DNA of 64,000 nt, from positions 1 to 64,000 of the forward strand of contig CACWTU010000002.1 of the NCBI GenBank assembly GCA_902763885.1, read 5' to 3'. Position numbers and translations under genes: made by a program. This DNA comes from an uncultured Bacteroidales bacterium (GTDB lineage: Bacteria; Bacteroidota; Bacteroidia; Bacteroidales; Bacteroidaceae). Below, one piece after another: positions 1 to 64,000 of the stretch (positions within the stretch are counted from its first letter, which is position 1; the number at the start of each line of letters is the position of its first letter). Under the pieces are notes generated by a model that had not been told where the DNA came from, did not search any database, and saw nothing but the letters and a program-made list of their open reading frames with translations.

Positions 1-1599
1 GTTTGCAGCTTTTGCCTTTGCCTTACGGGCAAGTGTCTGGATACATTCACGGCGCGGTATGATTACCGACAGGCCCTGATACTCAATCTCCTCACGCAGT
101 GTGCGTGTAATCTCCTCCATGTTCTGGGGCAGTGGAACAACCACCTTGAGGTGATCCGGGTCAACGCCTATGCCACGGCAGATAGCTTCAAACTTGTTGG
201 TGCCGGCACTGTCCTGTCCGCCGGTCATGCCGGTGGTCAGGTTATCGGAGATTATTATTGTTATGGGAGAGTTCTCATTTACAGCATCCAAAAGACCGGT
301 CATGCCGGAGTGGGTGAATGTGCTGTCACCTATGATGGCCACTGCAGGGAATACGCCTGCATCGGCGGCACCCTTAGCCATGGTGATGCTGGCACCCATA
401 TCAACAGTGCTGTCAAGAGCCTGGAAAGGAGGCAGGGCACCCAGTGTGTAGCAACCTATGTCACCGAATACCTTGGCATTCTTGTAATCCTTGAGCACAA
501 TGTTTATGGCCTCATATACGCTGCGGTGGCCGCAACCCTGACAGAGGGCTGGCGGACGTGCCACAACGTTCTTGGCAACCTCAGGATGCGGCAGCGGAGC
601 CAGACCCAGAGCGGCCTTCACGATATCGGGATTGAGCTCTCCCTGACGGGGTAGTTCTCCGGTGAGGCGGCCTATAATCTTGCAGTCTGAAGGCAGGATG
701 CCTGCCACCTGCTCCTCAACAAATGGCTGTCCGTCCTCAATTACCATGATTGAGTCACACTGCTCTGCCATGGTACGTATGGTCTCTGAAGGTATGGGGT
801 ACTGTGAAATCTTCAATACAGGGAAGGGTATTCCCTCAGGATAGCACTCAGAGAGGTAGTTGTATGCGTTACCACAGGCAATGGCACCCATCTTGTAACG
901 CTTGGCTTCAGCCTTGAAGCTGTTGAAAGGTGACTCAACAGAGAGACGCATTATCTCAGGCTGACGCTCCAGCAGTGAAGCGTAACGGCGCTTTGCATTG
1001 ACAGGCAGCAGAACCCAGTCACGGTTGCCCGATACGGGGTTAAGGGCATTCTGTTCACGCTTGGTTTTCATTGTGACAACGGCGCGTGAGTGGGCCAGGC
1101 GTGTAACTGTGCGCATAAGCACCGGCAGTTTGAGTGACTCTGACAGGTCATATGCGTATGACATCATATCATAAGCCTCCTGTTGTGATGAGGGCTCAAT
1201 GACGGGTATCAGGGCAAACTTGCCGTAAAAACGGGTGTCCTGCTCATCCTGAGAGGAGTGCATTGAGGGGTCATCGGCAACGAGGACTATAAGACCGCCG
1301 TTCACTCCGGTGATTGATGAGTTTACAAACGGGTCTGCAGCCACGTTCATGCCAACGTGTTTCATACATACCAGTGCACGCTTGCCTGCAAAAGACATAC
1401 CTAAAGCAGCCTCCATGGCTGTCTTCTCATTGGTGCACCAGCGATTGTGTATCTTCTCGGCAGGGTTCTTCTTGCAGTAACCCTGTATGTATTCTGTTAT
1501 TTCAGTAGAGGGTGTTCCGGGATAAGCATATACTCCGCTCAGTCCGGCATCAATGGCACCCTGTGCTATGGCTTCATCGCCAAGTAATAGTTTTTTCAT
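1..1599 (-). CDS. iorA: Indolepyruvate:ferredoxin oxidoreductase alpha subunit (3' end off window)
   Basis: ThDP-dependent enzyme of aryl pyruvate metabolism: it oxidatively decarboxylates indolepyruvate and other aryl pyruvates to aryl-acetyl-CoA with ferredoxin, normally with a small IorB subunit. I translated 533 codons from the ATG at 1599. The N-terminus (MKKLLLGDEAIAQGA, then YPGTPSTEI and NEKTAMEAALG) is the pyrimidine-binding part of 2-oxoacid oxidoreductases. Near the C-terminus GDIGCYTLG and GDSTFTHSG followed by SDN form the ThDP/Mg motif. The frame is still open at position 1, but the product is close to the length I expect for Bacteroidales IorA, so only a short tail should be missing. 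Whether a C-terminal ferredoxin domain follows cannot be seen. It lies 15 nt after the symporter gene, last visible member of the paaK operon; iorB would be expected just beyond the edge. Confidence 0.93.
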   Translation of the reverse strand, partial: MKKLLLGDEAIAQGAIDAGLSGVYAYPGTPSTEITEYIQGYCKKNPAEKIHNRWCTNEKTAMEAALGMSFAGKRALVCMKHVGMNVAADPFVNSSITGVNGGLIVLVADDPSMHSSQDEQDTRFYGKFALIPVIEPSSQQEAYDMMSYAYDLSESLKLPVLMRTVTRLAHSRAVVTMKTKREQNALNPVSGNRDWVLLPVNAKRRYASLLERQPEIMRLSVESPFNSFKAEAKRYKMGAIACGNAYNYLSECYPEGIPFPVLKISQYPIPSETIRTMAEQCDSIMVIEDGQPFVEEQVAGILPSDCKIIGRLTGELPRQGELNPDIVKAALGLAPLPHPEVAKNVVARPPALCQGCGHRSVYEAINIVLKDYKNAKVFGDIGCYTLGALPPFQALDSTVDMGASITMAKGAADAGVFPAVAIIGDSTFTHSGMTGLLDAVNENSPITIIISDNLTTGMTGGQDSAGTNKFEAICRGIGVDPDHLKVVVPLPQNMEEITRTLREEIEYQGLSVIIPRRECIQTLARKAKAKAAN

Positions 1600-1614
1600 T
1601 ATATCAATTTTCAA

Positions 1615-3189
1615 TTATTTATTCTCATCCATAAGTGAGGTAGAAGCACGTACGGTAACTTCACGGTTGTAGCAGCTGAACATCTTGTCAACGCTCTCCT
1701 GTTCCTTAACCTTTGAGAACAGGCTTACAATAGGTACTATAATCAAGCCAGCTACCATTGAGAGCACACCTGCATTGATGGGTGAACTGAAGTAGGGGCT
1801 GATAAATGTGGTGCCGGTGAATGTTCCGTACATGCAACCGCACATGATAGCTACGCCTACAATGAAACTTGCCCATACAGAGGCCTTGGTAGTCTTCTTC
1901 CAGTACAGGCCATAGAGGAACGGAGCAAGGAATGCACCTGCCAGAGCACCCCAAGATATACCCATGAGCTGAGCTATGAATGTAACGGAGCTCTTGGCCT
2001 GGATGATAGCCAGTACTGATGACACTGCTATGAAGAATACAACCAGCAAGCGGATTGAGAGCAACTGTGATTTCTCACTCATCTGCTTGCCGCCTTTAGC
2101 CATGGCAGGCTTGATGATATCAAGGGTAAGTGTTGAACCTGAAGTAAGAACCAGTGATGAGAGGGTTGACATTGATGCTGAGAGCACCAGGATGATAACA
2201 ACACCTATCATAAGGTCCGGCAAAGTCTGAAGCATGGATGGTACGATGCTGTCGTAGATGGGGCCTTTTGGTCCGTACTCTATGACATCGGCATACAGAC
2301 GGCCAAAACCGCCCAGGAAGTAGCAACCGCCTGCCACGATGATGGCAAAGAAGGTTGAGATGAAGGTTCCCTTGCGGATAGCGGCCTCATCACGGATGGC
2401 GTAGAACTTACCTACCATCTGAGGCAGACCCCATGTACCGAGTGAGGTAAGCAGCACAACACCCAACAGGTAGATGGGTTGTGGGCCGAAGAACGATGTA
2501 AAGGCTCCATACAGTCCGGGTGCAGCCTCGCTGGGAATCTGTGACATCTTTTCAATTGCTGCTGTGAAACCGCCGTTTCCGTTCAATACGGAGATGATAA
2601 CGGCAACGATACCTATCAGCATGATCATACCCTGTATGAAGTCATTTATGGCGGTGGCCATGTAACCTCCCACCAATACGTAAACACCTGTCAGTATGGC
2701 CATTCCGAGTACGCACCAACTGTAGTCAATACCGAATGAGAGTCCGAACAGACGTGACAGACCGTTATAAAGAGATGCGGTGTAAGGGATGAGGAATACG
2801 AATACGATTACTGATGCTGCAACCTTGAGAGCCTCTGAATTGAAACGCTGACCAAAGAAATCAGGCATTGTGGCACTCTTGAGGTACTGGGTCATAAGGC
2901 GTGTACGGCGGCCTAGGATTCTCCATGCCAGCAGTGAACCGATAATGGCGTTACCCAGACCTATCCAGGTGGCTGAAAGACCGTACTTCCAACCGAACTG
3001 ACCTGCGTAACCTACAAAGATTACGGCTGAGAAATATGATGTACCGAATGCGAAAGCGGTAAGCCATGAGCCAACTTTACGGTCACCCAGTACAAAACCC
3101 TGTACGTTGTTTGCGGTTTTACGGCAATAGATTCCTACGCCGATCATTACGGCGAAAAACAATATCAGAATCAGAATTTTCAAAAACAT
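1615..3189 (-). CDS. Sodium:solute symporter family (SSS) transporter
   Basis: A 524-residue polytopic membrane protein of the solute:sodium symporter family (PutP/PanF/SGLT type). About 13 hydrophobic segments are visible, starting with an N-terminal helix (FLKILILILFFAVMIGVGI). The stretch GTSYFSAVIFVGYAGQFG and the following GLGNAIIGSLLAW are typical of the family's first core helices, and GGYMATAINDFIQG of the middle of the bundle. The C-terminus is a short charged cytoplasmic tail. The substrate cannot be read from sequence. Its position between an ACT protein and iorA, downstream of paaK, suggests an aromatic acid or amino acid as cargo; that is inference. The gene starts 34 nt after the ACT gene and ends 15 nt before iorA. 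Confidence 0.9.
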   Translation of the reverse strand: MFLKILILILFFAVMIGVGIYCRKTANNVQGFVLGDRKVGSWLTAFAFGTSYFSAVIFVGYAGQFGWKYGLSATWIGLGNAIIGSLLAWRILGRRTRLMTQYLKSATMPDFFGQRFNSEALKVAASVIVFVFLIPYTASLYNGLSRLFGLSFGIDYSWCVLGMAILTGVYVLVGGYMATAINDFIQGMIMLIGIVAVIISVLNGNGGFTAAIEKMSQIPSEAAPGLYGAFTSFFGPQPIYLLGVVLLTSLGTWGLPQMVGKFYAIRDEAAIRKGTFISTFFAIIVAGGCYFLGGFGRLYADVIEYGPKGPIYDSIVPSMLQTLPDLMIGVVIILVLSASMSTLSSLVLTSGSTLTLDIIKPAMAKGGKQMSEKSQLLSIRLLVVFFIAVSSVLAIIQAKSSVTFIAQLMGISWGALAGAFLAPFLYGLYWKKTTKASVWASFIVGVAIMCGCMYGTFTGTTFISPYFSSPINAGVLSMVAGLIIVPIVSLFSKVKEQESVDKMFSCYNREVTVRASTSLMDENK

Positions 3190-3223
3190 GATAGTATGGT
3201 TTAAAGGTTAATGATTGACTTCT

Positions 3224-3643
3224 TTATTCCCAGCCCTGTATAAGTGTAAGACCCTTTTCTGTAGCTACACGCTCGGCAATTTCAAGACTGTTGGCGGGAC
3301 GTATGATGAGCACCAGTTTACCATCCTTGTGGAAAGTGTACAGGTAGCTTATTGTGCATCCTCCGGCTGTAAGTGCGTCAATTGCATCGGTAAAAGAAGC
3401 CGTGTCAGGTTCCACCTGAATGGCCAGAACCTCATTCAGGCTTACCAGATTTCCTTGTGCAGACAGGAGCTTGGCCGCTTTTTTCTGGTCAGATGTAATG
3501 AGCCTGAGAATTCCGAACTCATTTGTGTCTGCCACTGATGCAGCCTGAATCTCAATATTCTCGTTCTTGAGAGCGGTGAGTATGTCACTCAGCTTGCCGC
3601 GCTGGTTCTCAAGAAATATGGATATTTGCTTTATAGTCTTCAT
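3224..3643 (-). CDS. Tandem ACT-domain protein
   Basis: A 139-residue soluble protein made of two ACT-like modules, roughly residues 1-70 and 72-139. The first begins with IKQISIFLENQRGKLSDI and the second with VLAIQVEPDTASFTDAIDAL, each with the beta-alpha-beta pattern and small-residue turn of amino-acid-binding ACT domains. No catalytic domain is present. Free-standing ACT proteins of this type usually sit beside paaK and ior genes and are thought to sense an aromatic amino acid, but the ligand here is unproven. It starts 11 nt after the paaK stop, so it is almost certainly cotranscribed. Confidence 0.88.
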   Translation of the reverse strand: MKTIKQISIFLENQRGKLSDILTALKNENIEIQAASVADTNEFGILRLITSDQKKAAKLLSAQGNLVSLNEVLAIQVEPDTASFTDAIDALTAGGCTISYLYTFHKDGKLVLIIRPANSLEIAERVATEKGLTLIQGWE

Positions 3644-3654
3644 AATGTTCTTGA

Positions 3655-4956
3655 TTAGTGGTTGTTACGCAAATCATTCACTCTCTTGGCCTTGCCGTCA
3701 GACTGCGGGATAACACCCTTGCCTACAAGTTTTACTCTAGGTGTGAGCAGTATCTCATCCTTGAGGCGGCGTGTGATCTCCTTGGTCAGGTTCTGCAGCA
3801 TGCTGAAATCATCAGTAGCCTGTGCCAACTCAGCCTCAACGGTCATCTCATCATTGTCACCTACGGTCTCAATGGTAATCAGGTAGTCACTGGCCAGCTC
3901 GGGGAACTGCATCAGTATCTTTTCAATCTGTATGGGATAGATGTTTACGCCCTTTACAATCATCATGTCGTCGCTGCGTCCCTGGAAACGTGCCAGACGC
4001 TTGTGGGTACGGCCGCATGGGCAGTCACCCGGCAGTATGCGGGTAAGGTCACGTGTGCGGTAGCGGAACAACGGCATGGCCTCACGGTTCAGTGTGGTCA
4101 GTACCAACTCACCCAACTCACCCTCAGGAACGGGCTCCAGTGTCTCCGGATCAAGGATCTCAACGATATAGTTATCTTCCCATATGTGCATGCCGTTCTG
4201 CTCCTGGCACTCAATAGCCACGCCGGGGCCGCACATCTCACTCATACCGAAGTTGTTATAGGCCTTGGCGCCCCAGATCTCCTCAATACGCTTGCGTTGT
4301 GCCTCTGAATGGGGCTCAGCACCGATGATGAGGGTGTGAACGGTAGTATTGCGCGGGTCAATGCCCTCCTCCTCAAATGCTGCAGCCAGACGTGTAGCGT
4401 ATGAAGGTATGCAGTGCAGGGCTGTGGTACCGAAGTCTGTGATGAACTTTACGTGGCGCTTGCTGTTACCTGCACCTGCGGGAACGGTAAGTGCACCCAG
4501 ACGCTCTGCGGCATACTGTATGCCAAGACCGCCGGTAAACATTCCATAGCCTGATGTATTCTGAATGATATCAGTATTACGCAGACCTATACAGTACATG
4601 GAACGTGCCATGGCATCGGCCCACTCATCAAGGTCTTTCTTGGAATGCAGTATTACGGTAGGATTTCCGGTGGTACCGCTTGATGAGTGCAGACGTACTA
4701 CCTTCTCCAGCGGAATTGACTTGATGCCGAAGGGATAGGTGGCACGCAGGTCATTCTTGGTGGTAAAGGGGAAACGCTTTATGTCCTCAACGGATTTGAT
4801 ACTCTCAGGGGTGATACCCAGTTCCTTGAATTTGGGAGCATAGAATTTACTTCCCATTGCAATCTCTACGGTTTTCTTGAGACGTTCCACCTGCAGTTTT
4901 TCAAGCTGCTTGCGGGGCATGGTCTCAATCTCTTCATTCCAGTACTTGCTGTTCAT
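3655..4956 (-). CDS. paaK: Phenylacetate-CoA ligase
   Basis: A 433-residue adenylate-forming enzyme that activates phenylacetate, or a related aryl acetate such as indoleacetate, to its CoA thioester with ATP. The phosphate-binding loop HSSSGTTGNPT is at residues 90-100. The middle of the protein has the acyl-adenylate motif NNFGMSEMCGPG, and YRTRDLTRI carries the ribose-binding Asp. The C-terminal lid includes GRSDDMMIVKGVNIYP. Length is normal for PaaK. It is the first gene of the operon that continues with the ACT protein, symporter and iorA, and a good promoter lies just upstream (4995-5025). With IorAB it can link aryl acetates to aryl pyruvates and so to aromatic amino acids. Confidence 0.95.
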   Translation of the reverse strand: MNSKYWNEEIETMPRKQLEKLQVERLKKTVEIAMGSKFYAPKFKELGITPESIKSVEDIKRFPFTTKNDLRATYPFGIKSIPLEKVVRLHSSSGTTGNPTVILHSKKDLDEWADAMARSMYCIGLRNTDIIQNTSGYGMFTGGLGIQYAAERLGALTVPAGAGNSKRHVKFITDFGTTALHCIPSYATRLAAAFEEEGIDPRNTTVHTLIIGAEPHSEAQRKRIEEIWGAKAYNNFGMSEMCGPGVAIECQEQNGMHIWEDNYIVEILDPETLEPVPEGELGELVLTTLNREAMPLFRYRTRDLTRILPGDCPCGRTHKRLARFQGRSDDMMIVKGVNIYPIQIEKILMQFPELASDYLITIETVGDNDEMTVEAELAQATDDFSMLQNLTKEITRRLKDEILLTPRVKLVGKGVIPQSDGKAKRVNDLRNNH

Positions 4957-4994
4957 TGTTTATATTTTTTTGTTATCGTTTTCTTCTTGCGGCG

Positions 4995-5025
4995 CAAATT
5001 TACAGTATTTTATCAAGTTCTTCAA
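4995..5025 (-). promoter_or_regulatory. Promoter of the paaK operon
   Basis: On the minus strand a TTG (5023-5025) is followed, after exactly 20 nt, by TAAATTTG (4995-5002), a full match to the Bacteroidetes -7 box TAnnTTTG. The start codon of paaK is about 40 nt further on. The -7 box overlaps the last codons and stop of the upstream lipoprotein gene. Confidence 0.7.
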
Positions 5026-5719
5026 GCAGATACTCTTTACCTTTATCACTAAGTCCTACATAGTAGCGCAGCGGCTCGTCCGGTACAACATTTTTTGTGA
5101 CGAACACACTGCCTGAAGTCTCGTTGTAAGTCTTTTCCTCCATTTCCGGCATGATGATGATGGAAGTAATGCCGTTAGGATATTCTATAGCATAACCGTT
5201 TTCCAGTTCCTCCACCTTACCTTCATGGGCAGTGCTCACTCCCGCTGCAACATTCAGCAATTCAAAAGGCCCCTCGTAGTAGTCTATCACTGCCATTATG
5301 GGATTGTCACGGTACAGGGTTATCTGTTTGTCAAAGGATACGGGCACCTCGTAGAGTTCCCACTGGTCATGATGCAGGTGTATTGCCATTCTGTCATCAG
5401 TCTCAATCATTATCTCCGCCTTACTGTATCCGTCCTTATTCTTGTACAGCCCTGATTCTCCTAAAGGGGATGATGCCCCGTAACCCAATATATCTGTGCC
5501 TGGCATTTGGATGGTACGGCCGTTCCCGCATTTTACGTATGCCGTGAATCCCAGATTGTCTTGTCTCTTGCCGTTTGAGTTCATGTCTGTCCGGAACTCT
5601 ATGATACCGTTTGCCCAGGAGACTTTGTCTTTGCGGATCTGGAAACGAAATCCGTTATTTGTTTGGTTGCAGCCTACAAGTGTTGAGACTGCCAGAAATA
5701 ATATCAGTAACTTCTTCAT
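5000..5719 (-). CDS. Lipoprotein of unknown function (possibly DUF4861-like)
   Basis: A 239-residue predicted lipoprotein. The N-terminus MKKLLILFLAVSTLVGC is a clean type II signal with the lipidated Cys at residue 17. The rest is rich in beta strands (for example AEIMIETDDRMAIHLHHDQW and KQITLYRDNPIMAVIDYYEG) and ends in a charged helix. The central part recalls the DUF4861 family found with polysaccharide-degrading genes, but I would not insist on that. It overlaps the sufE stop by 4 nt (ATGA), so it is translationally coupled to that gene. The function is unknown. Confidence 0.75.
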   Translation of the reverse strand: MKKLLILFLAVSTLVGCNQTNNGFRFQIRKDKVSWANGIIEFRTDMNSNGKRQDNLGFTAYVKCGNGRTIQMPGTDILGYGASSPLGESGLYKNKDGYSKAEIMIETDDRMAIHLHHDQWELYEVPVSFDKQITLYRDNPIMAVIDYYEGPFELLNVAAGVSTAHEGKVEELENGYAIEYPNGITSIIIMPEMEEKTYNETSGSVFVTKNVVPDEPLRYYVGLSDKGKEYLLEELDKIL

Positions 5720-6132
5720 TTTCCGGAATAGGCTAAAGCGTAAGTCTTGATTTGTTTGAGCATGGAGAGCAGCCCGTTGCTGCGGGTAGGCGAGAGGTGC
5801 TGCGTGAGTCCTATCTCATCAATGAAATGCACGTCACAGTCAAGAATATCCTTTGGAGTCTGCTCTGAGAGAACCCTGATCAGCAATCCTATAAGACCTT
5901 TGGTTATGATGGCATCGCTGTCTGCCTCAAAATGCAGCAGACCGTCCTTGAACTCTGCGTGGAGCCAGACGCGGCTCTGGCAGCCGTCTATGAGATTATC
6001 CTCCGTCTTGTAAGCGGGATCCAGCGGTGGCAGTTCGTTTCCAAGGTCTATGATCATCTGGTATTTGTCCATCCAGTCATCAAATGCACTGAACTCCTCA
6101 ATGATATCCTGTTGTATCTGTTCTGTTGTCAT
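5716..6132 (-). CDS. sufE: SufE-like cysteine desulfuration protein
   Basis: A 138-residue protein of the SufE/CsdE family, which takes persulfide sulfur from a SufS-type cysteine desulfurase for Fe-S cluster assembly. The conserved acceptor Cys is residue 51 in DGCQSRVWL, the hallmark of the family. Other family features are the N-terminal EFSAFDDWMDKYQMIIDLG and the C-terminal LSPTRSNGLLSMLKQI. No sufS or sufBCD is nearby. It overlaps both neighbours by 4 nt (QC-like gene upstream, lipoprotein downstream), so it is embedded in a tightly packed operon. Confidence 0.93.
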   Translation of the reverse strand: MTTEQIQQDIIEEFSAFDDWMDKYQMIIDLGNELPPLDPAYKTEDNLIDGCQSRVWLHAEFKDGLLHFEADSDAIITKGLIGLLIRVLSEQTPKDILDCDVHFIDEIGLTQHLSPTRSNGLLSMLKQIKTYALAYSGK

Positions 6133-7157
6133 CGTTTCTCGTTGTAGATTACTGTAAGAAGTGTCTTTCCCACTGCTTCCAGTACATTCTTGTCAATATT
6201 GTCTATGTTATCGTGTGTAGTGTGCCAGGTTGGTCCGAATATGCTCTCTTTACATTGAGGCAGGTAGGGTACGATATCAATGGCCGGTATCTTGGCTATG
6301 GTATTGATGAAATAGTGGTCATCAGTGATATAGCCGCCGTCAGACTGTTTAAAGAGTGAACTGTAGCCTAATGATGCCGCTGTATTCCAAACCTTGTCAA
6401 CCACCTGCTTCCCGTACATGACAGAATATTTTTCACGTGCAAACTGAGCGCCCTTGCCACCTACCATGTCAAGCAGTATCGCATAACGTGCACGGTAATC
6501 CTTCTGGTGAGGGTTCTTGGACCAGTGCTGTGTTCCCAGTCCCCAGTATGTCTCCAGATGATTACCCTTGAAATCGGGTCCGGGGCCCCAATCCTCAGCA
6601 TCCAGGAAGATGCAGTCAACACCTATCTCCGGTGCCTTTTTCTGCAGTTGGCGTGCTATCTCAAGGATAACAGCTACACCGCTGGCTCCGTCATTGGCCG
6701 CGTCAACTGGTTGCTTCCAGTTGGCATGGTCAGAGTCATTGTCAGCCCAGGGACGGCTGTCCCAATGCGAGCAGAGTATCACGCGGGTGGGGCAATCCTG
6801 GTTATAACTTCCAATAATATTTACGCACTTGAGGGTGGTGTTGTCAAAAGTCTTGGTATCAAAATTCTGAAAGTGTACGATATCAGCTCCGAACTTAGCC
6901 AACATGGCTGCCAGCCAGATACCGCAATCATCATGAGCCTTGGTGTTGGGAACACGCGGGCCGAAACCAGTCTGTCTTTTGATGAAGCTAAAAGCACTGT
7001 CTGCACAGAACTCAACTGTCGTGGAGGTTGGCGCTGTGCTGGTGGTGACGGCTGGCGCAGTGCTTGCTGTGGCTGTAGCAACGGCTGTTGTGCTCTTGCG
7101 TCCTCCGCAGGAGATAGCCACGAACAGCACTGCCAATATGAGAGAGATTCTTTTCAT
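6129..7157 (-). CDS. M28-family lipoprotein, probable glutaminyl cyclase
   Basis: A 342-residue exported zinc enzyme. An in-frame ATG lies 27 nt upstream at 7184, but the start at 7157 gives a proper lipoprotein signal (MKRISLILAVLFVAISC, lipid Cys 17) and sits one base after the cysS stop, so I use it. A Thr/Ala-rich linker spans residues 22-48. The M28 catalytic region follows: SHWDS (His131, Asp133), DAANDGASG (Asp156), DAEDWG (Glu188/Asp189), LLDMVGG and a C-terminal HTTHD. This combination resembles type II glutaminyl-peptide cyclotransferases, such as the enzyme described in Porphyromonas gingivalis, more than aminopeptidases. The role would be N-terminal pyroglutamate formation on exported proteins. 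The assignment within M28 is inference. Confidence 0.85.
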   Translation of the reverse strand: MKRISLILAVLFVAISCGGRKSTTAVATATASTAPAVTTSTAPTSTTVEFCADSAFSFIKRQTGFGPRVPNTKAHDDCGIWLAAMLAKFGADIVHFQNFDTKTFDNTTLKCVNIIGSYNQDCPTRVILCSHWDSRPWADNDSDHANWKQPVDAANDGASGVAVILEIARQLQKKAPEIGVDCIFLDAEDWGPGPDFKGNHLETYWGLGTQHWSKNPHQKDYRARYAILLDMVGGKGAQFAREKYSVMYGKQVVDKVWNTAASLGYSSLFKQSDGGYITDDHYFINTIAKIPAIDIVPYLPQCKESIFGPTWHTTHDNIDNIDKNVLEAVGKTLLTVIYNEKR

Positions 7158-7158
7158 A

Positions 7159-8634
7159 TCAGCGGTTGAGCTTCCAGGTGGCACCGTCCTTGGTATCCTT
7201 TATCTCAAATCCCAGTGCGGTGAGTTCATTGCGTATCTTGTCACTGGTGGCCCAGTCCTTGTTCGCCTTGGCAATGGCACGCTGTTCAAGAAGCATATCC
7301 ACCACCTTTCCGAAAGCCTCCTCGCGGCCGCTTCCGCCGCCCTCCTCTGCCTTGATGCCGAGTATGTCAAAGAGGAATGTGTCAAACAGCGACTTGAGTT
7401 CAGCTACATCGGCGGCAGTGAGCTTGGCATTGCCGTCAACGGCCTGGTTGATTACCTTGGCTGCATCAAACAGATGGCTGATAACGATAGGCGTGTTAAG
7501 GTCATCGTCCATAGCCTCGTAGCATTTGCCCTTGAACTCGCTTACGCTAACGGTGCTTTGAGCGGCAGGCTGAATGCGACCGATGGCATTGTATGCCTCC
7601 ATAAGGCGGTTCATAGCTTTTTCAGCAGCCTGCAGTGCATCATTGCTGAAATCAACGGTGCCGCGGTAGTGGGCCATCAGGATGAAGAACCTTATGGTCA
7701 TGGGGCTGTAGACCTGCTTCAGGTTAGGATTCTGACCTGTAAAGAACTCGTTCAGGGTTATAAAGTTTCCAAGAGACTTGCCCATCTTCTGTCCGTTGAT
7801 GGTGATCATGTTGTTATGCATCCAGTAGTGGACTATGTCATGACCCTGGCTGGCAACGGCCTGTGCAATTTCGCACTCATGGTGCGGGAATATAAGGTCC
7901 ATGCCGCCTCCGTGTATGTCAAAACGCTCACCTAAGTACTTGCGGCCCATGGCGGTGCACTCGCAGTGCCAGCCGGGGAATCCGTCGCTCCAGGGAGAGG
8001 GCCAGCGCATTATATGCTCGGGCTGGGCTTTCTTCCACAGAGCAAAGTCAGCAGGGTTGTGTTTCTCCTCCTGACCGTCCAGTTCACGGGTGGTATTAAG
8101 AACATCATCCAGGTTACGCCCGGACAGTATGCCGTAGTGGTGGTCCATATTGTACTTGTTCACGTCAAAGTAGATGCTGCCCTGGCTCTCGTATGCGTAG
8201 CCGTTATCCAGAATCTGCTTGACAAGCTCTATCTGCTCTATGATATGGCCCGATGCGTGCGGCTCTATGCTGGGGGGCAGTACGTTAAGCATCTCCATGG
8301 CCTTGTGGTAGCGAAGGGTGTAGTACTGCACCACCTCCATGGGCTCCAACTGCTCAAGACGGGCTTTCTTGGCAATCTTGTCCTCACCCTCATCGGCATC
8401 ATGCTCCAAATGACCTACATCGGTGATATTGCGTACATAACGTACCATGTAGCCTAAGTGCTGCAGGTAGCGGAACAGTATGTCAAATGTGATGGCGGGG
8501 CGGGCGTGACCCAGATGCGGATCACCATATACTGTGGGGCCGCACACGTACATTCCTACGTGTGGCGGGTTCAATGCTTCAAACAGTTCCTTCTTTCTTG
8601 TAAGGGTGTTGTAGATGGTCAGTTTGTTTTCCAT
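7159..8634 (-). CDS. cysS: Cysteinyl-tRNA synthetase
   Basis: A 491-residue class I aminoacyl-tRNA synthetase charging tRNA-Cys. The HIGH motif is HLGH at residues 40-43, just after the zinc-ligand Cys31 in MYVCGPTVY. Further zinc ligands lie in [10 protein letters not shown] and [10 protein letters not shown]. The KMSKS motif is present as KMGKSLGN, and the usual C-terminal anticodon-binding region is complete. Length matches the family. It starts one base after the ispG stop and ends one base before the QC-like gene. Confidence 0.97.
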
Positions 8635-8635
8635 A

Positions 8636-10012
8636 TTATTTGTGTAAAGTTTCTTCTATTAACTTGAGGAGCCTGTCAACGGCATTCTCCTCGGGGATAT
8701 TTTTCTCTATGCACTCCTTGCCGCGATATAGGCTTATCTTGCCGCGGCCTGCGCCTACGTAACCGAAATCTGCATCGGCCATCTCACCAGGACCGTTTAC
8801 GATACAGCCCATTATGGCTATTTTGACTCCTTTGAGGTGGGCTGTTGCGGCTTTTATGCGTGCAATTGTATCTTCAAGATTATAAAGTGTCCGTCCGCAG
8901 CCCGGACATGAAATGTATTCCGGTTTGCTGAAGCGGATGCGTGCTCCTTGCATTATGGCATCCTCAGCGGAGCGTATCTGTTCTGCCGGTATATTGGGGT
9001 CAGAGAGTTTCAGCTCTTTTGCCTTGCCGTCAATAAGCAATGCGCCTGCATCCATTGCGGCATGCAGTTGGAAATCCTCAAGCAGGCTGTCATTGTAGTC
9101 AAGGAAAAGAATTCCGTTCTCTATTCTGGCCGATGCACGTACCTCTGCACTGGTTTCCGCATAGTCAACCAGTTTGCGGGCCACAGGGATTTCACGTTCA
9201 GGTGCCTCAGACAGTGACACACGTATGGTATCACCAATGCCCTCGGCCAGCAGCGCGCCTATGCCTATGGCACTCTTGATGCGTCCGTCCTCGCCCTCGC
9301 CGGCCTCGGTTACTCCAAGGTGTATGGGGAACGCCATGCCCTCACGCTCCATCTCCTTAACCAGCAGGCGTACGGTCTCAATCATGACCACGGTGTTACT
9401 GGCCTTGATGGATATGACCACGTTCATGAACTCCTGCTCCACGCATATGCGCAGGAACTCCATGCAGCTCTCCACCATTCCGGCCGGAGTGTTGCCATAG
9501 CGGCTCATGATACGGTCTGAGAGTGAGCCGTGGTTAACCCCTATGCGTATGGCGGTGCCGTGCTCACGGCATATATTCAGGAACGGGATGAAACGGTCAC
9601 GTATGCGCTGTATCTCCTGGGCATATTCATCATCGGTATATTCCAGATGCCTGAATGTGCGAGCGGGATCCACGTAGTTACCCGGGTTGATGCGTACCTT
9701 CTCCACATATCGGGCGGCCACATCGGCCACGGCGGGGTTGAAGTGGACATCGGCCACCAACGGGGTGTTGTAGCCACGTGCAGTCAAGCCCTCACGTATA
9801 AGGCGCATGTTCTCAGCCTCACGTGTGCCCTGGGTAGTCATACGTACCAACTCGCCGCCTGCCTCAATGATACGGATGGCCTGCTCAATGCAGCCTTGGG
9901 TATCCATGGTGGCGGTGGTGGTCATGGACTGGAGGCGAATAGGGTTGCTGCCGCCTATTGCGGTATTGCCTACCTGAACGCTTATAGTTTTCCTGCGGTT
10001 ATATACGGCCAT
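8636..10012 (-). CDS. ispG: IspG (GcpE), MEP-pathway Fe-S enzyme, with a short insert domain
   Basis: A 458-residue 4-hydroxy-3-methylbut-2-enyl diphosphate synthase, the penultimate enzyme of the MEP isoprenoid pathway. The TIM barrel covers about residues 1-285 ([25 protein letters not shown]). The [4Fe-4S] domain covers about 356-458, with Cys369 and Cys372 in SCPGCGR, Cys403 in [10 protein letters not shown] and Glu410. Between them is an insert of only about 70 residues. The signature residues resemble the three-domain plant/Bacteroidetes type, which I recall as roughly 600 residues, yet this protein is nearer the two-domain E. coli form (372). All catalytic residues are kept, so it should be active. 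It is separated from purE by 2 nt and from cysS by 1 nt. Confidence 0.95.
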
Positions 10013-10014
10013 TA

Positions 10015-10521
10015 TCAGTTGGTCTTGTAGTTGTATTTTACCTGACTCAGCTCAGCGTTGGCCTTCTCAATCTTCTCCTTGAGGCCCTCTTTGTGGGCAG
10101 CCAGACGTGCAGCCAGGTCGCTGTCTGCAACTGCCAGAATCTGGGCGGCCAGGATGGCGGCGTTCTGGGCGCCGTTCACACCAACGGTGGCTACAGGTAT
10201 TCCGGGGGGCATCTGTATGATTGAGAGCATGGCGTCCAGGCCGTCAAGCATACCCTTGATGGGTACACCTATTACAGGAACGCAGGTGTTTGCGGCAATT
10301 ACGCCGGGCAGAGCTGCTGCCATGCCTGCTGCTGCTATGATAACTTTGATGCCGCGTGCCTGTGCGCCTTTGGCAAACTCCTCAACGGCCGCAGGTGTGC
10401 GGTGAGCGGACAGGGCGTTCATCTCAAACGGAACCTGGATGCTGTCCAGGAAGACAGCGGCCTTTTCCATAACGGGCAGATCAGATGTACTGCCCATGAT
10501 AATGCTTACTACAGCTTTCAT
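10015..10521 (-). CDS. purE: N5-carboxyaminoimidazole ribonucleotide mutase
   Basis: A 168-residue class I PurE, which moves the carboxyl group from N5-CAIR to give CAIR in purine synthesis. The start shows GSTSDLPVMEKA, followed by SAHRTP with the catalytic His, then AAAGMAAALPGVIA and GVPIKGMLDGLDAMLSIIQMPPGIPVATV. This is the standard core that assembles into an octamer. Length is normal. It precedes ispG by 2 nt, and a 124-nt gap separates it from rpoN upstream. Confidence 0.97.
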   Translation of the reverse strand: MKAVVSIIMGSTSDLPVMEKAAVFLDSIQVPFEMNALSAHRTPAAVEEFAKGAQARGIKVIIAAAGMAAALPGVIAANTCVPVIGVPIKGMLDGLDAMLSIIQMPPGIPVATVGVNGAQNAAILAAQILAVADSDLAARLAAHKEGLKEKIEKANAELSQVKYNYKTN

Positions 10522-10645
10522 ATCTTGTTTATTTAATTTTCAATTATGTCACTTCGTTCCATGATTCTTGTCGCGACTCGGGATAGAAAGTGAACTTTCT
10601 CTCCTCTCACTGCTCCAAGAATTTTCAATTTTCAATTCTCAATTG
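10522..10645. repeat. Gap between rpoN and purE with AATTGAAAATT repeats and a small palindrome
   Basis: This 124-nt stretch has no gene. The sequence ATTTTCAATT recurs next to the rpoN stop (10621-10630, with an overlapping copy running to about 10636 and a diverged one after it) and again before purE (10536-10545). A 16-nt palindrome AGAAAGT-GA-ACTTTCT lies at 10585-10600. The same ATTTTCAATT word occurs before iorA, at about 1608-1617. I see no clear promoter or terminator. Confidence 0.5.
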
Positions 10646-12106
10646 TTAATTCTTCCTCATTCTTGCTACCGGAATCCCAATCTGTTCGCGGTACTTGGCT
10701 ACAGTGCGTCTGGCAACCTTGTAGCCGCGCTCAGCCAGCATATCGGCCAGTTGCTCATCGGTGAGCGGGTTGTTGTGATCCTCGGCATCGGTTACCTCAC
10801 GCAGTATGCGGTGTATCTCCTTTACTGATACCTCCTCACCGCTCTTGGTCTTGACACCATCGGTAAAGAATGCCTTGAGCGGGAAGGTGCCGAAGCTGGT
10901 CTGTACATACTTGCCGCTTGTCACCCTTGATATGGTTGATATATCATATCCAGTCTTCTCAGCCACGTCCTTAAGGATCATTGGCTTGAGCAGAGTCTCA
11001 TCACCCTCCGTAAAGAAGGGGCGCTGCAGGTCTATGATGGCCTGCATGGTGCGGGTCATGGTCTGCTCACGCTGCTTGAGTGCCTGAATAAACCCCTTGG
11101 CTGAGTCAAGTTTGTTCTTGATATAGACGGCGGCGTCACGCTGACTTGAGGAACCGTTTTTTATCTGGTTATCCAGCATATCAGAGTATTCACGACTCAC
11201 ATGCAGCTGCGGAATGTTGCTGTTGTTCAATGTGAAATGAATCTCACCGTCATAATTGTCAAGCAGGAAATCAGGTACTATATGCTGGCGGCTGTGCCCG
11301 ACGGTCTCGCCTAATGAGCTGCCCGGACGGGGATTGAGCTTGACCAGTTCCGCAATCACGGCATCCGTCTCTGTCTTGTCAAGACCCAGCCGGGCCGATA
11401 TCTTGTCCCAACGCTTGTGGGTAAACTCATCAAACATGGTGGAGATTATCTTCTCCTGCAACTGCTTGGAGGGCGAATCCTCCTTACGGCGTATCTGTAT
11501 GAGCAGACACTCCTGCAGACTGCGTGCTCCTATGCCGGCGGGATCAAACTCCTGTATCACCTTAAGCACCTGCTCTATCTCATCAGTGGATGCATCCAGG
11601 TCATGATAGAAGGCCAGGTCATCAGATATGGCCTGGACATCCTTGTCCAAAAGACCGTCATTGTCTATGGAGCCTATGATGTAGAGCGCAATCTTCATCT
11701 GGCGCTCCGTGAGATCCTGCTCACGCAGCTGCTCATACAGCACATCATAGAATGAACGGGTATCTGCCAGCGGGATATCGGCTACAGCCCCTGTTCCGCC
11801 TCTCTCAGAGGGGTCATACCAGTCATCATCTTCATCATTCCAGTCATCACGGTCAGGGCTTTCATTGAATCCCTCATCTTCAAACTGGTCATTCTCATCG
11901 GTGTTGTTGTCATCAGATTCCTTTTCAGGCATATCTGACGGGGTATCATCAAGGGCCGGGTTGTCACTCAGTTCAGTACGCACATGCTCCTCAAGCTCAA
12001 GCGTTGTGAGCGACAGGATCCTGGCTTCCAGCACCTGTTGTGGTGAAAGCGTCTGAATCTGCGTCTGCGTCTGGACCTGGGTCTGTATGTTGCTTAATCC
12101 GGCCAT
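10646..12106 (-). CDS. rpoN: RNA polymerase sigma-54 factor
   Basis: A 486-residue sigma-54. The Gln-rich N-terminal activator-interacting region is visible (QTQVQTQTQIQTLSPQQVLEARIL), followed by a strongly acidic region at about residues 50-105 (runs of D/E with DDWNDEDDDWYDP). The core-binding and DNA-binding parts follow, with the HTH around KDVAEKTGYDISTISRVTSGKY. The RpoN box ARRTVAKYRE is at 465-474, which settles the identity. It follows the nucleoside-kinase-like gene by 9 nt. No enhancer-binding activator is in the window, so its targets cannot be read here. Confidence 0.97.
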   Translation of the reverse strand: MAGLSNIQTQVQTQTQIQTLSPQQVLEARILSLTTLELEEHVRTELSDNPALDDTPSDMPEKESDDNNTDENDQFEDEGFNESPDRDDWNDEDDDWYDPSERGGTGAVADIPLADTRSFYDVLYEQLREQDLTERQMKIALYIIGSIDNDGLLDKDVQAISDDLAFYHDLDASTDEIEQVLKVIQEFDPAGIGARSLQECLLIQIRRKEDSPSKQLQEKIISTMFDEFTHKRWDKISARLGLDKTETDAVIAELVKLNPRPGSSLGETVGHSRQHIVPDFLLDNYDGEIHFTLNNSNIPQLHVSREYSDMLDNQIKNGSSSQRDAAVYIKNKLDSAKGFIQALKQREQTMTRTMQAIIDLQRPFFTEGDETLLKPMILKDVAEKTGYDISTISRVTSGKYVQTSFGTFPLKAFFTDGVKTKSGEEVSVKEIHRILREVTDAEDHNNPLTDEQLADMLAERGYKVARRTVAKYREQIGIPVARMRKN

Positions 12107-12115
12107 TCTGGATAT

Positions 12116-13780
12116 TTAATAGTGGAAACTGCTGCCTCCTATGAATTCGCGTACCAGTGATGTGGGTGGCAGGTTCTGGCTGGGGATGGTCTTGAACAGC
12201 TTCAGGAAATCCTTGAGCTGGCATGCCTTGGCATATTCGGGGCAGTTCTCGGGAACCTCATCAAGAAGCGGTGCTACCATATCCTTTATGACGGCTATCT
12301 CAAAAATCATGGCCGAGTTGAACATGGCATCGGCATTCTCCTGATAGGGGAATATCCATTTCTCCTCACCTGCACGTACCGATGCCCATCGCCCAATGGT
12401 ATCCTGCGCGGAATAACTGCGGTACTTATGGTCACGTGTGATTCGGCGCAACAGGCGGTTATCAGTAGTGGGTATATAGTTATGCTGATCTATGCGGATG
12501 CATGTCAGGGCCGATACGTATATAAGGAAACGACTATCGGCCGGAATATCGGGCATCAGGTCCGGATTAAGGGCGTGGATACCTTCAATGAGCAGTATGT
12601 CATTGTCGCCAAGGGTCATTTCCGGATCAGTGAACTCACGTATGCCACCCTTCTTGAAATTGAATCTGGGTGGCTGAATGCTCTTGCCGGCAAGCAGGTC
12701 CTTGAGCTGCTGGTTAAAGAACGGCAGGTCAATGGCGTAGAGTGACTCAAAGTCATGCTCTCCGTTCTCATCCAGCGGTGTGTGGTCACGGTCCAGGAAA
12801 TAGTCATCAAGTGAAAGCACCTTTGGAGTGAGACCGTGAGCCATCAGCTGTACCATGAGACGCTTGCTGAACGTGGTCTTGCCCGATGAAGACGGACCTG
12901 ACACCATAATCAGCTTGAGTCCCTTACCCTCATTCCGGCGGGCCACAATCTGGTCGGCAATGTGTACTATCTTCTGTGACTGCAGCGCCTCGGCTACGTT
13001 GATAATCATATTGGTTTCACCTTTGGAGATGGCTCTGTTGAGTTTTCCAAGTGTTGAGAAACCAAGGATACGCATCCAGTCATGGTGTTCCTTGAATATC
13101 TCGAACATCTTGTCCTGACGGATGAGCGGCTCCAGCTGGTTAGGATCTTTTTTGCTCGGAAGGCGTACAAGTACGCCACTGCCCATCGGTTCCAGACCGA
13201 ACACCTTAAGGCTTCCGGTATTGGGCGGAAGTATTCCGAAATACCAGTCGGGAAGATCCTCCAGGGTATAGTAACTGGTGTATAATGATCCTATGCTGCG
13301 CAAAAGGCGTACATTGTCTTTCCTGCCTGCACGCTCCATTATGTCGGCTACATCGGCGGTATGGGCGGTGTGCCTTACGAACGGAATGTTTCGGCCAATG
13401 ATGCTCCCCATGCGTTCGCTTATGCCGGTGACATCCTCATCGGTCAGTTCGCGGCCTATCTCCACAGGGCAATAGACGCCCTTGGATATTGCGTTTGAAA
13501 CTCTGATACGGCTTACGGGATAGAGCTCTGATACGGCCTTGTAGAGAACAAACACGAGTCCGAGCAGGTATGAACGTGCTCCTATGCTTGTGGTTGCGTC
13601 AAGGAACTCCACATCGCAGTCTTCATAAACTTGGGAATCCATGCTCATAATCCTGCCATTGGCACATACGCACATGGGATCGCCTTTGAGCGAAATCTCA
13701 AGGGTACTGAATATTTCGGTAAAGGAAACCCCGGGATTGAAAGACTCCGTCCTCTTGTTATTGATGCAGTAAATTTTCAT
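12116..13780 (-). CDS. Uridine-kinase-like P-loop protein with N-terminal TGS/threonyl-tRNA-synthetase-like region
   Basis: A 554-residue protein in two parts. Residues 1-60 look like a TGS-type domain and about 60-240 resemble the second additional domain of ThrRS (AHTADVADIM, LYTSYYTLEDLPDWYFG). Residues 285-510 are a phosphoribulokinase/uridine kinase fold with the Walker A GPSSSGKTT at 295-303, then SLDDYFLDRDHTPLDENG and LIEGIHALNP. This architecture is common in Bacteroidetes and Firmicutes, and annotated as nucleoside kinase; its true substrate is not established by sequence. It heads the run towards rpoN and has a -7 box (13807-13814) upstream. Confidence 0.9.
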   Translation of the reverse strand: MKIYCINNKRTESFNPGVSFTEIFSTLEISLKGDPMCVCANGRIMSMDSQVYEDCDVEFLDATTSIGARSYLLGLVFVLYKAVSELYPVSRIRVSNAISKGVYCPVEIGRELTDEDVTGISERMGSIIGRNIPFVRHTAHTADVADIMERAGRKDNVRLLRSIGSLYTSYYTLEDLPDWYFGILPPNTGSLKVFGLEPMGSGVLVRLPSKKDPNQLEPLIRQDKMFEIFKEHHDWMRILGFSTLGKLNRAISKGETNMIINVAEALQSQKIVHIADQIVARRNEGKGLKLIMVSGPSSSGKTTFSKRLMVQLMAHGLTPKVLSLDDYFLDRDHTPLDENGEHDFESLYAIDLPFFNQQLKDLLAGKSIQPPRFNFKKGGIREFTDPEMTLGDNDILLIEGIHALNPDLMPDIPADSRFLIYVSALTCIRIDQHNYIPTTDNRLLRRITRDHKYRSYSAQDTIGRWASVRAGEEKWIFPYQENADAMFNSAMIFEIAVIKDMVAPLLDEVPENCPEYAKACQLKDFLKLFKTIPSQNLPPTSLVREFIGGSSFHY

Positions 13781-13806
13781 ATACGAGAGTGTTCAGTTTG
13801 AAATCT

Positions 13807-13814
13807 CAAAGTTA
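13807..13814 (-). promoter_or_regulatory. -7 box upstream of the kinase-rpoN run
   Basis: TAACTTTG on the minus strand matches the Bacteroidetes -7 consensus fully and lies about 27 nt before the start codon at 13780. I do not see a clear TTG at the -33 distance. Confidence 0.5.
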
Positions 13815-13923
13815 CTGCATTTTTTCGTTATAGGAGACTTCCTGGCTGAGAAAAATGGACTGGAACAGGCGGTAAAATATGATTGATTGAAAGGGAGATG
13901 TAACAATCTTGAAAAAAATGCAC

Positions 13924-13931
13924 TATATTCG
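13924..13931 (+). promoter_or_regulatory. Probable -7 box of the FKBP gene
   Basis: TATATTCG differs from TAnnTTTG at one position and lies 43 nt before the start codon at 13975. No convincing -33 element is visible. Confidence 0.4.
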
Positions 13932-13974
13932 CACAAAATTTCTGAAAACAGGTATTTAACAAATAAAAAGTGAA

Positions 13975-14820
13975 ATGAAAAAACTTAGTGTTTTGATGGC
14001 CGTTATGGCCGTTGCAGTTCTCGCATCCTGCGGCAGTGCCGGTACAGGTAGCGTAAAGATGAAAGATGTCAAGGACACAATCTCTTACTCAATAGGTATG
14101 GGCCGCGCTGTCCGTGTTTACAAGGAGCAGCTTCCTTATGATATTGTTGATTCTACTACTATGAAGTCATTCGTGAAGGGTTTCATGGATGCAGCTGCTG
14201 ATCCTGAGGACAAGGCTAAACTGGCATACGCTATCGGTTTTGAGATGGGCGCAGAGGAGATGTCACGTGCATTCAATGGCCTTTCAACCCAGTTGTTCGG
14301 TGAAGGTGAGACACTCAACAAGGAGGTGTATCTGAGTGGTATGAGTGACGGTTTGCTTGAGAACTGGAAGATTATGGGCTTTGAGGAGGCTGATGAGACC
14401 GCTAACCGTCTCTATGAGGCTCTGAGTCAGCAGCAGTATGAGAAATATCGTCAGGAGAATGCCGCATTCCTGGAGAAGACGGCCAAAGAGGAGGATGTCG
14501 TAAAGACAGCCAGCGGACTTCTGTATAAAGTTGTCAAGCTTGGTAACGGTGGTCCCAAACCTACTGCAACCAGTGAGGTTGAGGTTCGTTATCGTGGAGA
14601 ACTTATTGACGGTACACTGTTTGATGAGTCAACAACTCCGGTTACACTTAGCCTTGATGGTGTAATCAAAGGTTGGACTGAGGGCTTGCAGCTTATGAGC
14701 GTAGGTGACAAGTTCAAGTTCTTCATCCCTTACGATCTTGCATATGGTGAGCGCGGATACAATACTATCAAGCCCTATGCTACACTTATATTTGATGTAG
14801 AGCTTGTGAGCATCAAGTAA
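13975..14820 (+). CDS. FKBP-type peptidyl-prolyl cis-trans isomerase lipoprotein
   Basis: A 281-residue periplasmic or outer-membrane-anchored folding factor. The signal MKKLSVLMAVMAVAVLASCGS gives a lipidated Cys at residue 19. Residues 30-165 form the helical FKBP N-terminal dimerisation domain (repeated GFxMGAEEMSRAF and LSGMSDGLLENW patterns). Residues 185-281 are the FKBP catalytic domain: SEVEVRYRGELIDGTLFDES, GVIKGWTEGLQLMSVGDKF and the C-terminal IPYDLAYGERG. Domain order and length match FkpA/Mip-type enzymes. It is monocistronic, with its own terminator at 14844-14876. Confidence 0.95.
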   Translation: MKKLSVLMAVMAVAVLASCGSAGTGSVKMKDVKDTISYSIGMGRAVRVYKEQLPYDIVDSTTMKSFVKGFMDAAADPEDKAKLAYAIGFEMGAEEMSRAFNGLSTQLFGEGETLNKEVYLSGMSDGLLENWKIMGFEEADETANRLYEALSQQQYEKYRQENAAFLEKTAKEEDVVKTASGLLYKVVKLGNGGPKPTATSEVEVRYRGELIDGTLFDESTTPVTLSLDGVIKGWTEGLQLMSVGDKFKFFIPYDLAYGERGYNTIKPYATLIFDVELVSIK

Positions 14821-14843
14821 TTGACAACCCGATATTACATAGT

Positions 14844-14876
14844 GAGGGAGCGGTTATGGCCGTTCCCTCTCTTTTT
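14844..14876 (+). terminator. Intrinsic terminator of the FKBP gene
   Basis: A 10-bp stem (14844-14853 with 14860-14869, one G-T pair) with the loop TTATGG, followed by TCTTTTT. It lies 23 nt after the FKBP stop codon. Confidence 0.85.
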
Positions 14877-14919
14877 GTCATTTTGTAAGTAAAAAAGTTC
14901 AACGTAATATTATTGTTCC

Positions 14920-14927
14920 TATATTTG
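14920..14927 (+). promoter_or_regulatory. -7 box of the Lrp/AsnC regulator gene
   Basis: TATATTTG is a perfect -7 box. Transcription would begin at about 14934, which leaves no room for a TTG start at 14938 and supports the ATG at 14968. Confidence 0.6.
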
Positions 14928-14967
14928 ATGGAAAATATTGACAATAATAAAAACAGAAGCTTACAAT

Positions 14968-15453
14968 ATGAACGCAAAAAAGACTGTTTCCAGTTCAGAA
15001 AGGATGGATTCTCTTGACCGTAAGATTCTGGGCATAATATCCCAGAATGCCCGTATCCCGTTCCGTGATGTTGCACTTCAGTGCGGCGTGTCACGTGCTG
15101 CCATCCATCAGCGCGTGCAGCGTATGTTTGATGATGGTATCATAACAGGATCAGGTTATCATGTGAATCCGCGGAGTATAGGTTACAATACATGTACATA
15201 CGTGGGCCTTACACTTGAGAAGGGTTCCATGTACCGTGAGGTTGTAGCTGCCCTGGACCAGATTCCTGAAGTGGTGGAGAGCCATTTTACCACCGGCCGT
15301 TATACCATGATGATAAAGCTGTATGCCCGTGACAATTCCCATCTGATGGAGCTTATCAACGGCAATATCCAGGAGATTAAGGGCGTTACCGCTACGGAGA
15401 CTCTTATCTCTCTTGACGAGAGTATTAAGAAAGAGATACCTATAACAGAATAA
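14968..15453 (+). CDS. Lrp/AsnC-family transcriptional regulator
   Basis: A 161-residue DNA-binding regulator of amino acid metabolism. The N-terminal winged HTH occupies about residues 12-65 (LDRKILGIISQNARIPFRDVA then CGVSRAAIHQRVQRM). The C-terminal RAM/ACT-like ligand domain is at about 75-155 (TTGRYTMMIKLYARDNSHLMELI). I chose ATG 14968 over an in-frame TTG 30 nt earlier because of the promoter at 14920-14927. The peptidase fusion follows 21 nt after its stop and is probably in the same transcript, so it may be one target. The effector is unknown. Confidence 0.93.
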   Translation: MNAKKTVSSSERMDSLDRKILGIISQNARIPFRDVALQCGVSRAAIHQRVQRMFDDGIITGSGYHVNPRSIGYNTCTYVGLTLEKGSMYREVVAALDQIPEVVESHFTTGRYTMMIKLYARDNSHLMELINGNIQEIKGVTATETLISLDESIKKEIPITE

Positions 15454-15474
15454 GAATTTAAACAGATTCTAGGT

Positions 15475-17292
15475 ATGACCAAGGCTGAGCAGCTTGAATC
15501 CTTGCTTAAGAGTATGGATTCAGGTACGGATGTGTTGGGTTATAAAGCCCCTGTGATAGGTATAAGCGGAAATTTCAGGGAAGGAGACTGTACTCTTGCC
15601 CAAGGTTATTATATGTCTGTGCTTGAAGCAGGAGGCACACCTGTGGTAATTCCTTCATATGATAATGAGAAGGCACTTGTTTCAATACTTGATACACTTG
15701 ACGGATTAGTTCTGTCAGGTGGTGCCGATATTGATCCTGATTATCTTGGTGAAGAACCGCTGGACTGCATATCGGTAAACCCACGTCGTGATGCTCAGGA
15801 GTTGATGTTGGTGCGTCTTGCCGTGGAGCGTCAGATTCCTATACTGGGCATTTGTCGTGGAATACAGATGCTGACGGCGGCTCTTGGCGGTAAACTGTAT
15901 CAGGATATAAAGACTCAACACGGTAGGCCATGTATTGAGCACAGCCAGACCATAGCCCGTGGGCTCCCGTCACATGATGTAAAGATTGAGAAAGACTCTC
16001 TGCTCCATTCTTTGATGGGTACGGAGACTCTTGCCGTGAACTCATTCCATCACCAGGCTGTTAAAGAGGTACCGCAAGGATTCCGGGTTACCGCAATGTC
16101 TGAAGACGGTATTATTGAAGGGATGGAATCCACTACGTTCAGACCCATCTTAGGGGTACAGTGGCATCCGGAATGTTTCATTCTGGAGGCTGACCGTACA
16201 ATGATGCCTATTTTCAATTGGCTAACGGAGCAGGCTGCTCTGTTTAAGCGCGCCAAGGAACTGCATAGTAAGACCATTATACTGGATAGTCACTGTGACA
16301 GCCCTATGTTTTTTGATAAGGGGGCTCATTTCTATCAGAAGAATCCAGGTGTGGAGGTGGAGTATGAGTATGTGGGTGAACCTTCTCCTGACGGTAGCCC
16401 CACATTCCGTTACAACCCGTTGGTTGACCTGCACAAGATGACCGCAGGATGTCTGGATGCCAGTTTTATGGTGGCATATCTGCACCAGTATGAACGTGAT
16501 GCAGACTCACTGAAAACTGCTGTAGCCAAGGCTGACCGCCTGCTCAGTCTCATAGATGAGAGAATAGGGGAGTGTGCCGGATACGCTGCAATAGCTGCTA
16601 CACCTGATGAACTGTGGCAAAACAAGTTCAAGGGAATAAAATCTGTCGTAAAAGGGATAGAGAACGGTTATGCCGTTGGGCTTGACATTGACAATGTTGA
16701 CCGGTTCCGCAGTCGTGGTGTAGCTTATATGACACTGTGCCATAACGGCGATAATGATATATGTGATTCACACAAGGGTAATCATGAACATAACGGCCTG
16801 TCCGATTTTGGCCGTGAGGTAGTAGCCCGTATGAACAGTGTGGGTATGATGGTTGATCTGTCACATGCCTCAGAGAAGAGTTTCTGGGATGCATTGGAGT
16901 GCAGCACCAAGCCTATTATCTGTTCGCATTCATCAAGCCGTGCATTATGTGATCACACCCGTAACCTCACTGATGAACAGATGCGTGCACTTGCTTCAAG
17001 CGGAGGTGTGGCGCAGGTGTGTCTGTACAGCGGGTTCCTCAAGAAGGGAGGTAATGCCACAATTGATGATGCAGTACGTCATATCATGCATATGATAGAT
17101 GTGATGGGCGTTGATCATGTGGGTATAGGTTCTGATTTTGACGGCGGCGGCGGACTGCCGGGTCTTGAGGATGCCTCGTGGTTTGTAACGCTTACAGAGC
17201 GGCTTATGGCAGAGGGCTTGAGTGATGATGATTTGTCACTCGTTTGGGGACGCAACTTCCTCAGTGTCTGGAGTGCTAACATCGGAGTCTGA
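15475..17292 (+). CDS. Fusion of a class I glutamine amidotransferase-like peptidase (C26) and a membrane dipeptidase (M19)
   Basis: A 605-residue two-enzyme protein. Residues 25-250 are a C26/PuuD-type gamma-glutamyl hydrolase with Cys127 in GICRGIQML and the His231/Glu233 pair in QWHPE, a full triad. Residues 265-605 are an M19 (renal dipeptidase) domain with the metal motif DSHCD at 271-275, then DLSHASEKSFWD, CSHSSSRALCDH and GSDFDGG. No signal peptide is present, so it should be cytoplasmic. The pairing suggests stepwise breakdown of gamma-glutamyl peptides or similar small peptides; that is inference. Its last 57 nt overlap the end of the convergent Ig-like lipoprotein gene. Confidence 0.92.
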   Translation: MTKAEQLESLLKSMDSGTDVLGYKAPVIGISGNFREGDCTLAQGYYMSVLEAGGTPVVIPSYDNEKALVSILDTLDGLVLSGGADIDPDYLGEEPLDCISVNPRRDAQELMLVRLAVERQIPILGICRGIQMLTAALGGKLYQDIKTQHGRPCIEHSQTIARGLPSHDVKIEKDSLLHSLMGTETLAVNSFHHQAVKEVPQGFRVTAMSEDGIIEGMESTTFRPILGVQWHPECFILEADRTMMPIFNWLTEQAALFKRAKELHSKTIILDSHCDSPMFFDKGAHFYQKNPGVEVEYEYVGEPSPDGSPTFRYNPLVDLHKMTAGCLDASFMVAYLHQYERDADSLKTAVAKADRLLSLIDERIGECAGYAAIAATPDELWQNKFKGIKSVVKGIENGYAVGLDIDNVDRFRSRGVAYMTLCHNGDNDICDSHKGNHEHNGLSDFGREVVARMNSVGMMVDLSHASEKSFWDALECSTKPIICSHSSSRALCDHTRNLTDEQMRALASSGGVAQVCLYSGFLKKGGNATIDDAVRHIMHMIDVMGVDHVGIGSDFDGGGGLPGLEDASWFVTLTERLMAEGLSDDDLSLVWGRNFLSVWSANIGV

Positions 17293-19386
17293 TCCGGTGT
17301 TAGTCTTCTTTGCTTTCAGTTGAGCTCTCAGGGCGCGATATTTCTCTTTGTTCTTTTCACGGCGCTCCTTGCGTTCATTGTGCTTGCGCTCCTTCTTTTT
17401 CTTTTCAGACTCCTTGCGTTGTGCTTTACTTGCCAGTCTGTCCAGATTTTTCTTGTGGATATCCACTACTTTCTTCCTACTCTTTTCCTTGAGCAGTTCG
17501 TCAGGTTTCTGGTCAGTGATGGGAATCTCGTTGACATCCCATTCATCGGTTTCATGCGTCCAGTCCTGCTTCAGCGTCAAACTTCTTTTTATGTACCAGA
17601 CACTCTCTGCCTGACGTTTCTCTTCATAATCTCCAGTGTCCCATTTGCCGTTTTGGTTCACATCATCAAACATGGAGATAAAGTATGTGGCGGGTTTGAG
17701 CAGGAAGAAATCCACAGTTCCGTCATCAAGCGTTCCGGTACTTACGGTATTCCCGTTGTTGTCAAGTAGTCTGACAGTATAACCGGGCTGGGGGTTGAGA
17801 ACGTTGACGGTCAGAGTGCTGAACTGGTTTAAGGGACTGAACTTGAATTTTGTCTCAATAGGTTCATTATGTAATCCGTATATTCCCTGTATGCTTGCGG
17901 AGTCTATATTGATTCTGAAAGTATTATCGGGTTTCCACTCTCCGTAAATGTAGTATTTGAGAATATCAACCGAGTCCTGTTCAATGTCATAAGGTATGGG
18001 GTTCCAAATGGTGTCAACCTTCTGATACAGATGTATGGCAGTATCAGAAAGGAAGGTGACAGGTTCCTTGAACTTGAGTGTAATCTCCTTTTCAGTAACT
18101 CTGAGTGAATTACCTGATGTGAGATTGTAATCAAGGAACTTGATCTTGGGAGTAAGCAGTCTGACAATACCCAATGAATCTCCTTCACGTTCCATACGAC
18201 GGATTCTCTTGTCTCGCTCTTTTTCCTCTTCTTCAGCTTTACGTGCAGCATCCTTGAGTATGCGTTCGTGGCTTTTCTTGGGAACCAGTTTAAGGGTATC
18301 GGTGGTAGGTGATAAAACACCTGTCGTATCTGTTGCCAGGAACGTTACACTGAGGCATAGGGTATCTTTATAATACGTCAATGTGTCTTTCATCCAGAAG
18401 GTGAGCGTGTCATACCGTTCGCTGTGCTGTACTATGTATGCATCAGTTTCATCAAAGTTGATACCTTTGACTTGTGGCATGGAATCAAGCGGTAAGGCAA
18501 AACGGAGCGTGAATTTCTCATGTGTGAGGCGTTCTGCCGCTGTCATGTACTGTATGACTGGTTTGGGAGTGAATGCCAACAGAGTAATGTCATCCGGGAG
18601 GTATTTGATGTAGGGAACAGTAACCGTTGTATCTACCTTTCCTTCAGATGTAAACAATGTGTCCACACGATACCTTAGTTCTGCTGAAGGTACGATATGG
18701 GAGTCCATCCAGGCTATCTTCTCGTTACGTTGTGAATAGCTGAATGTCTGGTCCATGTCCATCACCGCAAATATGCGGTAGGTGCCGGGCGCTATGCCGC
18801 GTATAGTGAAATGACCGTATGCGTCAGTACGTGAAACTCTTTCAAAGGGCTTGGTCATGAAAGCGGAATCCTCCAGGTCACTATGAAGTCCTACTGTCAT
18901 CCCCTTTATAGGTTCCAAATCTTCAGCATTGAGTACATAGCCTGATACCTCAAGGGAATCAATTACATCACCGGTACTGAAACGGAAGCAGAAATTTCCT
19001 AAGGGATTACCCTCATTGTTGTCTTTGATTCCGTCTGCAAAATCAATAGAGTAGGTGGTGTTGGCTTTTAGTGAATCAAAGAACTCTACCTGTATTTTTT
19101 TACCGGTAACCTTGATTTCCGGTTGTTGTATCTGAGGAGGTGATATTACAACGTTTTCATTGGCATTCTCAAGTTTGATGAACTCGTTGAAGTCAATGGA
19201 TACTTTTTTGGTCTTAACTCCTGTGGCACCATTGTCCGGGTGGCTGTTTGTGATTCTTGGAGGGGTTTCATCATAAGGACCACCGTCAGGATTGCCTATG
19301 GCCGCACAACCCGACAATGCGGCAAAGGCTGCTAAAGCCAATGCCGCATTGCAGATTTTTGCGGTTATGTCGCGATTGCGATTCAA
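17236..19386 (-). CDS. Ig-like (Big_5) domain lipoprotein
   Basis: A 716-residue predicted surface or periplasmic lipoprotein. The signal ends in ALAAFAALSGC (Cys at about residue 27). Residues 35-145 are an SbsA-type Ig-like domain (PPRITNSHPDNGATGV, TTYSIDFADGIKDNNEGNPLGN). Residues 150-215 resemble a carboxypeptidase-regulatory or CnaB-like strand domain (SGYVLNAEDLEPIKGMTVGL, GHFTIRGIAPGTYRIFAV). After a long middle part the C-terminal 90 residues are very rich in Lys, Arg and Glu and may be coiled coil. It is conserved in Bacteroidales, but its function is unknown to me. It begins 1 nt after fabF, and its 3' end overlaps the C26-M19 gene. Confidence 0.85.
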   Translation of the reverse strand: MNRNRDITAKICNAALALAAFAALSGCAAIGNPDGGPYDETPPRITNSHPDNGATGVKTKKVSIDFNEFIKLENANENVVISPPQIQQPEIKVTGKKIQVEFFDSLKANTTYSIDFADGIKDNNEGNPLGNFCFRFSTGDVIDSLEVSGYVLNAEDLEPIKGMTVGLHSDLEDSAFMTKPFERVSRTDAYGHFTIRGIAPGTYRIFAVMDMDQTFSYSQRNEKIAWMDSHIVPSAELRYRVDTLFTSEGKVDTTVTVPYIKYLPDDITLLAFTPKPVIQYMTAAERLTHEKFTLRFALPLDSMPQVKGINFDETDAYIVQHSERYDTLTFWMKDTLTYYKDTLCLSVTFLATDTTGVLSPTTDTLKLVPKKSHERILKDAARKAEEEEKERDKRIRRMEREGDSLGIVRLLTPKIKFLDYNLTSGNSLRVTEKEITLKFKEPVTFLSDTAIHLYQKVDTIWNPIPYDIEQDSVDILKYYIYGEWKPDNTFRINIDSASIQGIYGLHNEPIETKFKFSPLNQFSTLTVNVLNPQPGYTVRLLDNNGNTVSTGTLDDGTVDFFLLKPATYFISMFDDVNQNGKWDTGDYEEKRQAESVWYIKRSLTLKQDWTHETDEWDVNEIPITDQKPDELLKEKSRKKVVDIHKKNLDRLASKAQRKESEKKKKERKHNERKERREKNKEKYRALRAQLKAKKTNTGSDSDVSTPDTEEVASPNE

Positions 19387-19387
19387 T

Positions 19388-20662
19388 TCAGTCTGTAAAC
19401 TTCTTGAATATTATGCAGGAGTTATGTCCTCCAAAACCGAATGTGTTTGACAGCGCAGCACGAACCTCTCTTTTCTGAGCTTTGTTGAAAGTGAAGTTAA
19501 GCTTGTAATCTATCTGCTCGTCATCATCACCCTCCTCATGGTTGATTGTGGGCGGGATGATATTGTTCTTTATTGCAAGCACAGTAGCGATAGCTTCAAT
19601 GCCACCTGCGCCACCCAACAAATGACCTGTCATGGATTTGGTTGAACTCAAATTCATTTCATAGGCATGGTCTCCGAACACAGCCTTGATAGCCTTGCAT
19701 TCAGCTATGTCACCAAGCGGGGTGGAGGTGCCGTGCATATTGATGTAGTCAATGTCAGCGGGTTGCAGCCCGGCATCGTCAAGGGCTTCCTGCATTACAC
19801 GGATTGCACCAAGTCCTTCAGGATCAGGGGCTGTCATGTGATATGCATCGGCCGTAGCTCCCCATCCGGCTACCTCAGCGTAAATCTTGGCGCCGCGTGC
19901 CTTGGCATGTTCATATTCCTCAAGAATGAGAACTCCGCCTCCCTCACCAAGTACGAATCCGTCACGGCTTGCGCTCATGGGACGTGATGCGGTCTCTGGT
20001 GAGTCATTGCGGGTGGACAGAGCGTGCATGACTCCGAATCCTATTATTCCGCATTTGCCAAGTGCAGCCTCAGCTCCGCCGGTAACTATTACGTTGGCTT
20101 TACCCAAACGTATCAGGTTGATGGCGTCAATGATAGAATGCGTGCTTGATGCACATGCTGATGAGGTTGCATAATTGGGACCTTTGAGCTTGTATTTGAT
20201 TGAAATCAAACCGGCTGCAATGGATCCGAGAATACGCGGAACAAAGAACGGGGTGACCTTAAGGTCCTGACCTGATCCCATTTGTTCATTGAGGGTATCC
20301 ATGCCCTCCTGAAAAGAGTCAACACCTCCCATACCGAAGCCAAGGATCACTCCAATCCGGTTCAAGTCTTCATTTTCAAGATCCAATCCTGAATCTTCAA
20401 TGGCTTGGGTTGCTGAGGCTATGGCAAAATGACTGTATTTGTCATACTTGCGTAACTCCTTGCGGTCGATATATTGCGACGCGTCAAAGTTCTTTACCTC
20501 GCATCCGAACTTTACCTTGGTAGGTATGGCGTTGATATCAAAATTGGTAATAGGACCTGCACCGCTTACTCCAGCCAAGGCATTCTCCCAGAATTCAGGG
20601 ACAGTATTGCCTATAGGGTTGACGGTACCAAGCCCTGTTACGACTACTCTTTTCAGATTCAT
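19388..20662 (-). CDS. fabF: 3-oxoacyl-[acyl-carrier-protein] synthase II
   Basis: A 424-residue thiolase-fold condensing enzyme that elongates acyl-ACP in fatty acid synthesis. The catalytic Cys is in SSACASSTHS, with the two active-site His residues in NMHGTSTPLGD and STKSMTGHLLGGAGG. The N-terminus RVVVTGLGTVNPIG and the C-terminal NTFGFGGHNSCIIF are standard. Length is normal. It follows acpP by 19 nt, the usual acpP-fabF pairing. Confidence 0.97.
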   Translation of the reverse strand: MNLKRVVVTGLGTVNPIGNTVPEFWENALAGVSGAGPITNFDINAIPTKVKFGCEVKNFDASQYIDRKELRKYDKYSHFAIASATQAIEDSGLDLENEDLNRIGVILGFGMGGVDSFQEGMDTLNEQMGSGQDLKVTPFFVPRILGSIAAGLISIKYKLKGPNYATSSACASSTHSIIDAINLIRLGKANVIVTGGAEAALGKCGIIGFGVMHALSTRNDSPETASRPMSASRDGFVLGEGGGVLILEEYEHAKARGAKIYAEVAGWGATADAYHMTAPDPEGLGAIRVMQEALDDAGLQPADIDYINMHGTSTPLGDIAECKAIKAVFGDHAYEMNLSSTKSMTGHLLGGAGGIEAIATVLAIKNNIIPPTINHEEGDDDEQIDYKLNFTFNKAQKREVRAALSNTFGFGGHNSCIIFKKFTD

Positions 20663-20681
20663 ATTATCAAGCTGTTACAAC

Positions 20682-20927
20682 TTACTTTGTAGCTGCCTGG
20701 CTGATGAGCTCGATAGCCTCACCTACGGTTGTGATCTTCTCAGCCTGATCATCAGGAATTGAGATACCGAATTCCTTCTCGAACTCCATGATGAGCTCAA
20801 CGGTATCCAGTGAATCTGCACCCAGATCAGCTGCGAAACTTGCCTCAGGAGTAACCTCTGATGCCTCAACACCAAGTTTGTCAACGATGATAGCCTGAAC
20901 TCTCTCTGCAATCTGTGAATCTGCCAT
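20682..20927 (-). CDS. acpP: Acyl carrier protein
   Basis: An 81-residue acidic ACP carrying growing acyl chains. The phosphopantetheine Ser lies in the motif [12 protein letters not shown], and the four-helix pattern is complete. It is the first gene of the acpP-fabF-lipoprotein run, under a promoter with an unusual palindromic spacer at 20965-20996. Confidence 0.98.
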
Positions 20928-20964
20928 AATTGTAATTTTTAAGTATTAAAAATGAATTTGGGTG

Positions 20965-20996
20965 CAAAGAAACCCATTTTCAATGGGCATCACAAA
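20965..20996 (-). promoter_or_regulatory. acpP promoter with a palindromic spacer (possible operator)
   Basis: On the minus strand TTTG (20993-20996) is followed after 20 nt by TTTCTTTG (20965-20972), one mismatch from TAnnTTTG. The spacer next to the -7 box is the 15-nt palindrome CCCATT-gaa-AATGGG (20973-20987). A symmetric site in this place is a good candidate for a repressor operator. Confidence 0.5.
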
Positions 20997-21069
20997 TATT
21001 GGATAGCCAAAACGACCTCGTTGTGCACAAACACCCCAAATGTGTGTAATGCTTATTTGGCCGTAAAGG

Positions 21070-21100
21070 TTGTCTATTCAGAAAAATACCGCTATTTTTG
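21070..21100 (+). promoter_or_regulatory. Promoter of the DUF4254-GT9 operon
   Basis: TTG (21070-21072), then 20 nt, then TATTTTTG (21093-21100): a textbook Bacteroidetes promoter. It shows that a TTG start at 21070 is not used and supports ATG 21127. Confidence 0.75.
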
Positions 21101-21126
21101 CATCGCTAAGAGAATTTATTGTTGAT

Positions 21127-21741
21127 ATGACATTCAGTCAGGAAAGTTTTGAGGTTTTTGAGCGTGCTATTTTGGACTATCATAAAACTGACAATATAGA
21201 CGCTCCAATTGTTAATCCGTACCAGGAGAAGAGCATAGAATTCTATCTTTATCTTAAGAATTGGATTGATACCGTACAGTGGCATCTGGAAGATATAATA
21301 CGTGATCCGCAAATAGATCCGGTAAAAGCTTTGGGAATAAAACGCCGTATTGACCGTTCCAATCAGGAACGTACGGATCTTGTGGAACTTATTGACAGTT
21401 ATTTCCTGGATAAATTCAAGTCTGTTAAGCCTTTGCCTGCCGCAACCATCAATACTGAGAGTCCTGCGTGGGCAGTTGACCGTCTTTCCATTCTGGCACT
21501 TAAGATTTTTCACATGAGAATTGAAGCTGAAAGGAAAGATACTCCGGCGGATCAGCAGAAACGTTGCCAAGATAAACTGGCAGTTCTTTTGGAACAGAAG
21601 AAAGATCTCTCTACAGCTATAGACATGCTGCTTGACGATATGGCAGCGGGACGTAAGTTCATGAAAGTCTATAAGCAGATGAAAATGTACAACGATCCCA
21701 CTCTTAACCCCGTTCTATACGGCCAGAATGGCTCAAAATAA
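21127..21741 (+). CDS. DUF4254 domain protein
   Basis: A 204-residue soluble, mostly helical protein of the DUF4254 family, of unknown biochemical function. Conserved-looking segments include NPYQEKSIEFYLYLKNWIDTVQWHLEDIIRDP and LALKIFHM, and it ends in YKQMKMYNDPTLNPVLYG. In Bacteroidetes such genes usually precede a glycosyltransferase family 9 gene, as here, with a 14-nt overlap. That suggests a shared role in lipopolysaccharide core or other glycan assembly. The start is set by the promoter just upstream. Confidence 0.88.
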   Translation: MTFSQESFEVFERAILDYHKTDNIDAPIVNPYQEKSIEFYLYLKNWIDTVQWHLEDIIRDPQIDPVKALGIKRRIDRSNQERTDLVELIDSYFLDKFKSVKPLPAATINTESPAWAVDRLSILALKIFHMRIEAERKDTPADQQKRCQDKLAVLLEQKKDLSTAIDMLLDDMAAGRKFMKVYKQMKMYNDPTLNPVLYGQNGSK

Positions 21742-22774
21742 AACCCCTAAATACAAAAACGTACTTCTTATCCGCTTCTCTGCAATAGGAGACGTGGCTA
21801 TGACCGTTCCTGTAATCCAATCACTTGCCGAAGCCTATCCCGATGTGCATTTCACAATGCTCTCAAACGGGCAGTTTGCTCCCTTCTTCAGCCAGATGCC
21901 GGGTAACGTGAGTTTCCTGGGCGTGGACCTTAAGAAAGATTATCACGGATTCGGGGCAATGCTAAAACTGTTCCGTCAGCTCCGCAAGAAACATTTTGAC
22001 GCTGTAGCAGATCTGCATGGGGTTTTGCGTACAACAGCCCTTTCCATCTTTTACAGGCTCTTTTTCACCAAAGTAAAACGCATAAACAAAGATCGTCGTT
22101 CACGCAAGCGTATCACCCGCCAGCGTAATAAGGATCTTACCCCAAGGCTGACGTCATTTGACCGTTACCGTATAGTTCTGGAGAAACTTGGTTTCAGGTT
22201 TGAGGTCAGTTTCCGTTCCATATTTGGTGAAGGTAAGGGAAACCTCTCATCTATCAGCCATATTATTGGAACAAAGGATTGCCCGTGGATAGGTGTTGCG
22301 CCGTTTGCCGCCCATAAAGGAAAGATATATCCCCTCTATCTTATGGAAGAGGTGGTAGCACTGCTGGATTCAGCCGGTGTTTGCCGTCAGTTTGTATTTG
22401 CATACGGCAGAGAGATTGCTCAGGTACAGGCGTGGGCTGACAAGTACCGTTCTGTTGAGATAATAGACAACGGCTTGGGAATGGCGGGTGAACTTATCCT
22501 TATGAGTCACATGGAGGTTATGTTGGCTATGGATTCATCAAATATGCATCTGGCTTCACTTACAGGTACGCCGGTCGTATCAATTTGGGGTGCTACACAT
22601 CCTGCCGCCGGATTCATGGGGTGGGGGCAGAATCCCGATGACTGCGTTCAGATAGACCTTCCATGCCGTCCCTGCTCCATCTACGGAAAGAAGGAGTGCA
22701 TGTACGGTGATTACCGCTGCCTCACGGGCATCGATCCCGATACAGTTTTCAACAAAGTAAAGAAGTACCTTTGA
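21728..22774 (+). CDS. Glycosyltransferase family 9 (heptosyltransferase-like)
   Basis: A 348-residue GT-B enzyme of the ADP-heptose:LPS heptosyltransferase family. The N-terminus NVLLIRFSAIGDVAMTVPVI is the family's opening motif. The C-terminal half has GVAPFAAHKGKIYPL, the substrate site AMDSSNMHLASLTGTPVVSIWGATHP and the CRPCSIYGKKECMYGDYRC segment. It probably adds a sugar to the LPS inner core on the cytoplasmic face. The stop codon lies 2 nt before a large palindromic element. Confidence 0.93.
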   Translation: MAQNKTPKYKNVLLIRFSAIGDVAMTVPVIQSLAEAYPDVHFTMLSNGQFAPFFSQMPGNVSFLGVDLKKDYHGFGAMLKLFRQLRKKHFDAVADLHGVLRTTALSIFYRLFFTKVKRINKDRRSRKRITRQRNKDLTPRLTSFDRYRIVLEKLGFRFEVSFRSIFGEGKGNLSSISHIIGTKDCPWIGVAPFAAHKGKIYPLYLMEEVVALLDSAGVCRQFVFAYGREIAQVQAWADKYRSVEIIDNGLGMAGELILMSHMEVMLAMDSSNMHLASLTGTPVVSIWGATHPAAGFMGWGQNPDDCVQIDLPCRPCSIYGKKECMYGDYRCLTGIDPDTVFNKVKKYL

Positions 22775-22776
22775 GA

Positions 22777-23005
22777 GGGGCACATTGGGGACGGTTCTTT
22801 TTGTGCCCCTTGTTCAAGAGAACTTTTGAGGTATCAGTATCTGAAACTACGCGCTTCGCGCTATCCCTCCCACTCCTTCGGAGCGGGCCCCTCCCGTTCA
22901 CAAGCCCACGGGCGGCCATGGTTTCTGATACCGATACCTCAAAAGTTCTGCGCACCTTGGATTATTATCAAAGGGGCACAAAAAGAACCGTCCCCAATGT
23001 GCCCC
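22777..23005. repeat. Nested palindromic element E1 (BIME-like) between GT9 and wbqC-like genes
   Basis: A 229-nt element with perfect 34-nt inverted arms, 22777-22810 and 22972-23005. Each arm is itself a hairpin with ends GGGGCACA and TGTGCCCC around a GGGGACGGTTC core. Inside are second arms, 22819-22847 and 22921-22949, matching at 27 of 29 positions. The loop holds small hairpins such as GCGCTTCGCGC (22851-22861), CTCCTTCGGAG (22873-22883) and GCCCACGGGC (22904-22913). It fits between the two convergent stop codons with 2 nt and 1 nt to spare. I see no protein-coding content. Confidence 0.85.
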
Positions 23006-23006
23006 T

Positions 23007-23612
23007 TTAGAGATAGAGGGGGAACTCTGGTCCCATATTGAAGAGCAGATCAACGGCGCTTAAGTTGGGTAGGAAACCGTGTTTCTGTTTGAATACCTGC
23101 CAATAGGTTTGAGGGGTGGCCGGTTCTTGTACTCCCGGTTCGGCAAGTGGACGTAAATCAATTACATCTTCACTTTTGTGAATGTATGACTGTGTGAGTC
23201 TTAACTCTTTCTTAATCCCCGCCAGCTCCATAATGCGCAGTGTGAGTTCCGTATTGAAATCTATCAGAAACTCATACTTCTTCTCGTAGAATGGGCGGAA
23301 ATCATCCTGGTAATACATGAAGAAGGGACTGTTCATGTAGGCCGATTCCAATGCGTTCCAATGCTGATGGCGCCAGTCTCCGTGGTCGCTTATGCGCACA
23401 TCCTTCATGAGTTGCTTGGGGGTATCGGCCTTTACTATTGGAATGGTAAGCGTCTGGATTCCGCTTGCTGTAGCTATCCTGCATCGGTTGCGGTAAGTCT
23501 GCTTGCAGTAGTTGTCATACTGCTCAATAAGCACATCACCGCCACTGTTGATGGCGGTGAAGAAACTTACGGGTGGCAGATATGCCGAGCAGAGCAGGAC
23601 TGTATCCATCAA
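23007..23612 (-). CDS. WbqC-like protein
   Basis: A 201-residue protein of the WbqC family. Family features include the N-terminal LLCSAYLPPVSFFTAI, the central YRNRCRIATASGIQTLTIPI, the segment DHGDWRHQHWNALESAYMNSPFF and the C-terminal FLPNLSAVDLLFNMG. WbqC proteins occur in O-antigen loci and elsewhere, but the activity is not clearly established. It starts inside the lepB stop with a 4-nt overlap and is the last gene of the dapB-lepB run. Its stop lies 1 nt from palindromic element E1. Confidence 0.88.
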   Translation of the reverse strand: MMDTVLLCSAYLPPVSFFTAINSGGDVLIEQYDNYCKQTYRNRCRIATASGIQTLTIPIVKADTPKQLMKDVRISDHGDWRHQHWNALESAYMNSPFFMYYQDDFRPFYEKKYEFLIDFNTELTLRIMELAGIKKELRLTQSYIHKSEDVIDLRPLAEPGVQEPATPQTYWQVFKQKHGFLPNLSAVDLLFNMGPEFPLYL

Positions 23613-25060
23613 TTATAGTTCTTGACGGCGCGGAACATGCGGTTCCAGCGAATCTTACCCTTCTGTCCCCATTTCTTATCCTGATTGAGCGATAGCCAGA
23701 TGAATACGGGACGGCCTACGATGTGGTCCTCCGGAACGAATCCCCAGTACCTGGAGTCAAGGCTGTTGTGGCGGTTATCGCCCATCATCCAGTAGTAGTC
23801 CATCTTAAAAGTGTAGCTGTGGGCAACCTCTCCGTTTATGACTATGGTGCCGTCCTGCTCAACTTTGAGGTCATTGCCCTCATACACCCTGATAACACGT
23901 TCGTAAACAGGCAGATTCTCAATGTTGAGATCTATAGTCGCACCCTTGGCCGGAATCCATATCGGACCGTAGTTGTCCTTGGTCCAATGGGTATTCATGT
24001 TAAAGGGATAGAGCCAGTCATTACTCCTGAGGTTCTTGCTCGGAATGATAGTGTCAGATATACCGTTCTGGTTCTTTAAGATATCAAGAGCTTGTGCAGT
24101 CATAGGTATCTCAACCAAACCTTTATGGTTCTTGGATTGTTTCAATCCGTCAGAGCTGAGGTCCATCTTCTCTCTGAGAGACTCAGGTATGGGTCTGAGC
24201 AGTCTTACCACATAGTTGAACTGTACTGCGTCAGGCTGTTTCTGGGCAACCCCGTCTGTGTATATGACACCATCCTTAATTTCAAGGGTCTGTCCGGGAA
24301 GTCCTACACAACGTTTTACATAGTTCTCCCTGCGGTCAACAGGTCTGGCTATCTTCTTTCCGTAGATATGCTCATTCTCTTTGATGAGATTGTACCCCAC
24401 ATTGTAGTACAAATCATACACATGGCGCTGTTCCAATGCGGAAAGGGTGTCCAGGTCAACGCTGTAATTCGCTTGCTCACATCTGATCTTGCCGTCGTGG
24501 TATATTTGTGCATAGTAGTCAATCACTTCAGGATTAGTTACTATGGTATCTCCGGCAGGGAAGTTGAATACCACAATCTCATTCTGCTTTATCTTGCCAA
24601 AACCTTTGGCGCGCTCATACGGCCACTGCGGCTTGTCAAAATAGCTCTTGCCGCCTCCGGGAAATGTATTCTGCGTGAGCGGCATGGTGAGTGGGGTCAT
24701 GGGCTTGCGCGGGCCGTAGGCCACCTTGCTTACATAGAGATGGTCACCTATAAGCAGCGATTTTTCAAGAGATGAGGTAGGTATAGCATAGTTCTGAAAC
24801 AGGTATAGATTAACAAAATAGACAGCAACCAATGCAAATACGATAGCATCAATCCAACCCATTATCTGATAGAGGGTCTTGTTCTTGAGGCTCTTCCACC
24901 AGTCCCATCTGATGATGCGGGTGGTGCATGCATCAATCAGGAAAGGTATGACTATTATACCCATCCAACTCTTTACCCAAACCAGGAAAAGAATGTACAG
25001 GACCAGGTATATGGCCGCCTTGATCCACTGTTTCTTTGTTATCTCCTTAAACTGTTTCAT
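23609..25060 (-). CDS. lepB: Signal peptidase I
   Basis: A 483-residue inner-membrane protease that removes Sec signal peptides. Two N-terminal membrane segments precede the catalytic Ser97 in YAIPTSSLEKSLLIGD. The Lys is in RRENYVKRCVGLPGQ, and the box near the C-terminus reads MMGDNRHNSLDSRYWGFVPED. The protein is longer than the E. coli enzyme (324) because of insertions in the periplasmic part, as is usual in Bacteroidetes. It lies 15 nt after dapB, with which it is commonly paired in this phylum. Confidence 0.95.
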   Translation of the reverse strand: MKQFKEITKKQWIKAAIYLVLYILFLVWVKSWMGIIVIPFLIDACTTRIIRWDWWKSLKNKTLYQIMGWIDAIVFALVAVYFVNLYLFQNYAIPTSSLEKSLLIGDHLYVSKVAYGPRKPMTPLTMPLTQNTFPGGGKSYFDKPQWPYERAKGFGKIKQNEIVVFNFPAGDTIVTNPEVIDYYAQIYHDGKIRCEQANYSVDLDTLSALEQRHVYDLYYNVGYNLIKENEHIYGKKIARPVDRRENYVKRCVGLPGQTLEIKDGVIYTDGVAQKQPDAVQFNYVVRLLRPIPESLREKMDLSSDGLKQSKNHKGLVEIPMTAQALDILKNQNGISDTIIPSKNLRSNDWLYPFNMNTHWTKDNYGPIWIPAKGATIDLNIENLPVYERVIRVYEGNDLKVEQDGTIVINGEVAHSYTFKMDYYWMMGDNRHNSLDSRYWGFVPEDHIVGRPVFIWLSLNQDKKWGQKGKIRWNRMFRAVKNYN

Positions 25061-25075
25061 CTACGCTGCAAAAGA

Positions 25076-25837
25076 TTATGAGAGTGAATTCATAAGGTCA
25101 TCCATGCAAAGGAATCCTTTCTTATCTGCTGTATATTCTGCGGCAAGCACTGCACCGAGTGCCAGACCGCTGCGGTCCTTTGCAAAATGGATAATCTTGA
25201 TGAAGTCAGCACTTGAATCATAGGTAATCTCATGTATTCCGGCTATCTCACCCTCGCGGATGGAATCAACGCGGATATCAGACGGTGCATAATCGGTAGT
25301 TCCGGTTACTGTTCCGTCTGCATTGAGTACGGTACCCTTGCTCCAGCCTGTCTTGCGGTCCAGCTGTGAGATGATTCCCTCTGCCAACGTGATGGCTGTG
25401 CCGCTGGGCGCATCAAGTTTGTGGATGTGATGTGTCTCAGACATCCTGACCTCATACATGGGGTATCCGTTCATGAGCTTGGCAAGATATGTGTTGACCT
25501 TTGAGAACAGAGCTACTCCGATGCTGAAGTTGCTTGACCAGAACAGGGTGTTGGCGCCGTCCTTGCAGAGAGCTTTCATCTCATCACGATGCTCCTCCAT
25601 CCAGCCTGTACTGCCGCTCACTACCTTTACACCAGCCTTGAAACATTTCTGGATGTTGTTGTAGGCCTGCGTGGGAGCAGTGAACTCTATTGCCACATCG
25701 GCGTTTTTGAACTCCGGGCTGTCAAAATCGTTGAGATTGTCAATATCAATCTTGCAGACAACCTCGTGACCGCGGGACAGAGCTATCTTCTCTATCTCGT
25801 GGCCCATCTTACCATATCCTATAAGTGCTATTTTCAT
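25076..25837 (-). CDS. dapB: 4-hydroxy-tetrahydrodipicolinate reductase
   Basis: A 253-residue NAD(P)H reductase of the lysine/diaminopimelate pathway. The nucleotide-binding start is MKIALIGYGKMGHEIEKIA. Other markers are SGSTGW and the substrate motif ETHHIHKLDAPSGTA with its active-site His-His and Lys. Length is normal. The upstream Gly/Met-rich protein gene ends 3 nt before its start, so the two are likely cotranscribed. Confidence 0.96.
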   Translation of the reverse strand: MKIALIGYGKMGHEIEKIALSRGHEVVCKIDIDNLNDFDSPEFKNADVAIEFTAPTQAYNNIQKCFKAGVKVVSGSTGWMEEHRDEMKALCKDGANTLFWSSNFSIGVALFSKVNTYLAKLMNGYPMYEVRMSETHHIHKLDAPSGTAITLAEGIISQLDRKTGWSKGTVLNADGTVTGTTDYAPSDIRVDSIREGEIAGIHEITYDSSADFIKIIHFAKDRSGLALGAVLAAEYTADKKGFLCMDDLMNSLS

Positions 25838-25840
25838 ATT

Positions 25841-26389
25841 TTAAAACATGCTTTCCGTGTTCTCCTGAACATGCTGGAGTATGCTGCTGAACTTGTTGTC
25901 AAGTTTGGTTGCCGAAAGTCCTTTCCAGGTTTCATACTGCTGGTCATTGAGGGCTTTCTTGTAGCGTTTTTCAAACTTGGCTATGATCTGGTCGTAAGTT
26001 TTTCTTGCGGCAGCTGTGTCAAACTGAACGTTGGTGGTAGTCTGTGCACCCATCATATTCATGTTTCCACGTCCGCGGAAACCTCCGTTCTGCATCATCT
26101 GAAACTCTCTTACTGACATCTGCAGGTTGCGGCAGATCTCCTCAAACTCCTGAGAATAGAGTTTTATCATCTTGTCAAACTGTTTCTCAGTAAGGTCCAG
26201 AAGACCGGCAACATCCTGTATCCTGGCGTTAGCGATTGAGTCAGACTCCAATTCATAGAAAGGTTTCTGCATCCCCCCCATCGGTCCTCCCATTGGCGGA
26301 CGACCACCCATGGGACGGCCTCCCATAGGCTGTGCTGATGCTACAACTGCTACAAGGCATGCTGCGATTGTAAACAATAACTTTTTCAT
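25841..26389 (-). CDS. Secreted Gly/Met-rich protein of unknown function
   Basis: A 182-residue exported protein. A signal peptide (MKKLLFTIAACLVAVVASAQ) is followed by a Pro/Met/Gly/Arg repeat at residues 21-40 (PMGGRPMGGRPPMGG). The rest is helical and charged (LLDLTEKQFDKMIKLYSQEF, YDQIIAKFEKRYKKALNDQQYETW), reminiscent of CpxP/Spy-like or DUF4890 periplasmic proteins, though the match is loose. A second Gly/Met patch is at about 100-112. It is the first gene of the run leading into dapB and lepB. A periplasmic folding or envelope-stress role is possible but unproven. Confidence 0.75.
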   Translation of the reverse strand: MKKLLFTIAACLVAVVASAQPMGGRPMGGRPPMGGPMGGMQKPFYELESDSIANARIQDVAGLLDLTEKQFDKMIKLYSQEFEEICRNLQMSVREFQMMQNGGFRGRGNMNMMGAQTTTNVQFDTAAARKTYDQIIAKFEKRYKKALNDQQYETWKGLSATKLDNKFSSILQHVQENTESMF

Positions 26390-26464
26390 TTTCTTGTCCT
26401 TAATATTTGGTTGTAAGATTGTTTGAACCTCTTCATAGAGGTATTAAAAGCAGTGTATAAGCAA

Positions 26465-26501
26465 AGATTCTCTTTCCAGCTGCAGACCGGAAAGAGAATC
26501 T
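26465..26501 (-). terminator. Intrinsic terminator of pckA
   Basis: A 13-bp perfect stem (26465-26477 with 26489-26501) with an 11-nt loop. Read on the minus strand it is followed by a short T run (TTTGC). It lies about 34 nt after the pckA stop. Confidence 0.7.
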
Positions 26502-26534
26502 CTGAAAATATTTATCTGAAATTACAGATATTCA

Positions 26535-28148
26535 TTAGAGCTTCGGTCCGGCAGCAACGAGAGCCTTACCAGCTTCATTACCCTCATACTTCTTGAAGTT
26601 CTTGATGAAGCGGCCAGCCAGATCCTTAGCCTTCTCCTCCCACTCTGAAGCGTTAGCGTAAGTGTCGCGAGGATCAAGGATTGCAGGATTTACGTTAGGC
26701 AGAGCTGTGGGAACCTCAAAGTCAAAGAAGGGGATCTTCTTGGTCTGAGCCTTCAGGATGCTGCCATCCAGGATAGCGTCGATGATACCACGTGTATCAG
26801 GAATTGAGATACGCTTGCCGGTACCGTTCCAACCGGTGTTAACCAGATAAGCCTTGGCACCGCTCTTCTCCATCTTCTTAACCAGCTCCTCTGCATACTT
26901 GGTAGGATGCAGCTCAAGGAATGCCTGGCCAAAGCAAGCTGAGAATGTGGGAGTGGGCTCGGTGATACCGCGCTCTGTACCGGCCAGCTTAGCTGTGAAA
27001 CCTGACAGGAAGTAGTACTTGGTCTGCTCAGGAGTCAGGATTGATACGGGAGGCAGTACGCCGAATGCATCGGCTGACAGGAAGATAACGTTCTTGGCGT
27101 CAGGACCTGCACTCTTGCCGTTAACCTTCTGGGCAATCTTGTCGATGTGGTCGATAGGATATGATACGCGGGTGTTCTCGGTAACGCTCTTGTCAGCGAA
27201 ATCGATCTTACCGTTCTTGTCAACAGTTACGTTCTCCAGCAGAGCGTTGCGCTTGATGGCACCGTATATGTCGGGCTCGTTCTCCTTGCTCAGATTGATA
27301 ACCTTAGCGTAGCAGCCGCCCTCCAGGTTGAATACGCCCTCATCGTCCCATCCGTGCTCGTCATCACCGATGAGCAGACGCTTAGGATCGGTTGAAAGGG
27401 TGGTCTTACCTGTACCTGACAAACCAAAGAAGATAGCGGTGTTCTTACCCTGCATATCAGTGTTGGCTGAGCAGTGCATTGAAGCGATACCCTGCAGTGG
27501 CAGATAGTAGTTCTGCATTGAGAACATACCCTTCTTCATCTCACCACCGTACCAGGTGTTGATGATAACCTGCTGACGTGACTTTGTGTTGAAAGCAACG
27601 CAGGTATCTGAGTTCAGACCCAGTTCCTTGTAGTTCTCAACCTTAGCCTTGCTGGCGTTGAAGATAACAAAGTTGGGCTGGAACTTCTCAAGTTCCTCAG
27701 CTGAAGGCTGGATGAACATGTTCTTGATGAAGTGAGCCTGCCATGCAACCTCAACGATAAAACGTACTGCAAGACGGGTAGCCTCGTTAGCGCCGCAGAA
27801 AGCGTCAACTACATAAAGCTCCTTGCCGGAAAGCTCCTTGATGGCAATCTCCTTAACCTTTGCCCAAACCTCCTCTGACATGGGGTGGTTATCGTTCTTG
27901 TACTCATCGGAAGTCCACCATACGTTGTTGTGACTCTCATCATTATCAACGATGTATTTGTCCTTAGGAGAACGACCGGTGAAAACGCCGGTCATAACAT
28001 TAACTGCGCCAAGTTCTGTCTCCTGACCCTTGTCATAACCAGTCAGACCAGCCTTTGTCTCCTCCTTGAAGAGGAACTCATAAGAAGGATTGTGTGCAAT
28101 CACGGTTGAACCGTTGATTCCGTACACGCTTAAATCGATTTTTGCCAT
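26535..28148 (-). CDS. pckA: Phosphoenolpyruvate carboxykinase (ATP)
   Basis: A 537-residue enzyme that interconverts oxaloacetate and PEP with ATP. In succinate-forming Bacteroidales it often runs in the carboxylating, ATP-yielding direction. The kinase-1a loop [16 protein letters not shown] is visible, followed by the metal-site segment [22 protein letters not shown]. The substrate region includes [10 protein letters not shown] and [18 protein letters not shown]. Length is normal. Its mRNA probably begins with a stable hairpin (28188-28234), and a terminator follows the gene. Confidence 0.97.
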
Positions 28149-28187
28149 TTTTGTTATAGTTAGATTGTTATTAAACTCTCAAATTTA

Positions 28188-28242
28188 TAGCCGGTTCCAA
28201 AGGGCTTTTTGAAAGCACCCTTGTAAACCGGCTACAAAAGTA
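28188..28242 (-). promoter_or_regulatory. pckA -7 box and hairpin at the 5' end of the leader
   Basis: On the minus strand TACTTTTG (28235-28242) is a perfect -7 box. Immediately downstream, arms 28226-28234 and 28188-28196 (AACCGGCTA and TAGCCGGTT) pair perfectly, with a second nested stem AAGGG.../...CCCTT inside. The transcript would thus start in or next to this hairpin, which may protect the mRNA or act in regulation. The leader is about 80 nt. Confidence 0.55.
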
Positions 28243-28341
28243 ATTCCTTTTTAAGGGATGGAAAAATCCGGAAAGCCTTTTTACCTCAACTTACTCATTA
28301 TTTAATATTTTGTAACAAAACTGCCTATCGCACTTTGCAAA

Positions 28342-28372
28342 TGACCCAATAGGGACAGCCCCCTTTGGGTCA
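28342..28372. repeat. Palindromic element E5, single unit, at the esterase stop codon
   Basis: A 31-nt unit with inverted ends TGACCCAA and TTGGGTCA around the core AGGGACAGCCCCC. Its outer TGA (28372-28370 on the minus strand) is the stop codon of the esterase gene. The left 17 nt are identical to the start of element E3. Confidence 0.7.
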
Positions 28373-29545
28373 TTTCCACTTGTAGTTGTTGCGCCACAGG
28401 CCGGGCAGGAAGTGGTAGTAGAGCAGATGGCGCCAGGTTACCAGGTCATGGGCACCGGGAGCGTCATCATCATACTCGTGCTTTACGCCAAGCTCGTCCA
28501 ACTGGTTGTGCAGGGTGGTGTGACGGCCCATGAAACCGGTCTCGTACTGGCCTCCGCCCACAAAGAGATAGTCTATCTTATTGTTTACATCGGGCTCCTT
28601 GATGGCGGGAGTCTCTTCAAGGCCGATGGCTGCGCTCAACAGACCGGCCGATCCGAACACGTCAAGGTTGCGGAATGCCACGTACTGGGTCATACGGCCA
28701 CCCATTGACAGACCGCTCAGGGCACGTGCGTGCTTATTCTTGATACAGCTGTAGTGCGACTCCACAAAGGGTATGATATTGTCAATCAGATCCCTCTCAA
28801 TCATGGGGAATGCCAGCTCGGTATGCTGTGGATGGCTGCGGGTAACCATCTGGTCATTGGGGAATACCACAATCATCTCACGGGCCTTACCCTCGGCAAT
28901 CACGTTGTCCAGGATCCAGTTGGCGCGTCCGTGCATGATCCAGGTCTCGGTAAGGTCGCCCGAACCGCCCATGAGATAGAGTACGGGGTACTTTTTCTTG
29001 GGGTTGTAGTTAGCCGGGGTATATACTATCAGATCACGCAGGCCATTTGTCACGTTTGAGTAGTAGTAATGGGTTGTCCATGCACCGTGCGGTACATCGG
29101 GCTTGGGATCATACCATGCGGGCTCGTCGCCGTGAACGAACAGCATGCTGAATGAAGGCATGGCTGCATGGCCGGTGAACTGGTTGTTGGCATCGATGTT
29201 TTGGACTCCGTCAATGATGATGTAGTACAGATAAATCTCAGGAGCAAGCGGGCCGATGGTCAGTTCCCAAACACCGTTATCGCCTTTGGTAAAGTTGGGG
29301 CGCTGACGGTTGTTGCCTACAAACATGGAGCCGGTAAGCTGAACTGTAGTGGCGTTGGGGGCATTCACGCGGAACGTCACGGTGTGGTCATCATGAACCT
29401 CAGGTGAGAGTACACGGCAGTTATAAGGAAGTATGCCCTCAGGCTCAGTGCGCTGAGGGTCATACTGTATGTTCACTCTTGACTGCTGCGCCATCAGGGG
29501 CAGAGCGGCCAGCATGAGAGCTGACAGGAATAGTGAGCGTTTCAT
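28370..29545 (-). CDS. CE1-type esterase with N-terminal CBM48-like domain
   Basis: A 391-residue secreted esterase. A signal peptide (MKRSLFLSALMLAALPLMAQ) precedes an Ig-like CBM48/E-set domain at about residues 45-125 (VTFRVNAPNATTVQLTGSMF, GVWELTIGPLAPEIYLYYI). The alpha/beta hydrolase domain at about 155-391 has the nucleophile Ser280 in ALSGLSMGGR and a likely catalytic His in APGAHDLVTW. The arrangement matches feruloyl/acetyl esterases of family CE1 that remove acyl groups from plant polysaccharides; the exact substrate is not evident. It is translationally coupled (TAATG) to the tandem esterase upstream. Its stop codon is part of element E5. Confidence 0.88.
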   Translation of the reverse strand: MKRSLFLSALMLAALPLMAQQSRVNIQYDPQRTEPEGILPYNCRVLSPEVHDDHTVTFRVNAPNATTVQLTGSMFVGNNRQRPNFTKGDNGVWELTIGPLAPEIYLYYIIIDGVQNIDANNQFTGHAAMPSFSMLFVHGDEPAWYDPKPDVPHGAWTTHYYYSNVTNGLRDLIVYTPANYNPKKKYPVLYLMGGSGDLTETWIMHGRANWILDNVIAEGKAREMIVVFPNDQMVTRSHPQHTELAFPMIERDLIDNIIPFVESHYSCIKNKHARALSGLSMGGRMTQYVAFRNLDVFGSAGLLSAAIGLEETPAIKEPDVNNKIDYLFVGGGQYETGFMGRHTTLHNQLDELGVKHEYDDDAPGAHDLVTWRHLLYYHFLPGLWRNNYKWK

Positions 29546-31875
29546 TACTTGAACAGTTCCTTAACGGTTAATTCAAGATAGTCACGGCAGTTCATCCAGG
29601 TATGGCCTCCCTCAGGGTTGTAGAAGGTGTGCTTGAGGCCGTTATCAGTCAGATACTTGTCAAGGCCGAGTGACTGCTGGATAAGGAAGTCTGACTTACC
29701 GGTGCCCAGGAACATGAACTTGAGTTTCTTCTGCAGGTCCTTGATGGTAGCGTATGTTCCGTCCTTGAAGGCATTCTCATACTCGCTGGCGCTGAAGATG
29801 GCGGGAGCGTATGCGGCTACGTAGTGGAACTTGTCAGGATTGCCAAGTCCTGCTGCCAATGTCTGGCGGCCACCCAGTGAGAATCCGGCAATGGCACGGT
29901 TATCGGCATCCTTGAGAACGTTGTAGTTCTTCTCAATGAAAGGAATAACCTCCTCTACAAACTCCTTGGTGGTGAGAACTACATCAGTAGCGTTGTATGA
30001 CTGAGCCTTGCCCTGGAGAATCATCTCAGGATATGGGTTGGCGTAAGGCATAACCACAATCATGCGCTTGGCATCACCCTTGGCAATCATGTTGTCCAGG
30101 ATGTTGTTCATCTGACCTACCTTGAACCAGGTCTCGTAGGTATCGGTCATACCGTGAATCAGATAGAGAACAGGGAGTTTCTCCTTGCCGTTGGGATCAT
30201 ACCCGGCAGGGGTATAGACGCACATGGGGCGCTCTATGCCGCAGGCCTTTGAGAAATAGTAGCGGTATGATACCTTGCCGTGGGGTACATCCTGGATGTC
30301 CTGGACGGAAGGAGCGGTGCCGCGTACATCGACAAGGCTGTACTTGAAGTTCTCGTTGGGGAATATGTGCATGTTGTTGGGGTCAGCCACCTGTGTGCCG
30401 TCAATCTGGAAGGCATAAGGATAGATATCGGGAACATCGGGCTTTACAGTGATGCTCCATACGCCACGGTCATCCTTCTCCATAGGCTTGGTGCCGTCGA
30501 ACATCTGGCACTCCAGCAGAACTTTCTCAGCATCTGGGGCCTGGCAACGGAAAGTCACACTGCCGTCCTCATTGTATTCAGGTGATTTTACGCCTGCGGG
30601 GAAGAGGCTTGACATGAGTGAACCGGTAAGACGTGAAGGCTCAGCACCGCCCAGTTTCTCCAGACGTACCTTCTCAGCCTCCTCAAGGCTCATGCTCTCT
30701 TTTACTGCTGCATCTATAACCTTCTGGTCCTGGAAGAGCAGCGGGAATGATTTCTCCAGCCAGTAACGGGCGTTCATCCAGGTGTGTCCGTATTTATCGT
30801 GAGTGAATACCTTTACGTTCTTGATGTTATGACGGTCAAGCATCTGCATCAGGTCCTTTGAGTTTCCGTACAGGAAATCATCAGTACCTATGCCAAGCCA
30901 GAACAGATGCACCTTCTTATTGAAGGCCTCCGAATCCTCAAACTGGCTGTCACGGACCTGAGTGAATGAGCTGTATGAGCACAGGTAAGAGAACTTGTCA
31001 AGGTTTGCAAGGCCGATGGCCATACCCTGATTTCCGCCACGTGAGAAACCGCCGATACCGCGATGGTCGGCATCGTTGATGGTGCGGTAGTTGCTCTCTA
31101 CGAAAGGCATCAGTACATCGGTGAAATCCTGGTTGAAGTTGTAACCTCCGCCCATGCCGCCGAATCCGCCCATACCGAATCCGCCCATGCCGCCGCCTTG
31201 GCGCTGGGGCTCACGCTCGGTCTTGAGCAGTGTGGCGTTTCCGTAGGGCAGTACCAGGATCATCTCCTTGGCCTTACCCTCAGCAATGAGGTTGTCAAGG
31301 ATCAGATTCATCTTACCTACCTTGAAATATACCTCCTCAGTATCAGTGGTACCGCTGATGAGATACATAACGGGGTATTTCTTGTCCTTGTTCTTGGGAT
31401 CGTCATAGAAAGGCGGGGTATATACGATTACAGGAATGAACATCTTGAGTCCGGGTGACCAGTAGTTCAGGTAATCCACGCTGCCGTGGGGAACATCCTT
31501 GAGGGCGCTCAGCTTGTCACCACGCATATCAAGAAGGCTGTTCTTGAAGGTCTCGTTGGGGAACCACTCGGCGCACTGGGGGTCCATTACGTTGATGCCG
31601 TCCACCTCAAAATGATAGGGGTAGATATCGGGTTCTGCAGGGCCTACGGTTACGGTCCATACACCGTTTGCTCCCTTGGTCATATCAACGGCCTCGCTGA
31701 ACTGTGTCCAGACCTTAACTGACTTGGCGTTGTTGTTCTGGTAGTTGAAAGTCACTGTGTTGTCAGCGTTTATGACGGTTGACTTGACCTGAGGGCCGAA
31801 TCCGCCGGGCTGAGCCTGTACTGCTCCTGTTATGGCTATGGCCAGCAGGAGAGTGAAAAACTTGATGATTCTCAT
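29545..31875 (-). CDS. Tandem CE1-type esterase: two CBM48-like plus hydrolase modules
   Basis: A 776-residue secreted protein containing two copies of the domain pair seen in the downstream gene. After the signal peptide, an E-set/CBM48-like domain (about 30-120) leads into a hydrolase with Ser278 in GIGGFSRGGNQG. A second E-set (about 430-520) leads into a hydrolase with Ser666 in AIAGFSLGGRQT. Both hydrolases keep a C-terminal His (YGHTWMN and GGHTWMN). The first has a Gly/Met-rich insert at 227-244. Two active sites could attack two acyl types or raise avidity. The domain similarity to the next gene suggests duplication. It overlaps that gene by 1 nt. Confidence 0.88.
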   Translation of the reverse strand: MRIIKFFTLLLAIAITGAVQAQPGGFGPQVKSTVINADNTVTFNYQNNNAKSVKVWTQFSEAVDMTKGANGVWTVTVGPAEPDIYPYHFEVDGINVMDPQCAEWFPNETFKNSLLDMRGDKLSALKDVPHGSVDYLNYWSPGLKMFIPVIVYTPPFYDDPKNKDKKYPVMYLISGTTDTEEVYFKVGKMNLILDNLIAEGKAKEMILVLPYGNATLLKTEREPQRQGGGMGGFGMGGFGGMGGGYNFNQDFTDVLMPFVESNYRTINDADHRGIGGFSRGGNQGMAIGLANLDKFSYLCSYSSFTQVRDSQFEDSEAFNKKVHLFWLGIGTDDFLYGNSKDLMQMLDRHNIKNVKVFTHDKYGHTWMNARYWLEKSFPLLFQDQKVIDAAVKESMSLEEAEKVRLEKLGGAEPSRLTGSLMSSLFPAGVKSPEYNEDGSVTFRCQAPDAEKVLLECQMFDGTKPMEKDDRGVWSITVKPDVPDIYPYAFQIDGTQVADPNNMHIFPNENFKYSLVDVRGTAPSVQDIQDVPHGKVSYRYYFSKACGIERPMCVYTPAGYDPNGKEKLPVLYLIHGMTDTYETWFKVGQMNNILDNMIAKGDAKRMIVVMPYANPYPEMILQGKAQSYNATDVVLTTKEFVEEVIPFIEKNYNVLKDADNRAIAGFSLGGRQTLAAGLGNPDKFHYVAAYAPAIFSASEYENAFKDGTYATIKDLQKKLKFMFLGTGKSDFLIQQSLGLDKYLTDNGLKHTFYNPEGGHTWMNCRDYLELTVKELFK

Positions 31876-31962
31876 AATCTGTATTTAATGTGTAATGTTT
31901 TTTTCGGGCCTTGAAGATACCCATTTTAATCAGAATAATAATTGTTTTTGTAGCAAAATATG

Positions 31963-31970
31963 TACTTTTG
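31963..31970 (+). promoter_or_regulatory. -7 box of upp
   Basis: TACTTTTG is a perfect -7 box. A TTG lies 18 nt upstream at 31942-31944. The leader to the start at 32045 is about 70 nt. The rest of the 169-nt divergent gap shows no other clear signal. Confidence 0.55.
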
Positions 31971-32044
31971 TTCAATTTTGATTTGCTGCAGATAGGGTAA
32001 AACATACGGTTGCTGCAATTAACGGACAACAATAAAACTACAAT

Positions 32045-32695
32045 ATGGAAGTAATAGATTTCAACAAACAGAACAGTATTCTGAACCAGTTCATCGCTGA
32101 GATTCGTGATGTAAACATTCAGAAAGACCAGATGCGTTTCCGCCGTAACCTGGAGCGTATTGGTGAGATTATGGCTCTTGAGGTTAGTAAGAAGCTTAAC
32201 TATGTAACCAAGGAGGTTACCACTCCACTGGGTTCCACTACCATCAATGTACCTGAGGAGGATATAGTTCTTGGTACTGTTTTCCGTGCAGGCTTGCCTC
32301 TTCATCAGGGCTTCCATAACTATTTTGACCATTGCGAGAACGCATTTGTATCGGCCTATCGCAAGTATCTGGATGAGGTGAACTTTGACGTTCACATTGA
32401 GTATATGGCTTCACCCAAACTGGATGGCAAGACCCTTATCCTGGTTGACCCGATGCTTGCTACCGGTAACAGTATGTATCTGGCATACCGCGCCCTGCTG
32501 CTTAAGGGAACTCCCGCCAAGGTACATCTGTGCTCAGTTATTGCAGCTCAGGCTGGTGTTGATTACGTGTGCAAGATGTTCCCGCAAGACAATGTAACTC
32601 TCTGGTGCGCCGCAGTGGATCCGGAGCTGAACAGCCACGCCTACATCATCCCGGGTCTGGGTGATGCCGGCGACCTCTGCTTTGGTGAAAAATAG
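32045..32695 (+). CDS. upp: Uracil phosphoribosyltransferase
   Basis: A 216-residue type I phosphoribosyltransferase that salvages uracil to UMP. The PRPP loop is in LVDPMLATGNSM, and the uracil-binding tail is PGLGDAGDLCFG, which separates UPRTase from orotate PRTase. RAGLPLHQG is the usual substrate region. Its stop codon is followed after 2 nt by palindromic element E6. Confidence 0.92.
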   Translation: MEVIDFNKQNSILNQFIAEIRDVNIQKDQMRFRRNLERIGEIMALEVSKKLNYVTKEVTTPLGSTTINVPEEDIVLGTVFRAGLPLHQGFHNYFDHCENAFVSAYRKYLDEVNFDVHIEYMASPKLDGKTLILVDPMLATGNSMYLAYRALLLKGTPAKVHLCSVIAAQAGVDYVCKMFPQDNVTLWCAAVDPELNSHAYIIPGLGDAGDLCFGEK

Positions 32696-32697
32696 TA

Positions 32698-32720
32698 CAA
32701 TTGGGGTCAGGCCCCTTTTG
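32698..32720. repeat. Palindromic element E6, single unit, after upp
   Basis: A 23-nt unit matching the E4 arm at 21 of 23 positions, with the core GGGGTC-A-GGCCCC followed by TTTTG. It starts 2 nt after the upp stop. The hairpin plus T run may act as a weak terminator. Confidence 0.65.
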
Positions 32721-32763
32721 TATCTTTTTCTCACGAAATAGTCCAATTATTAACCCAAAACTT

Positions 32764-35094
32764 ATGAAAAAAACCTTATTGACAGCCACAGCCTTGATAT
32801 GCGGTGCAGTGGCGTGGGCTCAGCCCAAACTGAGTGCAGACAACATTGACGAGGTGCTTAAGGCAATGACCCTTGAGGAGAAGGCTACCCTGATTGCCGG
32901 TGGAGGATGGGGTAGCATGAGTGCCGGTTCCATGACGGCATCGGACATTGCCAATGTTCCCGGAGCTGCCGGTTCCACACAGCCTATAGCCCGCTTGGGA
33001 ATACCTAAGACCATATTGGCCGACGGTCCCGCCGGACTGCGTATCAACCCCACCCGACAGGGTGACAGCCAGACCTATTACTGCACAGGTTTCCCTGTAG
33101 GTACTGTTCTGGCCTGCACATGGAATACCGAACTTGTGGAGCAACTGACCACCGCCATGGGCCAGGAGGTCCATGAGTACGGTGTCGATGTACTGCTTGC
33201 TCCCGGCATGAACCTGCACCGTAACCCGCTTTGCGGACGTAACTTTGAGTATTTCTCAGAGGATCCCCTGTTGAGCGGAAAGATATCGGCCGCCTACGTA
33301 AGGGGCGTGCAGAAGAATGACGTGGGTGTATCGGTCAAGCACTTTGCCGCCAATGACCAGGAGATAAACCGCAGTGAGAACGATGCACGCATCAACCCGC
33401 GTGCCCTGCGTGAACTCTACCTCAAGAACTTTGAGATTACCATCCGTGAGGCCAAACCTTGGACCGTGATGTCGTCGTACAACAAGCTGAACGGAGGCTA
33501 CACACAGCAGAGCCATGACCTGCTTACCGGATTCCTGCGTGACGAGTGGGGATTTGAGGGTATCGTTATGACTGACTGGGGTAACAAGGCCGGAACGGTC
33601 GATGCCGTCAAGGCCGGTAATGACCTTATGGAGCCGGGTGACCGCTCTGAGTCGCAGCGCGTCATAGAGGCTGTCAACAACGGAACTCTGGATATAGCAG
33701 ACCTGGACCGTAACGTACGCCGTCTGCTGGAATACATTGTAAAGACCCCCAATTTCAAGAAGTACAAGTTCTCAAACAAGCCTGATCTGGACGGTCATGC
33801 CAAGATGGTCCGTGAAGCCGCAGCCGAGGGTATGGTACTGCTCAAGAACAGTGGCAACCTGCCTATGGAAGCCAAGGGCAGCATAGCTCTGTTTGGACTG
33901 AGTGCATACAAGTCAATTGCCGGCGGTACAGGTTCGGGTAACGTGAACAAACCTTATATCCGTAACATCAGCGAAGGTCTTGAGGCTGCCGGATTCACAC
34001 TTGATTCACGCCTTACTGATTTCTACGCAAAGCATCGTGAGTATGTGGCCAGCCAGAGTGCACTTGGTATGGGCGGTGGCCGCAACGTGATGCTGGGTGA
34101 AGCTGTATTGCCCGAGGTTGCCATCAACCGTGCTGCTGTACAGGCCTGTGCACAGCGTAATGACGCAGCTATTGTAGTAATAGGCCGTAATGCCGGTGAG
34201 GGTGACGACCGCCGCATGGTCGATGATTTTGAACTGACCGATGTAGAGCGCGCCCTGCTGCGTGATGTCTGCAATGAGTTCCATAAGGTGGGCAAGAAAG
34301 TCACCGTGGTAATGAATATCGGTGGTGTAATTGAGACCGCTTCATGGAAGGGACAACCTGATGCCATCCTGCTGGCCTGGACTCCCGGACAGGAGGTAGG
34401 TAATTCAGTTGCCGATGTCTTGACCGGAAAGTCCAATCCGTCCGGCAAACTCTCCATGACATTCCCTGTATCATATCTTGACATACCGTCATCGGCCAAC
34501 TTCCCCTACAACGGCCAGGTTCAGCAACAGCAGGGACGTGGCGGATTCGGCGGCCGTAACGCAGGCAACAAGGATATTGACTACACCAACTATGCCGAGG
34601 GTATCTGGGTTGGTTACCGTTACTTCAATACCGCAGGCGTTGAGGTTTCATATCCGTTCGGCTACGGACTTAGTTACACCACATTTGAGTACAGCAAACC
34701 CTCTGTTAAGGCTAAGGACGGCGGCTTTGAGGCAACCATCACCGTTAAGAACACCGGTAAGGTGGCAGGTAAGGAGGCCGTAGAGGTTTACGTGAGCGCT
34801 CCCGGCGGCGGACTTGTCAAGCCCGAGTCAGAGCTCAAGGCATTCGGTAAGACCCGTTTGCTCAAGCCCGGCGAGAGCCAGACCCTTACCTTCAAGGCCG
34901 ATGCATATACCCTGGCCAGTTTCAATGAGGAGGCCTCAGAGTGGCAGACCGCAGCCGGCAAGTACACCGTGAAGTTCGGTGCCAGCGCAACGGATATCCG
35001 CGCCACCGCAACATTCAGCGGCAAGGCCAGGAACTGGAAGGTTGAGAAACTTCTGCTCCCGCAGCAGACCGTCCAGGAGATTGCAGTCCGCTAA
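32764..35094 (+). CDS. GH3 beta-glycosidase
   Basis: A 776-residue secreted glycoside hydrolase. I start at ATG 32764 because it gives a clean signal peptide (MKKTLLTATALICGAVAWAQ); the frame is open 63 nt further up. The GH3 N-terminal barrel (about 28-335) has RLGIPKTILADGPAGLR, KHFAANDQEINR and the nucleophile Asp271 in GIVMTDWGN. The C-terminal sandwich (about 365-590) and a fibronectin-III-like domain (about 665-735) follow. A Gln/Gly-rich insertion (QQQQGRGGFGGRN) sits just before GIWVGYRYF. It is probably a beta-glucosidase or beta-xylosidase; specificity is not decided by sequence. Confidence 0.92.
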   Translation: MKKTLLTATALICGAVAWAQPKLSADNIDEVLKAMTLEEKATLIAGGGWGSMSAGSMTASDIANVPGAAGSTQPIARLGIPKTILADGPAGLRINPTRQGDSQTYYCTGFPVGTVLACTWNTELVEQLTTAMGQEVHEYGVDVLLAPGMNLHRNPLCGRNFEYFSEDPLLSGKISAAYVRGVQKNDVGVSVKHFAANDQEINRSENDARINPRALRELYLKNFEITIREAKPWTVMSSYNKLNGGYTQQSHDLLTGFLRDEWGFEGIVMTDWGNKAGTVDAVKAGNDLMEPGDRSESQRVIEAVNNGTLDIADLDRNVRRLLEYIVKTPNFKKYKFSNKPDLDGHAKMVREAAAEGMVLLKNSGNLPMEAKGSIALFGLSAYKSIAGGTGSGNVNKPYIRNISEGLEAAGFTLDSRLTDFYAKHREYVASQSALGMGGGRNVMLGEAVLPEVAINRAAVQACAQRNDAAIVVIGRNAGEGDDRRMVDDFELTDVERALLRDVCNEFHKVGKKVTVVMNIGGVIETASWKGQPDAILLAWTPGQEVGNSVADVLTGKSNPSGKLSMTFPVSYLDIPSSANFPYNGQVQQQQGRGGFGGRNAGNKDIDYTNYAEGIWVGYRYFNTAGVEVSYPFGYGLSYTTFEYSKPSVKAKDGGFEATITVKNTGKVAGKEAVEVYVSAPGGGLVKPESELKAFGKTRLLKPGESQTLTFKADAYTLASFNEEASEWQTAAGKYTVKFGASATDIRATATFSGKARNWKVEKLLLPQQTVQEIAVR

Positions 35095-35105
35095 ATTCTT
35101 TATCG

Positions 35106-35145
35106 AAAAAAGAGGGTTCCAATCATCAGGGAACCCTCTTTTTTT
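35106..35145. terminator. Bidirectional terminator between GH3 and GH127-esterase genes
   Basis: A 15-bp perfect stem (35106-35120 with 35130-35144), A-rich on the left and T-rich on the right, so it can stop transcripts from both converging genes. Confidence 0.9.
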
Positions 35146-35148
35146 ATA

Positions 35149-37992
35149 TCATTTTGCCAGTTGGGAGAGCCACTGCTTAAGGTCACTCATCCATTGCTGC
35201 CGGTAGATGAAGTTCTCATTGGCGCACCAGCCGTGACCGCCTGTGGGATAGACGTGCAGAGCGGAGCGTACACGGTTGGCCTGCAGGGCGTTGTAGTACT
35301 CTAAGCTGTTACGCACGGGCACCAGGTTGTCATCGGAGTTGGCCATGATGAATGCCGGTGGGGTATCGCGGGTAACCTGTTTCTCGTTTGAGTAGAGGTC
35401 TATCTGCTCTTGCGATGCGTTACGGCCCAGAAGGTTGTTGTGTGAGCCCATGTGGGTAAATGATTTGTCCATTGTGATTACAGGATAGAACAGGATCTGG
35501 AAATCAGGACGCTGCTCAGGGTTTTTATAGTGGGTTGCGGCAGTGGCTGCCAGATGACCGCCGGCAGAGCAACCCTGTACTCCTATTTTCTTTATTCCGT
35601 ATTTATCGGCATCGGCCCTGAGCAGACGCATGGCCTCATAGACATCATCGATTGGAACCTCAGTGTGACCGTTGGGCAGGCGGTATTTGAGTACAGCCAG
35701 CGTAATGCCCTGATCCATGTACCACTGGGCCATATTGTTGCCCTCTGATCCGTTCCATACATCGGTATATCCGCCTCCTGGGCAGGCTAATACGGCCAGA
35801 CCGTTTGGGTTGGGTGCCGCCCAGATGGTGAGCGTGGGCTGTGTCACGTTTGACACGTGCATATCCATTACCCTTTCAGGGCCGGTAAGTCCGTTGTCTG
35901 TAGGTGCACCGTTTGGCCAAAGGTTGATTACGGTTGTGGGTTCCGGTACCTGAGGCGTAGCCGGAGCCTGAGCGGTCTGAGCCGGCGGGTTATAACGTGT
36001 CATCCATACCTCCATGTTGCCGTTGCCGCGGTGAGCCCAAGCATAGTATGGGATAAGACGCAGCTTTACCTGCTGGGCACGGGCCATATTACCCGTGTAG
36101 TTGTCATAGGCCGTGGTCTCAAGGGCATTCATAGCGTAGGCACGTCCCTCTACATTCATCTTGAAGGGGATTACTTTGAAATCGGAGTTTGCAGGGAGCG
36201 AAGTGTTAAGTATGTTATAGTCATTATCGGCCCACTCGGCGCAATATACCAGTGGTCCGCGCTCAACGGCAATCTTGCCGCGGTCCTCTACCACCTGACG
36301 GTGGGCGGTTACAATGCGGGGCTCCATGTCAAAGTGGATGCTTACCACATCCCCTTTCTTCCATTTGCGGTCAATGCCGAAATATCCGTCCTGGAGCGTG
36401 GCCTCTACAGCTTCTCCGTTAACCTGAACGGTGTATCCCGGCGTCTTGCCGTCCGAGTAGCGGTAAAGGTCAGTGGGAACCACCTCATTGCGCACCCATC
36501 CGGGTATGCGGATGTTCAGACAGAACTGTCCGGGGGTCTTATCGACGGTGATCTTTATATCACCGTTCCAGGGATACTCGGTTGACTGGGTTATCTGAAC
36601 GTTCTTGCCGCCCACCTTGGTGGCAAGGGTGTTGGACATAAAGAGGTTTACAAACAGCTTGTTGTCCTTTACAGCATATACGTAACCGGGAACAGAAGGG
36701 ATGAATCGGCATATGTTGCTGGGGCAGCAGGCGCACCCGAACCATGCCTGACGCTGATGCTGTCCGTGGCTCTCCAGCGGGTTGGGGTAGAAGAACCCGC
36801 CTCCGTCCAGACTCACGCCGCTTATAACGCCGTTGTACAGGGCGCGCTCCAGCACATCCATGTACTTGGCATCGCCGTGCAGCAGGAACAGACGGTAATT
36901 GGTATAGACATTAGCTATGGCTGCACAAGTCTCGCAGTAGCCGTTCATGTTGGGCAGGTCATAGTTCTCAGTGAATCCCTCGCTGCCTCCTGTTGAGCCG
37001 ATGCCTCCGGTCAGGTACATCTTCTTACCCACCATGTTGTCCCAGATCCGGTCAATGGCGGTCACGTATGACTGATCGCCGGTAAGGGCGGCCACATCGG
37101 CCATACCTGAATACATGTAGCCGGCGCGTACGGAATGTCCTACAGCCTCATCCTGCTCAATTACCGGCTTGTATGACTGGTCATATTTGTCCTTGCGGGC
37201 GGTCTTGCCTTTGTTGTCAAGGAACAGTTTGGCCTCATCAAGGTATTTCTTATCACCTGTTACCAGATAGAGCTTGGCCAGCGCCATCTCGGCAATCTGA
37301 TGTCCGGGTACCACCACCTTCTGTCCGGGACCGTAACCTATCTCGCGGCATACGCAATCGGCATAGCGGATGGCTATATCCAGGAACTTGCGGCTACCGG
37401 TGGCCTGATAGTGGGCTATGGCGCCCTCCACCATGTGGCCCAGGTTGTAGAGCTCATGGCTGCCGCTCTCCTCGGCACTCCAGCGGGTAGGTCCTGACCA
37501 ATCATGCGGATGGGCGGGGTTCATGGTGCGGGCGGTGTAGAGATAACCGTCGGGCTCCTGTGCGGCGGCCACTATATCCAGCACGCTGTCTATGTAGGCC
37601 TCCAGTTTCTTGTCAGGGTAGGTCTGCAGCAGGTAGCTGGCACCCTCAATGGTCTTATAGACATCGGTGTCATCAAACGGGAACTGCGTGGGGCGGTAGT
37701 TGCTGCTGTTGTCGCCGCGGGCAGTCTCTGCCATCTTGGCGGCGGCGTTCTTGAAGTTGGTGTAGCGGTCAGTCTCCTCACACTTGCTGAATGCCAGCGG
37801 GATGGTAACCTCGCGGCTCTGGCGAATACGGTCGCCCCAGAATGACTCGGGTGCCACCTTGACTTGTGTGAACGGTACGTTTCCTATGGGATAACTGGGC
37901 TTGTCGGCTTTCTTGGCGGCTGCAAGGCAAAGCACTAATGCTATGGCGGCCAGCGGAATCATTTTTTTGAAGATAGTTCTCATACTCATCAT
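35149..37992 (-). CDS. GH127 beta-L-arabinofuranosidase fused to an alpha/beta hydrolase esterase
   Basis: A 947-residue exported two-enzyme protein. After an N-terminal hydrophobic signal (about 10-26), residues 38-665 are a GH127 (DUF1680) domain. Glu354 and Cys356 (YCETC) and Cys422/Cys423 (FGCACCPSN) match the zinc and nucleophile residues known from Bifidobacterium HypBA1. A Pro/Ala/Gln linker (669-687) leads to an acetylesterase-like alpha/beta hydrolase (about 690-947) with Ser809 in GCSAGG, an Asp in NSDDNLVP and a His in GGHGW. It likely removes L-arabinofuranose and nearby acyl groups from one substrate. The start could also be the ATG at 37983. Confidence 0.9.
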   Translation of the reverse strand: MMSMRTIFKKMIPLAAIALVLCLAAAKKADKPSYPIGNVPFTQVKVAPESFWGDRIRQSREVTIPLAFSKCEETDRYTNFKNAAAKMAETARGDNSSNYRPTQFPFDDTDVYKTIEGASYLLQTYPDKKLEAYIDSVLDIVAAAQEPDGYLYTARTMNPAHPHDWSGPTRWSAEESGSHELYNLGHMVEGAIAHYQATGSRKFLDIAIRYADCVCREIGYGPGQKVVVPGHQIAEMALAKLYLVTGDKKYLDEAKLFLDNKGKTARKDKYDQSYKPVIEQDEAVGHSVRAGYMYSGMADVAALTGDQSYVTAIDRIWDNMVGKKMYLTGGIGSTGGSEGFTENYDLPNMNGYCETCAAIANVYTNYRLFLLHGDAKYMDVLERALYNGVISGVSLDGGGFFYPNPLESHGQHQRQAWFGCACCPSNICRFIPSVPGYVYAVKDNKLFVNLFMSNTLATKVGGKNVQITQSTEYPWNGDIKITVDKTPGQFCLNIRIPGWVRNEVVPTDLYRYSDGKTPGYTVQVNGEAVEATLQDGYFGIDRKWKKGDVVSIHFDMEPRIVTAHRQVVEDRGKIAVERGPLVYCAEWADNDYNILNTSLPANSDFKVIPFKMNVEGRAYAMNALETTAYDNYTGNMARAQQVKLRLIPYYAWAHRGNGNMEVWMTRYNPPAQTAQAPATPQVPEPTTVINLWPNGAPTDNGLTGPERVMDMHVSNVTQPTLTIWAAPNPNGLAVLACPGGGYTDVWNGSEGNNMAQWYMDQGITLAVLKYRLPNGHTEVPIDDVYEAMRLLRADADKYGIKKIGVQGCSAGGHLAATAATHYKNPEQRPDFQILFYPVITMDKSFTHMGSHNNLLGRNASQEQIDLYSNEKQVTRDTPPAFIMANSDDNLVPVRNSLEYYNALQANRVRSALHVYPTGGHGWCANENFIYRQQWMSDLKQWLSQLAK

Positions 37993-37998
37993 TTCATT

Positions 37999-38031
37999 TT
38001 TGCAAACTTACGCAAAAAAGCACTATCTTCG
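37999..38031 (+). promoter_or_regulatory. Promoter of tRNA-Arg, overlapping the divergent GH127 promoter
   Basis: TTTG (37999-38002), then 21 nt, then TATCTTCG (38024-38031), one mismatch from consensus, 25 nt before the tRNA. The GH127-esterase -7 box lies within the spacer on the other strand. Confidence 0.55.
38003..38010 (-). promoter_or_regulatory. -7 box of the GH127-esterase gene
   Basis: TAAGTTTG on the minus strand is a perfect -7 box, 10 nt from the start codon at 37992. The transcript leader would be only a few nucleotides long. Confidence 0.5.
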
Positions 38032-38056
38032 CGGCCGAATAAGATAAATCTTGTTT

Positions 38057-38128
38057 GCCTCTGTAGTTCAATGGATAGAACGGAAGTTTCCTAAACTTTA
38101 AATTTGGGTTCGATTCCCAGCGGAGGTA
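38057..38128 (+). tRNA. tRNA-Arg (anticodon CCT)
   Basis: A 72-nt cloverleaf. The acceptor stem pairs 38057-38063 with 38121-38127 (two wobble pairs). The D stem is GTTC/GAAC, the anticodon stem GAAGT/ACTTT with anticodon CCT at 38090-38092, and the T arm TTGGG-TTCGATT-CCCAG. The discriminator base is A and CCA is not encoded. It reads the AGG codon. A perfect 26-nt inverted copy of its 38085-38110 segment lies 70 nt downstream. Confidence 0.95.
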
Positions 38129-38180
38129 CGGGTAGAATGGGTGATAAGGTTTGACTTTGTCACTCATTTTAATTTTTTGA

Positions 38181-38223
38181 AACCCAAATTTAAAGTTTAG
38201 GAAACTGGAAACTTCCAGTTTCC
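38181..38223. repeat. Inverted copy of part of tRNA-Arg, joined to a hairpin
   Basis: Positions 38181-38206 are the exact reverse complement of tRNA positions 38085-38110 (anticodon loop through the 5' side of the T arm and loop). Overlapping it, 38200-38223 is a perfect palindrome with 11-nt arms (GGAAACTGGAA / TTCCAGTTTCC) that also contains tRNA-like sequence. No integrase gene is near. Confidence 0.8.
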
Positions 38224-38322
38224 TTTTACCTTTTTTTAATTTGCTAACGCAAATGGGGCGGCCTACCCGGCCGCTCTCGCTCGGGGTCTCGCTCGCCCCA
38301 ATACGGTTGTACGTGCGTAATA
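38224..38322. other. GC-rich non-coding stretch between tRNA copy and terminator
   Basis: No gene is visible. It contains the small hairpin GCGGCC-TACCC-GGCCGC (38259-38275) and an outer GGGGCG/CGCCCC pair around repeated CTCGCTCG. Its style resembles the loop of element E1. Confidence 0.4.
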
Positions 38323-38354
38323 AAAAAAGGATGACCGCGAGGTCATCCTTTTTT
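38323..38354. terminator. Bidirectional terminator after the tRNA region
   Basis: A 14-bp perfect stem (38323-38336 with 38341-38354) with the loop GCGA, A tract on the left and T tract on the right. It would end the tRNA transcript and also read-through from korB. Confidence 0.9.
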
Positions 38355-38357
38355 GGT

Positions 38358-38446
38358 GCAATTGGGGTCTGACCCCTTTTGTCACGTGATTATTTAACAA
38401 TAGTCACTTACTTTAGCAAGTGCAAAAGGGGTCAGACCCCAATTGC
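38358..38446. repeat. Palindromic element E4 (inverted pair) after korB
   Basis: Perfect 24-nt arms, 38358-38381 and 38423-38446, each holding the palindrome GGGGTC-T-GACCCC followed by TTTTG. The 41-nt loop is AT-rich with CACTTA/CAAGTG-type short pairs. The right end is 1 nt from the korB stop codon (38448-38450). Confidence 0.85.
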
Positions 38447-38447
38447 T

Positions 38448-39452
38448 CTATTTCACTTCCCAGATGTCATTGGTCTCAAGAAGTTCAGCAAAGTTGTGAT
38501 ACTTCTTGGCGGCCTTGACTTCCTCTATCTGAGCGGTTACTGCATCGTCATAGGTGGGAGCTTCGACGTCGCGGATAACGCCTAATGCTACGGGGAATCC
38601 GTCGCCGTCGCCCATCAGTGCAAGTTTGAGCTGCAGGGTGTTGTCCTGGCAGTGGGCATCGTGTACAAGGATATCCTTAAGGGTAATTCCGTTCTCGCCT
38701 ATCTTGACAATCTTGAGGCTGAAACCGTCCTGCATGAGTCCGAACTCGTTGTTCTCACCGAATACCAGGGGCTGGCCGTGCTTTACGTAGATGGCGTTCT
38801 TGGCGCGACCCTCCTTGTTATATACTGCATCGTGGGTTCCGTTGTTGAATATAACGCAGTTCTGAAGAATCTCGCAGACCGATGCACCCTTGTGGTTATA
38901 AGCGGCCTTGAGGATATCAACGGTGCCGGGAGCATCGGTGGCAACGGCGCGGGCAAAGAAGTGACCGCGTGCGCCAAAGCAGAGCTCTGCGGGACGGAAA
39001 GGATCCTCAACAGTTCCGTAAGGGCTTGACTTACTTACGAAACCACGGGGTGAGGTAGGTGAGTACTGACCCTTGGTAAGACCGTAGATACGGTTGTTCA
39101 GCAGGATCATGTTCAGGTTGATGTTACGGCGGTTGGCGTGGATGAAGTGGTTACCACCGATAGCCAGACCGTCACCGTCACCTGATATTTGCCATACGGT
39201 CAGGTCAGGGTTGGCAACCTTGCAACCGGTAGCGATAGCTGCTGCACGGCCGTGTATGGTGTTCATACCATATGTAGCCATGTAGTGGGGCAGACGGCTT
39301 GAGCAACCGATACCTGATATTACCGCGGTATTGTATGGAGCTACTCCGATTTCGGCCATAGCCTTGTGCAGTGATGCCAGGAAGAAGTGGTCACCGCATC
39401 CGGGGCACCAACGGGGCTGTCCCTTCTTGAAATCTTGTGCTGTATATTCCAT
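38448..39452 (-). CDS. korB: 2-oxoglutarate (2-oxoacid):ferredoxin oxidoreductase beta subunit
   Basis: A 334-residue ThDP-binding subunit. It has the Cys motif WCPGCGDHF, GIGCSSR, and the ThDP/Mg signature GDGDGLAIGGNHFIHANRRN followed by NNRIYGLTKGQYSPTS. A further Cys pair in VCEILQNC may help bind the Fe-S cluster. With KorA it converts 2-oxoglutarate and succinyl-CoA using ferredoxin; in anaerobes it can run reductively. Substrate choice is inferred from the family. It starts 12 nt after korA. Confidence 0.92.
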   Translation of the reverse strand: MEYTAQDFKKGQPRWCPGCGDHFFLASLHKAMAEIGVAPYNTAVISGIGCSSRLPHYMATYGMNTIHGRAAAIATGCKVANPDLTVWQISGDGDGLAIGGNHFIHANRRNINLNMILLNNRIYGLTKGQYSPTSPRGFVSKSSPYGTVEDPFRPAELCFGARGHFFARAVATDAPGTVDILKAAYNHKGASVCEILQNCVIFNNGTHDAVYNKEGRAKNAIYVKHGQPLVFGENNEFGLMQDGFSLKIVKIGENGITLKDILVHDAHCQDNTLQLKLALMGDGDGFPVALGVIRDVEAPTYDDAVTAQIEEVKAAKKYHNFAELLETNDIWEVK

Positions 39453-39464
39453 AGTGCTGTGTGT

Positions 39465-41300
39465 TTACTTGTTAAGGATTTCGTTGAAAGCGTTGACTAA
39501 CTCTTCAACCACAAACGGCTGACCCTTTACCTGATTGAACTGGTAGGGAACCAGTCCGTCAACCTTCATGCGCAGGAATGCGGCAAGCTGACCCATGTTC
39601 TGCTCAGCTACAACCACCTTCTTATACTTCTTGAGTACCTGAGCGGCGTTCTTAGGCAGCGGGTTGATGAACTTGAAGTGTGCATGAGCAACCTTCTTGC
39701 CCTGAGCGCGGAGCTCATCCATAGCGGCACGCAGATGTCCGTAAGTACCACCGAAACCTACAATCAGCAGGTCAGCGTCATCAACATCACCTATTACCTC
39801 CAGATCAGGAACCTCAATGTTATCAATCTTCTGCTTGCGCAGACGTGTCATCAGGTCATGGTTCTCAGGATTGGTGCTGATGGCACCGGTCTGGTTATCC
39901 TTCTCCAGACCACCCAGGATGTGGGTGAATCCCTCACGGCCGGGAACAGCCCAGTAACGTGTGCCGTTCTCGGCACGCATATACGGAGTCCATTTGCCCT
40001 TGAGTTCCTCAGGAACATAAGGAGGATTGATGGCGGGATATTCTGCCAGGTTGGGCAGCTTGAATGCTGCAGAACCGTTTGCTACGAATGCATCGGTCAG
40101 AAGAACTACAGGAGTCATGTGCTCCAGAGCCATCTTACTTGCCTGGAATGCTGCATCAAAGCAGTCAACAGGTGATGTGGCTGCAATTACAGGCATTGGG
40201 CTCTCACCGTTACGGCCAAACAGAACCTGCAGAAGGTCCGTCTGCTCTGACTTGGTGGGGAGTCCTGTGGCAGGACCGCCGCGCTGTACATCAAGAACAA
40301 CCAGCGGAAGTTCCATGATGACAGCCAGGTTCATGGCCTCTGACTTAAGGCAGATACCAGGACCTGATGTAGATGTAACAGCCAAAGCACCTGCAAATGA
40401 TGCGCCTACGGCCGATGAGCAACCTGCAATCTCATCCTCGCACTGAACGGTGGTAACACCCAGTGACTTGTGCTTGGAGAGCTCATGCAGTACATCGGTA
40501 GCAGGAGTGATAGGATATGAGCCTAAGTAGAGCTTGAGCCCTGCTTTCTCAGCAGCGGCAATGAAACCGTATGCTGTGGCCTTGTTACCGGTGATATCCA
40601 TGTAACGGCCGGGCTCTTTCTGCTTTGACTCGATGCGGTAAACATTCATGGCACTGCTGTGAGTGTTGTGACCGTAGTCATAACCGGCCTGGATAACCTT
40701 AATGTTAGCTTCTGCCAGCTCAGGCTTCTTGGCGAACTTGTCACGCAGATAGTTGAATGCTATCTCCAGGTCGCGGCTGAAGAGCCAGCATACCAGACCC
40801 AGAGCAAACATATTGCGGCACTTGAGAACAGCCTTGGCATCCATTCCGCTGTCAGCAAGTGCATCCTTTACCATCTGGGTAAGGGGGCATGCAATAACGC
40901 GGTCGGGATCAACACCCAGCTCTGCCAGGGGATCCTCAGTCTGGAAAGCGGCTTTCTCAAGGTCTGCCTTCTTGAAAGCGTCTGTATCAATGATAATAGT
41001 GGCGTCCTTCTTGGCATACTTGAGCTGTGTCTTGAGAGCGGCAGCGTTCATTGCTACCAATACATCACACTGATCGCCCGGGGTATAAACCTTGCCTGCG
41101 CCGATGTGTACCTGGAAACCTGATACACCTGTCAGTGAGCCTTGCGGGGCGCGGATATCGGCAGGATAGTCAGGGAAGGTACTGATACTGTTTCCTACGG
41201 TTGCGGAAACAGTGGAGAAGATGTTGCCGGCCAGCTGCATTCCGTCACCGGAATCGCCTGAGAAACGGACAACTACCTGATCCAATTCTTTTACTGTCAT
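39465..41300 (-). CDS. korA: 2-oxoglutarate (2-oxoacid):ferredoxin oxidoreductase alpha subunit (gamma-alpha fusion)
   Basis: A 611-residue subunit. Residues 1-190 are the gamma domain (VVRFSGDSGDGMQLAGNIF, FPDYPADIRAPQGSLTGVSGFQ). Residues 215-600 are the alpha domain (YITPATDVLHELSKHK-type start, QCEDEIAGCSSAVGASFAGALAVTSTSGPG, VQRGGPATGLPTKSEQTDLL). This fused form is common in Bacteroidetes and pairs with KorB. It is the first gene of the korAB operon, with a -7 box at 41344-41351. Confidence 0.93.
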   Translation of the reverse strand: MTVKELDQVVVRFSGDSGDGMQLAGNIFSTVSATVGNSISTFPDYPADIRAPQGSLTGVSGFQVHIGAGKVYTPGDQCDVLVAMNAAALKTQLKYAKKDATIIIDTDAFKKADLEKAAFQTEDPLAELGVDPDRVIACPLTQMVKDALADSGMDAKAVLKCRNMFALGLVCWLFSRDLEIAFNYLRDKFAKKPELAEANIKVIQAGYDYGHNTHSSAMNVYRIESKQKEPGRYMDITGNKATAYGFIAAAEKAGLKLYLGSYPITPATDVLHELSKHKSLGVTTVQCEDEIAGCSSAVGASFAGALAVTSTSGPGICLKSEAMNLAVIMELPLVVLDVQRGGPATGLPTKSEQTDLLQVLFGRNGESPMPVIAATSPVDCFDAAFQASKMALEHMTPVVLLTDAFVANGSAAFKLPNLAEYPAINPPYVPEELKGKWTPYMRAENGTRYWAVPGREGFTHILGGLEKDNQTGAISTNPENHDLMTRLRKQKIDNIEVPDLEVIGDVDDADLLIVGFGGTYGHLRAAMDELRAQGKKVAHAHFKFINPLPKNAAQVLKKYKKVVVAEQNMGQLAAFLRMKVDGLVPYQFNQVKGQPFVVEELVNAFNEILNK

Positions 41301-41343
41301 AACTTTTGTATAGCGTTTAATAATTCTGCATACTTAATCGGCG

Positions 41344-41351
41344 CAAAATTA
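41344..41351 (-). promoter_or_regulatory. -7 box of korAB
   Basis: TAATTTTG on the minus strand is a perfect -7 box 43 nt upstream of korA. No clear -33 element is visible. The remaining gap to 41487 is AT-rich and shows no gene. Confidence 0.55.
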
Positions 41352-41487
41352 CAAGATTATTCCGTTAGAAGTGCTATATACATACATTAATTAATTGATT
41401 TTAGCATATCAAGCCGAATATGAAATTTTTATGCTGCATATATGCAATAAATTATACAATAAATATGCATTCCCGGCTATTGGGTAT

Positions 41488-41525
41488 AAAAAAGGCGGAA
41501 CTCCCCAATTAACAGGAATTCCGCC
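41488..41525 (-). terminator. Intrinsic terminator after the GlsB/YeaQ-like gene
   Basis: Arms 41494-41504 and 41515-41525 pair with one mismatch. On the minus strand a run of six T follows (41488-41493). It lies 23 nt after the stop codon. Confidence 0.85.
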
Positions 41526-41548
41526 ATATTGTAATATCTTTTTGATTA

Positions 41549-41788
41549 CTATTTCTTGAAGAGAGAAACGATCCAAAGTAGAACTACGGCACCGATAACA
41601 GCTGTTACCAATGATCCGAACCATCCGCCCCATTGAATTCCTAACCAACCTAACAGGCATCCACCCAAAATACCGCCTAAAATACCTACAAGAAGGTTAA
41701 CCCAAAATCCAAAACCGCCTCCTTTCATGATTTTACCTGCCAGGAAACCTGCCAGAACTCCCATAAGGATTGAAATAATAATATTCAT
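41549..41788 (-). CDS. GlsB/YeaQ/YmgE-family small membrane protein
   Basis: A 79-residue, highly hydrophobic protein with three membrane segments. Typical family features are MNIIISILMGVLAGFLAGKIM, then GFWVNLLVGILGGILGG and a C-terminal LVTAVIGAVVLLWIVSLFKK. I start at 41788; the open frame extends upstream but that part overlaps the end of the TonB-like gene and has no family resemblance. Members are often stress-induced (transglycosylase-associated), with no known activity. It follows the Sel1/TonB gene by about 34 nt. Confidence 0.88.
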   Translation of the reverse strand: MNIIISILMGVLAGFLAGKIMKGGGFGFWVNLLVGILGGILGGCLLGWLGIQWGGWFGSLVTAVIGAVVLLWIVSLFKK

Positions 41789-41822
41789 ATCAGTTGTTTT
41801 TAAGTTAGTAAATAAGTCCTTT

Positions 41823-43046
41823 TTAGAAGCCGAATCCGAATCCACCACCCATACCGCCGCCGGATCCAAAGTTGACGGTTGCGCTCTGTTTAGCCTGAAC
41901 CGGGGTACCGTCTTCACTCTCTGCAGGAATCCAATCCGGCATAACCATTACGGTACGCAGGGCTTCCTTATCCATAATATAGACCTCGGCATTGCTGCTG
42001 ATAACCGGGTTGATAACAGCTCCGTCTGTGTCAATGGTAAATGAAACTGTGGCACGGCCGTTTATTTTCTGATTCTTGAGGTTTTCAGGATAGTTGGTGT
42101 TGTTGCGTATAAACTGCTGCATCTGCATGTTTCCTCCAGGGAATATAGCCTGAGGAGCACGTGGTCCCTGCTGTCCCTGAGGTCCTTGTGGAGCGCCACC
42201 GCCCATACCGGGGAATCCACCGCCTCCGAATCCGCCTCCTCCCATACCCGGGAATCCGCCCATACCTCCGGCAGGCTGTTTGGCCTGCTCAATCTCCTCT
42301 GGAGTAGGCATCGGGTCTATTCTCATAGGAACGCCCATGCTGAGTACAGCCTGAAGTGAATCTATGTAATTTGAATAGTTGGGGAACTCCAGTTTGGATT
42401 GCAGCAGAATGCGATACCATTTCTTGGCATCACGCAATGCTATGGTATCATTATCCATACGCCATTTGCCCAGACAGAGTGTTCCTATCAATGCCTGCGC
42501 ATTCAGTACAGCTTCATCCTTGTGGTTGACCTCTTCAATCTTGGGATATTTCTCAAGCAATCCTATGCCACCGCTTACGTATGAGGGTTCTTTTTTATAT
42601 TTGCCGTATTCACTGTAAAAGCTGGCCAGCACGAGATTGGCATTGTTGTTGCCATTTTTTACAGCTTTCTTGAGCCATTTCACACCCTGTGAGAACAGAC
42701 CGTCATTCTCCTTTTTCTGGAGCCAGAAAGCATAGAAAAAGTTTCCCAGGTTATATTGTGCGTCAGCATTCTCCTGTTTTGCAGCCACATCCAGAAGGTT
42801 GAGTCCCATCTCCATATTCTTTGTGACGTTCTGGCCGGACATACATTCCATTCCAAGCAGATAGGCTGATTCTGCATCACCCTTGATGACCCCCTTCTTG
42901 TATCGGTCTATCATCTGTTTCATAGCAGGATTGGAGAGTTCAATCTTATCCATTTCAGCCTTGATGGAATCAGCATTGATTTTCTGTGCAAATGTCGGTA
43001 AAGTGATAACAACCGACATAACTACTGAAATAATAAATTTTCTCAT
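41823..43046 (-). CDS. Sel1-repeat protein with C-terminal TonB-like domain
   Basis: A 407-residue exported protein. MRKFIISVVMSVVITLPTFAQ is a signal peptide; the start could also be 43052. Residues about 40-190 contain Sel1-like helical repeats (AESAYLLGMECMSGQNVTKNMEMGLNLLDVAAKQENADAQYNLGNFF). A Gly/Phe/Met/Pro/Gln-rich segment (about 262-300) follows. Then comes a TonB C-terminal domain (about 305-385: NLKNQKINGRATVSFTIDTDGAVINPVI, ALRTVMVMPDWIPA) and a Gly-rich tail ending GMGGGFGFGF. A cleaved signal and no membrane anchor would make it a soluble periplasmic protein, unlike classic TonB. The function is unknown. Confidence 0.82.
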   Translation of the reverse strand: MRKFIISVVMSVVITLPTFAQKINADSIKAEMDKIELSNPAMKQMIDRYKKGVIKGDAESAYLLGMECMSGQNVTKNMEMGLNLLDVAAKQENADAQYNLGNFFYAFWLQKKENDGLFSQGVKWLKKAVKNGNNNANLVLASFYSEYGKYKKEPSYVSGGIGLLEKYPKIEEVNHKDEAVLNAQALIGTLCLGKWRMDNDTIALRDAKKWYRILLQSKLEFPNYSNYIDSLQAVLSMGVPMRIDPMPTPEEIEQAKQPAGGMGGFPGMGGGGFGGGGFPGMGGGAPQGPQGQQGPRAPQAIFPGGNMQMQQFIRNNTNYPENLKNQKINGRATVSFTIDTDGAVINPVISSNAEVYIMDKEALRTVMVMPDWIPAESEDGTPVQAKQSATVNFGSGGGMGGGFGFGF

Positions 43047-43111
43047 TTGCATTATTGAATTAGGTAATTGCAAATATCGGCATTTAGTTGAAATGTAAAA
43101 TATATTTAAAG

Positions 43112-43154
43112 AAAAAAATGACCGGAGTCAGAATTTTTCCAACTCCGGTCATTT
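43112..43154 (-). terminator. Intrinsic terminator of secDF
   Basis: A 13-bp perfect stem (43116-43128 with 43142-43154). On the minus strand it runs into a T tract (43112-43118). It lies 16 nt after the secDF stop. Confidence 0.9.
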
Positions 43155-43170
43155 AAGATATCAGTAGATA

Positions 43171-46100
43171 TTATGCCTTTGCGGCAGCAACCTCCTCCTT
43201 CTCTTTCTTGGTCTTTTTCATAACCAGATAAGCGGTAGGAGCAGCTACGAACAGTGATGAGCAGGTACCGAATACAACACCCAGAATCATTGCGAATGCA
43301 AAGCTGCGGATGCTGTCACCACCCAGGAAGAATATAGCCAGCAATACGATCAAAGTACTTATTGAAGTATTGATGGTACGGGCCAGTGTGGTGTTCAGGG
43401 CATCGTCAAACAACTGTTTGCGGTTGCGCTTGGGATAGAGACCGGTGAACTCACGGATACGGTCAAATATAACCACTTTATCGTTGATTGAGTAACCGAT
43501 AGCGGTAAGCACGGCACCGATGAATGTCTGGTCGATCTCAAGTGAGAACGGCATCCATCCCCAGCAGATTGAATACATACCTATTATAATAAGTGTATCA
43601 AAGCAGAGAGCGAATATAGCACCTACTGAGTAAGCCACGTTGCGGAAACGTATCAGGATGTACAGGAAGATGGCAATCAGGGCCAGGATCACTGAGATGA
43701 TAGCACCGCGTGTGATATCCTCGGCAATTGAAGGACCTACCTTCTGTGAACTGATGATTGATCCGCCGTCACGGTTCTCACGATCGATGAATGTAGCAAG
43801 TGTCAGATTTGAACTGAGTTTGCCGGCATTCTTGAGTGAAGTGAACAGGAACTCCTCAATCTCAGAATCGATGGTCTCAGACTCCTCGTCAATACGGTAG
43901 TTTGTGGAGATACGGATTGTCTTGTGGTCTGTTCCCAGTGCAATAGCCTGGACATTGTCCTCAGTTATCACATTCTGTAGGATAGAACGTACCTCCTCAG
44001 GCTCAACCGGCTCCTCAAACTGAACCACGAAGTTACGACCACCTGTAAAGTCGATACTCTTGCTGAGTCCGCGTGTTGCCAGGAATCCGATGCAGATGAT
44101 AGCGGCCAAGCCGAATATCACGAATGATGTCTTGGCTGCCTGCATGAACTTGACAGAAGTGTTCTGCATCATGTTCTTTGAGAGTCCAGTGGTAAATGTC
44201 AGGTTCTGCATCTTACCCTTGGCCTGGAAGTGCTCATAAACGATACGTGTCAGGAACACTGCAGTAAAGAATGAGCAGATGATACCTATGATAAGTGTTG
44301 TAGCGAATCCGCGGATAGGACCTGTACCGAAGTTGAATAGGATGATACCGGTGATTATTGATGTGAAGTTAGAGTCAAAGATAGCGGAGAAGGCATTCTT
44401 GTAACCGTCTGTGAGAGCGGCCTGAACACTCTTGCCACCCTTGAGTTCCTCCTTGGTGCGCTCATAGATAAGCACGTTGGCATCGACAGCCATACCTAAG
44501 GTAAGTACGATACCTGCTATACCAGACATTGTCAGAGCAGCCTGGAATGAGGTAAGGATACCCAGTGTAAAGAAGAAGTTCAAGAGCAGGGCTCCGTTGG
44601 CAATCATACCCGGAACGAATCCGTAGATGATGCACATATAGGCCATCAGGAAGATGAATGCTATGATGAATGAGTTGAATCCCTTCTGGATTGATTCCTG
44701 ACCAAGTGAAGGACCTACGATGTCCTCCTGAACAATCTTGGCAGGAGCAGGCATCTTACCTGACTTGAGCACGTTGGCAAGGTCCTGTGTCTCCTCAACG
44801 GTGAAGTTACCTGATATCTCAGAACGTCCGCCTGCAATCTCATCCTTTACGTTAGGAGCACTGTAAACGTAACCGTCAAGTACGATAGCGATACCGCGAC
44901 CTACATTCTGTCTTGTAAGAGTAGCCCACTTGCGTGCACCCTCGGCGTTCATGGCCATACTTACTACAGGACTACCGTTCTGGCTAAAGTCAGCCTTTGA
45001 TTCGGTTACCACATCACCTGTAAGGTCCGGCTGTCCGTTCTTATTGTCGCTTTTGATGTTGAAGAGTTCAAAATACTGCTCGGAGTCATTGAAAGACTTG
45101 ACACCCCACATGAATACGAGGTCACGGGGCAGGATAGCTTTAGCCTCAGGGCTGGTAAGCATACGGTTGATCTCTGCAGTATCAGAATAATGTGCTATAC
45201 CGGCAACCCACTCACCACCCTGGGGATATGGATAGGGGTTGAGGCGTGCAAACAGCGGATTGCTCTTGCGCAGAGCCTCACGCTGTGCGGCAGTAGCCTT
45301 GGCATTCTCCTGCTCACCATCACTCTCAACGAGCTGGTCTATCAGCTCATCGCTTTCTGCCTTTGCTGTTTCTTCAGCGGGAGTTGCTTCCTCAACATTG
45401 GCTTCGTCAGGATTCTCATCGGCATACTTCTGAGCCAGACGGCTGTCCAAGCGGTTGAGAACATCCTGAATCTCGGCAGTCTTGTAGGTCTCCCAGAATT
45501 CCAGGTTTGCAGAACCCTGAAGGAGCTTACGTACACGCTCAGGCTCCTTGATACCGGGAAGCTCAACCATGATACGGCCCTGCTTTCCTGCAAGTTCCTG
45601 AATATTGGGCTGTGCTACACCAAATCGGTCGATACGTGTGCGCAGCACATTGAATGAATTTGCTACGGCAGCGTTAACCTCTTCCTTGAGTACGTTTACT
45701 ATTTCAGCGTTAGGTGTCTGGGCGTTGATTTTCTCCTTAAGGTTTGATGTTGCAAAGTATGTGCTCAGCTTGGCATCGGGACCGGCTATCTTGGCGAATT
45801 CCTCAGCAAAGATATCCACAAAATTGTCCTGGCTGCTTACTGCACGTTTCTTGGCGGCGGCCATTGTCTCGGTGAATACGCGATCCTGGCTGTTATTGGC
45901 AAGAACCTTGACTACGTCGGGTATTGAGACCTCAAGTATAACGTTCATACCGCCTTTAAGGTCCAGACCAAGACCGATCTGCATCTCACGGCACTCTTTG
46001 TATGAATAGATACCCAACCAGACCTTTTTGTTCATTACAGAGTCAAGATAGGCCTGTTCATCCTGACTCTGGGCAGCTTTGTTCTCAATGCTGCGGGTCT

Positions 46101-46179
46101 TGAATGTAAAGGAGAGATAGAACAGACACACCAGTGTCAGTGCTATCGCAAAAATCTTTACGAATCCTTTGTTTTGCAT
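43171..46179 (-). CDS. secDF: Protein translocase subunit SecDF (fused)
   Basis: A 1002-residue inner-membrane protein, the fused form of SecD and SecF that uses the proton gradient to pull exported proteins through SecYEG. The SecD half starts with a membrane helix (GFVKIFAIALTLVCLFYLSF), has GLGLDLKGGMNVILEV and a large periplasmic part, then five helices including MAVDANVLIYERTKEE. The SecF half begins at about residue 670 and has RNFVVQFEEP, GYSINDKVVIFDRIRE and NTTLARTINTS. Length is typical for Bacteroidetes. It is monocistronic, with its own promoter and terminator. Confidence 0.97.
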   Translation of the reverse strand: MQNKGFVKIFAIALTLVCLFYLSFTFKTRSIENKAAQSQDEQAYLDSVMNKKVWLGIYSYKECREMQIGLGLDLKGGMNVILEVSIPDVVKVLANNSQDRVFTETMAAAKKRAVSSQDNFVDIFAEEFAKIAGPDAKLSTYFATSNLKEKINAQTPNAEIVNVLKEEVNAAVANSFNVLRTRIDRFGVAQPNIQELAGKQGRIMVELPGIKEPERVRKLLQGSANLEFWETYKTAEIQDVLNRLDSRLAQKYADENPDEANVEEATPAEETAKAESDELIDQLVESDGEQENAKATAAQREALRKSNPLFARLNPYPYPQGGEWVAGIAHYSDTAEINRMLTSPEAKAILPRDLVFMWGVKSFNDSEQYFELFNIKSDNKNGQPDLTGDVVTESKADFSQNGSPVVSMAMNAEGARKWATLTRQNVGRGIAIVLDGYVYSAPNVKDEIAGGRSEISGNFTVEETQDLANVLKSGKMPAPAKIVQEDIVGPSLGQESIQKGFNSFIIAFIFLMAYMCIIYGFVPGMIANGALLLNFFFTLGILTSFQAALTMSGIAGIVLTLGMAVDANVLIYERTKEELKGGKSVQAALTDGYKNAFSAIFDSNFTSIITGIILFNFGTGPIRGFATTLIIGIICSFFTAVFLTRIVYEHFQAKGKMQNLTFTTGLSKNMMQNTSVKFMQAAKTSFVIFGLAAIICIGFLATRGLSKSIDFTGGRNFVVQFEEPVEPEEVRSILQNVITEDNVQAIALGTDHKTIRISTNYRIDEESETIDSEIEEFLFTSLKNAGKLSSNLTLATFIDRENRDGGSIISSQKVGPSIAEDITRGAIISVILALIAIFLYILIRFRNVAYSVGAIFALCFDTLIIIGMYSICWGWMPFSLEIDQTFIGAVLTAIGYSINDKVVIFDRIREFTGLYPKRNRKQLFDDALNTTLARTINTSISTLIVLLAIFFLGGDSIRSFAFAMILGVVFGTCSSLFVAAPTAYLVMKKTKKEKEEVAAAKA

Positions 46180-46223
46180 ACTGTTTTATTGTGTTATTAA
46201 ATTATTTGTGCGCGTGTGCGTAA

Positions 46224-49526
<3,303 letters not shown>

Positions 49527-49533
49527 AATATAG

Positions 49534-50613
49534 TTATTCCAGCCTGATTTTGCTGATGACGGGATAGTGGTCACTGTCTTTCTGGGTGCGGTCTATCCAG
49601 GTGTAGAGGGGTGCGATGTTCTTGCTGCAGAAGATGTGGTCTATGCGGTAGTAGAGTTTATGTTCGTGATAGGTGATACCCATCCCGCTGCCGGACTTGG
49701 CATAGGTGTTGTGCATGAAACGGTCAAAAAGGTGGTAGGAGTATGATAGCGGAGTGTCATTGAAATCACCGCAAACAATCACATACTTTGCCGTCTCGCT
49801 GCTGGCGCGGTCGGCAATAAGGCGTGCCTGTCCTGCTCTTTGCGATGTTGATTGAAGAAGGTTCTTCAGTACTTTCTTGGATGCCTTGTAGTGGGTGCTG
49901 TCTGTGGGGTTCTTGATGAACTTCTGATACTCCGTGATATCTTCTGAAACCAAATGATTTGACTGAAGGTGGCTGTTATATACAGCCAGTGTATCAGTTC
50001 CTATGAGAATCCTCAGGTATTGGCAACTGTTGCCTGAATTCTCAAATTCAATGGACTCGTTAAGCAGAATGGGGTATTTTGACAGGCAGGCTTCAGCATT
50101 TTTGCCTTTCGGTAGGCCAAAATACGGGTATAGATCTGTTATGTTTTTTTTACGTGTGCCCAAATTCAAAACGTGGTGTGTTGCTTCTTGAAGGAATATT
50201 ATGTCTGCGTCAAGTCCTATTGTATAGTTCAGAACGGGATTATCCACATTCCAGTTCTTGTTATCATCAATACCAAAGCCCTCAGTGTTATAAGTGACTA
50301 CGGTCAGATAAGGCTGTTGAACCTTTTTCTCTTTGGAGAAATGCAGCGGGAAGTATTTCAGGGTGGGGATTAGGCATATCAGAATTGCGGCCAACGGAAC
50401 AAGGGTTCCTTTTCTCCATGTGAGCAGCCAGAGGATGAAAAACATGAAATTCAGGACGTATAGAAACGGAAATAGCAATCCTGAAAGTGACGCGAACGGC
50501 CATCGTCCAATGGGTGCCACTATTGAACCGTAACAGCTGAATATGAGCATGAAGGCGGTCACAATATTGACAGCCATCAACGGATAAGCCAGCAGTTTGC
50601 CAATTAATTTCAT
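49534..50613 (-). CDS. Membrane-anchored endonuclease/exonuclease/phosphatase (EEP) family protein
   Basis: A 359-residue protein. Two or three hydrophobic segments fill residues 8-90. The EEP domain follows with VVTYNTEGF, DIIFLQEATHH, VICGDFNDTPLSYSYHLFD and the C-terminal IDHIFCSKN and DSDHYPVI, so all metal and catalytic positions are present. The catalytic part is probably outside the cytoplasm. It could act on nucleic acid, phospholipid or phosphoprotein; sequence does not decide. It overlaps the upstream rhomboid gene by 4 nt. Confidence 0.9.
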   Translation of the reverse strand: MKLIGKLLAYPLMAVNIVTAFMLIFSCYGSIVAPIGRWPFASLSGLLFPFLYVLNFMFFILWLLTWRKGTLVPLAAILICLIPTLKYFPLHFSKEKKVQQPYLTVVTYNTEGFGIDDNKNWNVDNPVLNYTIGLDADIIFLQEATHHVLNLGTRKKNITDLYPYFGLPKGKNAEACLSKYPILLNESIEFENSGNSCQYLRILIGTDTLAVYNSHLQSNHLVSEDITEYQKFIKNPTDSTHYKASKKVLKNLLQSTSQRAGQARLIADRASSETAKYVIVCGDFNDTPLSYSYHLFDRFMHNTYAKSGSGMGITYHEHKLYYRIDHIFCSKNIAPLYTWIDRTQKDSDHYPVISKIRLE

Positions 50614-51335
50614 GCGTCTTTTTTTCTGTGAAAGAGATTATCTATCCAAACAGAAACGGTAGTGACAGGCATTGTGATATCCTTGCCCTTACTCAGCATC
50701 CTGTTGAAAAACCAACCTAAGCCTGCTGCTCCCAGATGGACTGCATCAGTGGCTGGATTTGCATGAGGCAGGATGGCCAGGTCTATCAGCACAAGAGCTA
50801 TTACGATGTATTTTATCTTGACGGGACCTATCAGAGGTATGGGCTCAGTGTTGTTGGGCGCCCGGAAGGCAAGTGCTGTGCAGAAGGCCAATATACATGC
50901 GGAACACAATGGCATACAGTCAAGCCATTCTTTTTTCTGCAGAGACGGAAACAGTAAAAAAACACCGGTGAAAACGATCATTCCTGTAATGCCGCCCATG
51001 ATATAAATGCCGCGTAATGCGTTAGATGTGAAATACCGCAGGAATATGCTTCCAAGCCAGTACAGTATAAGCATATTGAACAGCATATGCCATAATCCCC
51101 AACTTGTAAACATTGAGGTTACTATTGTCCAAGGCCTGTATAGCAGGAGGATAGGTTTCCATGGGTAGTTGAGAACTATATAGGCAAACTTGTTCTCTCC
51201 AAATGAAAAGAGAGTGAATGTGATGTCAAGAAGAAGTGTAAAGACAAACACACCGCCGTTTATAAAGAGCAGACGTGTAAGGATATCGCCTGTCCTGAAT
51301 TTCTCCTTCAGCTCTTCCAACAGATTCATCACCAC
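50610..51335 (-). CDS. Rhomboid-family protein with an altered Ser motif
   Basis: A 241-residue polytopic protein, second of two rhomboid genes in tandem. Family features are WGLWHMLFNMLILYWLGSIF and the C-terminal His in VHLGAAGLGWFFN. The usual GxSG is replaced by LCSA (MPLCSACILAF): the Ser is kept but the first Gly is Leu. Ser and His together suggest it may still be a protease with altered geometry. It overlaps both neighbours (7 nt and 4 nt). Confidence 0.88.
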   Translation of the reverse strand: MVMNLLEELKEKFRTGDILTRLLFINGGVFVFTLLLDITFTLFSFGENKFAYIVLNYPWKPILLLYRPWTIVTSMFTSWGLWHMLFNMLILYWLGSIFLRYFTSNALRGIYIMGGITGMIVFTGVFLLFPSLQKKEWLDCMPLCSACILAFCTALAFRAPNNTEPIPLIGPVKIKYIVIALVLIDLAILPHANPATDAVHLGAAGLGWFFNRMLSKGKDITMPVTTVSVWIDNLFHRKKDA

Positions 51336-52015
51336 GTGAATTTAATGTGGTTGTCCTTGCGCTCCTTATGCCTCCAGTACAGTATCATAAGGAATCCGGC
51401 AAGCATTCCTCCCAAATGTGCAAAGTGGGCTACGTTATCGGCCGCACTGTTTTTCAGGCCAAGTACAAGCTCTATAACCACATAACCTACAACCAGCCAC
51501 TTGGCCTTGATGGGGAACGGGATAGGTATTATAAACAACTGGTTCTCAGGGAATGTCATTCCGTAACCAAGCAATATCCCGTAAACGGCTCCCGATGCCC
51601 CCACGGTAAGGATTGCGTTCATATAAACTCTTAAGGCATGAACTACCTCAGGGGTTATGGGGTCAAATCCTGAGAGGGTAATCTCATACTGGACGAACTG
51701 GAACAGTTCCTGTGTAAGTCCTGCTCCGATTCCGCATATCAGGTAGAATAAGAGAAAACGGTTGGAGCCCCACTGCATCTCCATGATACGGCCGAACATC
51801 CATACGGCAAACATGTTGAGGAAGAGGTGGGTGAATCCTTCATGAAGGAACTGATATGTTATGAGTTGCCAGATATGGAAATCCGGTGCAAGAAAAAAGT
51901 GCAGTCCGCACAGCTTGTGCAGGTCTATTCCATATTTGTATAGAGCCATCGTGCCCATCCAGCATAGTACATTGATGATGAGCAGATTCTTGGTTATAGG
52001 GGGTAGCTTGTTCAT
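51329..52015 (-). CDS. Rhomboid-family intramembrane serine protease
   Basis: A 228-residue membrane protease with about six helices. It has the full catalytic set: GASGAVYG for the nucleophile Ser and HFAHLGGMLAGFLMI for the His, with the supporting FTHLFLNMFAVWMFG loop. Rhomboids cut within or near membrane segments of other proteins; the substrate is unknown. It is the first gene of a three-gene run with the second rhomboid and the EEP protein. A perfect -7 box is at 52045-52052. Confidence 0.92.
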   Translation of the reverse strand: MNKLPPITKNLLIINVLCWMGTMALYKYGIDLHKLCGLHFFLAPDFHIWQLITYQFLHEGFTHLFLNMFAVWMFGRIMEMQWGSNRFLLFYLICGIGAGLTQELFQFVQYEITLSGFDPITPEVVHALRVYMNAILTVGASGAVYGILLGYGMTFPENQLFIIPIPFPIKAKWLVVGYVVIELVLGLKNSAADNVAHFAHLGGMLAGFLMILYWRHKERKDNHIKFTW

Positions 52016-52044
52016 TATCTATACATAAACTATGTTATGAGCCG

Positions 52045-52052
52045 CAAAAGTA
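52045..52052 (-). promoter_or_regulatory. -7 box of the rhomboid operon
   Basis: TACTTTTG on the minus strand, 29 nt from the start codon at 52015. It sits 13 nt from the divergent argS -7 box. Confidence 0.55.
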
Positions 52053-52065
52053 GCCATTTTTTCAG

Positions 52066-52073
52066 TAACTTTG
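52066..52073 (+). promoter_or_regulatory. -7 box of argS
   Basis: TAACTTTG is a perfect -7 box, 19 nt before the argS start codon. No clear -33 element is visible. Confidence 0.55.
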
Positions 52074-52092
52074 CAGACCATAAATCAAATAT

Positions 52093-53922
52093 ATGAAAAT
52101 AGAAACACTTATAGCACAAAAGGCCGTTGTTGCCATCAAGGAGCTTTATGGCCAGGAAATTGACGCTGCAACAGTACAGGTACAGAAAACCAAACGTGAG
52201 TTTGAGGGCCATCTTACAATTGTGGTGTTCCCTTATCTTAAGATGTCACGCAAAGGTCCTGAACAGACTGCTACCGAGATAGGAACGTGGCTCAGGGAAA
52301 ACGTAGAGGAGATAAGTTCCTATAACGTTATCAAGGGATTCCTGAATCTGGTAATATCCTCATCTGTTTGGGTGGATATGCTCAACGGAATCAATGCCGA
52401 TGAAAACTACGGTTTGCGCAGTGCTACCGATGATTCCCCACTGGTGATGATAGAGTATTCATCGCCTAATACAAATAAACCTCTTCATCTTGGCCATGTG
52501 CGCAACAACCTGCTTGGAGGTGCGCTTGCCAATATCATGGCGGCTAACGGCTATAAGGTGGTCAAGACCAACATCGTCAATGACCGTGGCATACATATCT
52601 GCAAGTCAATGCTTGCCTGGCTCAAGTGGGGTAACGGTGCCACACCTGAATCAACAGGTAAGAAGGGTGATCACCTGATAGGTGACTACTACGTGGAGTT
52701 CGATAAGCATTTCCGTGCAGAGGTCAAGAGCCTGTTGCCTGCAAACTATGCAGAACTTGATGAGAAGGCTCAGGAGGAGGCTAAGGCCAAGGCAGAGAAG
52801 GAGTCACCTCTGATGCAGGAGGCTCATGCCATGCTGGTCAAGTGGGAGGCCGGTGATCCTGAGGTGCGTGCCCTGTGGGAGCGCATGAACAGCTGGGTAT
52901 ATGCCGGATTCGATGAGACCTACAAGCGTCTGGGCGTAAGCTTTGACAAGATATACTATGAGTCACAGACCTATCTGGAGGGTAAGAAAACCGTTATGGA
53001 GGGTCTGGAGAAGGGACTCTTCTTCCGCAAGGAGGATGGCTCTGTATGGGCGGACCTTACTCAGAACGGACTGGACCAGAAACTGCTGCTGCGCAGTGAC
53101 GGAACATCGGTCTATATGACACAGGATATAGGTACAGCACAACTCCGTTTCCGTGATTACCCCATTGACCGCATGATTTACGTAGTGGGTAATGAGCAGA
53201 ACTACCATTTCCAGGTGCTCTCCATACTGCTTGACCGTCTTGGATTCAAGTGGGGCAAGGGTCTGGTACACTTCTCATACGGCATGGTTGAACTGCCGGA
53301 GGGCAAGATGAAGAGTCGTGAGGGTACGGTGGTTGATGCCGATGACCTTATGGACGAGATGATTGCCACCGCACGTGCCACATCGGCCGAACTGGGTAAA
53401 CTTGACGGTCTGAGCAAGGAGGAGACCGATGAGATTATGCGTATTGTGGGAATGGGTGCCTTGAAGTATTTTATCCTTAAGGTTGATGCCCGCAAGAACA
53501 TGACCTTCAACCCCAAGGAATCCATTGATTTCAACGGCAATACCGGACCGTTCATCCAATACACATATGCCCGTATCCGTTCTATCATGCGTAAGGCCGC
53601 TGAAGAGGGAATCAAACTGAATGCAAATCTCTATACGGATGAGAAGTCACAGATATCAGAGAAGGAACTTGGATTGATTCAGATGCTCATAGGATTCCAG
53701 GATGTGGTACGTCAGGCTGCTGATGATTATAATCCGTCTGTGATTGCAAACTACTGCTATGACCTGGCCAAGGAGTTCAACCAGTTCTATCACGATTTCA
53801 GCATCATGCATGAGCCTAGCCGTGAACTGAAACTGTTCCGTCTGGTTCTGGCTCAGAATGTGGGCAAGATACTTAAGCTGGGTACCGGGTTGCTGGGCAT
53901 TGAGGTTCCGGAGAGGATGTGA
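52093..53922 (+). CDS. argS: Arginyl-tRNA synthetase
   Basis: A 609-residue class I aminoacyl-tRNA synthetase. It has the N-terminal Add-1 tRNA-binding domain (about 1-110), then SSPNTNKPLHLGHVRNN with the HIGH motif. The KMSKS region is in the degenerate form GKMKSREGTVV, as in many ArgRS, and the C-terminal DALR anticodon domain ends LGTGLLGIEVPERM. Length is normal. Palindromic element E2 follows 37 nt after its stop. Confidence 0.97.
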   Translation: MKIETLIAQKAVVAIKELYGQEIDAATVQVQKTKREFEGHLTIVVFPYLKMSRKGPEQTATEIGTWLRENVEEISSYNVIKGFLNLVISSSVWVDMLNGINADENYGLRSATDDSPLVMIEYSSPNTNKPLHLGHVRNNLLGGALANIMAANGYKVVKTNIVNDRGIHICKSMLAWLKWGNGATPESTGKKGDHLIGDYYVEFDKHFRAEVKSLLPANYAELDEKAQEEAKAKAEKESPLMQEAHAMLVKWEAGDPEVRALWERMNSWVYAGFDETYKRLGVSFDKIYYESQTYLEGKKTVMEGLEKGLFFRKEDGSVWADLTQNGLDQKLLLRSDGTSVYMTQDIGTAQLRFRDYPIDRMIYVVGNEQNYHFQVLSILLDRLGFKWGKGLVHFSYGMVELPEGKMKSREGTVVDADDLMDEMIATARATSAELGKLDGLSKEETDEIMRIVGMGALKYFILKVDARKNMTFNPKESIDFNGNTGPFIQYTYARIRSIMRKAAEEGIKLNANLYTDEKSQISEKELGLIQMLIGFQDVVRQAADDYNPSVIANYCYDLAKEFNQFYHDFSIMHEPSRELKLFRLVLAQNVGKILKLGTGLLGIEVPERM

Positions 53923-53929
53923 GGCTTCG

Positions 53930-54043
53930 AGATTTTGATAAATTTTGCGAGTGCTAGTTGGGGACGGTTCTCTTTGTGCCCTTGAAAGGGCACAAAGAGA
54001 ACCGTCCCCTGTGAGCGATAGCAAGATTTGATTAAATTTGCGA
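53930..54043. repeat. Palindromic element E2 (inverted pair) flanked by imperfect direct repeats
   Basis: The palindrome has perfect 23-nt arms, 53960-53982 and 53987-54009, with core GGGGACGGTTC as in E1. The two flanks are related to each other: 53930-53950 and 54024-54043 agree at about 18 of 21 positions and both end in a TAAATTTTGCGA or TAAATTTGCGA sequence. The right copy is the -7 box of the RNase H gene. A target duplication on insertion is one reading. Confidence 0.75.
54033..54040 (+). promoter_or_regulatory. -7 box directly before the RNase H start codon
   Basis: TAAATTTG is a perfect -7 box ending 4 nt before ATG 54045 (TTTG-CGAC-ATG), nearly the same arrangement as at the GH2 gene. 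Confidence 0.45.
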
Positions 54044-54044
54044 C

Positions 54045-54677
54045 ATGTCACAAAAGTATTATGTTGTTTGGATTGGTCTGAATCCGGGGGTGTATGACTC
54101 CTGGGAGGCTTGCAAACAGCAGGTAGAGGGCTGGAAGGGTGCCGTATATAAGGGCTTCGATACCCGCGAGGAGGCCAATGAAGCTATCAATATGCCTCCT
54201 GAAAATTTCATAGAGAAGAAGACTCCTGAACACAAGGGAGGCCGAAAGAAACAGGATAAACCCCTTCCGCCGGAGGTTATCCGTCAGGCGCTTGCGGTTG
54301 ATGCCGCCTGCAGCGGAAATCCGGGGCAGATGGAATACAGGGCCGTTTATCTGGGCGATATGGAGGAGAAGTTCCATTTCGGGCCTATCCTGGGTACCAA
54401 CAACATAGGTGAATTCCTGGCTATCGTTCATGCGCTTGCGCTTTACAAGAGCCGTGGGCTTGATTGGCCGATATACAGTGATTCACGCAATGCCATCTTA
54501 TGGGTCAAAGCCGGCAAGTGCCGTACCAAACTGGAACGGACTCCTGATACAGAAGCGGTGTTTGATCGAATCGAGAGTGCGGAACGTTGGCTTAAGGAAA
54601 ATACGTACAGGAACGTGATTCTTAAATGGGAGACCCAAAAGTGGGGTGAGATACCCGCTGATTTCGGTCGGAAATAA
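54045..54677 (+). CDS. Ribonuclease H, viroplasmin type
   Basis: A 210-residue RNase HI that degrades RNA in RNA:DNA hybrids. Residues 1-48 are the hybrid-binding (Caulimovirus viroplasmin-like) domain: YYVVWIGLNPGVYDSWEACKQQVEGWKGAVYKGF-like pattern with the usual Trp and Gly positions. A Lys/Pro-rich linker (60-82) follows. Residues 83-210 are the RNase H fold, with Asp in VDAACSGNPG, Glu in GTNNIGEFLAI and Asp in IYSDSRNAI. The LTA-synthase-like gene follows after 2 nt. Confidence 0.92.
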   Translation: MSQKYYVVWIGLNPGVYDSWEACKQQVEGWKGAVYKGFDTREEANEAINMPPENFIEKKTPEHKGGRKKQDKPLPPEVIRQALAVDAACSGNPGQMEYRAVYLGDMEEKFHFGPILGTNNIGEFLAIVHALALYKSRGLDWPIYSDSRNAILWVKAGKCRTKLERTPDTEAVFDRIESAERWLKENTYRNVILKWETQKWGEIPADFGRK

Positions 54678-54679
54678 TC

Positions 54680-56530
54680 ATGGATATGATAAGTAACAGT
54701 CGGACAGGAAGGTTTTACACACTGATGAGACATTATCTTGGTCTTGTGCTTGTCTTTGTGTTGCAGAAACCTCTGTTTATGGCCTACGCTGGTGCTTTCC
54801 ATCGTCATTACGGTATTATGGACTGGCTACGGGTTATGTGGCATGGTATTCCCATTGACCTGTCGGTGGCCGGTTATCTGACAATCTTCCCGCTTTTATT
54901 GATAGTGATAGGTATCTGGATCAGATCCTTTCCTGTAAAGAGAATCATTCAGGTCTATGATGTTTTGGCAGCGTTGCTGCTTTCTTTGATATTTGTAGGT
55001 GATGCAGCCCTTTATCCTTTCTGGGGGTTCAAGTTGGATGCTTCAGTACTGTTTTATCTCAGGACTCCCAAGGAGGCCGTTGCAAGCGTATCGCCCCTGA
55101 TGGTAATAATAGGCATTCTGGTGATACTGCTTGTGGCATGGATGATCTACAGGGTGCTTGTTTATGCGCTTAAACCTATTGAGATTCCATACAACAAGGT
55201 CCTCATAAGACTACCGGTCACTGTATTGTACATACTTCTGTTCGGGCCTCTTTTCCTTGCCATTCGCGGCGGAATAAGGGAGTCAACCATGAATGTGGGT
55301 CATGCTTATTTCACCTCTGACCAGTTCATGAACCACTCTGCCGTCAATCCCGGATTCAGTCTGCTCAGCTCAGTGAGCAAGACATCCGATTATTCAGAAT
55401 GGTATGATTATCTTGAAGAGGACAGACGCCGTGAGCTGTTCGAGGGTCTTTATGATACATCACTTGAAGGTACTGAGAAACTGCTCAATACCGATCGGCC
55501 CAATGTGCTTGTTCTTGTCATAGAGGGAATGGGAGGTGATTTTGTCCATGCCATAAGCGGCAGGCCTGATGTCACTCCACGTTTGGACAGTCTGATATCA
55601 CAGGGCATTTTCTTCAGCAACTGCTATGCCGGAAGTTTCCGTACAGACAGGGGTATGGTATGTGTCATGAACGGTCATCCGGGCCTGCCCATGACCTCAA
55701 TCATGAAACTCCCCAATAAGAGTGCTGCTCTGCCGTCTTTGCCCGGAAAACTGCGTGAGGTAGGCTATGAGACATATTTCATGTATGGAGGTGATATTAA
55801 TTTCACCAATATGAACAGTTGGCTTTACGGCACAGGTTTCAAGCATGTGACATCGGATGCAGAATTCACCCATCTGGAGCGTAAGACCAATGCTTGGGGT
55901 GTGAATGATGATATCACGTTCAGCCGTCTGCTGTCAGAGATAAAGGAACGTAAGGACTCTCTCTGGTTCGGCGGATACCTGAGTCTGAGCAGCCATGAGC
56001 CGTTTGAGGTTCCCTATCATAGGCTGGATGACAAGATATGTAACTCATTTGCCTACACAGACAGTTGTCTGGGTGCTTTTGTGGACAGTCTGCGTAACTC
56101 TCCAATCTGGGACAATCTGCTTCTGGTTATTACTCCTGATCATGGGTTCCGCTACCCTCCGCAGGGATTCGCCTTTGATCCTCATGTGCATCATATTCCC
56201 ATCCTCTGGCTTGGGGGTGCGGTAAAGGAAACTAAGGTGATAGACCGTTTCACCGTACAGCCCGATATGGCTGCCACTATTCTGGCACAGATGGGTATTG
56301 ATTTCAGCGATTTCCGTTTCAGCCGCAATGTGCTGTCGGATACATATAAATACCCGTTTTCATTCTACACATTCTCAAACGGCCTCTGTTTTATTGACAG
56401 TACCGGAATTACTCTGTATGATGATGATTCGGGACAATGCCTGATCAATGACCCAGTAGGTTCTGATTTGCGTCTTGACAGGGGTAAGGCCATCCTGCAG
56501 ACCTTGTATGATGACCTTGAGACCCGCTAA
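54680..56530 (+). CDS. LTA synthase/sulfatase-superfamily membrane protein
   Basis: A 616-residue alkaline-phosphatase-superfamily enzyme. Five membrane helices fill about residues 15-195. The extracytoplasmic catalytic domain follows with the metal/nucleophile features VLVIEGMGGDF, a Thr in SFRTDRGMVC, SSHEPFEVP and TPDHGFRYPP. Relatives move phosphoglycerol or phosphoethanolamine onto lipid or glycan acceptors. In a Gram-negative the target would be lipid A, a periplasmic glycan or another envelope component; which one is not visible. It is coupled to the RNase H gene (2 nt) and converges on the acyltransferase gene. Confidence 0.9.
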   Translation: MDMISNSRTGRFYTLMRHYLGLVLVFVLQKPLFMAYAGAFHRHYGIMDWLRVMWHGIPIDLSVAGYLTIFPLLLIVIGIWIRSFPVKRIIQVYDVLAALLLSLIFVGDAALYPFWGFKLDASVLFYLRTPKEAVASVSPLMVIIGILVILLVAWMIYRVLVYALKPIEIPYNKVLIRLPVTVLYILLFGPLFLAIRGGIRESTMNVGHAYFTSDQFMNHSAVNPGFSLLSSVSKTSDYSEWYDYLEEDRRRELFEGLYDTSLEGTEKLLNTDRPNVLVLVIEGMGGDFVHAISGRPDVTPRLDSLISQGIFFSNCYAGSFRTDRGMVCVMNGHPGLPMTSIMKLPNKSAALPSLPGKLREVGYETYFMYGGDINFTNMNSWLYGTGFKHVTSDAEFTHLERKTNAWGVNDDITFSRLLSEIKERKDSLWFGGYLSLSSHEPFEVPYHRLDDKICNSFAYTDSCLGAFVDSLRNSPIWDNLLLVITPDHGFRYPPQGFAFDPHVHHIPILWLGGAVKETKVIDRFTVQPDMAATILAQMGIDFSDFRFSRNVLSDTYKYPFSFYTFSNGLCFIDSTGITLYDDDSGQCLINDPVGSDLRLDRGKAILQTLYDDLETR

Positions 56531-56534
56531 GGTC

Positions 56535-57485
56535 TTACTCTTTTCCGGCTTTTTTCTCCTTATAGGCGGGGTGTGTGGCAATCCACTCCTTATATCCCTC
56601 TTTAGTGCGTTTCCAGCGGTTATGGGTCCAGAGCCACAGTTCAGGGCATTCGCGGATATTATCTTCAAGCAGACGCATGTATTTCTCCGTCACAGCAAAT
56701 TCCGGCAAGTCGCCTGTGTGTTCAAAAACAAGCTGAATGTCACAACGGTAATAGCCACGGCGTTTTCTTGTTATGTGCATGTACCAGATTTCCAGATCCA
56801 GTTTTCGGGCCAGGCGTTCAGCACCTGTAAAAACGGGTGTCTCCCTATTCAGGAACCTGGTCCAATAATGTATGTTCCACCACAAAGGGACCTGATCGGC
56901 AATCATTCCGATAAAGTATTTCTTGCCTTCTTTCCTGTAACCTAAAAAACGTCGCATGACCTGCTCCATAGGTATGCTTACTGTTCCGTATCTGTTGCGC
57001 AGCTTGTACATGAACAGTTCTATGGTGGGATTTTCCAGCCTGTGATATACCTGACCTCCTACAAAGTCATTCACATCCGTGAAGAAAAGGTTCATGGAGG
57101 GTATCCATTCCCAATTGCCTACATGGCCTAAATAACCTATACCTGACCTGCCGTTTATGGTCTCCTGCACCAGCTTGTCCATTCCTGTGAATTCCATGTG
57201 ACGCAGTATCCAGCGCTTGCTTGCAGATACGGTCTTGAGAGCCTCGACAAACTGACACGCAAACTGATAGTAAAAGCGGCGTTCCGTACGTCGCAGCCAT
57301 CTCTTGCTCTTGTCAGGAAAAGAGAGGGACAGGTTGTTGCGTACAATGCTCTTTCTGTAGCGCAGGGGGGGAAAGATATACATTAACAGCCATATGATAT
57401 CGGAGAACAGATACAACACCGGCAGCGGGAGCAGTGAGAATATCCAGACGATACCAAAAAGAACCGATGAAAGAAATTTAGCCAT
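56535..57485 (-). CDS. LpxL/HtrB-like lipid A acyltransferase
   Basis: A 316-residue enzyme that adds a secondary acyl chain to lipid A. It has an N-terminal hydrophobic segment (LSSVLFGIVWIFSLLPLPVLYLFSDIIWLL) and the HX4E catalytic motif in GHVGNWEW. Other features are the family's IADQVP-containing stretch and ETPVFTGAERLARKLD. Length is normal for the family. It follows the PAP2 gene by 2 nt, which groups it with lipid A phosphate processing. Confidence 0.9.
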   Translation of the reverse strand: MAKFLSSVLFGIVWIFSLLPLPVLYLFSDIIWLLMYIFPPLRYRKSIVRNNLSLSFPDKSKRWLRRTERRFYYQFACQFVEALKTVSASKRWILRHMEFTGMDKLVQETINGRSGIGYLGHVGNWEWIPSMNLFFTDVNDFVGGQVYHRLENPTIELFMYKLRNRYGTVSIPMEQVMRRFLGYRKEGKKYFIGMIADQVPLWWNIHYWTRFLNRETPVFTGAERLARKLDLEIWYMHITRKRRGYYRCDIQLVFEHTGDLPEFAVTEKYMRLLEDNIRECPELWLWTHNRWKRTKEGYKEWIATHPAYKEKKAGKE

Positions 57486-57487
57486 AT

Positions 57488-58753
57488 TCAGAATGTGAAA
57501 TTAAACCGGGCCCCCATTACAAAGGACCTCCACACTTTATCATAATAATCAAGCCCGCCGTGTACTGTTATGCTTGAGAACGATGATGTCCTGACGGTCA
57601 TACCTACGTTTGCATAGCAGTGAAAACCTTTGGGAATATTCCATTCCAACGGCTGATCCTGATACTGGAAACTGTAGCTGTTGGTGCTGGGTGAGTAACC
57701 GGCAATAGCTTGCCCGTTTATGCTTAACATGCTTATTACCGGAATGTCCATATCCAATCCAGCTCCCAAGGTGTAAACATCAGTGACGCTCCCTTGAGGC
57801 GGCAGGTACAGGTCATCTGAACCGGTCCATTTCATCTGGGTGAGGCCGGCACGGATGGTGGGGCCTATGTACCATGGCATCCAGGAGGCGTCTATTCCTA
57901 TGGAGCAGGCCGGCTTGGCATTCGGGTTGCCATATCCTCCGGATGTAAAGATATCGGCCCCTATGCTGTAGTCGGAGTACAGTCCGAATTTCCATTCCGG
58001 CATATCTTCAATTTCAGGAACCACTATGGACTTTTTCAGGCCGTGGTCGCCAAAAAGGATATCGGTAAGGTCATATGCAAGTTCAGTTGAGAATATGCCT
58101 AAGGCTGCTCCGGCCAGGACATCCGAAGCCCAATGACGGTTTGAGATAACCCTGAATATGCCTGTGGTTGCGGCCATGCCGTATCCGGCTACGCTTATCC
58201 ATGGGCTTACAGTCTCTCCGTACTCTTTATGGAGCATATGTGCGAACATGAATGCGGTAGCTGTATGTCCCGATGGGTAAGAATTGAACGCACGGCCGTC
58301 AGGACGTTCTCTCTTGAATGTATATTTGGCAGCCTGGACAACGGATAGCAGGATTGCTCCCGATGCAATATCCGCCGTTATCATGCGGGGCCAGTCACTG
58401 CGGCTTTCAAGTCCGCCAGCCTTAAGTGCATATAGTAATATGCCAGGTGACAATTGCAGTATATTGGCTGACCACATGCCCGGTGATTTTATGCCGCCTG
58501 TCTTTACAATGCGTTTGTCAAGAAGATAGTCATCAAACAGGATACTGGCGGTAAGCAGACCCGCGGGTAAAAAAATCCGTTGCGTGAAGGATTCCGGCTT
58601 GTAGGCTATACTGGCAGTATCCTTACCTAGAGACCGGTTCAGCGTGTAGTCAATCTCACTTAGAGGCTTATAGGGTCTGAAAGGGTTGATTCCGGCACGG
58701 GTTTCTGCTAGGGGAAGCAACAGTATGGCTGATATGAGCAGGAATCTCTTCAT
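57488..58753 (-). CDS. PAP2-family phosphatase with C-terminal beta-barrel-like region
   Basis: A 421-residue exported protein. After a signal peptide, residues about 60-235 are a PAP2 (type 2 phosphatidic acid phosphatase) domain with all three motifs: KYTFKRERP, SYPSGHT and SNRHWASDV. The last 170 residues alternate polar and hydrophobic positions with many aromatic and Gly residues, and end in Phe (GARFNFTF), as in outer-membrane barrels. The phosphatase may act on lipid A or undecaprenyl phosphates. The barrel reading is inference. It overlaps the next gene upstream by 4 nt. Confidence 0.85.
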   Translation of the reverse strand: MKRFLLISAILLLPLAETRAGINPFRPYKPLSEIDYTLNRSLGKDTASIAYKPESFTQRIFLPAGLLTASILFDDYLLDKRIVKTGGIKSPGMWSANILQLSPGILLYALKAGGLESRSDWPRMITADIASGAILLSVVQAAKYTFKRERPDGRAFNSYPSGHTATAFMFAHMLHKEYGETVSPWISVAGYGMAATTGIFRVISNRHWASDVLAGAALGIFSTELAYDLTDILFGDHGLKKSIVVPEIEDMPEWKFGLYSDYSIGADIFTSGGYGNPNAKPACSIGIDASWMPWYIGPTIRAGLTQMKWTGSDDLYLPPQGSVTDVYTLGAGLDMDIPVISMLSINGQAIAGYSPSTNSYSFQYQDQPLEWNIPKGFHCYANVGMTVRTSSFSSITVHGGLDYYDKVWRSFVMGARFNFTF

Positions 58754-59805
58754 TTCATGTTTTTGAGAGTCTTCTTCATCCCCAATCTGTATTTTACCGT
58801 TATAAGCTGTTGGTTATGTATCGGGGTGTCAGGCGTGAAATGCAGATTCCAGCGGAACCCGAACTGCACGTTTTCATCGGCCACAAACTGAATTCCCAGT
58901 TCAGTCTTGTTATAGAACGTATGGTTATAGAATGGGTCACTGCGATGGAAAAGGAGGCCTGCTTCCGGATCATCCATGAACGGTTGTTGTGCATCTCCTG
59001 CAAATACGGTGCTTTTTATGTCAAACATCTTCCAACCTATCTGTACGTCACCCAAGAATCCTATGGGGCTGTGCCAATTGTCTTCTTTTCGGCAACGTAC
59101 CAGCGAACATAGTACTCCTGCATTGGCTTTCAGTACCAGTTCTGGTGATAATACTCCTGTCAGGTTCAGGCTCAGATAGGGGTTGAACTGGAACTTCTCA
59201 TAGATGTAATGATCCGGTTCCTTGGGTTTGGCAAAATGTGTCATGGCTACGAACCATCCTCCGCCAATCACTTTTTTGCCAACCTGACCGTCCCACACAA
59301 TGCGGAATGCCTCGCGCTGGGTTTCTGTCTGACGGCTGAACCAGTTGCAGTATAGCTCTGTCTGCCAGTTCCAGTCATAGTACTGTATCAATGTTCCTCC
59401 TATTGTGGGCTCAAAGAATGCGATGGAATCATACAGGAAAGCATCGGGTAACTGACGCTGTAAATTGTTGCGCGGTATGGCTCCAAAGTATGAAATCCAG
59501 TTTTCACCGCCATATTTGTAGTAAAGTATGATATCCGGATCAATGCTCTCCTTGGAGCCATATTCCCAAATTTTTGAAACTCCCGCCATAAGAGAGTGGT
59601 TGCCGTGGTCAGCAGTTGCATAATCAATACCAATCTCAGGCATGATGCGCATTCCGTAGATGGTCTGAGGGAGCATGTCTTTCTTGAACTCACGGTTGTC
59701 AAACAGGCCGTCAAAGGCTATGTCAGCGCGTAGTCTCTGGCTGTATCCATGAAAGCACAGAAGTGATAGTGCTATGGTTAAGTATAGTTTGAACGGTTTG
59801 CTCAT
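58750..59805 (-). CDS. Predicted outer-membrane protein of unknown function
   Basis: A 351-residue protein with a signal peptide (MSKPFKLYLTIALSLLCFHGYSQ) and many amphipathic, aromatic-rich strands (for example GGTLIQYYDWNWQTELYCNWFSR and VQFGFRWNLHFTP), which suggests a beta-barrel. I do not recognise a family. It is the first gene of a run with PAP2 and the LpxL-like acyltransferase, overlapping PAP2 by 4 nt, so a role in outer-membrane lipid handling is possible. A -7 box is at 59828-59835. Confidence 0.75.
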   Translation of the reverse strand: MSKPFKLYLTIALSLLCFHGYSQRLRADIAFDGLFDNREFKKDMLPQTIYGMRIMPEIGIDYATADHGNHSLMAGVSKIWEYGSKESIDPDIILYYKYGGENWISYFGAIPRNNLQRQLPDAFLYDSIAFFEPTIGGTLIQYYDWNWQTELYCNWFSRQTETQREAFRIVWDGQVGKKVIGGGWFVAMTHFAKPKEPDHYIYEKFQFNPYLSLNLTGVLSPELVLKANAGVLCSLVRCRKEDNWHSPIGFLGDVQIGWKMFDIKSTVFAGDAQQPFMDDPEAGLLFHRSDPFYNHTFYNKTELGIQFVADENVQFGFRWNLHFTPDTPIHNQQLITVKYRLGMKKTLKNMK

Positions 59806-59827
59806 AAAAACTTATCAACAGATTGCG

Positions 59828-59835
59828 CAAAGTTA
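59828..59835 (-). promoter_or_regulatory. -7 box of the OMP-PAP2-acyltransferase run
   Basis: TAACTTTG on the minus strand, 22 nt from the start codon at 59805; perfect -7 match without a clear -33. Confidence 0.5.
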
Positions 59836-59880
59836 CCTATTTATAATGCATTTACCATTTTTTAGGCCGCATAAAATTTG

Positions 59881-59888
59881 TATCTTCG
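59881..59888 (+). promoter_or_regulatory. Probable -7 box of the ABC exporter gene
   Basis: TATCTTCG, one mismatch from TAnnTTTG, 25 nt before the start codon at 59914. The same TATCTTCG form is used at the tRNA promoter. Confidence 0.45.
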
Positions 59889-59913
59889 CGCATCAAACAA
59901 ACGTTTATAGTCA

Positions 59914-61755
59914 ATGAAAGAATTATTTGCATTCTTGGGACGTTTTGTCAGACCCTATCGCCGCAATCTGGTGGGTAGTGTCATATTCAATCTTCTGTCA
60001 GCATTCCTGAATGTGTTTTCATTCGTTCTCATTGTACCTATTCTTAAGATCCTGTTCCAAATTGAAGATGCAGAGACTTATCAATACATTGAATTGACCG
60101 GAGCAGAGATTGGTGATTACTTTGATATCCTGAAAAACAATTTCTATTGGTGGGTAACTGAATTCATAGATAAATATTCAGCATCCAGGACCTTGCTTCT
60201 TTTAGGATTGATCCTGATTGTGATGACTTTCTTCAAGACAGCCTGTTACTATGCCTCAACGGCAGTCATGGTTCCTTTACGCACCGGCTTGGTACGTGAT
60301 ATGAGAATGAAGGTGTATGACAAGATTCTCAGTCTCCCCATGAGTTTCTTCTCAAAGGAGCGCAAGGGTGATATCATTACACGCATGAGCAATGATGTTT
60401 CAGTGATAGAGGATTCAATTTCCCAGTCTCTCGACATGCTTATCAAAAATCCCATTCTTGTCATTGTCTATGTCGGAACCTTGATAATAACAAGTTGGCA
60501 ACTGACCGTATTCACTGTTGTGATAGGTCCGTTGATTATCTGGATAATGGGAGTGATAGGACGTAAACTTAAGGCTCAGTCTCTTGAGGTGCAGTCGCGT
60601 TGGAGTGATACCATGTCACAGCTTGAGGAAACTCTTGGAGGTCTGAGAGTAATCAAGGCTTTCCTGGCAGAAAAGAAAATGTCCGGCCGTTTTGCTGAAA
60701 AGAGCAATCTGCTGCGCAAGGCAAGCAACCGTGTAAGTCTCAGACAGTCACTTGCACACCCTGTCAGTGAATTCCTGGGCACGGCGCTGATAGTGATAGT
60801 ACTGTGGTTCGGTGGAACTCTGATTCTCAGCAACAAGGCAACAATTGACGCATCCACATTCATCTACTATCTTATCATTCTGTATAGTGTAATCAATCCT
60901 GTCAAGGATATTGCAAAAGCCAGTTATGCCATCCCTAAGGGGCTTGCCTCCGTGGAAAGGGTTGACAAGATCCTTCTGGCAGAAAACAACATAACCGATT
61001 GTGAGAATCCCGTATCCATTGATGAATTCCAGGGTGAAATCAAATACAATGGCGTAAATTTCTCATATGAGGACGGACGTGAGGTTCTGCATGACATTAA
61101 TCTTACCATTCCACGTGGCAAAACCATTGCTTTGGTTGGTCAGTCCGGGTCAGGTAAGTCAACTATGGTTGATCTGCTGCCCCGTTTTTATGATGTTGAC
61201 GAGGGTTCGATAACAATAGACGGAACGGATATACGCAATTTGTCCCTCAAATCACTTCGCAGCCTCATGGGTAATGTCAACCAGGAGGCTATCCTGTTTA
61301 ATGACACATTTTACAACAACATAACGTTTGGAGTCAAGAATGCCACACGTGAACAGGTAATAGCTGCTGCCAAGATCGCCAATGCACATGATTTCATCAT
61401 GGAGACAGAGAACGGATATGACACCAACATAGGTGACCGCGGTTGCCTGCTTTCCGGTGGACAGCGTCAGCGTGTGAGTATTGCCCGTGCCATACTAAAG
61501 AACCCGCCTATCCTGATTCTTGATGAGGCTACAAGTGCACTTGACACAGAGTCAGAGCGTTTGGTTCAGGAGGCATTGGAGCGTCTTATGAAAGACCGTA
61601 CAACAATAGCTATTGCTCACCGCCTTTCTACCATCAAGAATGCAGATGAAATCTGTGTCTTACATGAGGGAAAGATTGTTGAGCGTGGTACTCATGAGCA
61701 GCTTATTGCTTTGAACGGCTATTACAAGAGGCTTCATGATATGCAGCAGTTGTAA
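59914..61755 (+). CDS. MsbA-like ABC transporter (fused permease and ATPase)
   Basis: A 613-residue half-transporter expected to work as a homodimer. Residues about 15-330 hold six membrane helices. The ATPase domain starts at about 365, with Walker A GQSGSGKST, signature LSGGQRQRVSIARA, Walker B ILILDEATSALD and the switch His in AIAHRLSTIKNADE. Type IV exporters of this kind flip lipid A-core (MsbA) or other lipids and drugs. The neighbouring lipid A genes favour a lipid substrate, which remains inference. Confidence 0.92.
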   Translation: MKELFAFLGRFVRPYRRNLVGSVIFNLLSAFLNVFSFVLIVPILKILFQIEDAETYQYIELTGAEIGDYFDILKNNFYWWVTEFIDKYSASRTLLLLGLILIVMTFFKTACYYASTAVMVPLRTGLVRDMRMKVYDKILSLPMSFFSKERKGDIITRMSNDVSVIEDSISQSLDMLIKNPILVIVYVGTLIITSWQLTVFTVVIGPLIIWIMGVIGRKLKAQSLEVQSRWSDTMSQLEETLGGLRVIKAFLAEKKMSGRFAEKSNLLRKASNRVSLRQSLAHPVSEFLGTALIVIVLWFGGTLILSNKATIDASTFIYYLIILYSVINPVKDIAKASYAIPKGLASVERVDKILLAENNITDCENPVSIDEFQGEIKYNGVNFSYEDGREVLHDINLTIPRGKTIALVGQSGSGKSTMVDLLPRFYDVDEGSITIDGTDIRNLSLKSLRSLMGNVNQEAILFNDTFYNNITFGVKNATREQVIAAAKIANAHDFIMETENGYDTNIGDRGCLLSGGQRQRVSIARAILKNPPILILDEATSALDTESERLVQEALERLMKDRTTIAIAHRLSTIKNADEICVLHEGKIVERGTHEQLIALNGYYKRLHDMQQL

Positions 61756-61776
61756 GTATTTTTAAATCACTATAAA

Positions 61777-62961
61777 ATGGTAAAAATCGGTACTCCGCTC
61801 ACTAAGGTTGCCAAGAAGGCACTTCTGTGCGGCTCAGGTGAACTGGGAAAGGAGGTTGCAATTGAATTGCAGCGTTATGGTGTTGAGGTTATAGCCCTTG
61901 ACAGGTATGAGAACGCCCCTGCCATGCAGGTGGCTCACCGCAGTTATGTTCTGTCTATGCTTGACGGCGCACGTCTGCGTGAGATTATTGAGAAGGAGAA
62001 GCCTGATATGATTATTCCGGAGGTTGAGGCTATCGCTACTCCTGAATTGGTAAAACTGGAGAAAGAGGGTTACAACGTTATTCCTACCGCCAATGCCACA
62101 TTCCTTACAATGAACCGTAAGGGCATACGCCAGTTGGCTCATGAGAAGCTGGGCTTGCCCACATCAAATTATCGTTTTGCCGCTACACGTGAGGAGTTTG
62201 ATGCTGCCATCAAGGAGATAGGTACTCCCTGCGTTGTTAAGCCCATCATGAGTTCTTCAGGTCACGGTCAGAGTGTTTGCAAGACTCCTGCTGATGCTGA
62301 CGCTTCATGGAAGATTGCCCAGGAGGGCGGTCGTGCCGGAGGTGGTGAGGTTATCGTAGAGGGATTCGTAAAGTTTGATTATGAGATTACCCTGCTTACC
62401 GTACGTCACAGCGGCGGTACCACATTCCTGAATCCTATAGGTCACCATCAGGTGGACGGTGACTACCGTGAATCATGGCAGGCACAGCCTATGACTGACA
62501 AGGCTCTTGCGCAGGCTCAGGATATCGCTAAGAAGATTACTGACGCTCTGGGCGGTTACGGTATTTTTGGCGTTGAGATGTTCGTTTGCGGTGACAACGT
62601 ATTGTTCAGTGAGGTCTCACCGCGTCCGCATGACACCGGTATGGTTACTATGATTTCACAGGATCTCTCAGAGTTCGCCCTGCATGCACGTGCCGTGCTT
62701 GGTCTGCCTATCCCCAAGATCAATTTCTACGGTCCCAGTGCATCAAAGGCAATCGTTGTTGAGGGCGATACCACAATGGTTGAGTTTGAGAATCTGGATG
62801 AGATCCTTTCTGAGCCCGATGTTCAGATTCGCTTGTTCGGCAAGCCGTTCATTAAGGGCCACCGCCGTATGGGTGTGATTCTGGCTCGTGCAGAAAGTGT
62901 GGAGAAGGCTCTTGAGAAAGTAGAGCGTGCTTACGCCAAACTGAAAGTTAAAGTTTATTGA
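61777..62961 (+). CDS. purT: Formate-dependent GAR transformylase
   Basis: A 394-residue ATP-grasp enzyme that makes formyl-GAR from formate, ATP and GAR in purine synthesis, in place of the folate-dependent PurN. Features include the N-terminal [23 protein letters not shown], the ATP-grasp segments [16 protein letters not shown] and [17 protein letters not shown], and the metal site [28 protein letters not shown]. Length is normal. It lies 21 nt after the ABC gene. Its TGA stop is directly followed by element E3. Confidence 0.97.
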
Positions 62962-63035
62962 TGACCCAATAGGGACAGTCCCCCTGTGCCGTTTTTTTTC
63001 AAAAATGGCACAGGGGGACTGTCCCTATTGGGTCA
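62962..63035. repeat. Palindromic element E3 (inverted pair) spanning convergent stop codons
   Basis: Perfect 29-nt arms, 62962-62990 and 63007-63035, each with the palindrome GGGAC-A-GTCCC. The 16-nt loop is T-rich then A-rich and can extend the stem. The left end abuts the purT stop; the outer TGA of the right arm (63035-63033 on the minus strand) is the stop codon of the sulfatase-like gene. Confidence 0.9.
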
Positions 63036-64000
63036 CTTTGAAGTCATGTAGATGAGGTACTGCTGGATCAGCGCTTTCAGATTCTTCAGCATCTCCTGCT
63101 CAGTCTCAGGCTGGGTACCTTTGAGATTCTGTTTTAAAGTGGGGTCTTGTTTATAGGCAAACAGCCCTGTTTCGTTTTCACCATCAAACTGGAGTACGTA
63201 GTCATCCATGTAATATGAGTAGAGGCCATTCTGCAGGTTTGCAGCCCATGTCTCATCATCGGGGGTGTTGAAGAGATCCTGGCCAAAGCTGATTACAGGT
63301 TTGTCATATCCAAGATAACCCAGAATGGAAGGAAAGATGTCAGATTGTTGTGCTATTGCCTGACGCCTGCCGTTCAGACTGTCTGATGGACAGTAAAAAA
63401 TGATCGGTACGCGGAAATTGCCGTAATCAGACTGGTAATCCGGGTGTTCTGAAAGGTTTGTATGGTCTGCGGTAAGTACAAAAAGGGTGTTGTTGAACCA
63501 CGGCTGTTTTGAGGCTTTTTCAAAAAACAGTTTGAGGGCATGGTCTGAGTATCGTATTCCACGATATATAGGCAGATTGCCTTCTTGCGGATATATCTCC
63601 TGATAACGTTCCGGTACGTTGTACGGGTGGTGTGAAGAGGCTGTGAATGCCGATGCCACGAACGGCTCTTGGAAAGAACCTATCATATCACACATATATT
63701 GCAGGAATTCCTCATCCCAAATGGCCCAATATCCATCAAACACGGTTTTGCCTCCGTACTCCGGTTTTTTTACAAAATCCTCAAGCCCGAAATAATCATT
63801 GTAGCCTATGACCTTGGAGAAAGACTGGAATCCCATCGAGCCGTTGTCAGCACCATGGAAGAAAGCGGAGTAATAACCTTTATTACATAGTTCCTTGGCA
63901 AGTCCCGTAATCTCTTTTGACATTATGGTGGGAGTAAGGAACAGATGGTCCTTGAGCATAGGGATTCCGGCCAGAACTGATGGCATGGCATCTATGCTTT
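63033..64000 (-). CDS. LTA synthase/sulfatase-superfamily protein, 5' end off window
   Basis: The C-terminal part of an alkaline-phosphatase-superfamily membrane protein. The frame stays open to the right edge (SIDAMPSVLAGIP before the first internal Met region), so the start and the membrane domain lie outside. Visible catalytic features are SSHHPYNVPERY, VLTADHTNLSEHP and VPIIFYCPSD, with GYYSAFFHGADNGSMGF upstream. It resembles the product of the 54680 gene in type but is clearly not a close copy. The acceptor is unknown. The stop codon is contributed by element E3. Confidence 0.88.
   Translation of the reverse strand, partial: SIDAMPSVLAGIPMLKDHLFLTPTIMSKEITGLAKELCNKGYYSAFFHGADNGSMGFQSFSKVIGYNDYFGLEDFVKKPEYGGKTVFDGYWAIWDEEFLQYMCDMIGSFQEPFVASAFTASSHHPYNVPERYQEIYPQEGNLPIYRGIRYSDHALKLFFEKASKQPWFNNTLFVLTADHTNLSEHPDYQSDYGNFRVPIIFYCPSDSLNGRRQAIAQQSDIFPSILGYLGYDKPVISFGQDLFNTPDDETWAANLQNGLYSYYMDDYVLQFDGENETGLFAYKQDPTLKQNLKGTQPETEQEMLKNLKALIQQYLIYMTSK

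Follow-up and report, generated by a model that had tools for sequence, protein, structure and literature searches.

Six palindromic loci (E1 to E6) in a stretch of 64,000 nucleotides from an uncultured Bacteroidales bacterium (hereafter the window) are very probably copies of three co-resident REP/REPIN-like families, and for each family amplification in trans by a HUH Y1 transposase of its own is most likely. The first-pass annotation had proposed six loci of one palindromic design from the sequence of the window. All of them are present, and their cores occur far above chance: the GGGGACGGTTC core matches 4 times in the window against 0.01 expected, the GGGGTCNGRCCCC core 5 times (corresponding to 3 units; 0.01 expected), and GGGACAGYCCC 4 times against 0.07 expected, including one match (39413-39423) within ORF 38448-39452 and outside the six loci. 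The units and their parts are as follows.

22776..22811, plus strand: E1 left unit, GGGGACGGTTC core, stem GGGGCACA/TGTGCCCC
22824..22950, no strand assigned: nested internal repeat of about 125 bp between the E1 units
22971..23006, minus strand: E1 right unit, exact reverse complement of the E1 left unit
28337..28378, plus strand: E5 single unit, GGGACAGCCCC core, stem AAATGACCC/GGGTCATTT
32693..32732, plus strand: E6 single unit, GGGGTCAGGCCCC core, stem TACAA/TTGTA
38358..38381, plus strand: E4 left unit, GGGGTCTGACCCC core
38423..38446, minus strand: E4 right unit, perfect complement of the E4 left unit
53940..54029, no strand assigned: E2 pair, GGGGACGGTTC core, outer stem imperfect
53960-53983 / 53986-54009: perfect arms of E2, 24 nt
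62962..63035, no strand assigned: E3 pair, GGGACAGTCCC core, 35-nt arms with one mismatch

The right unit of E1 directly adjoins the stop codon of ORF 23007-23612 (minus strand), E5 extends into the 3' end of ORF 28370-29545 (also minus strand), E6 is located just after ORF 32045-32695, and E3 sits between convergent ORFs. Perfect inverted arms of 36, 24, 29 and 24 nt were found in E1, E2, E3 and E4, respectively; the lengths first given for E3 and E4 therefore stand, whereas those for E1 (34 nt) and E2 (23 nt) had to be corrected. The description of these four loci as head-to-head pairs holds for their arms, but E1 is more complex than a simple pair, with a second, nested repeat separating its two units. 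This internal repeat recurs elsewhere in the genome, both with and without flanking REP units. E5 and E6 are single units, as had been proposed. The three cores look like variants of one modular design (outer stem plus GGGG core) rather than unrelated families.

Many further copies exist in the genome outside the six loci. A core search of its 2.7 Mb returned 122 matches of GGGGACGGTTC, 74 of GGGGTCNGRCCCC and 9 of AATAGGGACAGYCCC, while reversed-pattern controls in the same genome gave 0-1 matches. The copies have the properties of REP/BIME sequences in the broad sense: the units are palindromic, 20-40 nt long, scattered in high copy number and mostly intergenic (7 of 98 clusters lie within an ORF and 7 at a stretch edge), and they occur both as singlets and as inverted pairs; 50 of 53 adjacent [AG]GGGACGGTTC (A-core) units are in +/- orientation. 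The canonical foot is absent, as GT[AG]G at the base of the hairpin was found in 3/128 units and likewise in 3/128 random boxes. The conserved octamer is located inside the hairpin instead.

As no transposase gene had been seen in the window, a trans-acting Y1_Tnp gene flanked by the same ends had been predicted elsewhere in the genome. Three Y1_Tnp (HUH) genes scored over the cut-off, all of them outside the window and each beside its own kind of ends. The first (L001) carries GGGG[AT]C[AT]G[AT]CCCC on both flanks, the second (L002) carries GGGACAGTCCC on the right flank only, and the third (L003) carries GGGGACGGTTC on both flanks and additionally one unit of another core class. The suggestion of several coexisting subfamilies is thereby borne out, with three families matching three transposases. 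The genes are single copies (51 and 53% identity to the first) encoding proteins of 263-269 aa that possess a HUH Y1 domain with NHVH and FQ motifs and, in all three, the Y motif YIHQNP. An HTH_23 match in one of the three remained below the cut-off (20.9 versus 24.6 bits), and the C-terminus is helical in the predicted model. The predicted HUH fold was examined on a model of the near relative L118 (pLDDT 88), for which a fold search gave as best PDB match 4er8, TnpAREP with a REP hairpin. A sequence search of solved structures listed no transposase up to E 1.

The core class follows the phylogeny of the transposases. On a tree of 88 proteins, 81 of them labelled, it changed 10 times, compared to a mean of 35.8 and a minimum of 27 changes in 2,000 label shuffles; for this sample, proteins identical over residues 6-200 had been collapsed (115 to 89), one row shorter than 151 aa was omitted, and a core class was lacking for 7 of the 89 loci. 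Within the upstream 250 bp, a core with a stem of at least 6 bp was present in 36 of 68 loci, versus 6, 4 and 6 of 68 in three control boxes. Among 57 unselected units, self-pairing of at least 6 bp occurred in 54%, versus 7% of cross-pairs; the stems are variable yet self-complementary. Without any choice of motif, GGGACGGT shared the first rank among 8-mers (32 of 65 loci versus 3 in the control), and 43 of 48 terminal repeats identified de novo contained the core. Under a search pattern in which most of the octamer was preset, so that the motif-free results above are the unbiased support, 23 of the 81 loci with a unit matched GGGG[AT][CG]A[CG] exactly (GGGGACAG, GGGGTCAG), 28 read GGGGACGG, 6 read GGGGTCGG and the remainder were other variants.

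Copy number was also related to the transposase type within the genus. In 37 genomes, which are incomplete assemblies and whose kinship the test ignores, the median core count was 93 versus 2 and 92 versus 1 with and without a transposase of the matching flank type. The gene body was excluded from typing because the codons for FQGRF read AGGGTCGGTTC there; including it left the values the same. Several genomes depart from this rule. In G002, G012, G028 and G034 no transposase was found at E 1e-10, yet they contain 47-112 matches of both core patterns together, and in G029 the search recovered only a gene of the other type although there are 112 GGGGACGGTTC matches. The reverse is seen in G001, G020 and G024, which possess a gene with palindromic-core flanks, yet only 0-2 matches of the GGGGWCWGRCCCC pattern, and in G004 and G036, which have a GGTTC-type gene, yet 5 and 14 GGGGACGGTTC matches. 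Across the phylum, GGGGTCWGACCCC was found in 4 of the 296 genomes drawn, representing 4 of 140 genera. One of these is the present genome, the only one of its genus in that draw; the other three have 1, 4 and 1 copies. The suggested occurrence of similar sequences in unrelated genomes is thus only weakly supported. TTGGGGTCWGACCCC occurs in 73 viral contig stretches, where the contexts look mostly incidental by eye. A link to phages was rejected, as a search of these stretches at E 1e-3 revealed no gene related to the transposase and most contexts lack the outer stem (by eye). A PMC literature search for the core sequences returned unrelated papers only.

The six sites vary among relatives. 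Across 49 resolved site-by-genome comparisons, no element was present in 32, the orthologous element was present in 6, another palindrome of the same design occupied the same place in 6, and another repeat or hairpin was found in 4; one was left unread. Some of the empty sites could be deletions. No clean target-site signature or duplication rule was found across the sites; at E6 only, a possible target repeat AAATAGT occurs on both sides, with one copy in the empty site of G006.

This variation bears on whether the loci are merely intrinsic terminators of the usual bidirectional kind, located at gene ends and similar in their hairpins by convergence, which we regard as very improbable. Conservation at the same sites would be expected of such terminators, and most resolved sites are empty or replaced, which contradicts them as the sole explanation. 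Moreover, exact sequences are common to many copies in three families, and units are present beside transposase genes. Placement does fit terminators: of 84 classified clusters, 44 are located between convergent ORFs, an arrangement shown by 6 of the window's 46 ORF pairs (Fisher p 1e-5). This enrichment presumably reflects survival or target choice. E4 also has TTTT after its core and a terminator-like score; however, it adjoins an AAAAAAGGATGACC../..GGTCATCCTTTTTT hairpin (by eye; not among the five terminator-scan sites), and the two relatives without E4 have a hairpin of this kind there (by eye). The units may have a secondary terminator effect.

Somewhat better placed, but still unlikely, is an origin of the units as MITEs, non-autonomous derivatives of a full insertion sequence that is mobilised in one piece together with its transposase. 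An IS-like layout is seen in several Prevotella-type relatives, e.g. L144, L150, L156 and L169, where the gene has a unit on either side, the two in inverted orientation, and E1-type elements with about 125 bp between two units recur as composites. Against this stand the three single-copy transposases facing hundreds of units, the existence of isolated single units such as E5 and E6, and the low copy number that a published survey reports for class 2 Y1 genes other than subclass 2.3 (PMC6006769). The least credible alternative is that the loci are remnants of recombination or gene conversion without any role of a transposase. In G026, both arms of E2 differ together from those in the window, as under concerted evolution, but core classes track the transposase tree, and counts are higher in genus genomes with the matching transposase.

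We therefore favor multiplication in trans by dedicated transposases. In this model each unit is a hairpin of single-stranded DNA whose core resembles GGGG[A/T]C[A/G]G, and each family would be multiplied by a single-copy RAYT/TIRYT-type enzyme encoded elsewhere in the same genome. A unit or inverted pair would fold in single-stranded DNA during replication, the transposase would bind the hairpin via its core, and the tyrosine of YIHQNP would nick it, with the copy being rejoined elsewhere. Mobilisation in trans and this cleavage chemistry are putative, and so are binding, strand choice and the restriction of each enzyme to its own family. More tentatively, and with somewhat less than even confidence, the repeats may form an inside-out REP class, in which the transposase would recognise an almost invariant octamer, GGGG[AT]C[AG]G, located in the upper part of the hairpin or in its loop, while the surrounding stem would drift freely by paired changes, new families arising via change of core or stem. 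The same enzyme clade would then span two states, an IS-like one in the Prevotella-type relatives, with few copies and one unit per side, and a REPIN-like one in this genus, with pairs and hundreds of copies, and it may show a path from one behaviour to the other. By combining three enzymes with three repeat families, this genome constitutes a natural test of repeat recognition, and with many relatives bearing other cores and stems it makes directly testable which part of a REP is recognised by its transposase.

The REP/BIME reading of the first-pass annotation is thus supported by dispersal, pairing, flanking Y1 genes and variable sites, with the qualification that the repeats are of a non-GTAG, TIR-like kind. 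With the REP/REPIN and RAYT systems of the GTAG superfamily (E. coli, Pseudomonas, Stenotrophomonas) they share intergenic palindromes in singlets and inverted pairs, a family-specific transposase beside the same units, frequent placement at gene 3' ends and a predicted fold closest to TnpAREP, but they have no GT[AG]G foot and carry the conserved octamer within the hairpin. IS200/IS605 elements likewise have hairpin ends, and the same HUH Y1 chemistry is expected; here, however, the Y motif is of the NP type of class 2, and single-copy genes face a large excess of non-autonomous copies. In PMC6006769, YIHQNP is listed under TnpAY1 subclass 2.6 (Table 1), which is mostly from Bacteroidetes with a median of 179 aa. 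Bacteroidales relatives and atypical flanking structures with copies elsewhere are further likenesses, but the three transposases are far from that length and have FQ instead of WQ. By motifs and the published descriptions (PMC3733652, PMC6006769), the enzyme seems closest to the TIRYT/subclass 2.1 kind, with which it shares the Y1 HUH domain and the FQ motif; a helical, possibly HTH-like C-terminus and flanking inverted repeats whose motif resembles GGGG[AT][CG]A[CG] in part of the loci are candidate further likenesses. The repeats resemble the GGGGWSAS 'TIR' repeats of TIRYT genes and not canonical GTAG-footed REPs. Some TIR families are repeated, in dimers or clusters (TIRYT/TIRtron; Di Nocera 2013, PMC3733652), whereas the 2018 survey (Quentin 2018, PMC6006769) reports none that are REP-like in the vicinity of subclass 2.1 genes. 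The present system differs from these in its hundreds of copies, in its several families each beside its own gene, in its empty sites and in a core that tracks the transposase phylogeny, whose seventh position is most often G (GGGGACGG) and which is accompanied by YIHQNP instead of the YIELNP or Y[IV]HLNP given in those sources. What is new here is the strong amplification of a variant of a known, seemingly TIRYT-like kind of repeat, which adds REP-type repeats and a strong transposase-repeat correspondence to a seemingly large Y1 class.

The cores named in the first-pass annotation lie in the window where it had placed them, far above chance. They make up six palindromic loci (E1-E6) of hairpin units:

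E1: pair of units, exact arms of 36 nt
E2: pair of units, exact arms of 24 nt
E3: pair of units, exact arms of 29 nt (35 nt with one mismatch)
E4: pair of units, exact arms of 24 nt
E5: single unit
E6: single unit

Folded as single-stranded DNA, the four stretches with E2-E5 reached z-scores of -5.7 to -14.6; the score was -3.5 for a single E1 unit and -3.3 for a 40-nt stretch around the E6 unit. The E1 unit has the stem GGGGCACA/TGTGCCCC and a loop holding the octamer GGGGACGG. The middle of E1 (22824-22950; compare loci L248, L249, L250 and L251) is itself a nested palindromic repeat, whose GC-rich innermost part, a cassette of some 80 bp, is found elsewhere within other stems and, at L249, once within the apparent loop of a terminator hairpin. 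The segment 38085-38110 forms the middle 26 nt of a stretch that is tRNA-like by eye and has an exact inverted copy 70 nt downstream (38181-38206); the segment directly before E4 (38221-38356) holds GC-rich palindromic stretches and a AAAAAAGGATGACC/GGTCATCCTTTTTT hairpin, also by eye.

Across the whole assembly (2.71 Mb, 27 contigs, 90.9% complete), GGGGACGGTTC gave 61 + 61 matches (reversed control 1 + 0), AATAGGGACAGYCCC 6 + 3 (control 0) and GGGGTCNGRCCCC 40 + 34 (control 0); these 74 matches represent 42 units, because GGGGTC[AT]GACCCC matches on both strands. The wider pattern GGGGWCWGRCCCC gave 91 + 88. Among the own-genome stretches examined, 64 of 106 distinct GGGGACGGTTC core contexts contained the identical unit GGGGCACAAA-core-TTTTTGTGCCCC, and 50 of 53 adjacent [AG]GGGACGGTTC units (spacing within 400 bp) were in +/- orientation. 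By crude ORF calling on the retrieved genome stretches, 98 unit clusters lay between convergent (44), co-directional (35) or divergent (5) genes, within an ORF (7) or at a stretch edge (7), compared to 6 convergent, 34 co-directional and 6 divergent adjacent ORF pairs in the window (Fisher p = 1e-5).

With no motif preset, the top 8-mers in the flanks of 65 transposase loci were GGGACGGT and GGACGGTT (32 versus 3 in control boxes). The core was present in 43 of 48 inverted repeats of at least 12 nt common to both flanks of 80 two-flank loci; one mononucleotide shuffle of each locus left no such repeat. [AG]GGG[AT]C[AG]G occurred in 69 of 81 loci, with GGGG in 57 of these, in a search whose expression already fixed [AG]GGG[AT]C. 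Self-pairing of at least 6 bp was seen in 54% of 57 unselected units versus 7% of cross-pairs; thus, stems vary in sequence and stay complementary. Classical REPs have a GT[AG]G foot, which is absent here (3 of 128).

A PF01797 profile search detected no gene in the window and three in the genome, one of them on the same contig near 344.7 kb. The proteins (263-269 aa; two with 51 and 53% identity to the first) carry the motifs NHVH, FQ and YIHQNP, and the only NCBIfam family listed, REP_Tyr_transpos, scored 54, 60 and 55 bits, under its cut-off of 80 bits. The predicted structure (pLDDT 88) of L118, a near relative 91% identical to the L003 protein, had as best PDB match 4er8, TnpAREP with a REP hairpin (E = 6e-8; TM 0.69 by target, 0.45 by query). 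Each of the three genes adjoins units of one core: L003 is flanked by GGGGACGGTTC pairs, with one further unit GGGGACTGTCCCC downstream, L001 on both sides by GGGG[AT]C[AT]G[AT]CCCC units, and L002 has GGGACAGTCCC downstream only.

The best 80 of 186 relatives in named genomes were from Bacteroidales and Prevotella-type assemblies, many rumen or gut by title, apart from one Clostridia, one Atopobiaceae and one Gordonibacter. A quick tree was built from 88 proteins, 81 carrying a core label, with SH-aLRT as its only support values. Core class, assigned by us through regular expressions with L181, L234 and L235 borderline, changed 10 times on this tree, versus a mean of 35.8 and a minimum of 27 in 2,000 label shuffles. 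The starred set that includes the own GGGG[AT]C[AT]G[AT]CCCC gene comprises nine rows, all of that class, and is followed by L123 of the GGTTC class; the own GGGGACGGTTC gene falls in a starred set of six, GGTTC throughout but for L120, and the own GGGACAGTCCC gene belongs to a seven-member, mixed-class group (support 93, not starred).

Of the 37 genomes of the genus, counting the own one, 22 contained at least one transposase (at E 1e-10). Summed over both strands, GGGGACGGTTC counts in the genus spanned 0 to 206 and those of GGGGWCWGRCCCC 0 to 189. Median core counts were 93 in 10 genomes with a transposase of matching flank type versus 2 in 27 without (p = 1.5e-4), and 92 (13) versus 1 (24) in a second comparison (p = 0.0013). 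There are, however, counter-cases: G029 has 112 GGGGACGGTTC matches and only an other-type gene was found, four genomes (G002, G012, G028, G034) have units and no transposase gene was found, three (G001, G020, G024) have a gene with its pattern nearly absent, and matches number 5 and 14 in G004 and G036, where the gene is GGTTC-type. Among 18 genomes reached via relatives' loci, not all of them new since the places listed for G043 and G045 coincide with those of G009 and G003, GGGGWCRGKTC was well over control in G042-G045 and G052 and near control level in most of the others. GGGGTCWGACCCC occurred in 4 of 296 phylum genomes. A viral contig stretch (L385) carries TTGGGGTCWGACCCC four times and encodes no transposase relative.

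Orthologous sites were compared with flank identities of 67% to 100%. Eight relatives were resolved at E1 among 19 loci supplied, five empty (G028, G025, G009, G006, G032) and three (G033, G026, G007) where another pair occupies the position. For E2-E6, 38 loci were compared (19 from each of two relative searches) rather than all 36 genomes. E2 was empty in 7 of 12 resolved sites, with an orthologous pair in two (G026, G033) and an unrelated repeat in three; at this intergenic place, G028, G034 and G019 carry the repeat GGAGTCC..GGACGCGACCGGAGGGAGC.. (L293, L296, L305). E3 was empty in 9 of 11, with other pairs in G030 and G027, and E5 in 5 of 7, with another unit in G007 and another hairpin in G009. 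The E6 unit was present in four of eight, two with the stem TACCA in place of TACAA, and absent from the rest. E4 (three resolved; two empty, one a long unread stretch) is the weakest case because the left flank in G003 and G006 matched only 72 of 300 nt. Empty sites may never have received an insertion, or may have lost it; in some of them a few unrelated bases are present.

The initial reading as REP/BIME-like elements proved right. The best explanation, inferred and very probable, is that the cognate enzyme mobilises the units in trans. Our literature searches did not find the amplification, the family-by-family match or the core/stem rule. According to PMC6006769, automatic and manual searches alike found no REP-like sequences near genes of subclass 2.1, which is probably TIRYT. 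PMC3733652 describes TIRs with GGGGWSAS, some families of which are repeated as dimers or clusters; repeated TIRs of such a kind are therefore already in print. We class the elements broadly as REP-like, closest to the TIRYT kind, and not as canonical GTAG REPs.
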